From positions 5,710,169 through 5,774,168 of the forward strand of contig OZ025873.1 in the NCBI GenBank assembly GCA_964019415.1: a stretch of 64,000 nt of DNA. Reading direction: 5' to 3'. A program made the translations under genes and the position numbers. Positions 1 through 64,000 of this stretch are shown here, in pieces. Source of the stretch: Ianthella basta (lineage: Eukaryota; Porifera; Demospongiae; Verongiida; Ianthellidae). Every line of letters begins with the position of its first letter. The first letter of the stretch is position 1. The notes beneath the pieces were generated by a model, which searched no databases, had not been told where the DNA came from, and was given only the letters and a program-made list of their open reading frames with translations.

Positions 1-223
1 GAAGTAGGAGGAGCTAAGAATTGCACCATCTTCGATTGCTTACGGAAAGATATATTAAACTCATTGGCGATGGAACTGCATGCGCTACAATGGACTCACT
101 TTTGTGCTTGAGAGAAGTTAGTAAAATTCAATACATATTACTTACTACAGTTGCCAATTGCAAAATATTCACACTTTGGTTGTTGATGTAAATTCACGGA
201 CGATAGCTAAGTAGTGTGAAGAT

Positions 224-466
224 GTGCCGATTGATACTGGAGAGGCGGATGAAGGATTTTGCACCACCTGTGGAACCGATGAAGAGGGCACTTGGATTTG
301 CTATGACAGTTGTTCCAAATGGCGTCATCTTTGTTGTGTAGGTTTGTCTGACTCTAGCAACCTTGCCCAGTCCTTTGGAAGTGCGCTGAATGTTGATCCA
401 TGGTTGGTATACCAATCTTATCTACTTAAACGAAATTTTAATGAAAGCACTGTAATTCCACTTTAG
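224..466 (+). other. PHD-finger-like fragment
   Basis: An 80-codon open frame contains a CTTC pair, nine residues, WIC, a second cysteine pair and W-R-H-L-C-C-V-G. That spacing is the first half of a C4HC3 PHD zinc finger. The last C-x2-C pair is missing, so this is an exon piece or a relic. PHD fingers occur in chromatin proteins and also in ORF1 proteins of some retroelements; the repeat-rich surroundings favour a transposon relic. No flanking exon could be joined to it. Confidence 0.3.
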
Positions 467-599
467 GAAAAATGTCCTGGAGTTGGCAAATGGCGGGTGC
501 GACTGACAGTGAGGGTGGTGACACTAGACGATCTTGATGAAACAGCTCGTTTTCCTGCCACCTCTAGAGGAACAGATGTTTTTCCAGTAAATATAAGCG

Positions 600-809
600 G
601 TTTTTCTGCTAATGTACACCCCTTCCCGACATGTACTCCCTATATGTGAAGTTACAGTTGTAGACGCCAATGATTACATATATATTGAATGTGTTGGCGT
701 TGCCATCGGCAAGAAGTAGACCGTGGGCGAGGCTTCTAAACATTGTCTTAGCAAACTTTGGACCTCCTCTTCTGCTGCTAATCGTGGAACATACTCCTAC
801 AGCACTTCT

Positions 810-876
<67 letters not shown>

Positions 877-955
877 AGCAAGTATTTTGAGTTGGAGCGG
901 CAGCCAATTGAGTTTTTTATAACGCAGAATACTTGTTTGGATTGCCAATTGATGG
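600..955 (+). repeat. Dispersed repeat, copy 1, with (GT)n
   Basis: Shares blocks with 40.9-41.99 kb in the same order: GAAGTAGACCGTG, a GTCTTAGC(G/A)AACTTTGGAC stretch, ACTCCTACAGCACTTCTGGT, then a (GT)n tract (about 811-874), and an end reading GGAGCAAGTATTT...GCGGCAGCC...GAGTTTTTT...AATACTTGTTT. Similar order and ends at two distant sites indicate one mobile or processed repeat family. Short open frames on both strands here come from the GT tract and are not genes. Confidence 0.55.
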
Positions 956-1499
956 GAACTATGAAGACTTATTTTTCATACCTGTGGGTGGCATCCCCCC
1001 CCTTGCTGAGCAAACAGTTCCCAAACAAGCTTGCCCTTATATAAAATCCCCTAGAGGTAGAGTCTAATTAGAACAATGCTTAATGTTTACATTGTGAGTA
1101 GATGGATGGGTGATTGTTATGATTGCAGTGATAATTTGTGATGGGTACCAAGTAGTCTGGTCCCATCAACTAACTAGATGTCCCTGGAGGACCAAAGGGG
1201 AGTGTACATAGTGAATAGCTCACGCCTAGCAACTAGTACACTATACGGACTTTGAAACTCTCTGGACTCATGAACACGGACTGTTGGTACCGCACTATTC
1301 CCTCTATCTTCACAGATAGACTGTCTGACATTGGATGAACTTTCTCGGTTTACCAGCTTAAGAGTATCAATGAAGATTGCCATGGCAACGTTTTGGCCAA
1401 GAAGATCTAGTCTTCCTCAGGGAAACAGTATACAACAAATAATACAAGTCAGGCTACTTACAGGCATGCATGTAATCAAATGTTGTCAAAAAATACATC
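956..1499. other. Non-coding stretch, nothing recognised
   Basis: AT-rich sequence with no open frame of recognisable content, no RNA gene and no clear repeat that I could identify. Confidence 0.5.
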
Positions 1500-2232
1500 A
1501 CTGGCTTTCCTGGACACACTCTACTCTGACGGAGAGATGATGAGAGCCTCGAGGCCACAGTGTACAGGAAGCCCGCGCACACTGACTGCTACTTGAATTT
1601 CCAGTCCCACCACCCTCTCCACGTCAAGAGAGATCTGGTCAGATGCCTGCATGACCAAGCTAGGGCCATCACTAGCTTGCAGGACATCCTCACCAAGAAA
1701 GAGTTTCACATCGCCACTGCCTTGAAGCAGAATGGCTACCTTGATGCCTTCATTCACTCCTCCGCCCAGCCATGGCCCACCCAGGATGCAGCCAATGGAG
1801 AAGCTGAGCAAGGGGACAGTGTGACATGCAGTTGCCCCCACTGGTGATCTCCCCTACATTGCAGGAGTCAGTGAAGATGTTTGGCAAGTCAGTGGGTAGT
1901 ATGGTCTTCCAATCTGGGAGGTCCATTCAGTCCGCACTGACCAAGGTCAAGGACACACTGCCAGCAGAGAAGCAGTCCAAGTTGATTTACTAGATCCCAT
2001 GCAGCTGTGAGAAGACCTACATTGGAGAGACTACCAGAAGGCATCAGACAAGAATGAAAGAACACCGAAATGCTTGCTGCAGGGGAAGGTTGGAGAAGCC
2101 AGCTGTGGCCAAGCATGCATGGGAACAGCACCATTCTGTTGAATGGGAGAACACCAGGGTTATTGACTGAGCCAGAAGACCCAAGGAACTCCAGCTGAAA
2201 GAAGCTCTCCACATCCATATGTCGTCAAACAG
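1500..2232 (+). mobile_element. Degenerate Penelope-like element (RT end + GIY-YIG)
   Basis: Translation of 1560-1847 gives YRKPAHTDCYLNFQSHHPLH and HVKRDLVRCLHDQARAI, resembling the end of the Penelope-like reverse transcriptase. In another frame around 2000-2215 come PCSCEKTYIGETTRRHQTRM and KEHRNACCRG, then KPAVAKHAW, matching the GIY-YIG endonuclease of these elements (here Y-I-G, followed by the arginine-rich helix). The two parts lie in different frames and in-frame stops interrupt them (for example at about 1990 and 2168), so the copy is dead. The N-terminal part of the RT is not present. Confidence 0.7.
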
Positions 2233-2235
2233 CCA

Positions 2236-2283
2236 TGCACGAGCTCTTGCAGCATTCTCAATCACTTTCCTTTTATTCCTTTA
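2236..2283 (+). repeat. 48-bp direct repeat, left copy
   Basis: Identical to 2835-2882. It contains the pyrimidine tract TCACTTTCCTTTTATTCCTT that in the right copy serves as the splice acceptor tract of the first visible lipase exon. This copy directly follows the Penelope-like fragment. Confidence 0.85.
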
Positions 2284-2834
2284 GAAGAGCTATTTAGTTG
2301 CAAAAATCTTCTGCAACTAAATTCATGGCATTCGAATCTGAGCAGCTGATTGGTCAGGACTTACACGGCTAGATGTGAACTAGCGGCTATGTATAGTATA
2401 CCATCCCATCCTTTCATCAGCCTCCCCGTCTTGGGCATTTAGAGACAGTCTATCTTGCTAGACTATATAGGTCTCAAAGTGTTCCACCCATTGTCCAATT
2501 GATGTGGAGCTAGGCCTGACACTCATTACATTAGCCTACTTCAAGGAAGCTGCACAGAGAAAGTGCAGGTTCTAGACCCAGAAAGAAGGGAAAGCTCATG
2601 TCCCGAACTTGGTAGATACGTAACATTTGTACCATGGTGATAACCCACTTTTACCATGGTAACGGGATGAAGTAGATTAAGTATATACACCAATATACAA
2701 TATCTATGGGCTAACAGTCTGAGGTTGAAGTAGTCCTGTTAGCTACAGCTGGGCTGTCACTGTCCATGTTTGACAAAGGGTTCAGATAATGTTGGTGTGC
2801 ATAATGTTGAATTAGGATTAGTCCTCTTTCACTG
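2284..2834. other. Spacer between the 48-bp repeats
   Basis: No coding content recognised. A motif near 2440-2500 (GACAGTCTA...CTAGACTA...GGTCTCA) recurs in similar form at 34.95-34.99 kb, so part of it is a dispersed repeat. The first coding exon of the lipase was not identified here. Confidence 0.5.
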
Positions 2835-2882
2835 TGCACGAGCTCTTGCAGCATTCTCAATCACTTTCCTTTTATTCCTTTA
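2835..2882 (+). repeat. 48-bp direct repeat, right copy, with acceptor tract
   Basis: Identical to 2236-2283. It is followed by TATAG, and the lipase reading frame opens at 2886. Confidence 0.85.
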
Positions 2883-2885
2883 TAG

Positions 2886-13081
<10,196 letters not shown>

Positions 13082-14004
13082 TAACCTCAAGACTAGGACT
13101 AGTAGAAATACCGAAGACTAGCTAGCTAGGTACATCGTGTTTGAACACTTGCCATGTTTAAAATGTACAGTAGGTACTCTCCTGCATATTTATAGGCCAT
13201 GCTAAGTGTACTATATAACCTCTTAAGGACCGATGTTGTAGCTGTAGACACTGAATACCATTAAGGCTGTGGATTGATTCACAAGAGACTGCATGAGTTG
13301 GATGTATAGGGGAGGACAACAGATTAAAGTATGTCATAGGACCCTCAAAGAAGTGTCGATACTCTTTTAAAATTTGTAAATTGTACAATAATATACAGTG
13401 TCATAAAAGAAACAAGGTGAATACTGCACATCATCACAGAATATTCAGCACAAGTTGCAGTGGGTCAGGGCCACTATGTAGGGTTTTGAAAGTTCAGGAA
13501 TTAGGGGGTATTCTAAAATTGCCTATACAAAAACGTCTTAGCAGATACAATCATTTTCACCGATCTGTTGCTACTCTCTAATTCGCAAAATTACAGTACA
13601 TACATTTTCCATCACTGAACATGTTATTTTAATAGTGGCAAGGGTTGTATAAATATCTATATTACTCCAAAGTAGCTAGGGGACAAGCATGCATGATCTA
13701 TTATGTAGACACATACACATGCACATGCATACACACAGGGATATCAATTGCATGGTCTTCAGCTCATAATATAGGGTTAGCCTACGGGTGTGGATGCAAA
13801 CAGTACGGCATCCATACATCTACCACAAGGATCAAAATTGCCTCTTTATATGGGAACTAGACTGGCTCACTTATTGAAATCGTCTTCGTAATACCATGGT
13901 ACGATCTGGATGGGTTGTCGCTCAGCTGCCTGCATCCTTGCTTGCGAGAACTGGTCATGGCACTGTAATCAATCTAGGAGGAACAGGAGCAGGACTTCTG
14001 ATCT
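13082..14004. other. Intergenic, probably includes lipase 3' UTR
   Basis: No coding frame of recognisable content. I could not find a clear AATAAA signal. Confidence 0.5.
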
Positions 14005-14300
14005 GTTTACACATGCATGTCATTTGCTATATGCACATGTACCATTTACTATGTTTGTGTATGTATACATTTGTGTGGATTGAGCTGGAATCAGTGGAAT
14101 GCATTGTGACATCCATGGCCAATGTGTGCATGCAAAGATCTTTATTCCTCTAATGTTATGCTTGCATCTGTATAACTTGAGAGAGTGGTGATATTTCACA
14201 TAGTGATAAAGTGCAGCTTAACGCATGCATGCAGCTATGTCTGGCCAGCCTATGTACCCTTGGTTGGGTTAATATGCATAGCTACTTGTGCACTTACTGC
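14005..14300 (+). repeat. Orphan 3' flank of an MRH unit
   Basis: Matches the conserved downstream flank of the array genes (for example 31.20-31.50 kb and 43.74-43.89 kb), including GGATTGAGCTGGAATCAGTG, a following GAATGCATTGTGACATCCATGG block and TACCCTTGGTTGGGTT. No exon 4 precedes it, so this is the tail of a lost or rearranged copy upstream of MRH-A. The short frame 13896-14153 is an artefact of this flank. Confidence 0.7.
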
Positions 14301-14682
14301 GTGAAGAAGTGTTAGCTAATTCTTAAGACAGCTACGTAGTAAAAAGGAGTCTATGTCATGTGGAAGACCAGCAATCCGGTCCCACAAGATAAAAGATAGC
14401 TATCTAGATGGTAATCCCACATGTTCAATGACTTTATAGCTACCTGATGACGCCTACAGGGTTTCAGCTTCTCCCAAAGCTGTCAAACTGCGCAATGGTA
14501 TAAACACAAACTGTCAGTTTTCTCCGCGGATGCATACCACTTTGCCTCGATATGCATGTGGAGTCTAAGCAGCATATAGTTACGTATACAGTCACAACAG
14601 TGCTATTTACATCGAAAGACGTCAGGGCAGTACAGTGACCGACGACGCACCTATCCAGCCATTTCGCCATGGGTGGGTCTGG

Positions 14683-14690
14683 TCACGTGA
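14683..14690 (+). promoter_or_regulatory. TCACGTGA E-box upstream of MRH-A
   Basis: Palindromic E-box about 41 bases before the first ATG, inside the type-1 upstream block (about 14.38-14.73 kb). The core equals the M-box/CLEAR core bound by MiT/TFE factors in other animals; a role here is inferred. A TTTAAAAA run follows at about 14694. Confidence 0.45.
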
Positions 14691-14731
14691 TGGTTTAAAA
14701 AGCCATACAGTTTAGATCTAGATTGTTAGTA

Positions 14732-17675
14732 ATGTATGGGCTTGGTGGCATGAAGCTGTTGTTGGGAACGTTTCTGTCCTGCGCGGTTCTCTCCGCGGCG
14801 GATGTATCCGACCTCAACGCCTGCACTTACAAGGCAGACAATGGCGATTTCTTCAACCTATCTAGTGCAATCAAAGGGTGAGGCGCAGTATACAAAATGG
14901 CGTGCTGTCACTGTATTACGAAGGCTCTAAGACAGACTGTTTCTTTTCGAGTTAGGTGTAGTTACCACAAATGTAGCGTGTAGCTAGCTATTTTAACTAG
15001 TTTAATATTACACCGTAGCTAATTGTGTGTAGTCAGCTACATGTGTGCCACTATATTTATAGCTAGCTACATAGCTATGAGTGGATGTGCACTTTACTAC
15101 TGGCAGGATATATACCGACATGTTATCTTGGTATCACTGAAGTTAGTAGTATACTAGGTGTATATGATCAGGAGCGAGATCAGGAGTTACTCCACAGTGT
15201 GTTGTTTCCACAGGGGTGAAGGTTACTTTTTCCAGCAGCTTGTGTCTAATGTTGAAGACAATGCATACGACTATGACTATCTTGCAGATAAAGCCGTGCT
15301 TGGCTTCCAGTTTGATATATGCAGGAACGTGTCTAAAGTTATGTATCCCAGCCTCTGCAAGGAAACTGCTCCTGCCTACCTGGTGTGTGTATGTGTTTGC
15401 ATGCTTTTGTTAGTGCACATGCCCTTGGTCTGCATCACTCCTCATGAGAATACAGTACAGTACATATGTAAATACACACTGTGCTGCAAATTTTGCTGAT
15501 GTACAAATATCATTTGACTCACAACTCACCTCCGAGTTTGACCTTACTTGGCACCATATACTGGGGAACTAAGCCATTACTACTAAGCTGTTCAGGTATT
15601 GCAGTTCCATATTCATGCACTTTGCTGCCTAATTTCATCACATTTATTCATGATTGAAGTATCTTGTCCAGCTAGGGTGCATCACTGGTAATCATCTCGG
15701 AAATCACTAGCCAAAGACTTGATTCTTTACCAAACGTTTTGGCAGCTGACTGCTGCCTTCTTCAGTGGACCACCGAAGAAGACAGCAGTCAGTGGACCAC
15801 TGAAGAAGGCAGCAGTCAGGGGAAGGTGAAATGTTTGGTAATAAATCAAACATTTGGCTAGTGACTTCTAGGACTATCCAATTCATATATACGTATCCTC
15901 TACTGTACCCTAGCTCACTTATGACTCTGCTGGCAATGTGACAGGATGCAAAGCTTTGGGAAAGTGGAGACTGGGCAGGTTTTTCTCTGGTCCTCCTGTG
16001 CACTTCCCTCCTACTCTTACAAAAGGTATGTATATGTAGTGAAACGTTCACAGTCCCCCTAACTTAGACATAATGTATTACTGCTACCCATGCATGCTAA
16101 AGTACACTGACTACTTCATGTATTCTGACTCTTACTCTAAAGTTTAGACAACAGATCAGGGCTAAGGCTATGGCTATACAGTTCATATGGGCATGCTCTC
16201 ATTGCTCACTCAGATGGAATAGAAGCCACTGATATCTTCTTTACTGTGCACGATATCCAGTCATTGACTGCGACCTTGGCTTTGCCTCATTCTTCGACGC
16301 TAACCAGGATATCACATATTTTGGGGGTGAAAATATTTCAATATACTTGTAGGCACTGTTACACTGTGAAAATGTAGTCTGCAAAGTGCACATCTGATGT
16401 TACTCATGTGTGATGAAGTTCCAGTCAGTTTGTAGAGAAGATTTACCAGGCCCAAGGGACTGCTATCCTCAACAACCCTGAGATAAGTCATAATGGAAGG
16501 CAACAAGCTGGTGCAAGGCTGTAGTTGCAAAATTGTCAAAGAATAGGGGCAGCTTAATGGGCGTTTTGGTCATAGTCTTGCCTCAGCCACTCACGGTTGT
16601 GTCTTTACTCAACACTGCCACCAGTACTCCATAGTGCTGCCAAAAAGGGCAGCTATGCGGCCTAGGCCCACAGTCCAGTAGAAAACCATTTGTGGAACTT
16701 GTGCTTATGAATATCTCATATATCATATACGTACATCTTTTCGCAGGACGTTATTTTTGAGAATTTTGCGAATCCGTGGAGGTTCACGAAATTAAATTCA
16801 CAGAAGTTCTTACAATTTCCCAGGGCAATATGCACATACGGAAGGCCTTAAATGGGTAAGTTTGTAGCAAAGAAACGTTTCGTCTGTGCAGAATGGCCAA
16901 GAAGACGATCAAAGATTACTTTTAAGACCAGAGACATCTTTACCAAGGACTTGCCAGCACGAGTAATTGGCACTCCTGTAATTGTGCATACTATCGTGCC
17001 ACCTCCGAACAAGCATGGAGTAAAGGCAGGAATATGGTGCGCAGAACATGTCCCACAGTCAGGCCGTTTTTCTGGACTGCCACCGCGTAAGGATCTTTGC
17101 TGTTTCGTTTTCCGTTCATGCTGGAGAACTGCTCCTGCCGAGCAAACCAGACATCCTTGGAAACGTTATACCCGCAAACACAACTACTTACATGGAGCGT
17201 AGACATTTGTAAAGAGTCAGAAATGATAAAGCACCAATAGAACGAACCAACGCGTACAGCGATGCCTGAGCCACTCTAGGTGGTGATATCTTCCATAGAA
17301 AGGGAGCCATTCGCGAAATTTCAGGGCTTTGCGAAATTAAAATCTCGAAAATTGTCAGGAAAGGGGCATTCGTGAAATATACATTGCGTGAAAATTTGTA
17401 TGTATACAGTATACATGCATATGGCTATTCCATGAAATTTGCTACTTGCAAAAATTTACATTTACAGTATGTCTTGGATAATGTGTGCAGGTGTTGGACT
17501 GGCGTACTTCATGGGTAGCCCTGTGGATGGAAGTGTTGATATTAATTCTTTCAAGTTTTATTCTGTCAAGATATACTTGTATTGTGCGCTATATAATACA
17601 TTTGAACCATTCTTGAATAATATCAAGACCTATGATGAAGTTAACATTTTTGTGGTGACGAAGTATGCCTGCTAG
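14732..17675 (+). CDS. Secreted MRH-like protein, array copy A
   Basis: Exons 14732-14877, 15214-15382, 15914-16025, 17491-17675 (TAG); 203 aa. Residues 1-25 are a signal peptide; the real start may be the inner Met of MKLLLGTFLSCAVLSAADV. The mature part has six cysteines (ACTYK, DICRN, SLCKE, TGCKA, YLYCA, KYAC). The order FF-N-L-S, then a cysteine near F-D-I-C, L-C-K-E-T-A-P-A-Y, LAYFMG, K-I-Y-L-Y-C and terminal TKYAC resembles one mannose-6-phosphate receptor homology domain. N-glycosylation sites lie at RNVS and GNVTG. There is no membrane span; the protein ends at the last cysteine. The Gln/Arg/Glu/Tyr sugar contacts of true M6P receptors are not evident by eye, so lectin activity is uncertain. 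Intron 2 holds a foldback repeat and intron 3 a TIR-like insertion. Confidence 0.68.
15699..15871. mobile_element. Foldback (palindromic) MITE in MRH-A intron 2
   Basis: Outer arms read CGGAAATCACTAGCCAAAGA and (inverted) TTTGGCTAGTGACTTC; inner arms CTGCTGCCTTCTTCAGTGG and CCACTGAAGAAGGCAGCAG. Counterparts sit at the same intron position in MRH-F and MRH-G, and only the right arm remains in C and E. Copy A carries an extra internal duplication of the inner arm. Confidence 0.7.
16720..17405. mobile_element. TIR-like insertion in MRH-A intron 3
   Basis: Absent from the same place in MRH-C, where ATATCTCATCAG runs directly into TATACATGCATAT. The ends are imperfect inverted repeats rich in TTTCGCA/GCGAAA (TACGTACATCTTTTCGCA versus the complement of the right end). 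An open frame at 16852-17202 (116 codons, basic, no recognised domain) lies inside and is not conserved in paralogues. Confidence 0.5.
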
Positions 17676-17951
17676 GTAGTGCCATAGCTTGCAGTTACAC
17701 TCTGGCTACATTTAGGTACATGACATCATACTGTATTCCCACTAGCTATTATACTGGATAGATTGAACACACTTATATCGAGCCATTATTACATTTGCTA
17801 TGCACATGTACCATTTACTATGTTTGTGTATTTTAACATTTGTGTGGATTGAGCTGGAATCAGTGGAATGCATTCTAACATCCATGGCCAATGTGTGCAT
17901 GGAAGGATCTTTAATTCCCTAATTTCCTAATGTTATGCTTGCGTATAGGTA

Positions 17952-18085
17952 TACGGCAGCAGTGCTGGGCCCAGCTGGCTGGCCATCACGTGACCCTTGC
18001 ACGTGAGTCTCAATCACGTGAGGCAGTCACATGAGCCACGGCCACCCCGTCCCCCCATCATGTGACCAGGGTGGCCCCACTATAG
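17952..18085. promoter_or_regulatory. Cluster of five E-box-like palindromes
   Basis: TCACGTGA at 17986-17993 and 18014-18021, GCACGTGA at 17999-18006, TCACATGA at 18027-18034, TCATGTGA at 18058-18065, between MRH-A and MRH-B. Paralogous spacers lack this piece (TATAGGTGTAATGTTTAATA is continuous there), so it is an insertion. Its left end CAGTGCTGGGCCCAGCTGG and right end resemble imperfect inverted termini, as in short hAT-type MITEs. Confidence 0.45.
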
Positions 18086-18686
18086 TATTTAATACTATAT
18101 ATGCCATTTAAGAACCTATGTGAGGTCTTCCACAGAGTGTATATAGAAATGCAACAATTTATATTAGCATGCAGTTGTGTATATAATAAATGCCATGCAT
18201 GGGGTTGATACCTAGGAATTAGCTTTGGAATAAAAGGAACTATATATTTTTTGAAACAGCATTGTTACCTAGTTGCACATCCATGCATGCAGTATGGCAA
18301 TTGTGTGTATAGTTAAAAATTTCAAATAATTGTGTAATAGTTAAATGGTGACCAATTGCAAGAGGTGCCTGCGCAATTTAGAGCATGAGGCTTGAGGACA
18401 CGAAGCACCCAATTTATTGTAATGTACCTGCAATTTTTGTGCATTTCCGATTGCAAGTCACACCTGTACAGCTAGAGGTGCACATGGTACCGGCGCGGTG
18501 GAGCAGATCTGAGGCGGTGAGCGTTCAGTATTCTATGATAACAGGCGTCTACTTTTGATTGGAATGTGCATCTACTGTGCGTGCGTAATCGTGTGATTCG
18601 AGAGACCGTAGAGATGAGAGCCATAACGTGTAAGCGCCCAGAGGCGGAGCGAGTCTAGTGCGCGCTTAGACTAAGGGTGGAGTGCC

Positions 18687-18694
18687 TCACGTGA
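18687..18694 (+). promoter_or_regulatory. TCACGTGA E-box upstream of MRH-B
   Basis: Fifteen bases before the ATG, in the type-2 upstream block (about 18.38-18.71 kb, marked by GGCGGAGCGAGTCTAG and AAGGGTGGAGTGCC). Confidence 0.45.
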
Positions 18695-18709
18695 GAAGAA
18701 AAGTCGGTT

Positions 18710-21700
18710 ATGCACGGGCTTGGTCGCATGAAGCTGTTGTTGGGAGCGTTTCTGTCCTGCGCTGTTCTCTCCGCGGCGGATGTATCCGACCTCAACGCCT
18801 GTACTTATAAGGCTGACAATGGCAGTTTCTTCAACCTATCTGGTGCAATCAAAGGGTGAGGCGCAGTCTAGAGAATGGTAGTCTGAGCTGTAGAGTGTTT
18901 AATGTCACTGCATAAACGACTTCCAACTCGTTTCACGTTAGGTATAGTTACCACAAAGTTATCGCGTAGCAAGCTATTCCAACTAGTGTAGTATTACTCT
19001 ATAGTGAATTGTGTGTACTCAGCTACATGTATCCCACTGTTTGGCTAGCTACATATGAGTGAAGGTGCACCTTAATTACAACTGTCAGGATACTGACGTT
19101 ATCTTGGCATCAATGAAGTTAGTAGTATACTAGGTGTATATGATCATGAGTGAGATCAAGATTTATTCCACAGTGTTTTGTTTCCGCAGGGGTGAAGGGT
19201 ACTTTTTCCAGCAGACTGTAAATAATGTTGAAGACGATGCATATGAATACTACGCTTTTGCAGATAAAGCCTTCTTTGGCATCCAGTTTGATATATGCAG
19301 GAACGTGTCCAAAGTTATGTATCCCAGCTTCTGCAAGGAAACTGCTCCAGCATACATGGTATGTGTATGTAATAATTGTTGTAGAGGTTTATTGGCACAT
19401 TGTACTTCAAGTGGAGGAATCGATGAGCAATTCTTGTAGCATAAAAGTCAATAAACTGGATGTTTTGGCCCATGGCCAGAAGTACTACAGAGAGGAGTAC
19501 TTATGAACAACTCTTCTCATAGTTCTATAGCTGAAGAAGGCCCTGTTGCCAGAATATACTGTTGATTAACTTTATGCTGTGTGAATTGCTCATTTATTCC
19601 CCCAATTGAAGTGAGTGTATGTGTTTGCATGCTTTTATATATGCACATGCACTTGTTCTACATCAATCCTCATGAGGATACAGTACAGTACATATCAGAC
19701 AGCATGGTAGTGCTGTCTATGTAGGGATGGTGGTGACAGCAAAGCATTAACAATTAATGGTCCCTACATTCAAGGATGACGCTACATTCTTGCATGTAGG
19801 GACCATTGTTAATGTTGCACTGTGTAGCAGCATTTACTTGTTTTTGTACTTTTTATGCCATTCCTACATCATTACTATTTTTGTAGAAATTTTTATTACT
19901 TCTTGAACATAACTGGTGTGATGCACATTTAGTTGTTGCCTCGAATGTCACTTGACTCACAATTCACCTCTGAGTATGACCTCACTTGGCACCATAAGCT
20001 GTGGACCTAAGCTGTTCAGGTTAACATATTAGAGAGGTTTAGAATAGCGTAAAATGCTATTATTTACAATAAGTTATTGCTCAAGCGTGAATACGTTAAC
20101 GTTAAACGCTTATGTATTTTACGATAGAAACCAAATTTTGTCCTATACCAAATGCGCTGAAGACATTGTAATAATGGTACGATATCCACTGTATCCATGG
20201 GATACCGTAATGTTATTACGTTATGCTAAAGCTCTCTATTCACACACATTGCTCTCTTAATTTCACTCCATTTATTCCCATATATGTATCCTCTCCTGCA
20301 CCCTAGCTCACTTATGACTCTGATCACAATGTGACAGGATGCAAAGCTTTGGGACAATGGAGACTGGGCAGCTTTTTTCCTGTTCCTGCCGCATGGTGGG
20401 CGCCTCTTGGAAAAGGTATGTATACGTATGTAGTGAAATGTTTACAGTCCTACCATAATACTGTAACAGTAACTTTGACATAATGTATTGCTGCTTCCCA
20501 TTCCTGCTAAGTTTGTGTATTAGGCCCTTACTCTAAATTTCCACAAAGAATTGGTGCTAAGGCTATTGGTTATAATTGTGCAAATAAGCAGGCATGCTTG
20601 TTGCTCACTTGGTACTGTTAATGGCACAGGTATGAATTTTCAAGAGTGACACTATTGTGCATGAGTGGAAAAGCTTCTTGATAACAATGCTGTCTATGGA
20701 ATGCTATAAGTTCAGTACTCATTTCTCACAGAATAGGTTCTCAGAGCGGTATAGTTACCGTTTAAGGCTTCATCTCATGTCAGTAGTGTGCCAGGCTTAC
20801 TGTTTAGCTATGAAATTAGCATCCATGTGATGAGTCAGTAACTAAGCTGAGCTTGTCATGACCACATGTATAATCTTATATTTTTATTACTACTGTGACA
20901 TGGTGGTCACTGCTGTTTAACACCAGTGACCACCATGTCCCAGTAGTTTCGCATGCCAGACCCCCTGCAGAAGAGTCTGGTATTAATGTGTATGCTGACT
21001 TGTGTCAAGGACAAAATCCTGCCCTGCCCAATCAGATTCACTGTTTGCTATAATAATTATTATGATGTGAGCCTGAATTTTAGAGAGAGGATTGGCTCGC
21101 TCGCAGGATATGGTTGGACGCACCACAATTTCACTAGGGTACACTCTCGAAACAGAGCAAGAACGATCCGTACAAGCAAAACAATGCGAGTTTGGGCACT
21201 CCATACTTTGTTCGCCGCACTGCCAGACTGTGGACGACATTGTATAAGAGTTAACCACAATATTGCACAATAATTACATTCTTATGGCTCAAATTATACC
21301 AGACTGTCCCGCAGGGGGTCTGGCATGCAAGACTACATGTCTCAGCATGTGCTCATTTGTTGCTCAGCACACTCTTTCAATGAATTCACACAATGGATCA
21401 TGCACACTCTGCATCCTCCTGTTTGGCATTCCTCCCACGTTTTATCTGTGTACATGATCAGATCTAGCTACAATGTTGTATCCTGTTTACTTGTTTAATA
21501 ACCAGTCATCATCTGCGACCTTGGCTCTGCCTCAGTCTTGGGTGATAACACATTTGTACTGGGTTATAACCATTTAACTATAAACATAAAAGGTTTTGGG
21601 GGTGGAAATATTTCACTATATTTGCAGGCACCTTTACACTGCGAAAATGGCACATCAAATGTATCGAGGTCGCTGGCACAATCCAAGCACGCACAACTGC

Positions 21701-24700
21701 GGACGCTAATGGTCACTCACACGTGGTTCCACACCAATTACACCAGAACAAGGCACACGTGCACCATACAAGTCACATGATACATAACCAATCAAAAGCT
21801 ACATCCATGCAGAAGGCAGGCAGAACCAAATGATAATACAAGACCCTAGGGAAACCATGCAGCACTACAGGTAACACAACACAGCTAACATACAGTCACT
21901 ACACCCCTCCCCTTTAGTCAATTGGCACCCCAGAATACGAGACAATCTGGAGGGTGGCGGGGACGGGAGGAACGCCAAAGATCTGCAGAAGGGCCAGCCG
22001 GAGCCACTGGCAGATCAGAGCTTGGAGATGGAATGTCGACCGGGAAAAAGTCATCAGGCTCGTCAGCCTTTGGTGGTACACCATCTGTGGGTGTACGGAC
22101 TCGTACATGGTCTACAAGTCTGCGGACAACCCAGCCGTCCTCCAACTCTACAGTGTAGGAAACTGGCCCCTTCGCCTCTTGAACAACTCCGGGCAGCCAA
22201 GGGGATCCTCTACCAAAGTTCTTGGCATACACCCTAGTGCCCATCACGAACTCTGTGGGTCTTGCATGGGCATCATGCCCCTGCTTCTGCTGATCCTGAC
22301 GGAAGCGTACCCTCCTGCCAATGTCTGGTTTCAGCAGATCCATACGTGTCCGCAACTGACGACCAAACATTAACTCTGAGGGTGTCCCTCCCGTTGTTGA
22401 GTGAGGTGTAGTTCGGTAGTTCAGGAGGAATCTAGACAGGCGGTTAGCCAAACTGCCTTCTGCAATCTTCTTTAGTCCTGACTTAAGCATCTGTACAGCC
22501 CGCTCTGCCAGCCCATTGGATCCCGGGTCGTATGGGGCAGTTGTGATGTGCTTAATCCCATTCATCTGCAACAACAGAGCAAACTCTTCACTGGTGAAGG
22601 ATGGTCCGTTGTCTGTGACCAATTGCTCAGGAAGACCCAAAGTCACAAAGCTGCTTCTCATCTTTTCTATAGTTACCGATGACGTCGAGGAGTTGGTCAT
22701 GTGAACCTCTAGCCACTTAGAGTGAGCATCTATCAAGATCAGAAACATGTGCCCCAGAAATGGTCCTGCATAGTCAGCACGCACCCGCACCCAGGGCTTT
22801 TGGGGACACTCCCAAGGGTGTAATGGTGCTGATGGCGGGCTCTTACGGTTGTCTTGGCAGGGAGCACATTTCTCCACTCGCCCCTCCAGATCTCCATCCA
22901 GTCCAGGCCACCACACATACTGGCGGGCCAGGGCCTTCATTTTTCCAATGCCTGCATGGGTGACCATCATGCAACTGATCTAGGACTTTGCTCCGAAGAC
23001 TTGGCGGCACAAGGACTCTACTTCCCCTCAGCAGGCAGCCATCTTCCACACTCAGCTCCTCACGTCGTTGATTGAATGGTTGCATCTCTGGGGATGTGAC
23101 CGGAAGTGTAGGCCGCCCACATGTCACGAACTGTCTCACCTTGGACAGCGTCGGGTCTCTGTCAGTCTGGGAGCGTATGTTAGCTGCTGATACTGGGGAG
23201 GCTGCCAGGTGCTCCATCAGGAAGACGGTCTCTGCTGGCTGGGGTACCTCAGTTGGCGCCTCTGCTAACGGTAGTCGGCTTAGGGTGTCGGCGTTGGCAT
23301 GCTCCTTCCCTGCTTTGTATCGAATGGTGTAAGAATATCTGCTCAGGGTGAGGGCCCATCTCTGGATTCTCGCTGATGCCATTGCCGGGATTGCTTTTGA
23401 CTCATCGAAGATAAACATCAGGGGCTTGTGGTCCAAGTGGATGATGAAGTGGCGTCCATAGAGGCATTGGTGAAATCTCTTAACCCCGAATATGATGGCT
23501 AGGGCTTCCTTATCTAGCTGGGAGTACCTCTTCTCAGGTGGAGCTAGGGTGCGTGAGGCAAAGGCGATGGGTTTCTCAGTGCCATCTGCCATGACATGAG
23601 ACGTAACTGCCCCTAACCCATAAGGTGACGCGTCACAAGCCAACACTAGCTGTTTCTGGGGGTCGAAGTGTACTAACAGGTCTGCCAACTGAAGCAATTT
23701 CTTCACCTCCTCGAAAGCAGTACTCTGGTCCTTCCCCCAAACCCAGTGGGCCTTCTTTTGGAGCAGATGATACAGTGGGGCCGCTGTGGAAGCCAGGCTG
23801 GGCAAGAACTTGCCATAATAATTTACCAAGCCCAGCAAAGATCTCAGTTCATCCAATTGCTGGGGCTCCGGGGCTTCTGCCACAGCCTGTACCTTGGCCT
23901 CAGTGGGTTGAAGGCCTTCCTTGCTGATCCGGTGACCTAAGTACTCCACCTCCGGCATCAGAAAGGAGCACTTCTCTTTCTTAAGTCTCAGCCCTGCGTC
24001 TTCCAGTCTTTTGAGGACCTCCTCAAGGTTCACCAGGTGCTCCTGCATTGACCTGCCTGAGACGGGTATATCATCCAGGTACACACATACGTTAGTGAGG
24101 CCTTGTAGCACCGACTCCATGGTTCGTTGAAAGATGGTGGGAGCTGAGGCAACTCCAAATGGCAATCGTTGGTAGTGGTAAAGCCCCTTGTGCGTGTTCA
24201 CCGTCACAAATGGTTGTGACTCCCTGGCCAGGGGTAGCTGTAAATAGGCATGTGACAGGTCTAATTTGGAAAACATCTTGCCCCCAGCCAGGGAGGCAAA
24301 CAGGTCCTCAATCAGTGGCATGGGATACACCTCAGTCTTGGTTGCCTTGTTTGCGGTTAACTTGAAATCTCCACAGATTCTAACCATCCCATTGCTCTTT
24401 AGCACAGGTACTATTGGAGCCGCCCATTCGGAATGCTGCACTGGAACTATCACACCCTCACTGTCCAGCTTGTTGAGTTCCTCCTCTACCTTCGACCGTA
24501 GCGCATAGGGTACAGAGCGTGCCTTGAGGAATTGTGGCTGGACATTAGGGTCCACGTGGAGCCTTGACTCCACACCTCGAATCAAACCCAGCCCTGGACT
24601 GAAGACCATTTCATACCTATCCAAGACACTCTGCAGTTCTTCCTCAGCTCATACTGCAAGGATGGTACTCCAATCTAGCTTTAGCTTGGCCAGCCAGTCT

Positions 24701-26699
24701 CTCCCCAAAAGACTTGGGCTATCGCCTGCGACAACAACCAAGGGTAGTTGTTCCACCTGCCCCTGGCACTGTACCTTCACAGAAAGTTCCCCTACCACCG
24801 GAATTTCCTCTCCTGTGTAAGTCCTCAGTTTCACCATGGAGGGATGTAATTGTGGGAGTGAGCTCATACCACCAACCAGATTGAATGTGGCCTCACTGAT
24901 CACCGTGACAGCTGCGCCTGTGTCCACCTCCATGACTAAGTTATGATCCTCCACTGAAATTGGGGTCTGCCAAGGCTTGGCATTTGGGCCTGTAACAGGG
25001 TACATTGTGTACTCCGCTGGAAAGTCTAGGACATCCTGTTGAGCTTTGTGGATGGGCTGCTTAGGACTTGGGGTTCGGCAATCTGTAGGTCTGCTGCGGC
25101 ACACCCTTTTGAGGTGCCCCCTTTTCCCGCAGGCATGACATTCCACATCCCGGAACCGACACTGTGTGTGGTCATGCTGACCACCACACCTGAAGCAGGG
25201 CTTCCTGTCAGCTGGGGACTTTGCTGTCCCTCCATTCACCTTATGAACTGGCTCAACCGGGTGAGTCTCCACCTGCCGCAGCTCCTTGGCATCGCGCTCA
25301 GCCACTTCCATGGCCTGTGCTATTTTCATAGCCTTGTCCAAGGTCAAGTCCACCTCAGCCAGGAGACGCTGTTGGATTCTCGCCTGGGCCAGCCCACAAA
25401 CTAGACGGTCTCGAAGCATGTCATCTAGACTCTGTCCAAACCCACAATGTTCAGAGAGCCGGCGGAGTTCAGCAACATAGCTAGCAATGCTCTCACCTGC
25501 TTGCTGTGTCCTCGAGTTGAACTTGAACTGCTGACAATCTGAGATGGTCTGGGGCTGTAGTGAGCCTGAGCTAATTTCACCAAGTCATTGTATGGGACCT
25601 CCGTTGGCTTCCTTGGGGCCGCCAGACTACATATTATGCTGTAAGTGGCGTCACCACAACAAGCAAGGAGGATTGCTCTCCGTTTCTCGTTGGTAGCAAC
25701 ATCGTTGGCGGTGAAGTAACACTCCAGTTGCTCGATGTACTCTGTCCACCCCTCTGGGTTACGCTGGAACTCACCGATGCTTCTGTGAGTGGCCATTGTC
25801 TGTTGCCGCTTTACCTTCGTCGCCAATATCGAGGTTGCTGGCACAATCCAAGCACGCACAACTGCGGACGCTAATGGTCACTTGCACGTGGTTCCACACC
25901 AATTACACCAGAACAAGGCACACGTGCACCATACAAGTCACATGATACATAACCAATCAAAAGCTACATCCATGCAGAATGCAGGCAGAACCAAATGATA
26001 CTACAAGACCCTAGGGAAACCATGCAGCACTACAGGTAACACAACACAGCTAACATACAGTCACTACAAAATGTTACTCACGTGTGATGAAGTTCCAGCC
26101 AGTTCGTAGAGATAATGTACCAGACCCAGTTGGGGACCGCTCTTCTCAACAACCTAGAGAAAGGCGGTCATGGAAGCCAACAAGCTGGTGCAAGAGGTGG
26201 CAGTTTCACAATTGTCAAAGAACAGGGAGCAATTTAATGAGTGCTTCTTGATTTCTTCTCTTTCCTCAGTCACTCGCAGCTGTGTTTTTACACTGCCACC
26301 CAATATGCTTCACCAGAATATCTACAGTATTGCAACGAAGCGCAGCTAGGCTCACTGTCCTGTAGAAATTGTTTGTGGAATGTGTACTGTGTAACAATAT
26401 TTCCGTGTAAATATCTCATCTGTGCTAACGAATGCATGGCTCTTCCAAAAATTTATTACTTTTACAATAAGTTACATTTGCAGTATGTCTTGGATGAATT
26501 CTCTACAGGTCTTGGACTGGCGTACTTCATGGGTAGCCCTGCGGATGAAAGCGAGGACATTAATTCTGCCAAGTTTTATTCTGTCAAGATGTACTTATAT
26601 TGCGAACCATTTGTTGAATTCAACCCAGTATTGGATAATATCAAGACCTATGATGAAGTTAACATTTGGGTGGAGACAAAGTATGCATGCCAGGTATAG
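18710..26699 (+). CDS. Secreted MRH-like protein, array copy B (intron 3 hosts a Ty3/gypsy element)
   Basis: Exons 18710-18855, 19190-19358, 20307-20415, 26509-26699 (TAG); 204 aa. Signal peptide, six cysteines and phases are as in copy A. Exon 3 ends in a distinct loop (FFPVPAAWWAPLGK), and exon 4 carries GSPADESEDINSAKFYSVKM, then C-E-P-F-V-E-F-N-P. The C-terminus is TKYACQV because TGC is followed by CAGGTATAG. Despite a 4.4-kb retrotransposon and a 0.39-kb DNA element in intron 3, and a foldback element in intron 2, no coding exon is damaged. Whether the 6-kb intron is spliced efficiently cannot be judged from sequence. Confidence 0.66.
19375..19615. mobile_element. Foldback insertion in MRH-B intron 2
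   Basis: Not found in other copies. Inner arms GCAATTCTTGTAGCATAAAA and (inverted) TTTATGCTGTGTGAATTGC flank the element, and GTGTATGT is repeated on both sides, suggesting a target duplication. Confidence 0.5.
20944..21335. mobile_element. Non-autonomous TIR transposon, 10-bp target duplication
   Basis: Ends TAGTTTCGCATGCCAGACCC and (inverted) TAGTCTTGCATGCCAGACCC; 392 bp. Flanks CATGTCCCAG (20934-20943) and CATGTCTCAG (21336-21345) are a duplication of a site that is single in the paralogues (for example CATGTCTCAG near 37.04 kb). The TIR start and duplication length match the element at 54142-54777. A long duplication is typical of Mutator-like elements (family knowledge). Confidence 0.7.
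21657..21661. repeat. Target-site duplication AAATG, left
   Basis: Directly abuts the left LTR; the matching copy is 26069-26073. Confidence 0.85.
21662..21903 (-). mobile_element. Ty3/gypsy 3' LTR
   Basis: 242 bp, nearly identical to 25827-26068 (a handful of substitutions). On the minus strand it starts TGTAGTGACTG and ends CTCGATA. It is the 3' LTR because the polypurine tract lies beside it. Confidence 0.92.
21904..21915 (-). other. Polypurine tract
   Basis: AAAGGGGAGGGG on the minus strand immediately before the 3' LTR; primer site for plus-strand DNA synthesis in LTR elements. Confidence 0.85.
21918..22970 (-). pseudogene. Ty3/gypsy integrase region
   Basis: Encodes the part of pol from the zinc-binding CAPCQ pair (residues ~37-41), through the DDE core (ADYAGPF, VTDNGPSF, then a glutamate in GLAERAVQ), to a C-terminal module ending just before the polypurine tract. 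It lies in a different frame from the RT part; the shift falls near 22965, inside the HHCC region. No chromodomain seen. Confidence 0.85.
22965..24648 (-). pseudogene. Ty3/gypsy reverse transcriptase and RNase H
   Basis: Contains RT blocks with KLDLSHAYLQLPL, the catalytic YLDD motif and LLGLVNYYGKFLP, followed by RNase H (LACDASPYGLGAV, FASRTLAPPEKRYSQLDKEA, HLDHKPL). Continuous open frame apart from the TGA at its start (24649-24651) and the frameshift at its end, so it is one part of a broken pol. Confidence 0.9.
24649..25528 (-). pseudogene. Ty3/gypsy gag C-terminus and aspartic protease
   Basis: Two zinc knuckles (CFRCGGQHDHTQC and CHACGKRGHLKRVC) precede a retropepsin with VDTGAAVTVI and LLGRDWL. 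It ends at an in-frame TGA (24649-24651) directly before the RT, which keeps the same frame. Confidence 0.88.
25529..25796 (-). pseudogene. Ty3/gypsy gag N-terminus
   Basis: Starts at ATG 25796, about 30 bases inside the 5' LTR. The frame is lost near 25530 by a shift of one base relative to the next gag segment. Confidence 0.75.
25808..25825 (-). other. Likely primer-binding site
   Basis: On the minus strand TGGCGACGAAGG... follows the 5' LTR after one base. It begins TGG as expected for complementarity to a tRNA CCA end; the tRNA is not identified. Confidence 0.5.
25827..26068 (-). mobile_element. Ty3/gypsy 5' LTR
   Basis: 242 bp, same length as the 3' LTR and nearly identical; followed by the right target duplication AAATG (26069-26073). 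The element spans 21662-26068 (4,407 bp). Confidence 0.92.
26069..26073. repeat. Target-site duplication AAATG, right
   Basis: Matches 21657-21661. The uninterrupted site is visible in MRH-E at about 37.39 kb (CACATCAGATGTTACTCA). Confidence 0.85.
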
Positions 26700-27840
26700 T
26701 GCCATAGCTTGCAGCACACTTTAGCTATTTATAGGTACATTGTAATATGACATCACGCTGTATTCCCACTTGCTATATGCTGGGTAGATTGAACACTTAT
26801 ATCAAGCTTCATACATGTCATTTACTATACAGATGTACCATTAATTTTACTATGTTTGCATACATGTGTATGTATGGATTTATGAAGACTGAGCTTGAAT
26901 GCATTGTGATATTCATGGCCAATACTCGCATGCAAGGAACTTTATTTGCATGATGTAATGCTTGCATAATTGTACATGATTGTAATAATGAGCGGTATTA
27001 ATACTATACCATTACAAACCTATATATAATTAATATTATTGTGTGGTCTCTTCCACCGAGTGTAGAAGTGCAATGGTTGCACTAGTACTATAACTTATTA
27101 TTAGCTTACAATTGGGTGAAAACAGCCTGCAGCGGGTATATATTGTAAGTGCATGCACAAAATGTAGCCACATGTACCATGTATGGGCTGCTCTATAATG
27201 GAAAGCTTAAGGCTGCACATGACAGGTTCCTAAATAAGGTTGCAACACATGCCTACCAATACATTCCCCTGCACTGCTGCCCAATAACAACGCTACATAA
27301 TATTATAAAGAAGTGCCAAGACCAGATTGAGAGAATTAAAACTTGCCCTCTGTGGTTCTGGATCCATTTATAAGCTTAAGCTTGCTTTATATAATTATAT
27401 AACCAGAATAGGATGAGTGCTTCGGTGTGCGTAAATGTATATACTCTGTATACAAGCATGATCAGTCAACGTTGAAAGTGTTGAAAGATGCTGACAGCTA
27501 TAGCTAGTGGTACGTATGTACATATTGGGTACATAGCCAATGTGTGCATGCAAGGATCTTTATTTCCCTAATGCTATGCTCACATGCATATAGGTGTAAT
27601 GTTTAATACATGTACTATGCCATTATAAACCTATGTGAGGTCTTCCACCGAGTGTAGAAGAGCGATGATTGATATTAGCATGCAGTTGTGTAATAACAGT
27701 CATTGGGTTGATACCTAGGAAATTTCGCTACATAGCTATACATTTAGCTAACCAGCAGCATTCAGTGATACAGAATGTCTGTCTTGCAATGGAATGATAA
27801 AATCTTACACTATTGCAAACTGCAATTTTTGAGCAATTTC
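26700..27840. other. Spacer MRH-B to MRH-C
   Basis: Holds the conserved array 3' flank (about 26.75-26.95 kb) and a partial second version (about 27.53-27.70 kb with GGTCTTCCACCGAGTGTAGA). No gene recognised; the frame 27149-27373 has no family resemblance. Confidence 0.5.
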
Positions 27841-28047
27841 AAGCTACACATGTACAGCTAGAGATGCATGTGGTGGAGCATATCTGAGGCGGTGAGGGTT
27901 CAGTATACGTACTAGTGTTCTATGAATCGGAATCGGAATGTGCGACCGGTAATTAGTGCGCAATAGCGCGATTGATGTGTAAGCGCCCGGAGGCGAAACG
28001 AGTCAATCGCGCAAGGGTGGAGTGCCCAACCGTGGGTGGGGTCTGGC

Positions 28048-28055
28048 TCATGTGA
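28048..28055 (+). promoter_or_regulatory. TCATGTGA E-box upstream of MRH-C
   Basis: Thirty-four bases before the ATG. The upstream block is a hybrid: type 2 at about 27.84-28.03 kb (GGCGAAACGAGTC, AAGGGTGGAGTGCCC) joined to the type-1 proximal part (GTGGGTGGGGTCTGGCTCAT). Confidence 0.4.
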
Positions 28056-28089
28056 TCGTTTGAAGTTAAGCCTTACGGTACTGTCAGTT

Positions 28090-31083
28090 ATGCACGGGCT
28101 TGGTCGCATGAAGCTGTTGTTGGGAACGTTTCTATCCTGCGCGGTTCTCTCCGCGGCGGATGTATCCGACCTCAACGCCTGTACTTACAAGGCTGACAAT
28201 GGAGATTTCTTCGACCTATCTGGTGCAATCAAAGGGTGAGGCGCAGTCTACAAAATAGTGGGCCTCAGCTGTAGAGTGTTTGTCTCTGAACTGCGAATGC
28301 TCTCAGACAGAGCTGCTTCTTTGCTGTTTCACGTTGGGTGTAGCTACCACAAAGTTAGCGCGTAGCAAGCCATTCCAACTAGTCACCAAGTGTGATATTA
28401 CACTACAGCTAATTGTGTATACTCAGCTACACGTGTCCCACTGTTTGGCTAGCTACACATGAGTGAAGGTGCACCTTACTACTGTCAGGATACTGACATG
28501 TTATCTTGGCATCAATGCGATCACTGGTTGCCATCAATAGGGCTCCGACCCCCCAGCCTCCTGAAACACTTCGGTGTAGAAGGCTGGTAGGCGTAATATC
28601 CAGTGATTAGCCTTTGTTCAACCTAGCCCGGCCTGGCCGTTGTAGTGGCTTACTGGAATGAACCGACCTCTCAACAATCCCGCGCAAGTCACGCTCATGA
28701 CTTAGCCTTCCCCCATTAATATTCACTCTTGTTGAAACCACAAGTGTTTCACTGGTGGCGGATACAAGAGTGACTAGTCATCTTGCATTCCATCAGTACG
28801 CCACACTGATGATCCCCAATCAGGGTGAAACAGCTGTCTGTGGCTCTTCCATCTTTGTAGGATGACTAGTAATGGGGGAGGGCGATCACTGGTTGTCATC
28901 AATAGGGCTCCGCCCCCCCAGCCTCCTGAAACACTTCAGTGTAGAAGGCTGGTAGGCGTAATATCCAGTGATTAGCCTTTGTTCAACCTAGCCCGGCCTG
29001 GCCGTTGCAGTGGCTTACTGCAACGAACCGACCTCTCAAGTTAGTAGTATACTACTCATCCTTAATAAAAATTGATCAGGAGTTACTCTGTGGTATGTTG
29101 TTTCCTCAGGGGTGAAGGGTACTTCTTCCAACAGATTGTTTCTAAAGTTGAAGATGCTGCATACGACTACGACGCTCTTACAGATAAAGCCTTCTTTGGC
29201 ATCCAGTTTGATATATGCAGGAATGTGTCCAAAGTTATGTATCCAAGTGTCTGCAAGGAAGCTGCTCCTGCCTACCTGGTGTGTGTATGTGTTTGCATGC
29301 TTTTGTTTGTGCACATGCCCCTGGTCTGCATCACTCCTCATGAGGGTACAGCACAGTACATATGTACATACACACGGTGCTGCAAATTTAATTGTTGTAC
29401 AAATGTCATTTGACTCACAACTCACCTCCGTGTTTGATCTCACTTGGCACATAAGCAAGGGACTAAGCCATTCAGGTATTGCAGTTACTATAGTCATGCA
29501 CACATTGCACTGTCAGCTGCCTATAAATTTGATATAGAATCAAATCTTTGCTAGTGACTTCCGAGAGGCCGGACTACCCCATCTGTTTCTATATACGTAT
29601 CCTCTCCTGCACCTTAGCTCTTTTATGACTATGCTGCCAATGTGACAGGATGCAAAGCTTTGGGAAAGTGGAGACTGGGCACCTTTTTTTCTGTTCCTAC
29701 CACAATTCGGGCACCTCCGCACTTCCCTTTTCCTCTTCCAAAAGGTATGTATATGTAGTGAAATGTTCACAGTCCCCCTAACTTAGACATAATGTATTAC
29801 TGCTACCCGTGCATGCTAAAGTACACTGACTACTTCATGTATTCTGACTCTTACTGTAAAATTGAGACAAAGAATCAGTGCATGTGAGCATGCTTGTTGC
29901 TCACTTGATGCTGTTAATAGTACAGGTATAATTATATAGATATGTGATAGTGACATGAGTGAAACTGCTTCTTATAAAAGCTGCCTGATCAATGCCATAA
30001 GTTCATAGCTCATTTCTCATACAATTTGTTCTCAGATCATTATTAAACAGAAATATGCATCCCAGTAAACAATTCAGTAGCTGAGCTGCATGAGCTCATC
30101 ATGACCACATGTAATGATCTTTTAGTTCTTGTAACTTTTTAACACCAGCAACCATCATGTTCCAGCATGTGCCCATTTTTGCTTAGCATACTGTTTGTTT
30201 CAGTGAATTTGCACAATAGAACAACACACTCTGCATCCTTCTCTTTGGCATTGCTGTCATGCTTTATCTGTGTACACATTGATCAGATCTAGGTATATTT
30301 GTGTGCATGTCCAATCAGATGGAATGGAAGCCTATCCTGTTTACTTGTGTGCACGATATTCAGTCGTTTACTGCGACCTTGGCTTTGCCTCAGTCTTTGG
30401 TGCTAACCAGGATATCACATTTGTACTGAGTTATAACTACTGTAGACGTAGGTTTTGGGAATGGAAATATTTCACTGCAATATTCACATCAGTTGTTACT
30501 CGTGTGTGATAAAGTTCCAGCCAGCTCGTCTGGAGATGATTTGCCAGATCCAAGGGACCACTCTTGTCAACAGCCCTGAGAGGCTGTAGTTGCACAATTG
30601 TCAAAGAATAGGGGCAGTTTAACGAGCGTTTTGGTCATAGTCTTGCCACTCACGGTTGTATCTTGCATGACTTGACACTGCCACAAATGCTCCATTGGAG
30701 TATCTAGTGCTGCCCTGAAGTGCAGCTATGTGGCCTAGGTCCAATGACCAGTGGAAAACCTTTTGTGGAATGTGTACTGCATAAAATTATTCCTTGTTGA
30801 ATATCTCATCAGTATACATGCATATATGGCTCTTCCACAATATTTATTCCTTGCGAAATTTTTACATTTACAGTACATCTTGGGTATTGTGTGTGCAGGT
30901 CTTGGACTGGCGTACTTCTTGGGTAGCACTGTGGATGGAAGTGTTGATACTAATTCTGCCAAGTTTTATTCTGTCAAGATATACTTGTATTGTGATCCAG
31001 AAAATGTATTCATCCCAGGATTAAATAATATCAAGACCTATGATGAAGTGAACATTTTTGTGGTGACAAAGTATGCATGCTAG
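28090..31083 (+). CDS. Secreted MRH-like protein, array copy C
   Basis: Exons 28090-28235, 29110-29278, 29618-29744, 30899-31083 (TAG); 208 aa. Signal peptide and six cysteines as in copy A; exon 1 ends FFDLSGAIKG. Exon 3 has a longer proline-rich loop (SVPTTIRAPPHFPFPLPK). Exon 4 reads GLGLAYFLGSTVDGSVDTNS, then C-D-P-E-N-V-F-I-P. Intron 1 contains a duplicated-end element (28518-29039); intron 2 keeps only the right arm of the foldback repeat. Confidence 0.68.
28518..29039. mobile_element. TRIM-like element: 156-bp direct repeats around ~210 bp
   Basis: Left repeat 28518-28673 and right repeat 28883-29039 are about 95% identical (CGATCACTGGTTG...CGACCTCTCAA). They flank a short non-coding core ending AATGGGGGAG, a purine-rich stretch beside the right repeat. 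In MRH-A, B and E the sequence ATCAATGAAGTTAGTAG is continuous, so the whole is an insertion. Small LTR-like direct repeats with a short core suggest a terminal-repeat retrotransposon in miniature; no clear target duplication was seen. Confidence 0.5.
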
Positions 31084-32169
31084 GTAGTGCCATAGCTTGC
31101 AGCTACACTCTAGCTATATATATATAGGTACATTATAATAATTACAACATCATGCTGTATTCCCACTATTATACTGGATAGATTGAACGCTTATATCAAG
31201 CTGCAATTATTACATGTCATTTGCTATATGCACATGTACCATTTACTATGTTTGTGTATGTATGCATTTATGTGGATTGAGCTGGAATCAATGGAATGCA
31301 TTGTGACATCCATGGCCAGTCTGTGCATGCAAGGATCTTTATTTCCTCTAATGTTATGCTTGCAATAACTAGAGAGTGGTGAGATATCTCATAGTGTATA
31401 CAGCGTATAAAACCAGCACAGCTATGTTGAGTATGATTATTCAGTTGTCTGGCTGGCCTGTGTACCCTTGGTTGGGTTGAGGATTGGCATAGCTATACGT
31501 ATACTTATAATACTAACTTGGGACAACTTGTCATATAATTACATCAATGTGAATCACGAATTCGAGGGCACTCAATAATTGGCAGTGCATGGCTGCATAG
31601 GATGATGCATAAAGTAATAGAGTAGTCATGGACTGGCAATGGTTTCCCTTGCACAGTGGTTAAACTTAGCTCAAGTGAAACAGCCGGGGCGGGCAGGGTA
31701 GGGGGAAGGCTATGTATCTTGTGATAGAAACTGTGTGCTATGTCAAAGAATCAGGAGCTCTGTTACAGCCTGCAAATTGTATTTGTGTGACACTAGAGGC
31801 TGCGGAGCAGATCTGTGAAGAAGTGTTAGCAAATTCACTAGATAGCTATAAAGCTAGGTAGGTAGGTAGAAAGGAGACTATGTCCTGTAGAAGACCAAGA
31901 TAGCTATTACTGTAGGTGGTATAATCCCACAGGTTCATGCCTGATGACACCTACAGGGTTTTAGCTTCTCCCAAAGCTGTCAAACTGTGCGATAGTAACA
32001 CAAACTGTCAGTTTTCTCCATGAATGCTAACCACTGTGCCTCAATAATATTATGCATGTGGAGTCTAATCAACATACAGTCACAACAGTGCTGTTTGCAT
32101 CGAAAGGAAGTCAGGGCCAGTAACTGATGATGTACCTATCTGGCCATTTCACCATGGGTGGGGTGTGGC
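31084..32169. other. Spacer MRH-C to pseudogene D
   Basis: Conserved array 3' flank (about 31.1-31.5 kb) and a type-1 upstream block (about 31.88-32.17 kb). No gene. Confidence 0.6.
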
Positions 32170-32177
32170 TCACGTGA
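32170..32177 (+). promoter_or_regulatory. TCACGTGA E-box upstream of pseudogene D
   Basis: Same position in a type-1 block as in copy A, retained although the gene is broken. Confidence 0.4.
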
Positions 32178-32198
32178 TGGTTGGAAATAACAATCTAG

Positions 32199-32271
32199 TC
32201 TGTGTATCCGACCTCAATGCCTGTACTTACAAGGCTGACAATGGCGCTTCCTATCTGGTGCAATCAAAGGG
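32199..32271 (+). pseudogene. MRH array copy D, truncated exon 1
   Basis: Retains VSDLNACTYKADNG but lacks the start codon and whole signal peptide. A further deletion after GACAATGGCG removes bases of the F-D-L-S segment and shifts frame. The donor GTGAGG and start of intron 1 follow, then a LINE. Exons 2-4 are absent. Confidence 0.75.
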
Positions 32272-32436
32272 TGAGGTGCAGTCTACAAAATGGCGGGCCT
32301 AAGACCAGTTATCTGAGCTCTAGAGTGTATAATGTCTGATTATGTCACTGAATTACAAATGCTTTAAGCATGCAGAGCTGTTTCTCTGCTGTTTCACGTT
32401 AGGTATACCTATACAAAGTTAGCTTGTAGCACAGGG

Positions 32437-34660
32437 TGGTCCTAACATTAATTGATTAATGTTAGGACATTAGGACATTAATGAATCTGATGTTCTGCAG
32501 CCAACAGTTTGCAGTGGAGGTAACGTTCTATCTGAACTGAGTAGTCAGTCGGATATGCCTATACTCCAGGAGGAAGTGGATCTGGCCTTTTCTCAGGTGA
32601 GAAAAGAAGCAGCGCTTGGGAAGGATGGTATCTCCCTTCGAATGATGACGGCTGATGTTTTTAGAAACCTGTGGCTTGTCTTGTTTGGAGTCTGTTGGGG
32701 TGAGAGTGGTAGCATCCCCTTGGAACGGCGAAGAAGTATGGTGGTTCCAGTTCCCAAAAAGCTGTGTGGTGGTGTGTGTGTGGCAGATACATTTAGAGGC
32801 ATTGCATTAACCTCAGTGGTGTGTAAGATCTTTTGTCTCATCCTATAAGTAAAGGAGAGGCTAGCTACTGTGGTGTGGTTGAAGAATACAAGTTGGTTGT
32901 AGAAGAACAGGGTGGCTTCAGGAGAGGTAGAGGCTGCAGGGACCAAATTGTTTCATTAATTCCTTTGGGCCAGGCTAAGGTTGCATTGAGGATGGCTTTT
33001 TGGCTGCCTTTATTGATTTTAGTAAGGCATATGACAGAGTGAACAGGGAGAAACTGTGGGAATGCTTGAGAGGATATGGTGTGAAGTGAAAGTTTCTATC
33101 AATGCTTCAGGTTTTATACCTGGAAAACTTGATGGATATGAAGATTGGTGATAAGTGGAGTGACCTCTTCCCAGTGAGTACTGGTCTCAGACAAGGTTGT
33201 GTGCTGTCCCCTCTGTTATTCTCCTTGTACATTTAAATTAATGGTTTGATTGTGGAGTTTAAACTGAAGAGGTGTGGAGTTGAATGTGGTGGTCTGCCCC
33301 TTCCTGGGTTATTGTTTGCGGATGACACCTCACTGTTTGACGAGGATGTGGAGGGGCTGAAACAGAGTCTTAGGAATGGCGTGCTAGATGGGGGATGAAG
33401 GTGAATGCAGAGAAATCTGCCATCATTCATTTCAGGAGGAAGGCATGTGCCAAATGTGACCATCAGTTTTCTATCGGAGGTGAGGCAATCCCTGTGGTTG
33501 CCAAATACAAGTGCTTAGGATGTGCTACAGATGAATATCCGGATTTGAATGCAATGGTGGATGATAGAGCTGAGGCTGGAAGAAGGGCCTTGGGTTCTCT
33601 TCTCCAGGGTGCTCAGTCTACAGTTGGGATGTTGTATGCATGGCTCCACCTATACAGGAAGCTGTTGGACTCCATGGTGCAGTCTGTACTCCTTTATGGA
33701 GCTGAAGCTTGGGGTTGCCTTAGAGGCCTGGAATTATTGGAGCAACACCGTCCAGCCGAGAGCTCTCCGCTCCTACTTTGGTGTTACTATATGGTCTCAT
33801 CCTAGGACATCACTTTTTGCAGAGATGGAAGCGACACCCGAGGGATGGGAAGCCAGATTAAGATGCATTTCATTTTGGCATAGAGTACTGACAGATCAAC
33901 GATATTATCAGCGTTTGATACAGAGACTAGATTATGGGCTCTGGAGGCACCAGGAAGAGATCAGTGGATGGGGAAGTTGAGAAGGTGTTTTGAATCCTTT
34001 GGTTGGAATGACTACAGCTGTGTCACTCTGGCGGAGGTGTCAGGGGGGGCAACTCACTGAGATGCTGAGGAGTGCGGTGTGTCGGTGTGTGGAGAAAGAT
34101 TGGGCGGTAGACCTTGGCAGCAAACCCAAGCTCTGTGTTTTGAAATCTGTATGTGTGAATACCTTTGATGGTAGATGTTGGAAGGTGAAGGAGATTCGAA
34201 GAGCCACAGTAGAGTCCTGATGATGCTGAAAGGAGGAACTGCCCCCTTCCAGAATGAAACAGGTCAGTGGAGGGGTATCCCAAGGGAAGAGAGAATGTGT
34301 AGAGAGTGTGAGGAATATATGAGGAAGTGGAAGACTGCAACCATTGGTTGTTACGGTGTCCTTGGTGGGCGTCAGATAGACAGCTTCTCCTGACAAAGGC
34401 GGAAGAAAGGCTCCACAATTTTGCATCCCTGACTAATGACGTGCAATCTGCTGAAATCACAGACTTAGCTTGCGAAGACCATGAGACGGCCCAGCTAATC
34501 TACCGAATGTGGACTGCAAGATTTGTCTGACTCAGCTAGCTTCATTGTTTTTGTGGACCCACTATGTTGTATGTGATTACATCTAACAGTGCCTTATTGG
34601 GTTTGTACCCTAGTGCTGTTTTAGCATGTGTGCACTCTAATAATAATAATATTATTATTA
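32437..34660 (+). mobile_element. Degenerate non-LTR retrotransposon (LINE-type RT)
   Basis: RT blocks in order, across frames: FRGIALTSVVCKIFC (about 32.79 kb), EEQGGFRRGRGCRDQI (32.9 kb), AFIDFSKAYDRVNREKLWE (33.0 kb), GLRQGCVLSPLLFSLYI (33.2 kb), LLFADDTSLF with the catalytic FADD (33.3 kb), then KVNAEKSAIIHFRRKA, SVLLYGAEAWGC and a Cys/His motif near 34.3 kb (CRECEE, HWLLRCPWW). Several in-frame stops and frameshifts make it inactive. It ends in (TAA)n-like sequence, as many LINEs do. It interrupts intron 1 of copy D; no target duplication was established. Confidence 0.8.
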
Positions 34661-35034
34661 TATAGCTCGTCTAGATACCTACGTAGGTGTTGAAGTGTCT
34701 TTGATGGAAGTTGAACAAGGCAGTCCAGGTTGTATCATCTACGCGGCATCGTTAACATCAGCGCGAAGAACGCTGCACCCGCCTGTCCCAGCAAACCAGG
34801 AAGCTAGAGATTTCTTCCTTCTGTTTATCGCTGCTGCAAGTGCAAAAGAAGTCTTCCAAGCGAGCAGCGCCGAGTCCTTCCTGAAAGTCGTGTTATAGGA
34901 AGCTTTGACAGCGAAAGGTCCCTTCCTTTCCCGCCTTCCGCGCCTGAGCGCTTAGGGACGGTCTAACTAGCTAGACTACAGTGGGTCTCAGACACATATC
35001 CAGCCATTTCGCTATGGGTGGGGTTGAGCATGGC
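34661..35034. other. Unassigned insertion and truncated promoter
   Basis: 34.66-34.99 kb is unlike other array spacers. It includes a 67-codon open frame (34695-34898) without recognised domain and a repeat motif shared with 2.44-2.50 kb. The type-1 block of MRH-E resumes only at about 34.996 kb. Confidence 0.4.
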
Positions 35035-35042
35035 TCACGTGA
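35035..35042 (+). promoter_or_regulatory. TCACGTGA E-box upstream of MRH-E
   Basis: Thirty-nine bases before the ATG; only the proximal ~85 bases of the type-1 block survive upstream of this gene. Confidence 0.42.
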
Positions 35043-35081
35043 TGATTGGAACCAGCAATCCCCAGATCTAGATGGGCAGTC

Positions 35082-38024
35082 ATGCATAGACTTAGTGGCA
35101 TGAAGCTGTTGTTGGGGACGTTTCTGTCCTGCGCGGTTCTCTCCGCGGCGGATGTATCCGACCTCAACACCTGTACTTACAAGGCTGACAATGGCGATTC
35201 CTTCGACCTATCTGGTGCAATCAAAGGGTGAGGCGCAGTCTACAAAATGGCGGGTCTGAACTTGAGAGTGTTTGTTGTCACTGTATTACGAATGCTCCAA
35301 AACAGAGCTGTATCTTTTCACGTTAGGTGTAGTTACCACAAATGTAGCGTGTAGCTAGCTATTTTAACTAGTTTAATATTACACCGTAGCTAATTGTGTG
35401 TACTCAGCTACATGTGTGCCACTATTTATAGCTAGCTACATATCTATGAGTGAATGTGCACCTTACTACTGTCAGGATATACTGACACATTATCTTGGCA
35501 TCAATGAAGTTAGTAGTATACTAGGTGTATATGATCAGGAGTGAGATCAGGAGTTACTCTACAGTGTGTTGTTTCCGCAGGGGTGAAGGTTACTTTTTCC
35601 AGCAGCTTGTGTCTAATGTTGAAGACAATGCATACGACTACGACTATCTTGCAGATAAAGTCGTGCTTGGCTTCCAGTTTGATATATGCAGGAACGTGTC
35701 TAAAGTTATGTATCCCAGCCTCTGCAAGGAAACTGCTCCCGCCTACCTGGTGTGTGTATGTGTTTGCATGCTTTTGTTATAGTGCACATGCCCCTGGTCT
35801 GCATCAATCCTCATGAGGATGCAGTACAGTACATATGTACATACACACTGTGCTGCAAGTTGAGTTGTTGTACAAATCTCATTTGACTCACAACTCGCCT
35901 CTGCGTTTGGCCTCAGTTGGCACCATAAGTTGGAGACCTAAGCTGTTCAGGTATTACAGTTAACATATTCACACACGCATTGTTGTCTTAATATCATCCC
36001 ATTTATTCATGATTGAAGAAGCTTGTCCAGCTAGGTTGCATCACTGGCTAAAGATTTGATTCTAATGAATCTAATCTTTGGCTAGTGAATGAAGTGAGGG
36101 CTAGTGACTTCCAAGAGGACTACCCCATTTATTCACATATACGTATCCTCTCCTGTACCTTAGCTCACTTATGACTCTACTGGCGAGAATGTGACAGGAT
36201 GCAAAGCTTTGGGAAAGTGGAGACTGGGCAGGTTTTTTTCTGTTCCTACCACAGTTCGGGCGCCTGTGCACACCCCTATTCCTCTTCCAAAAGGTATGTA
36301 TATGCAGTGAAATGTTCACAGTCCTAACTTAGACATAATGTACCGTATATCGCAAAACGTTAGCGACCAATAAATTTAGCGAATTTTGCAAATGAAGAAA
36401 GTTCATATGCATATAATACTTATACACACTTAGGGTAATATACTATATATACTTGTGTATGTGCGTTATGTCATAATAAAATGGCGGATCAACAAACGGC
36501 GTAAAGCTCTTTCATTTGCTTGATTTCAGAAGCGATTGCTCCTGCTATTTACACTAAAAAGGCTTTAATGTCCACCTTGTAGAGTCTCCTTCACGAAATT
36601 TTTATTTGAGAATGTTTTCTGACATCCCATTATGGCAGTGTATCGCGAAATTTTTAGGTCGCGAAAATTTTGCGATATACGGTATTACTGCTTCCTATGC
36701 ATGCTAAAGTACACAGACTATAGTTCATGTATTCACTCTTACTCTTAAGTTTGCTCACTTGGTACTGTTAATGGCACAGGTATCAACATGTGAGAGTGAC
36801 ACGCGAGTGCATGAGTGAAAGTGCTTCTTGATAAAATACTGCCTGATGAATGCTTAAGTTCAGAGCTCATTTTCATACAATTTGTTCTCAGAGCCCTATT
36901 AGACAGTGATTAAGGCTTCATCACATGCCAGCAGTGTACCAGGCTTACTGTTTGGTTTGCCTCCTTGTAAACAATTCTCGTCATGACCACATGTAGTAGT
37001 CTTATATTTGTTGCAATTTTTAACACCAGTGACCATCATGTCTCAGCGTGTGCTCATTTTTTGCTTAGCATACAGTTTCAGTGAATTTGCACAATAGAAC
37101 AACACACTCTGCATCCTCCTCTTTGGCATTGCTGTCATGCTTTATCTGTGTACACATTGATCAGATCTAGAGCTATATTTGTGTGCATGTCCAATCAGAT
37201 GGAATAGAAGCCAGTGATATCTTGTTTACCTGTGTGATATCAGGTCATTGACCGTGACATTGACCTCGCCTCAGTCTTCGACGCTAACCAGGCTATCACA
37301 TTTGTACTGAGTTATAACTAACGTAAGTGTATAAAAGGCTTTGGGGGTGGAGATATTTCACTATATTGGCAGGCACTGTTACACTGCAAAATGCACATCA
37401 GATGTTACTCATGTGTGATGAAGTTCCAGCCAGCTCATAGAGAGGATTTACCAGGCCCAAGGGACTGCTCTCCTCAACAACCTTGAGACAAGCCATCATG
37501 GAAGCCAATAAGCTAGACCAGGAGGCTATAGTTGCACAATTGTCAAAGAATAGGGGTGGCTGAACAGGCATTTTGGTCATAGTCTTCTCTTGCCTCAACT
37601 GCTCATGGTTGTGTCTTGACTCGACACTGCATGCCACCTAAGCTCCACTGGAGTCTCTATTGCTGCCATAAAGAGGAGCTATGTGGCCTAGACCCACTGT
37701 CCAGTAGATAACCTTTTATGGAACTATGTAAAATTATTTCCTTGTCAATACCTCATCTGTACATGCAAATGGCCCTTCCATGAAATTTTATTACTTGCGT
37801 AAATTTCCATTTACAGTACTTCTTGGATAATGTGTGCAGGTCTTGGACTGGCGTACTTCATGGGTAGCACTGCGGATGGAAATGAGGACATTAATTCTTT
37901 GAAGTTTTATTCTGTCAGGATGTTCTTGTATTGTGATTCGTATACTACATTCGACCCATTCATGAATAATATCAAGACCTATGATGAAGTTAACATTGTT
38001 GTGGTGACAAAGTATGCCTGCTAG
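35082..38024 (+). CDS. Secreted MRH-like protein, array copy E
   Basis: Exons 35082-35227, 35581-35749, 36164-36293, 37840-38024 (TAG); 209 aa. Exon 1 ends DSFDLSGAIKG with signal peptide MKLLLGTFLSCAVLSAADV. Exon 2 is nearly the same as in copy A (YDYDYLADK, LGFQFDICRNVSK). The exon 3 loop is SVPTTVRAPVHTPIPLPK. Exon 4 has GSTADGNEDINSLKFYSVRM, then C-D-S-Y-T-T-F-D-P-F. Six cysteines and phases are conserved. Intron 3 contains a TA-flanked MITE. Confidence 0.68.
36343..36682. mobile_element. MITE with TA target duplication
   Basis: 340 bp with terminal inverted repeats CCGTATATCGCAAAA and TTTTGCGATATACGG, flanked by TA on both sides (36341-36342, 36683-36684). The paralogous empty site reads ATAATGTATTACTGCT. 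TA duplication indicates the Tc1/mariner superfamily (family knowledge). Confidence 0.85.
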
Positions 38025-38416
38025 GTATTGCCATAGCTTGCAGTTACAGCTATAGTTAGGTACATGACATCATACTGTATTCCCACTAGCTATTATACTG
38101 GATAGATTGAACACACTTATATCGAGCCATTATTACATTTGCTATGCACATGTACCATTTACTTAGTTTATGTATGTATGCATTTGTGTGGATTGAGCTG
38201 GAATCAGTGGAATGCATTGTGACATCCCTAGCCACTGTGTGCATGCAAGGATCTTTAATTCCATAATACTATGCTTGCATGCGTATAGGTGTAATGTTTA
38301 ATACTATGCCATTATAAACCTATGTGAGGTCTTCCACCAGGTGTATAATGATTATATTAGCATGCAGTTGTGTAAAATCATCCTATGGGTTGTTAGCTAT
38401 ACAATATCACTACATA
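38025..38416. other. 3' flank of MRH-E
   Basis: Conserved array flank. No gene. Confidence 0.6.
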
Positions 38417-38513
38417 AACCCCTTTCACACGGACCTCTAATCCAGATTAAGAATGTGTTAGATCCGGGTCAAATACGTTTTCTTAATCTGGATTAGCACA
38501 TGTGAAAGGGGTT
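38417..38513. mobile_element. 97-bp MITE (AACCCCTTTCACA termini)
   Basis: Inverted arms AACCCCTTTCACACGGACCT and (inverted) AACCCCTTTCACATGTGCTA with a second pair CCAGATTAAGAA/TTCTTAATCTGG. Flanked by ATA on both sides; the paralogous site at about 50.12 kb (TACATATACACTAAGC) is empty. A 3-bp T/A-rich duplication would fit PIF/Harbinger (inference). Confidence 0.75.
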
Positions 38514-38579
38514 ATATACACTGTGCTGACCAACTATTCACTGATGCGGAGTGTGTGCCTTGCAATGGAATGATGAAAT

Positions 38580-38890
38580 CTGTTGCAACCTGCAATTTTG
38601 AGCACTTTCAAGCTACACATGTGCAGCTAGAGATGCATGTGGTGGAGCATATCTGAGGCAGTGAGGGTTCAGTGTTCTATGAGAACAGGAGTATCTGCTC
38701 TTGATGATGAGTGGAATGTGCGTCAGATTATTAACATTATTGCACAATTGCGTAAATCAAGAGCTCGATATTCTAGAGGCTGAGAGCTGCTAGCCCATAA
38801 CGTGTAAGTGCCCAGAGGTGGAGCGAGTCTAGCACGCTTAGACTAAGGGTGGAGTGCACATGCCTCACGTGAGAAGAATCTGAAAGTTGG
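38580..38890 (+). repeat. Orphan type-2 upstream block
   Basis: Carries the type-2 landmarks (GATGCATGTGGTGGAGCATA, GGTGGAGCGAGTCTAG, AAGGGTGGAGTGC) and TCACGTGA at 38865-38872. No exon 1 follows; the type-1 block of MRH-F comes next. Confidence 0.65.
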
Positions 38891-39631
38891 TTAAAGTTAA
38901 GTGGGCACACTGGTATGTGACTGATCCATGTACACATGATGACCTTTATTGTCACCACAATTATATACATACATGCAGTGGGAAGAGTCCCTTTGGTATT
39001 TGTGGTTACAATCCAAAAATGCAAATTCTTTTATTTTGTTCATGGAATAGCAGACTCAAACAATCCATTTGATTGGCTCTCCAACACTCAATGTGTGCTT
39101 CTACCAAACTATAGCTAGCGCAGAAGCTCTAGGTTTGTCATGGTCAGCATGGTTTGCTGGGGTACATATCTTGTGATAGAACTATAGAAGTGTGTGCTGT
39201 GTCATGGAATCAGGAACTCTGTTGCAGCCTGCAAAATGTATTTGGGTGACACTAGAGATTGTGGAGCGGATCTGTGAAGAAGTGTTAGCTACGAAATTCT
39301 TAGTAGCTAACTTAAGAACTAGCAATCCCGCGAAATATAAAGGATAGCTATTGCTGTAGGTGGTAATCCCACACGTTCATACCTGATGTCGCTCGCAGTG
39401 TTTCAGCTTCTCCCAAAGGTACTGCGCGATGGTAACACAAACTGTCAGTTTCTCCGCGGATGCATACCACTGTGCCTTAATTTGCATGTGGAGTCAAGCA
39501 GCATAGAGTCACAACAGTGCTATTTGCATCGAAAGAAGTCAGGGCCAGCAACTACGACGCACCTATCCAGCCATTTTCGCCGTGGGTGGGGTCTGGCTTA
39601 TGTGATGGTTTGAACCTGATCTAGTTCAGTC

Positions 39632-40882
39632 ATGAATGGAATGAGTGTCATGAAGCTGTTGTTGGGAGCGTTTCTGTCCTGCGCGGTTCTCTCCGCGGCG
39701 GATGTATCCGACCTCAACGCCTGTACTTACAAGGCTGACAATGGCGATTTCTTCAACCTATCTGGTGCCATCAAAGGGTGAGGCGCAGTCTACAAAATGG
39801 CGGGCCTAAGACCAGTTGTCTGAGCTGAGAGAGAGAGCGTGTAGAGTGTTTAATGTCTGATTATGTCACTGAATTGCGAATGCTCTAAGACCGAACTGTT
39901 TCTATGCTGTTTCACGTTAGGTATACCTACCACAAAGTTAGCTTGTAGCTAGCTAGCTAGCTATTTATATTATGATGAGTGTAGCTAGTATAATATTACA
40001 CTGTACTACTTGTGTGTACTTAGCTACATGTGTCCCACTATTTGTTATAGCTACATATGAATGAAAGTGCACCTTACTACTGACAAGATACTGACATGTT
40101 ATCATGGCATTAATGAAGTTAGTGTTACACTAATTATACTAAGAACCAACAGGAGCCACAGTGAGATCAGGAGTTACTCCACAGTGTGTTGTTTCCACAG
40201 GGGTGAAGGGTATTTTTTTCACCTGATGCTATCTAAAGTTGAAGACGATGCATACGACTACGACTATCTTGCAGATAAAGCCTTCTTTGGCTTCCAGTTT
40301 GATATGTGCAGGAACGTGTCCAAAGTTATGTATCCCAGCCTCTGCAAGGAAACTGCTCCCGCCTACATGGTGTGTGTATGTGTTTGCATGCTTTTGTTAG
40401 TGCCATGCCCCTGGTCTGCATCACTCCTCATGAGGGTACAGTACAGTACATATGTAAATGCACACTGTGCTGCAAATTTAGTTGTTGTAACATCTCATTT
40501 GACTCACACCTCACCTCTGAGTTTGACCTATGGTAGCACCATAAGCCGGGAACTGAGCCGTTCAGGTATTGCAGCTACCATATTCACACACATTGCTGTC
40601 CTATTTTCATCCCATTTATTCATGATAAAGAAGCTTGTCCAGCTAGGTTGTATCACTGGTAACCATCTCGGAAGTCACTAGCCAAAGACTTGATGTTTTG
40701 GCAACTGACTGCTGCCTTCTTCAGTTGATCACTGAAGAAGGCAGCAAGACAGCTGCCAAAACATTTGGTAAAGAATCAAATCTTTGGCTAGTGACTTCCG
40801 AGAGAACTACCTCATTTTTAGGGGCTGCCTGCGGCAGCCCCTATATTGTTTTCAAATTGACGTTTTCATATGGCTTCATGTT

Positions 40883-40932
<50 letters not shown>

Positions 40933-41646
40933 CGCCAACCTACGGTTGTGCGTCAATGCTTACATTTATATTGAATGTATTGGGCGAAGTATTGGGTATA
41001 GGGAATTTATATTGTCGGCCATTTTATTCGGCCGGAAGTAGACCGTGTGCGAGGCCAAGGGACTTTGAAAACCGGCTTCGAAACGACGTCTTAGCGAACT
41101 TTGGACGTTCTCTTCCGCCTCTGATCCTGGAACAGACTCCTACAGCACTTCTGGTCGACGGACAAAGAGACAGCTTTTAGACAGCGCCCAACAGGTCATC
41201 GACTTCGCCCGCGCCTTCTTCGATAATGGCCGCGCCCGCCTCGGAGGACTTCACTCCGCCGCCTGGAACACATGACAGGAGTAACGTAGAAACTGGTGAG
41301 CGCCGTGATATGTTGACGCTAACATTCTTTAACCATTTCTAGCGTTGAAAAGCTTAGCTCGCACGGTTGCCCTTCTAAATGCTCTTCAGAACCTGGCCCA
41401 CGCGTACTGCGCTGTAGCAAACGTACGTAGCTTTTGCCACCACAGACCACTAGCTACTCTGGCGACTGTGGGTTCCTTGGTACATTATATTTCTGTGAAT
41501 ATTCACGGTAAATGCATGTGCTATAAGCAGTCATGTGTCTGTCTTTGCTGGAGATTTCTCTGTGCATGTGTGGTGTGTGTGTGTGTGGTGTGTGATGTGT
41601 GTGGCCGGTGTGTGTGTGTGTATGTGTGTGTGGCCGGTGTGTGTGT

Positions 41647-41700
<54 letters not shown>

Positions 41701-41764
41701 TGTGATGTATGTGTGGCCGGTGTGTGTGTGTGTATGTGTGTGTGTCTGTGCGTTTGCACATGTG

Positions 41765-41799
<35 letters not shown>

Positions 41800-43605
41800 A
41801 CATGTGTATGTGTGTGTGTGGTCATGTAGCTATGTTTGGTGACTAGTGGTGTATGCGTACTGTCACTGAGGTGTATGACACAATGTCATGTGTTACCAAT
41901 CATGAGTGACAGAGCAGCGACCGAAGGGAGCAAGTATTTCAGGTTGGGGCGGCAGCCCCACGAGTTTTTTTTAACTCGAAATACTTGTTTCACATGTATG
42001 TATCCTCTCCTGCACCTTAGTTCACTTATAACTCTGCTGGCAATGTAACAGAATGCAAAGCTTTAGGAAAGTGGACACTGGGCAGTTTTTTTCCTGTTCC
42101 TACCACAATTCAGGCACCTCCGCACTTCCCTTTTCCTCTTACAAAAGGTATGTATATGTAGTGAAATGTTCACAGTCCCCCTAACTTAGACATAATGTAT
42201 TACTGCTACCCATGCATGCTAAAGTACACCGACTAGTTCCGACCGACTAGTTCAAGTTTTCACTCTTACTCTAATGTAAACGGACCATTGCTAAGGCTAG
42301 GCCTGAGCCAATTATTCAGTCAATATTCCCCATTATTTTATTCAAATATTTTCGCTACTTGGACCTATTATTTGCACACTAACCACCTATTATTCACCAA
42401 AGATCAGCAGGTTTCTGATGAAATACAACGTCAAAATTGGCTTACGAGTGAGATCAGATGGCGTCGGGGCCTTCAGACAGTCTAGCAGGGACAAAACATG
42501 GCTCACAACAGGAGAATCATTGGAAGTGAAGTCGCTTTTTGAATTCGCTCGATTGTCGGCAGGTTCCATTAACTCCAAAGCACTGGGGACGTCACCTTGA
42601 ATAGCTGTTGAACTCGTAGCTGCCATGTTTTCACACCACACTGTTGCGTAATAACCTACAGGTTCTGTATTTTACCCGAATATTCTCGCATAATTCTCAA
42701 TGCGAAGCAGCACCGATTATTCGAGAAATTATGCTCACATAATTGGCAAAGGGTTCCTTTCCTGCCCTTTGCGCAATATAAAATGGCTGGAGTGGGTCTG
42801 GGCTACGTCAGACTAAGGCTATGAGTTCAGTGGGCATGCTCGTTGCTCACTTGGTACTGTTAATGGCACAGGTATAAATAAGTGAGAATGACACAAGAGT
42901 GCATGAATGGAAGTGCTTCTTGATAAAATGCTGCCTGATGAACGCTATGAGTTCAAATTAAGTTCACATACAGTCGTGGAAGTTATTAGGTATACTGAGT
43001 TTATGATAGCTTGATTTTGTTGGAAGATTGAGCACACCAGGGACACCTGTTAATTCAATGCAACGTTTTGCTCATCATGGATTTCATTAGGCATGCAAAA
43101 CTGAGAATAAAAGAAAAGGTGACCACTTTATATACAAGCACAATGAGCAATGATTGGTCAGTTTTGGCTGTGACCAATCAGGTGAATAGAATTGTTTGAT
43201 CCTTTACAGGCCTAATTAGGGAGTTCCACACTACTCAGGGAAACCCCAAGTCCATGTTTTTCTTTAGACCCACTGTCCAGTAGCAAACCTTTTGCGGAAG
43301 TGTACTACATGAAAATATATTTCCTTGTAAATACTTCATCTATATTATTAAATTATGCAAATGTCTCTTCCACAATTTATTCTTGCAAACATTAACATGT
43401 CTTGGATGAATTCTCTACAGGTCTTGGACTGGCGTACTTCATGGGTAGCCCTGCGGATGGAAGTGAGGACATTAATTCTCTCAAGTTTTATTCTGTCAAG
43501 ATATACTTGTATTGTGATCCAGATAATGTATTCTACCCAATGTTGGATAATATCAAGACCTATGATGAAGTTAACATTTTTATGTATACAAAGTATGCCT
43601 GCTAG
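39632..43605 (+). CDS. Secreted MRH-like protein, array copy F
   Basis: Exons 39632-39777, 40201-40369, 42021-42147, 43421-43605 (TAG); 208 aa. The first ATG gives MNGMSVM before KLLLG; the third Met is the likely signal-peptide start. Exon 2 differs from other copies by YFFHLMLSKVEDDAYDYDY. The exon 3 loop is FFPVPTTIQAPPHFPFPLTK. Exon 4 contains C-D-P-D-N-V-F-Y-P-M and IFMYTKYAC. Upstream type-1 block with a degenerated E-box (TTATGTGA near 39599). Intron 2 holds a foldback MITE and a 1.17-kb repeat; intron 3 a hAT-like insertion. Nearly identical to copy G in exons 1-3. Confidence 0.68.
40678..40802. mobile_element. Foldback MITE in MRH-F intron 2
   Basis: Arms GGAAGTCACTAGCCAAAGA/TCTTTGGCTAGTGACTTCC and CTGCTGCCTTCTTCAG/CTGAAGAAGGCAGCA; same position as in copies A and G. 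Confidence 0.7.
40818..41987 (+). repeat. 1.17-kb insertion: dispersed repeat, copy 2
   Basis: Starts with the perfect hairpin GGGGCTGCC-TGC-GGCAGCCCC (40822-40842) and ends with GGGGCGGCAGCCCC, CGAGTTTTTTTTAACTCG and AAATACTTG. Contains (AT)n (about 40889-40930) and interrupted (GT)n (about 41570-41830). MRH-G lacks it (CCTCATTTCTTCACATG is continuous), so it is a post-duplication insertion. Related to 600-955. The transposon class is not clear. The open frames here show no known domain. Confidence 0.65.
42300..42813. mobile_element. hAT-like fragment with 8-bp target duplication
   Basis: TAAGGCTA occurs at 42292-42299 and 42814-42821; MRH-G has it once (GCTAAGGCTATGAG). Inside, on the minus strand from about 42624, a frame starting MAAT contains LLDCLKAPTPSDLTRK. 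That resembles N-termini of transposase-like proteins (recollection of the family, not checked). An 8-bp duplication is typical of hAT elements. Confidence 0.55.
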
Positions 43606-44039
43606 GTAGTGCCATAGCTTGCAGCTACACTCTAGCTGTATATATAATATATAGGTACATTATAATAATTATGACATCATGCTGTATTCCCACTATTATA
43701 CTGGATAGATTGAAAATTTATATCAAGCTATAAATATTACATGTCATTTGCTATATGCACATGTACCATTTACTATGTTTGTGTATGTATGCATGTATGT
43801 GGATTGAGCTGGAATCAGTGGAATGCATTGTGACATCCATGGCCAGTGTATGCATGCAAGGATCTTTATTTCTCTAATGTTATGCTTGCATGCGTATAAG
43901 TGTAATGTTTAATACTATGCCATAATTATTATTATTACGTATACACTGTAGTTATGCCATTATTATTATTATTACACTATAGTTCTGTCAATCAACTTTG
44001 ATGTATTCAGTATGTGAACACTAGCTATCTAAGTTGAAC

Positions 44040-44860
44040 ATCTGTGATCACTTGTTTGCTCCCATATTTCTCTCTGTCTGAGGCAATGCCATGCACGTAG
44101 CTCCTCCAGTCCATGTCTACTCCACAGGCTGAGGTCAGCTTTCTGTACATCTTGCTGTAGTGTACTTAGCAGACATTGCTTGGGCCTTCCTCTTTGAGAT
44201 CAGCATCTATACCCACTGATATATATCTAAGGCAGCCTGTGCAGGTGGTGTAATTGGCAGTCATATAGGCAGTGGCCTAATTTAAAGTCTTAGTCTAGCG
44301 AGTTGCAGATCTACTAATAGAGGGCAGGTTTTGGTGACTCAGTTTGTACAGGGCCCCAATTGTTGATGTGGTTTGGCCATCTGTACCATGCAGCCATGGT
44401 CCGTAGATGACGCCAGTGGTAGGCACATAATTTCTCAGTAAGGGCAGCAGTCAGTCCCCATGTTCTACAACCATACAACAAAACAGGGCAGACTAGAGCA
44501 TTCCAGATTCTAACTTTCAATGGTAGTGATCGTGATGCACTCACATTATAGCAAACAACCCAAGTAGCCGATGGAAGGCCACGGTTGCTAGCTGCATTCT
44601 TCGTGCTGCATCTTCTTTTCCCAGTAGGGATCCTAGTGTTTTCACTTTCTTCCATTCTGTTGCATCATGATGAATGTGTACTCGGTGTGTCTTGTCTCCA
44701 CTGCAATAGTGATGATAAAAATGGTAATTCCAACGTGTCTAACACAGCCATGACTTCTCCTAGATGTGATAGGCTTGTGGACAATAGGTCAGTGCCATAT
44801 GCATATATACTGAATTCAACAGGGAACCCAGTGTTTGCATGGTCTTTATAGGGGGAGGGA
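44040..44860 (-). mobile_element. LINE 3' fragment, copy in MRH-F flank
   Basis: The minus frame around 44314-44655 reads VRIWNALVCPVLLYGCRTWG, then LCAYHWRHLRTMAAW, characteristic of the region after the RT domain in LINE ORF2 proteins. Further downstream is a GRPK-type tail motif with stops. Inactive and 5'-truncated. It is repeated at 49.0-49.8 kb as part of the same segmental duplication. Confidence 0.7.
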
Positions 44861-45664
44861 TAGAAACATGGATCGCACTTTCATGGAGGACTGACTCAAA
44901 AGTGGTGGTAATTGGGCTTTAAGGCTGAAGCTGTCCCCTTGTGGAACATCTAGCTACTGTTGATTCAAATAGTAGGCTTTTCTCTTTCATAAGTTGTACT
45001 GTTAGGGTGGTTCCTGACAATAGGGTATGAGCGATTTGAGAGATATTATGGTTCATGTGATGGTTACAATCCAAAATGCAATTCCTTCTTTTTGTTCATG
45101 GGATAGCAGACTCAAACAATCCATTTGATTGGCTCTCCTACACTCAATGTGTGCTTCTACCAAACTATAGCTAGCGCAGAAGCTCTAGCTTTGTCATGGT
45201 CAGCATGGTTTACTGGGGTACATATCTTGTGATAGAAATGTGTGCTGTGTCATGGAATCAGGAACTCTGTTGCAGCCTGCAAAATGTATTTGCATGGGTG
45301 ACACTAGAGATTATGGAGCGGATCTGTGAAGAAGTGTTAGCTACGAAATTCTTAAGTTAGCTACGTACGTAGCTAACTTAAGAACTAGCAATCCCGCGAA
45401 AGATAAAGGATAGCTATTGCTGTAGGTGGTAATCCCACACGTTCATACCTGATGTCGCTCGCAGTGTTTCAGCTTCTCCCAAAGGTACTGAGCGATAGTA
45501 ACACAAACTGTCAGTTTCTCCGCGGATGCATACCACTGTGCCTTAATTTGCATGTGGAGTCAAAGCAGCATAGAGTCACAACAGTGCTATTTGCATCGAA
45601 AGAAGTCAGGGCCAGTAACTACGACGCACCTATCCAGCCATTTTTGCCATGGGTGGGGTCTGGC

Positions 45665-45672
45665 TCATGTGA
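45665..45672 (+). promoter_or_regulatory. TCATGTGA E-box upstream of MRH-G
   Basis: Thirty-five bases before the ATG in a type-1 block. Confidence 0.4.
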
Positions 45673-45707
45673 TGGTTAGAAAGTTACCTGATCTACGTAG
45701 TTCAGTC

Positions 45708-48021
45708 ATGAATGGAATGAGTGTCATGAAGCTGTTGCTGGGAGCGTTTCTGTCCTGCGCGGTTCTCTCCGCGGCGGATGTATCCGACCTCAACGCCTGT
45801 ACTTACAAGGCTGACAATGGCGATTTCTTCAACCTATCTGGTGCCATCAAAGGGTGAGGCGCAGTGTACAAAATGGCGGGCCTAAGACCAGTTGTCTGAG
45901 CTGAGAGAGAGAGCGTGTAGAGTGTTTAATGTCTGATTATGTCACTGAATTGCGAATGCTCTAAGACCGAACTGTTTCTATGCTGTTTCACGTTAGGTAT
46001 ACCTACCACAAAGTTAGCTTGTAGCTAGCTAGCTAGCTATTTATATTATGATGAGTGTAGCTAGTATAATATTACACTGTACTACTTGTGTGTACTTAGC
46101 TACATGTGTCCCACTATTTGTTATAGCTACATATGAATGAAAGTGCACCTTACTACTGACAAGATACTGACATGTTATCATGGCATTAATGAAGTTAGTG
46201 TTACACTAATTATACTAAGAACCAACAGGAGCCACAGTGAGATCAGGAGTTACTCCACAGTGTGTTGTTTCCACAGGGGTGAAGGGTATTTTTTTCACCT
46301 GATGCTATCTAAAGTTGAAGACGATGCATACGACTACGACTATCTTGCAGATAAAGCCTTCTTTGGCTTCCAGTTTGATATGTGCAGGAACGTGTCCAAA
46401 GTTATGTATCCCAGCCTCTGCAAGGAAACTGCTCCCGCCTACCTGGTGTGTGTATGTGTTTGCATGCTTTTGTTAGTGCCATGCCCCTGGTCTGCATCAA
46501 TCCTCATGAGAATACAGTACAGTACATACGTAAATGCACACTGTGCTGCAAATTTAGTTGTTGTAACATCTCATTTGACTCACACCTCACCTCAGAGTTT
46601 GACCTATGGTAGCACCATAAGCCGGGAACTGAGCCGTTCAGGTATTGCAGCTACCATATTCACACACATTGCTGTCCTATTTTCATCCCATTTATTCATG
46701 ATTAAAGAAGCTTGTCCAGCTAGGTTGTATCACTGGTAATCATCTCGGAAGTCACTAGCCAAAGACTTGATTCTTTACCAAATGTTTTGGTAGCTGACTG
46801 CTGCCTTCTTCGGTGGACCACTGAAGAAGGCAGCAAGACAGCTGCCAAAACATGTGGTAAAGAATCAAATCTTTGGCTAGTGACTTCAGAGAGAACTACC
46901 TCATTTCTTCACATGTATGTATCCTCTCCTGCACCTTAGTTCACTTATAACTCTGCTGGCAATGTAACAGAATGCAAAGCTTTAGGAAAGTGGACACTGG
47001 GCAGTTTTTTTCCTGTTCCTACCACAATTCAGGCACCTCCGCACTTCCCTTTTCCTCTTCCGAAAGGTATGTATATGTAGTGAAATGTTCACAGTCCCCC
47101 TAACTTAGACATAATGTATTACTGCTACCCTTGCATGCTATAGTACACCGACTAGTTCATGGTTTCACTCTTACTCTAATGTTTAGACAACAGACCATTG
47201 CTAAGGCTATGAGTTCAGTGGGCATGCTCGTTGCTCACTTGGTACTGTTAATGGCACAGGTATAAATAAGTGAGAATGACACAAGAGCACATGAGTGGAA
47301 GTGCTTTTTGATAAAATGCTGCCTGATGAACGCTATAAGTTCAAATTAATTTCTCATACAGTCGTGGAAGTTATTAGGTATACTGAGTTTATGATAGCTT
47401 GATTTTGTTGGAAGATTGAGCACACCAGGGACACCTGTTAATTCAATGCAACATTTTGCCCATCATGGATTTCATTAGGCATGCAAAACTGAGAATAAAA
47501 GAAAAGGTGACCACTTTTATACAAGCACAATGAGCAATGATTGGTCAGTTTTTGTTTAACTATGCTGTGACCAATCAGGTGAATAGAATTGTTTGATCCT
47601 TTACAGGCCTAATTAGGGAGTTCCACACTACTCAGGGTAACCCCAAGTCCATGTTTTTCTTTAGACCCACTGTCCAGTAGCAAACCTCTTGCGAAAGTGT
47701 ACTACATAAAAATATTTCCTTGTAAATACTTCATCTATATTATTAAATTATGCAACTGGCTCTTCCACAATTTTTTTCTTGCAAACATTAAACATTTACA
47801 GTATGTCTTGGATAATGTGTGCAGGTCTTGGACTGGCGTACTTCATGGGTAGCCCTGCGGAGGGAAGTGAGGACATCAATTCTCTCAAGTTTTATTCTGT
47901 CAAGATATACTTGTATTGTGAGCCAGATGATGTTTTCCACCCAGTGTTGGATAATATCAAGACCTATGATGAAGTTAACATTTTTATGTTGACAAAGTAT
48001 GCATGCCAGGTAGTGCCATAG
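45708..48021 (+). CDS. Secreted MRH-like protein, array copy G
   Basis: Exons 45708-45853, 46277-46445, 46940-47066, 47825-48021 (TAG); 212 aa. Exons 1-3 are almost identical to copy F (exon 2 differs by one Met/Leu residue), showing very recent duplication. Exon 4 differs more: GSPAEGSEDINSLKFYSVKI, then C-E-P-D-D-V-F-H-P-V and a C-terminus extended to TKYACQVVP because the stop after the last cysteine is replaced. Signal peptide and six cysteines intact. Intron 2 carries the foldback MITE but not the 1.17-kb repeat of copy F. Confidence 0.68.
46746..46891. mobile_element. Foldback MITE in MRH-G intron 2
   Basis: Arms as in MRH-A and F: GGAAGTCACTAGCCAAAGAC... and inverted ...CTTTGGCTAGTGACTTC, with the inner CTGCTGCCTTCTTC pair. 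Confidence 0.72.
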
Positions 48022-48098
48022 CTTGCAGCTACACTCTAGCTTATATATATAGGTACATTATAATAATTATGACATCATGCTGTATTCCCACTATTATA

Positions 48099-48603
48099 AT
48101 TTGTATAAATAATGAATATTGTAATCCGTGAAGTGGAGCATGCCTCCTTTGTGCCCCTAGTGCTGTCCTGCACCGGTGGAGCAGGTCCCTGTGCAACTAA
48201 CCTTTTCCAAAGGCTGGCAGCCTTGCAAGCCGAGAAGCACCACTCCACCTACAGCATGGTGACGGAATTGCTTCGTTGCTGCCTCAGCTTTGCCCTCTTG
48301 CGATCAGCTATCGCATGCCTCAGGAGTGCACGGTCAACCTATCACCACCCAGGCCGAATCGACATGAGTGCTGTGGACCTTGCAATGTCCGAGGGTTGGG
48401 TGGAGCGCAATTAACTAACGATATTCTGACGATACATCATCTTGTCACTTGCTATTTTTCACTATGTATTCTGACATAATCAATGTTTCATGACATAAAT
48501 TCTACTTATTATTGTATAATATTATACAGTGTGTGTGCTATATTATTGTTATAAATGTTTATAACATACCTATCTAATACATTATTATTATACCTGATAA
48601 TTT
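48099..48603 (+). mobile_element. 5'-truncated LINE 3' end with 16-bp target duplication
   Basis: TATTCCCACTATTATA at 48083-48098 recurs at 48604-48619; F has it once. The frame 48112-48414 includes VEHASFVPLVLSCTGGAG, LFQRLAAL and CLSFALLRSAIACLRSAR, a C-terminal segment common in animal non-LTR retrotransposon ORFs (recollection). Long duplication and 5' truncation fit target-primed reverse transcription. Confidence 0.7.
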
Positions 48604-48999
48604 TATTCCCACTATTATACTAGATAGATTGAACATTTATATCAAGCTGTAATCATTACATGTCATTTGCTATGCACATGTACCATTTACTATATTTGTG
48701 TATGTATACATTTATGTGGATTGAGCTGGAATCAGTGGAATGCATTGTGACATCCATGGCCAATGTGTGCATGCAAGGATCTTTATTTCTCTAATGTTAT
48801 GCTTGCATGCGTATAAGTGTAATGTTTAATACTATGCCATAATTATTATTATTACGTATACACTGTAGTTATGTCATATTATTATTATTATTATTATTAT
48901 TACACTATAGTTCTGTCATTCGACTTTGATGTGTTCAGTATGTGAACACTATCTAAGTTGAACATATGTGATCACATGTTTGCTCCCATAATTATTTCT

Positions 49000-49770
49000 C
49001 TCTGTCTGAGGCAATGCCATGCACGTAGCTCCTCCAGTCCATGTCTACTCCACAGGCTGAGGTCAACTTTCTGTACATCTTGCTGTAGTGTACTTAGCAG
49101 ACATTGCTTGGGCCTTCCTCTTTGAGATCAGCATCTATACCCACTGATATATATCTAAGGCAGCCTGTACAGGTGGTGTAATTGGCAGTCATATAGGCAG
49201 TGGCCTAATTTAAAGTCTTAGTCTAGCGAGTTGCAGATCTACTAATAGAGGGCAGGTTTTGGTGACTCAGTTTGTACAGGGCCTCATTGTTGATGTGGTT
49301 TGACCATCTGTACCATGCAGCCATGGTCCGTAGATGACGCCAGTGGTAGGCACATAATTTCTCAGTAAGGGCAGCAGTCAATCCCCATGTTCCACAACCA
49401 TACAACAAAACAGGGCAGACTAGAGCATTCCAGATTCGAACTTGCAATGGTAGTGATGCACTCACATTAGCAAACAATCCAAGTAGCCGATGGAAGGCCA
49501 CGGTTGCTATCTGCATTCTTCGTGCTGCATCTTCTTTTCCCAGTAGGGATCCTGGTGTTTTCACTTTCCTCTATTCTGTGGCATCATGATGAATGTGTAC
49601 TCGCTGTGTCTTGTCTCCACTGCAATAGTGATGATAAAATGGTAATTCCAACATGTCTAACATCCGTGACTTCTAGATGTGATAGGCTTGTGGACAATAG
49701 GTCAGTGCCATATGCATATATACTGAATTCAACAGGGAACCCAGTGTTTGCATGGTCTTTATAGGGGGAG
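49000..49770 (-). mobile_element. LINE 3' fragment, copy in MRH-G flank
   Basis: Near-identical to 44.04-44.86 kb; minus frame 49223-49564 with KEDAARRMQIATVAFHRLLG, VRIWNALVCPVLLYGCGTWG and RHLRTMAAW. Small indels shift frames. Confidence 0.7.
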
Positions 49771-50459
49771 AGATAGAAACATGGATTGCACGTTCTGGAG
49801 GACTGACTCAAATGTGGTGGCAATTGGGCTTTAAGGCTGAAGCTGTCCCCTTGTGGAACACCTAGCTACTGTTGATTCAAGCGGTAGGCTTTTCTCTTTC
49901 ATAAGTTGTACTCTTAGGGTGGTTCCTGACAAATAGGGTATGAGCGATTTGAGAGATATTATAGTCCTCTCCATTTATGTTTAGTATGTAGCTACTCTAT
50001 ACATACCATTATAAACCTATGTGAGGTCTTCCACCGAGTGTAGATAGAAGTGCAATGATTTATATTAGCATGCAGTTGTGTAAACACAGCCTGGGGATTG
50101 ATAGCTATGAAATATCGCTACATATACACTAAGCTAGCTAACAGCTGTAGCCAGCTATTCACTGATACAGAATGTGTAGTATCTTGCAATAGAGTAGCTA
50201 GCTAGCTAGCTATTGATGAAATCTATTGCAACCTGCAATCTTTGAGCAATTTCAAGCTACACATGTACAGCTAGAGATGCATGTGGTGGAGCAGATCTGA
50301 GGCGATGAGGGTTCATTATTCCATGATAACAGGCCTACTCTGTCAGTTGATGAGTGGAATGTGCGGCCAGGTTTATTATTGCGCAATCGCACGTTTCGCG
50401 AGCCATAACTTGTAAGCGCCCGGAGGCGGAACGAGTCTAGCGCGAAAGGGTGGAGTGCC

Positions 50460-50467
50460 TCACGTGA
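50460..50467 (+). promoter_or_regulatory. TCACGTGA E-box upstream of MRH-H
   Basis: Fifteen bases before the ATG, in a type-2 block (about 50.23-50.48 kb) like MRH-B. Confidence 0.45.
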
Positions 50468-50482
50468 GAAGAAAAGTTGGTC

Positions 50483-52222
50483 ATGCATGGGCTGGGTGGC
50501 ATGAAGCTGTTGTTGGGAGCGTTTCTGTCCTGCGCGGTTCTCTCCGCGGCGGATATCTCCAACCTCACAGCTTGTACTTACAAGGCAGACGATGGCAGTT
50601 CCTTCGACCTTTCTCCTTTGATCAGAGGGTGAGCATTTTACTGAACGTCGCTGGTAATAATGCAGCCTACCAGCTACCTGCGTATGTTTATATACCACAC
50701 GAGCGCAGTGGTATTAGCCTCTTTCGGGTACTTCCAGCGTGTGGGACAGTTAGATAGGAAAATTCTCAGTGCCACATTATTTGTATGCATTGAAACAAGC
50801 TTTTGCAGTTTCAAGTCACGACTAGCTAGCTAAGTCTGCCTGTATACAGCTATTGCTAATTGTGAGTATATGTGTTTCTTGTGTTCAAAACTCTTCCGGT
50901 GTTCAGTTATTGGGTGTACATGTTGGTGTGAAAGTGCAACCAGTAGCTGTTGATGTAGTATACTGGTTATCATATGAGCAATGGGTAATCATACACTTGT
51001 TCCCTTCTGTGCAGGGGTGAAGGGTACATTTGGAACCAGACTGTATATGATGTTGGAGGTGATGAATACATCAACACAAAATTTTCAGGCGAGGTTATGT
51101 TTGGCTTTCAGATGGACATGTGCAGAAATGTGTCCAAAGTAGCGTATCCCAGCCTCTGCAAAGAAGCTGCTCCTGCCTACCTGGTGTGTGTATGTGTTTG
51201 CATGCATTCATAAGTGCACGATGTCCCCGCCACATTGTCTTGAGGATTTGTGTTTGTTGGTGTATTGATATGTGTATACTTTATCATGTGGCACTTCATA
51301 TAGTTGCACTCTCTCGTATTCCACCCCATGAGCTCAAATATATGTGCCATATCCCCTGCACCTCAGTTCACCTTTGACTCTTCTGGCAAAGTGGCAACTT
51401 GCAATGCATTGGGAGATTGGAGGCTGGGCAAGTTTTATCCCGTTCCAAGCAAGACTGGTATGCTGTAATGGTAGTCGTAGTAGTAAGTAATATCTTTCAC
51501 TTAAGATACTGTACTCCATCACTACATGATGGATGCACAGTTGTGGGTACAATTAATAAATATAGTATATGCTGTGCCACTCCCAAGATGTGTGTTGCTT
51601 TACTTTTTATGTTATAATGTGTAGCTACTGCCTGTGTGTAGCTATAGTGTGCAGCTATGCTTATGCTTTTATAGCAATTGGGCCTTGATTTGTCCTATGA
51701 TATTGACTCTATTGCTGCTACCCTTGATAAGTCACCGACCCCAGTACTTACAGTCTACAAAGGAATGGTGCTAAAGGCTATGCCTTATTGCACAATTCAG
51801 TAAGCATACTTAAAATTTAAGGTTTAATGGCACAAGTATGCTTTAGTGGGTGTGACATGATAGTACAAGAGTACAGTGAAATGCTGTCTAATGAATGTAA
51901 TCATATGTATTTATACCATAGTGTGTCAGAGCTCATACTGTCACTACCTTGATATGAAAATAGCACCCTTGTAAACAACACTAGCTCAATTGTACTCATG
52001 CATAGCTTGGAATAACCTCACCCTGTGCTCGACTTGACACCTGTAGGTCTGTATCTGGCGTATTTCATGGGTAGCTCTGTGGATGGTGGTGATGACAACC
52101 GATATGCCATCAGGATTTACTGCATCTGTGAGAAGGATACCACAATCACTGTGGAGTTGGAGCATATCAAAACCTTCAATGAAGCCCATATCCGAGTGAT
52201 GACCAAGTATGCATGTGCCTAA
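50483..52222 (+). CDS. Secreted MRH-like protein, array copy H (most divergent)
   Basis: Exons 50483-50628, 51015-51183, 51367-51457, 52047-52222 (TAA); 193 aa. The signal peptide is the same as in the others, but the mature protein differs: ACTYKADDGSSFDLSPLIRG, which is the classic F-D-L-S-P-L of MRH domains, then GEGYIWNQTVYDVGGDEYIN. Exon 3 has the shortest loop (KFYPVPSKTG). Exon 4 has GSSVDGGDDNRYAIRIYCIC and VMTKYACA. All six cysteines are kept (IYCIC supplies one more). Its direct exon 3 to exon 4 junction in a short intron confirms the four-exon model for the whole family. Introns are mostly free of the elements seen in other copies. Confidence 0.7.
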
Positions 52223-53208
52223 GCACTGTTGCTGTAGACATAATAGCCCATATAGTACTGGCCCACTTAGGGGGAGTTGCAGTTGTTTACTATAAGCATG
52301 CATGTATTGCATGTAGGAATAGGTACGTATGTGTCACCTGCAGCTGTACATGTGTAGCTGAATATATACTACAGCTAGCTGACTGAGTACACTCATTGGT
52401 CATGAGTTTCTAGCTAGCTATTGCAGGCTGTATACATATGTCTATTATATTATATATATGTTATGCGCATACCTCCAACCTATACTGCTACAACTGCATA
52501 GACACCTAGATCTCCATATAGCATACATATATAATTATAGCTGACTTAAAGAAATTTAGAGGCTGCATGCTCTAAGCTAATGTATGTCTGCCAAATTTAT
52601 GATGGCATATAATAGCTGCATAAGTGGCCATGTATGCATGTGACAGTGCATGGCTGGGAAGAACACATGCAGCAAATTTATATACATAATGCATGCAGCT
52701 AGCTGCAGCTGCATATGGCAAGTGCACTATATAGCTAGCTGTGGCCATAGGATCGAGGGCATATATTATACATCTTTATAGTGCTGCACTACTATACCAT
52801 ATACATGTTCATGCATGATCTGCATTAATTTCACTTAATCTCATTGAATGTATACATACTGATTCAATGGTCTCATGTAGCCAAGACTGCTTCTCCCCTC
52901 CATTAACTTTACACTCTGATGTCAACAGTCGCAATATCACTAGCAGCTAGCCACAGATCCAGATAAACAGATGATAGGGGCGGGGCTATATGAGACTATA
53001 TACTGCACTAAATGGGTATGTGATCCAAACCTTATAATTTGCAATATTTACTGTAGAAAACGTCACAACAGCAACAGCAAAAAGATTGATAGGGCAAGTA
53101 ACAGCACTTAGTCTATCAAACGTATGTCGTACTATATACTACATATACAATGTGTTATGCAAGAGATAATATAACTTCTTTGTTCACCATCACTGAGCAT
53201 GCGTATAG
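52223..53208. other. Convergent intergenic region
   Basis: Between the 3' ends of MRH-H (+) and the receptor gene (-). AT-rich with many TAGCTAGC motifs; no gene or clear polyadenylation signal recognised. Confidence 0.5.
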
Positions 53209-53604
53209 TTAGTGCTTCTTCTCAAAATCAAAGTCTTCAAAAGTAGGCCAAGGAATGCTGTCAAAGTCTACCTCCTTTGTACCAGCATTTGGGTACACTT
53301 TACCAGATGCAGAGCTGTCTTCAATGGTCCTCTCCAGTGTTGAGGACACATCGTTGTGCAGGCTGAGGGGGTTCATCACTACCATCTGATCTGTATCCAA
53401 ATGAATATCACCTGCTGCAATTATATCTTCTCTGGACTTCTTATCCTTATACCTACAATAATATAGAAGTATATGTGTAGCTATAGTATCATATTTAACT
53501 GATTGCGTTTGAACACAGCAGTAGTCATCTCTGAACCCACGTGAATGCAATATGGAGCATTGTGGGTGAACAATTAAGCTGTCTGCAGTGACTCAAACAT
53601 GCAT

Positions 53605-53648
<44 letters not shown>

Positions 53649-56600
53649 AGAAAACCATAATACCATAGACACAAAATAATAAGCACAAACTAGACTCAGG
53701 CTTGGCCATAATTACATGCACAAAGTACTACTAAACATGCCACTGTAAGGTATAAAAACCTCGTTACTATTACCCACACTGCGTATACGGTGGATGCTTG
53801 TTTCAAGATCAAAACACCCCTTTCACATGGACAGTGCTAACTTAAGCTGGATTAAATCTGGATTCATTCATATTCCTTTTAGTGACAATTGGGAATAATT
53901 CAATTCAACATTTAGGTTCTAACTTGCTCGTGACGAGATGGTTTTGACCTATAGTTCTCCAGGAGATGGTGTGCACTAAATACATCTGGTAGACAAAATT
54001 AATAGGCATGTGGCTGGCCAAACTATTTGCAAAGGACCTATATACTTGAAACAGAAAATCAAAGAGATATCACCTTTGGCAAGGTTGAGGGTGAGAAGGG
54101 TAGTAGTAATATGCGAGATGGCCAGATTCCCACTTAGAACCTAGTCTCGCGAAGCCAGACCACCATTTTGGTCACCCGCAGACTCCGCATTCCCAAAAGA
54201 CGGTCTGGAGACTAGCTCCCTCTTCTTGTTATGGCAGTCCACCAGAAGTTTGAACCATTGGTAATTGATGACCCCATATTTGGGCACGACGTTAGCCAAT
54301 TGCCACGTCTTTCAGTTTGAGGTTGCCGTCGTTCACAGAAAGCAGTACACAGTCAGAATCGTCTTATCCGCATTCCCTAGCCTCGTCTGCATCGTGAATG
54401 ATGTCTTCAGTCGTCCCACCTCTCCTGTGTCACAGTGAGTAGACGTATGAAGCTCCTTACCCTGTTTTCTTTGCATGTGCACATTGAAATCGACTTCTAG
54501 CTGCTTTCACTCAGCTTCTGACTGCAGGTACAGTAGTCGTTGGTGCAATATGGTAACAGATTGTGTTGTCGACCGTCTGCATCGATCTACTGTAAGTCTT
54601 GTGAAAGTCATGGCGATTGGTTAACCTCACGCCCAAATATGGGCTCATCAATTACCAACAATCCGAACTTCCGGAGGACGAGAGGAAGTTAGTCTCCAGG
54701 CCGTCTTTTGGGGGGGGGGGGGGGGGGGGGGCGGAGTCTGTGTGTGACCAAAATGGTGGTCAGGCTACACAAGACTACTTAGAACCATCAGACTCTGAGA
54801 TTTTACACTTCATACTGCTGCCTTAGTTCAGGCAAGCATAGTCCTTCAAGTGCAGTGATAAAAGTGATGAAAGTAGCTGGCTGTACGCAAATGTTATACC
54901 TCAACTTTGCACCCAATTGTAAGGTCAAAAACCTGTGTCCAACCCAGACTTAGTCTGAATAGCAAGCCCAGATTAAGTGGTTGTGTGAAGGGGGTGAAGC
55001 AGTGCTGGTAACAACATGCTCTGTACCTTACCTTATTACTAATACAACTATGACTACAAAGACTACCACCAACACGAGGATGACAACCACTGGAACAGCA
55101 ATAGCAGGGTAGACATAAACTGGTAGGCCTGATGATGAAGCAGACGTTGCAGATACTTGCATTGGCACCTGTAGTGAAAGTGGATATGAGGAATAGGAAA
55201 ATGGTCTCACAGTCACACTAACTAGCACTGACCGAAGTACCTTCCCATGTCAGTTACAGGGCTTACTTCAGTGTATATATGGTCTATATAGTTAGCATTT
55301 GGTTGCACCTTGTGTCAATGGAGAGCTATATTTCTACAACATACGTACAAGACCCAAACAGTGCATTAGTGATGGTTCTGACTAGCACTTGTGCACCTAG
55401 GTGTCATGTACATAACAGGGACGATCATGCAATGCTAGTGCTTAGGGGATTGAGGAATTATGTCCGTTAAATTCACTCCTTGATGTATTCTTGCTGTTTG
55501 GTAATGTGCAAATGGCAAGTGACAAGTCTGTCAGTGTTCTTCTGCAAACCACCTGAGTGATTTGGATCTCTTACCTGACATTAGTTGATGCAGGAAACCT
55601 ACACTTTCACATCAAATCTCCAACAGCTACTTCTCGTATTTGGTGATGACTGGGTAACTGGAGTCTGTAACCAGTGCATATTGCTTTATAGATCCTGTTT
55701 CCATTGTAACGTGCATCTAAACAATGATTCTAAATCTCAGAGAGGCATTCCAATTGCTTAACATGTGATTACAAATCCCGTAGATGTACGTGGCGGGCAG
55801 AGTGTGTGTGACAATAAATCCCATACTGATATGTTGCGAGCAGAGTGCGCATGAAGCCTATGTGATGTCATCACAGCCATTTTGCATCTGCTGTAATATG
55901 TGCTTGTTGCTACAAACTATTCATTCACTTCTCGTCGAATGGCCTCCTTACAAAGTAGGATCATGGGCAGATGGCAAAGAAGTGTAATGAGAAGGTTCAC
56001 GGGTGCTGGAAAATTCTACTATTGGGCTCCCACATTGGCGTCGGTTAGCAGTGACACAGAGATCGTCAAGAAGAGGTAGGGAAAATGATTTTGAATGGAT
56101 TAGAGAGTAGTTTTTAGGTGTATATTACTTAAATGCCACCCAATTGATGTCTGTGAGGATTTAGATGACTCAGCGCTCGCGATCGGGCACTTCGCACCCT
56201 CGAGCTTCATGCTCTAAATCTCACAGACCTCTTGGAGGACATTTAATCCTTTACTCCCAATAGACTGTTTTAACAGTCATATTGTGCATACACCTAAACT
56301 ACGAATGACCATTTAACAGTCATTCCGGATAAGATTCGTTTTGGGAGCTTTACTGCCAACTAGAAGGGCAGCGTCGTTTTTTTACTGACTTCATTTACTT
56401 ACCAAGGGTATATTTACAATGTACAAGCAGAACTGAAGACTCAGTCAACTTTCAGTTTGCAAAATCGCATCGCTTCCCCACACTGTAAGAGTATGTGATA
56501 TCTCAAGTCCATCATTGAACTAAAGGGCAGTTTTCATGCTCATGGCAAGCCTGGCGGCCATGGAACAATGAACTGAGACAGAAATGCTTCCAGTGAGCCA

Positions 56601-59600
56601 TAAATAGAGCCAAGTAACTTGGAAATGTGTTCCTTTTGGCTGTTGCACATGCACACCTGTAAAAGTCGCTTACCTGAAGCAGGAAAGACCCGAATTCGTC
56701 CTCAACCTGTCGTATGTTAAGCACCAGGCCTTCTTTCATCTTCTGCATCAATGTCTAGCTGGCATTTGTTTGCTTGACTGCAAAGGCAAAATTGTGTTTT
56801 GCCTGTGTTTACAGCTTTCGGCCATTTTATTTTGTAATATCTATATCTAGTGGAAAATTGAAATTATTTTGGGCATAAAGGGTCAACTATTACATAAACT
56901 GATAATTATACATAACTCGATGTAAAGGTACTAGCAATTTCGGCATGGCTATATATCATTCCCTTACAGCCCTTACGTGCACAAAATGAAGGTATGTGAT
57001 CTAGCTACTACATGGACATATCTTACTTGAATCACTGCAAATGTTGAAAGATGGTTGCAGGAGCATGTCACTTGGGTACTTGTTTCATCAGTCAGTGCGC
57101 ATCCTTCTTTGGACCATGCACCGAAACCACCTGTATATGGGAAGGCAATTGAACTAGCATACATGTCTCTAAAATAGGAGCAGGTAATCATAATGCAAGG
57201 GCAAGAGAGCTCATCCTATCACATAAATGCAGGCAGCCAACTGGTACATCACTTGGACCAGATCTCAAGTTAGCCGTAGTCAATAATACATTAATGATCA
57301 ATTTAATTATTCTAGCTACACTTTGATGGGAACAGCATTCATTCACACTGTCAAATATATGGTGTGACCACCACACCAGTCACTGCTCACACCAAGGGTA
57401 TGATCAGTCACACCGTTACTTTAGTGTGACGTTCACACTGACACCAGTATCCACACTGTCATGTCATTTCTGATAGATTAAGAGACTGAAGTAATTCATA
57501 ACCAAAATTAAAGATGACAAGAGTTTGTTTGGAATCCTATAGAAGCTATCTAAGTACATAGCTACCCAGGACACAGCTAAGCCTGATGGTATATATGTTG
57601 TGTACAATGGGAGGACCTCCTCAATGGGAGGACCTCCTCAAATTAAGTATGTACTAAGTATGTCATCTGTGCAGTTTAATTGTACCTTTAGGTACTTTGT
57701 GTTGCAGGGGATGCCGTATTCCCCGATGAAGTTCACTAGGGCACCAGATGCCCAATGTTTGCAGGGGGTGCCATATTCCCCGGTGAAGTTCACTGGGGCA
57801 CAGATGCCCAATGTTTGTAGGGGATGCCGTATTCCCCATGAAGTTCACTGGGGCACCAGATGCCCAAAGATTGCAGGGGATGCCACATTCCCCGGTGAAG
57901 TTCACTGGGGCACCAGATGCCCAATGTTTGTAGGGGATGCTGTATTCCCCGGTGAAGTTCACTGGGCACCAGGTGCTCAATTTTTGCAGGGGATCCGCAT
58001 GCCATCACCTACAAACTATCCTGCCAGTTGGTATGCTGTGTGTATTATGTATACTCAAATCCTTAAAGTAGCGTACCATATCTGTAGTGAAATGTACCAC
58101 TAAGTGCTTACTCTCTTACAAACTGTTCCCATAATGGTATGTTGCATACTGCATGGTTGGAGTGAACATCACACTGTAAAAGGGTGTGCTCACTGTGGCA
58201 ACCAATTCACACCAATTTTGGGTGTGATCGTCACTCCCTATTTTTAACAGTGTGCAAGTGCCTCATTAGCAGGTAGTATAGGGTGATGTTCCTGAACACT
58301 GTGACACAGCTAGCACCTGCCATAAGGTGCATGACCAGCATTGTGCACTAGTACTGCAGTGACAAATGCCATTACGTCACCCCTCACTCACTGGCTAATG
58401 TTCCATCCCAAAACTGACAAGAATATTCCTTTCCATCAGGGAGCTGAAAGGACAAAGGTAGCAGTGCGGTGCATAGCATGACACACTACAATGCTGAGGC
58501 AATATGACACAAAGTGTTGTATTAGGAACAAGCAAACTACTACAAAGAAGTTAAACATTGAAACTCCAGAAATAATTGTAGATAACCAATGCCCCAACAC
58601 AATGCAGTGTTTACGTATTTTACATACCTTTGGTACTACATAACCACTGTGACAGATTCTGCATACTGAACTAAGGCTGGGATTGATTCCAATGCAGCAG
58701 GGATAATGGGGCATACAGTGGCATTATGACTATGCGTAAGCAAAATGTTCTAGGAGCTTAAATGTCAACATTCTAATGACTTGCACTCCCTATGCAAATG
58801 TGTACTTCAAAAACTCACATTTGTTTCTGTCTTCTCCAATGTTATTGTAACTGAATCATCTAAAGCAATGTGACTCTCTCCAACAACTGAGATTGAAAAG
58901 ACTCTGCTGGCAATGTGAACAGTTTTGTTTTTCCCTTGGAATATGGCTGTCTGTGACATCAAGGAGCTACTCAAAAGGACATTACCTCCATGTGAGGTAA
59001 AGAGAGAGGCTGGAAGAATAGCCTCATCTACATTGTTTCGTATGAAATCAATAGCATAGCCACTACTGGGAACAGAGGAAGCATCTACTTGGCTGATTTC
59101 CATTTCAAAGTGATCTTTTCTGGGTCGGATTGTCCCACCTGAAGGAATGCTTGCCCCCAATATGCTAGCAATTTGGTCCAATGAGGAAATAATTCTACAA
59201 TGACGGAATGGAATGGATGTTGCAACACATCATATACCTTAAATATAGAGAATGAAATGCCATGCATTGCAAATTCCATCTCCACATTCTAGATACTTAT
59301 CTATAGCAAGCTAGCGTGTGTTGTTTGTTTATGCTGTGACAAGCTTGTGACATGTACACTTCCACAGGCATGCTTACTTGGCTGAAGTGGTTGTAGTTTC
59401 ACTGGTGGCAATTAACACTGTATCATCAACTGACAAAAGGCAGTTCAGTGCAGCCAGGAGGTTGTCTCGGACCTGAAGAACGGGAGTTAGAAGTACAGGG
59501 GTGTACAGTTACAAGAAATAGCTCACAATCATTTGTAGTCAGATATTTAGTTTGATAATCATTCATTAACCCTTTAAAGGTGATGAAAGTCCCTTGTAGG

Positions 59601-62600
59601 TAGTCCAAATGACCACTTTGCATGTCGGGGGCATAATTTACAGGTACATCACTCAAAGAGTCTGACCACAATAGAGCACCTGCAGCAGTGACAACTAGTG
59701 CCTTCTGTCAACCACTCTTGAAGTAGCTTGAATCACAATCATGCAATGCAGAGGCTACAGTAGGCATAAGGTGAGTCGGTCCTGTTTAGTGACCATGTGA
59801 TACACTGCTTTAAATTGCAAAACATGCATGGAACTGAACTGACAACCATTGCAATGTGACTACAGCTTACGGTATTATCATTAACTGATGTTGGAGTCAG
59901 CAGTTCCGCCCAAGCATTGGTCAGCAGGGCCACTTCAATTGCAGTCAGGGAGGACGTCACTTCACCACAGGCTGTCAACACATTGACACCACCCTGCAGT
60001 GGAACAAAAACAGCAGGATGATGTAACCCTCCCACAGATTGCACTCTAATATGTATGCCACTGTATCATCATACCTGACAAAAGGTATCCTGATTATTAT
60101 AGGCACAAGCTGAAATATTGGCTTCAAGCCACTGACCAGCGGCTCCACATGTCCTTGTTGCATATGTATCTTTGGTCAGTTCAGGGAATGCTTCGCAGGG
60201 ACACGGAAGGCTTGCAGTTTCTCCATAGCTAGTTTGTGGCCAATGGAAAGTGGCGTCCAACATGTTGTTAGTTTGTTCCATTGAACGACAGGGTTGAGCT
60301 AAAGGAGGAACGTGAGATGGAAAGTGGCCTACTCACTACAGGGTGCTTACTGTATAGGTGGCTACCATGTAGATGTCTCATACTTCAAATGCAGATCAGT
60401 AAACTAGGGTAATCAATCATGCATTCTAAATATTCAGATTAAGTACAGGATTTTAAATATGTACTTGCAATCTATTGCTAGAAATTCAGACCGGTCGAAA
60501 TTCGAACAAGTCAATCAAACAGTATATGAGGCTGAAATACTGATTACAGGTGTTAGTCTCACAAACATCTGAAAAGTGACCCTCATGATCAGTAACGCCG
60601 CTGAAAAGCCAGAAACAATCATGTCAGACTAGCTCCATTCTTGTATTTGACCCTAGCACAAGCAATGACTCAAAACTGGAACAATTTAAACCATAAGAGA
60701 GAACACTGAGAAAGCTCTAGGAGTCTACTGTGAAGTATATCCTCTTGTACCCGTTTGGGCATGGCAGTGCAAAACTCATTGTTTTCCTGACAAGATGGCA
60801 AACAATCTACGAGCACCATCAACAGCATACAGCAGACTACATGTACTGTTTAATTCACTTGGCAATAAAGCAGATGCATTCAACTCACATTGACAAGTGG
60901 GCAGAGAGCCTGACCACAGACCACTATCCAGGCACTCTCTTGTTCCTTCTCCAATGAGGATGTAGCCCTGCATGCAGTAATAGGTCACTTGGGAACCAAG
61001 TGTTGTACTAGTTAGAACTCGGTACCCATTTTGTGGAGTGCCTGGATTTCCACAGTCAATTGTAGCTGCAGGTTATTAGAATGGGTGGACAGTGACATGT
61101 ACAACTGTACAGGCAAGAGCATGCAAGAAATAGGTAAAAGTGAATACATTGGTTTGAGTTCACATACAGCTACTGCATTATTACCTGTTTCACATTGTCT
61201 GCCAGTCCATCCTACAGCACAGCTGCATGTGCCAACAGAGGTACAGGTGCCTCCATTTTGACAAGGGTTGGTGCAGGTGGCTGTGAGTTAGGCAACGAAT
61301 TGAAGATAGTTAAATTCCACAACCAAACCTAGCATACAAATAACTCACGATTGCACTGAGGCACACTCCCACTCCACTGTCCATTGGACTGGCAGGTTCT
61401 ACTGCTTGATCCCTGTAGTGTGTAGCCTACATCACAGGTGTAGGTCACTACAGAGTTGTAGGTTGTACTGGAGAGAGTGCGTTGACCATTCGTGGGAGTA
61501 CCAGGATCACCACAGTCCATGGCTGTAATGGGAGCATAAGAATTAACAAGACAGCAGTGTGCAGTTTCTTGACCTGCAACATTTAGCAAATTAAGGCATA
61601 AGCACAGTGAGATATGTGGTATAAAGTGCAGTAGGCGCTCATTCTTCTGAAAATGTGTAGAATGTGGTGTGCACTGGCAGCTATAGGGTGTACATTAATG
61701 TAGAATGACCAATGAAATTCATGGCAGTTTAATTGACAGATTCACAACCTCTAATAACTTTGCCCAGATAGATACATTTCTAAGAATGTACTCACGTGAA
61801 CATTGTGGTACGCTCCCACTCCACTGTCCACTAGACTGGCATGTTCTACTGTTTGATCCCTCTAGTGTGTAACCTTCTTCACAGGTGTAGGTCACTACAG
61901 AGTTGTAGGTTGTACTCGAGAGAGTGCGTTGACCATTTGTGGGAGTACCAGGATTGCCACAGTCGATGACTGGAGAATGAAGAAGTCGCTTCGGTGCAAT
62001 AAGACAATTACTTAGGCTGACATGAAAAACTATCACCCATAACTAGGTACAGAGAGTAGACTTTTACACATACGAAGGAAGATTGTATCTTACAGCTGAA
62101 GGGGTGAGGGTGTGAGGGACTTTGGGAACCAAGTGTTGTACTAGTTAGAACTCGGTACCCATTTTGTGGAGTGCCTGGATTTCCACAGTCAATTGTAGCT
62201 GCAGGTTATTAGAATGGGTGGACAGTGACACCGACGCTGTGTACATTGTTTATTTTCCTTTTGGTGCGACAATGGAGTTCAGTGATCTTGAAATGTCTCC
62301 AGATCCTTCTCGTTTGGACGGTAGACTCGCACTGCCGTTCGCAAAGTCAACATGAAAGCAGCCATTTCAGCAAGAAACGCCCATACTGAAAACCTCAGCA
62401 ATGTTTCGTCTTTGCTCTAATGTTTCATTCGAAAACTCTAAATATTCGTTACCTTCGACAGTCTTCTCCATTCCAGTATTAATTGCCTCAAAAGACAAAA
62501 TTTTCGCTGCACTAGGGGTGAGGAATTATTAGAGCGGATACAGTACAGTGTTTTCAGCCACTTCAATCTTCTGTTGTGCGAATTGGGTAAAGATGTGGTT

Positions 62601-63761
62601 TGACAGTGACTGTATCAACCAACTTCCTTGGCGACAATACACTAAAGACTGAGGTACGTATATGTTCTGGCTGCTGATTCAGCTACTGACAGCCAAACAA
62701 ACCAATACTGACAGCCCCATCCTCCTCCAGTCAGCCAGTTCTCATATTAACTATAATCTCCAATCTCTCATCTGCCAAGGTTAAAGATTATGTTTCGATT
62801 ACTATCAGTTGCAGAGTATAGGTGGCAAATCTATGCTTGTTGATCCCTTTGCTAAATACACATTTCACTTTGCTTAGGTACGTAAACCATTAATGAGCAA
62901 GTGTTTCACCTACCGTCTTCACACAGCATTCCAGTCCACCCAATGACACAAGTGCAAGAGTCAGGAGCTGTGCAAGTCCCTCCGTTTTGACAAGGACTGG
63001 TACAGACCACTGTGGTAAGAAATTAACGATGTTCCCGTATGATAAAGCTGGTATGTACCTCTTGAATGAACACCTATTCAACCTACCCTGACACTGAGGC
63101 ACACTCCCACTCCACTGTCCATTGGACTGGCAGGTTATACTGTTTGATCCCTCTAGTGTGTAGCCTACATCACAGGTGTAGGTCACTACAGAGTTGTAGG
63201 TTGTACTGAAGAGAGTGCGTCGACCATTTGTGGGAGTACCAGGATCACCACAGTCAACAGCTGGGGTTGATGCAACAAGCATATTGCAATGTCACTGGGT
63301 AAGGCAGACTCACCGACATCAACATCTAGGTCATCCAGTCAACACATCATAAACTGTGCTACACCAACCTGTTTCACACTCCTTTCCTGTCCACCCCGCC
63401 GCACAGGCACAAGTACTAGGAGGGATGCATGTTCCGTCATTTTGGCAGGTGATGCTACAGACAGCTGTAATAGTGCATAAGCAATGGTTACAAGAGGAGA
63501 CTAAATTAGAATTATCAGCCATTATTACACAATACAGAAATGAACTGCAACAAAATAGATTGCTTGCAAGTTGTACACTAAACTCACAATTGCACTGAGG
63601 GACACTCTCACTCCACTGTCCATTAGACTGGCATATTCTATTGCTTGTTCCCTGTAGTGTGTAGCCTACATCACAGGTGTAGGTCACTACAGAGTTGTAG
63701 GTGGTACTGGAGAGAGTACGTTGACCATTTGTGGGAGTACCAGGATCACCACAGTCAATGG
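53209..63761 (-). CDS. Sushi/EGF/HRM/GAIN-GPS single-pass receptor, 5' end outside window
   Basis: Minus-strand exons in coding order: Sushi 63588-63761, EGF 63369-63464, Sushi 63087-63260, EGF 62914-63009, Sushi 61796-61969, Sushi 61349-61522, EGF 61185-61280, Sushi 60889-61065, HRM-like 60075-60298, GAIN 59871-59993, 59378-59472 and 58819-59194, micro-exon 58628-58658, GPS 57027-57130, membrane span 55032-55168, tail 53209-53452. Phases agree throughout; 830 residues visible. Sushi exons (174-177 nt) and EGF exons (96 nt) are all phase 1-1. Sushi: CGDPGTPTNG...YTCDVGYTL...NGQWSGSVPQC. EGF: CQNGGTC...GWTG..C. HRM: C...HWPQT..G...PCPC...RTCGAAGQW. GPS: WSKEGC...CSCNHLSTFAV with predicted cleavage L/S. 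The GPS is followed within about 25 residues by one hydrophobic helix, KR-type residues and an acidic 80-residue tail; no other spans are seen. Likely a cell-surface autoproteolysed adhesion or recognition protein. Confidence 0.82.
53604..53646 (+). repeat. (CA)n microsatellite
   Basis: About 43 bases of CA repeat in the last intron of the receptor gene. Confidence 0.95.
53815..54996. mobile_element. Possible large TIR element (CACCCCTTTCACA ends) hosting a nested element
   Basis: The left end CACCCCTTTCACATGGACAG...GGATTAAATCTGGATT and the inverted right end CACCCCCTTCACACAACC...TTAATCTGGGCTT resemble the termini of the 97-bp MITE at 38417. The 54142-54777 element lies inside. Boundaries and target duplication are not certain. 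Confidence 0.35.
54142..54777. mobile_element. Non-autonomous TIR transposon with ~190-bp arms, 9-bp target duplication
   Basis: Arms begin TAGTCTCGCGAAGCCAGACC and (inverted) TAGTCTTGTGTAGCCTGACC and extend to the CCAAATATGGG/CCCATATTTGG segments. CTTAGAACC flanks both ends (54133-54141, 54778-54786). The right arm contains a 22-base G run (54710-54731) absent from the left arm. Related by terminus and duplication length to 20944-21335. Long TIRs and 9-bp duplication fit Mutator-like elements. Confidence 0.75.
56674..56754 (-). other. Candidate cassette exon between GPS and membrane exons
   Basis: 81 nt bounded by CTAG and a strong GTAAGC donor, phase 0-0 like its neighbours, open and charged (MQKMKEGLVLNIRQVEDEFG). 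It would lengthen the stalk after the GPS. The upstream pyrimidine tract is poor, so it may be unused. Confidence 0.25.
57345..57462. repeat. Degenerate CACACTG inverted-repeat MITE
   Basis: TTCACACTGTCAAATATATG... to ...TATCCACACTGTCATG with internal GTGTGAC/GTCACAC motifs, resembling 58170-58254. Confidence 0.4.
57604..57643 (+). repeat. Two copies of a 19-bp direct repeat
   Basis: CAATGGGAGGACCTCCTCA occurs twice in tandem; each copy contains the palindrome GAGGACCTCCTC-like core. Confidence 0.85.
57708..57996 (+). repeat. Five-copy ~61-bp tandem repeat with palindromic units
   Basis: Unit: GGGGATGCCGTATTCCCC, then GGTGAAGTTCACTGGGG, then CACCAGATGCCCAATGTTTG. Each unit contains short inverted pairs (GGGGA...TCCCC, GTGAAGTTCAC, GGGCA...TGCCC). 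It sits in the intron between the micro-exon and the GPS exon. Open frames across it are artefacts. Confidence 0.9.
58170..58254. mobile_element. 85-bp MITE (CACACTGTAAAA termini)
   Basis: Starts CACACTGTAAAAGGGTGTGC and ends with the inverted TATTTTTAACAGTGTG; internal inverted CACACC/GGTGTG. In the intron after the GAIN exon. Confidence 0.6.
62122..62230 (-). pseudogene. Orphan duplicate of the acceptor half of a Sushi exon
   Basis: 109 bases identical to 60989-61097, covering the splice acceptor and first ~77 nt of the Sushi exon 60889-61065 but not its second half or donor. Lies between the EGF exon 62914-63009 and the Sushi exon 61796-61969. Confidence 0.85.
62231..62880. other. Unassigned intronic sequence
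   Basis: No Sushi or EGF homology and no recognised element. It begins exactly where the 109-bp duplication ends, so the two may have arrived together. Confidence 0.4.
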
Positions 63762-64000
63762 CTGCAGTTGATGGAGCAACAAGCATTGCACAATGTCACC
63801 AGGTAGGGCAGACTCACTGACATACGTACATCACATCTACGGTATGTGACAATATAACGTTAGCGTTCCGTTTTAAGAAAAACTGTACGAAATGAAACGA
63901 CCTTTTCCGTAGTAGGGAAAACCGTACCGTTTAGATGAAATGGTACGGACGAAGGTTTAGACGAAACGATACGGACGCAGGTTAAGACGAAACGATTCAG
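63762..64000. other. Receptor intron, with irregular ACGAAACGATACGG repeats
   Basis: From about 63.88 kb the motif GACGAAACGATACGGACG and variants (ACGAAATGAAACGACC, ATGAAATGGTACGGACGAAG) recur to the window end. It is a tandem or degenerate repeat continuing beyond the window. Confidence 0.5.

Follow-up and report, generated by a model that had tools for sequence, protein, structure and literature searches.

A tandem array of seven predicted secreted single-domain MRH-like genes

Results

Organization of the Array

The analyzed window is a 64,000-nt stretch of contig 6 (positions 5710169-5774168) in a 209-Mb, 96-contig assembly. Seven four-exon genes, all in the same orientation, occupy window positions 14732-52222 in models built from splice signals. 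Each of the seven predicted genes has GT..AG introns and one open frame, with exon lengths of 146, 169, 91-130, and 176-197 nt and intron phases 2, 0, and 1; across all seven, exons 3 and 4 differ in length by multiples of three. The predicted proteins are 193-212 aa long and 57-96% identical to gene 5, and successive gene starts lie 3978, 9380, 6992, 4550, 6076, and 4775 nt apart. An initial annotation had described seven same-orientation four-exon genes with these exon lengths and fixed phases, and the splice-signal models bear it out. Its array end at 52222 is exact; its start at 14005 has to be moved, since the first exon begins at 14732 and 14005-14731 gave no tblastn match to any of the seven proteins. 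The array comprises the following features:

14732-17675, plus strand, gene 1: exons 14732-14877, 15214-15382, 15914-16025, 17491-17675; 203 aa
18710-26699, plus strand, gene 2: exons 18710-18855, 19190-19358, 20307-20415, 26509-26699; 204 aa
28090-31083, plus strand, gene 3: exons 28090-28235, 29110-29278, 29618-29744, 30899-31083; 208 aa
32153-32254 by tblastn (32203-32293 by blastn), plus strand, degenerate copy of exon 1: no more exons found beside it
35082-38024, plus strand, gene 4: exons 35082-35227, 35581-35749, 36164-36293, 37840-38024; 209 aa
39632-43605, plus strand, gene 5: exons 39632-39777, 40201-40369, 42021-42147, 43421-43605; 208 aa
43516-43548, plus strand, variable loop after the fifth mature cysteine (gene 5 codons 180-190), counted back from the model stop codon
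45708-48021, plus strand, gene 6: exons 45708-45853, 46277-46445, 46940-47066, 47825-48021; 212 aa; 96% identical to gene 5
50483-52222, plus strand, gene 7: exons 50483-50628, 51015-51183, 51367-51457, 52047-52222; 193 aa

Upstream of gene 1, the stretch at 13936-14154 is a copy, 63% identical, of the stretch directly after gene 1 (17705-17923); it is perhaps the remnant of a lost eighth gene. Within the third intron of gene 2 (6.1 kb) lie minus-strand retrotransposon frames (21918-25877): Pfam identifies reverse transcriptase and RNase H, and gag-like and integrase-like frames are recognizable by eye.

Two further regions of the window carry recognizable features. A class 3 lipase motif (PF01764) lies on the plus strand at 9404-9700, adjoined by a long repeat array with 26-nt spacing (9563-10858); upstream, at 2743-3753, a membrane-rich frame looks diacylglycerol-lipase-like by eye and has no Pfam match. 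On the minus strand, 61335-63764 contains four repeats of ~190 nt. Both frames scanned there match Sushi, one of them also EGF-like, and they are probably part of a larger gene.

Features of the Predicted Proteins

The precursors begin with the hydrophobic stretch MKLLLG(A/T)FLSCAVLSA, which is signal-like by eye. Genes 1-6 encode mature chains with six cysteines and gene 7 one with seven, so that the six per gene first described hold for every copy except the last. The C terminus is exactly TKYAC in four of the seven (genes 1, 3, 4, and 5), and extra residues follow it in gene 2 (QV), gene 6 (QVVP), and gene 7 (A); all seven chains thus end at or a few residues from TKYAC, as had been noted, and at most 4 residues past the last cysteine. 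Each protein carries an NVS sequon at residue 87. A KDEL-type ending is absent from the array proteins.

Mean hydropathy over 19 mature residues peaks at only 0.52-0.89 across the genes, so no membrane segment is visible. The membrane anchor and sorting tail of P-type lectins are absent, the mature chains having no hydrophobic stretch; with nothing anchor-like in any copy, the earlier description of a single domain without a membrane anchor fits all seven genes. Also absent from all seven are the cysteines of G-x-x-C and of C-x-Y, which we take to be a disulfide pair of MRH domains. Because CI-MPR domain 5 is without the same pair, its absence here is compatible with a working barrel.

Evidence for and against MRH Homology

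The motifs C..FDLS, F.F.[IV]C, C..C..LG, L.Y..G, I.F.C, and T..AC occur in this order in all seven proteins, with single-residue variants. We compared the seven-member mature alignment by hhalign with nine CI-MPR domains taken from PDB alignments (chains 6um1, 6v02, and 6z32), some of them partial stretches. The match has a probability of 94.85, an E of 4.8e-8, and a score of 51.4 over 131 columns; none of 300 column shuffles reaches 51.4, the best scoring 24.3. Against 17 domains the score is 36.9, reached by none of 250 shuffles (best, 22.1). Among further hhalign controls, the reversed alignment scores 16.2 and four unrelated window sequences 9.4-15.8. Gene 7, which has an FDLSPL motif, is the most divergent copy and fits MRH profiles better than any other single gene. 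On its own it scores 33.7 in hhalign; in HMMER it lies above all 2,793 scored shuffles (3,000 made; the rest unscored).

Four template sets were tried in all: The match became clear when the nine CI-MPR domains were added and stronger when those nine were used alone. Six contig-21 domains gave a probability of 1.3%. Seven own-genome sequences together with the database protein P0008 gave 5% and a score of 22.1; the local score was above all 200 shuffles, whereas with global alignment 76 of 200 shuffles scored higher than the unshuffled family. Taken singly, genes 1-6 score 15.8-24.5 in hhalign, near the shuffle maxima, and in HMMER they are matched or beaten by 1-18 of 2,390-2,667 scored shuffles (3,000 made per gene). 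In a leave-one-out comparison by hhalign, known MRH domains reach 53-155, all above the array family.

Searches with established models and structures point the other way. At the Pfam cut-off, none of the seven genes matches any model, including PF00878, PF02157, and PF09451; weak matches below the cut-off come from gene 7 only (ATG27, E 0.044; OMP_b-brl, E 0.075). Scanning the whole genome with PF00878, PF02157, and PF09451 at E up to 10 gave 6, 20, and 7 matches, respectively, on other contigs and none in the array, and no MRH chain turned up when gene 5, the family, and exon 4 were searched against PDB sequences. We judge Pfam, PDB-sequence, and large protein-database searches to lack the sensitivity needed for this family. 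A structure model of gene 7 exon 4 alone was poor (mean pLDDT 52.3) and carries no information on the fold.

The profile search that the initial annotation had proposed as a check therefore gives a divided answer: a family match by hhalign, and no gene at the Pfam cut-off. The same holds for the MRH domain that it had assigned, which is favored by a full-length profile match beating all column shuffles, by motif order, and more weakly by the introns described below, and disfavored by the Pfam result. On balance, MRH homology is supported at the level of sequence.

Extent of the Family

Searched against the whole genome at E up to 10, gene 7 has at least 29 matches, every one on contig 6: the array exons and one exon-1 relative ~8 kb before the window. 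In a large protein database, six proteins match the whole family and eight match exon 4, with P0005 in both sets. These matches are reading frames that each cover a single exon of the array or of a near copy, so we found no full-length relative from elsewhere. P0005 corresponds to exon 4 of gene 7 at 93% identity, and the same stretch is contained in P0006. An MRH query to this database returned two proteins. The family looks lineage-limited, as far as can be judged from a database in which animal gene models seem scarce. Among the papers listed by literature searches, no title describes a secreted MRH array.

Sugar-Contact Columns

Four aligned columns—Gln, Arg, Glu, and Tyr, presumably the phosphomannose contact residues of MPR domains—are changed in every array gene: Gln to Leu or Met, Arg to Tyr, Glu to Ile, and Tyr to Val or Ala. 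Nor does any of the seven have a Gln between cysteines 3 and 4. The suspected loss of sugar contacts is thus apparent in the alignment of all seven copies. Gene 7 has an Arg one residue off the Arg column, and genes 2, 5, 6, and 7 (four of the seven) have an acidic residue two columns off the Glu column; a small alignment shift could restore some contacts. Because the contact columns are changed in the alignment and no anchor is visible, we do not class the array family as P-type lectins.

Variation among Copies

Among genes 1-6, pN/pS for exons 1-4 is 0.43, 0.42, 1.42, and 0.80, respectively, and 0.67 overall. For the 11 loop codons that follow the fifth cysteine, pN is 0.34 and pS 0.31, a ratio of 1.09. 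Three or more residue types occur in 7 of 11 loop columns vs. 19 of 202 columns elsewhere in these six genes (Fisher P = 4e-5), in a test that treated gaps as a residue type and whose region was picked after the alignment had been viewed. In aligned MPR domains, this stretch carries the Glu column. Variability is concentrated in the loop, short of positive selection: We make no such claim because the loop ratio of 1.09 comes with high pS, and claims of selection were dropped altogether, the gene pairs not being independent.

A CD-MPR-Like Array and Its Introns

The same genome contains tandem CD-MPR-like genes on contig 16 (~2,098,854-2,146,510; L061, L062, and L064), an expansion of the sorting receptor itself. 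One exon is found there at nine places over ~48 kb, five of them ~4.3 kb apart, and six of the nine places exceed the PF02157 cut-off with their neighbors in frame. One copy, joined by hand, scores 60.8 bits against PF02157; the copy keeps Arg, Glu, and Tyr in the contact columns and has a Gln three columns off the Gln column. Elsewhere in the genome, a PF00878 search found a CI-MPR-like gene with several domains. Several neighboring places on contig 13 (~1,357-1,365 kb) and contig 17 (~4.94-4.95 Mb) have matches to PF02157 and PF09451 that fall at the end of the profiles and were not used as MRH.

Our intron comparison uses one contig-16 copy, joined by splice signals, whose phases are 2, 1, and 0 vs. 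2, 0, and 1 in the array genes. In both, a phase-1 intron stands directly before the L-x-Y strand, the two positions being three columns apart in a MAFFT alignment. The phase-2 intron follows the cysteine at residue 31 by 18 residues in the array and by 21 in the contig-16 copy when the cysteines are matched by hand; MAFFT leaves the first cysteines unaligned and puts the first introns 19 columns apart. One intron therefore matches clearly and another only by hand matching of cysteines.

Discussion

Interpretation and Rival Explanations

The reading that we prefer, with somewhat less than even confidence, is a lineage-limited tandem family of secreted, divergent MRH barrels that have lost the phosphomannose contacts and bind another ligand. 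Under this proposal, a CD-MPR-like gene would have lost its membrane anchor and perhaps become the ancestor of the array family. Each present-day protein would be a single MRH barrel, if the fold that we infer is correct, without the phosphomannose contacts and one disulfide; its presumed secretion would make it a binding protein outside the cell. The former sugar-binding face may take another ligand, either a protein or another glycan, and one loop would have diversified between copies. Because one intron matches clearly, and another by hand, in the one copy compared, we favor descent from a CD-MPR-like gene without regarding it as proved. Because the first-intron match needs hand-matched cysteines, our confidence in this best explanation is slightly lower, and that in convergence slightly higher, than it would otherwise be.

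In a more far-reaching version, the MPR barrel of an early-branching animal, its pocket face rebuilt and one loop diversified, would have given rise to a germline-encoded set of secreted proteins that recognize self, symbionts, or microbes; such a recognition role is conceivable, and we consider it doubtful. If the preferred reading is true, this genome, which has an expanded CD-MPR-like array as well, shows how a sorting lectin can be put to new use as a scaffold for binding outside the cell, and the copies of the secreted family are natural variants for asking which loops set the ligand.

Loss of the phosphomannose contacts need not mean loss of glycan binding. The proteins may be secreted MRH-barrel lectins with a rebuilt pocket and another specificity, a minority possibility to which we give real weight: MRH homology by profile agrees with it, the variable loop sits in the stretch carrying the Glu column of MPR domains, and the nearby Arg of gene 7 and acidic residues of four genes could serve as contacts. 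Against this, all seven genes carry other residues in the Gln, Arg, Glu, and Tyr columns, and a nonsystematic look turned up no invariant polar residues that might replace them as a set. The MRH likeness itself might be convergent, or a product of cysteine spacing in an unrelated family of small, cysteine-rich secreted proteins. Such a view can point to the Pfam cut-off that no gene reaches, weak single-sequence scores, two template sets without significance, and the poor exon-4 model. We judge it unlikely, given a full-length, in-register profile match that same-composition shuffles do not reach and a phase-1 intron near the same place in the CD-MPR-like gene.

Two other accounts receive still less credence. 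A housekeeping cofactor would hardly be expected as tandem copies with a variable loop, and the array proteins have neither a KDEL-type ending nor an extra domain; moreover, ER lectins bind glycans, and such contacts seem lost here. That these are soluble lysosomal or ER/Golgi cofactors like OS-9, glucosidase II beta, or GNPTG is accordingly improbable, even with the NVS sequon at residue 87 in all seven copies and with known soluble MRH proteins described as acting in those compartments (PMC6272264). Least credible, and in our view very improbable, is that the genes are weakly constrained copies being lost, with no common present function. The overall pN/pS of 0.67, the exon 3 value of 1.42, and the degenerate exon-1 copies nearby would suit such decay, but all seven frames are intact, all length changes are multiples of three, and exons 1 and 2 have pN/pS of 0.43 and 0.42.

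Comparison with Known Systems

Most known MRH domains belong to trafficking receptors or ER/Golgi factors. OS-9, glucosidase II beta, and GNPTG are soluble MRH proteins with further parts and low copy number; they resemble the array proteins, MRH-related by sequence and predicted to be secreted, in being soluble and MRH-containing. OS-9 and glucosidase II beta are described as glycan binders of the ER (PMC6272264).

Like the array proteins, CD-MPR (PF02157) has one MRH-type domain per chain and a first exon with the start and the first cysteine. In the CD-MPR-like contig-16 copy, as in the array, exon 1 is followed by a phase-2 intron, and the phase-1 introns of the two lie close together in the alignment. 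The array differs from CD-MPR in having no anchor or tail, no aligned Gln, Arg, Glu, or Tyr, and one cysteine pair fewer; it also has an additional phase-0 intron and extra sequence inserted ahead of the second cysteine.

CI-MPR (IGF2R), a 15-domain receptor in which domain 5 is reported to bind phosphodiester glycans and domain 11 IGF2 (PMC7481795), supplies the domains that give the full-length profile match. Domain 5 resembles the array proteins in lacking the G-x-x-C/C-x-Y pair, in its FDLSPL start, and in its T-x-Y-A-C end, but it retains the four contact residues in the alignment. Domain 11 is a precedent for a protein ligand of an MRH domain, although it belongs to a large receptor, and the array sequences give no sign of a hormone ligand. 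Set beside these systems, the array family is MRH-related by profile, yet apparently not a P-type lectin.
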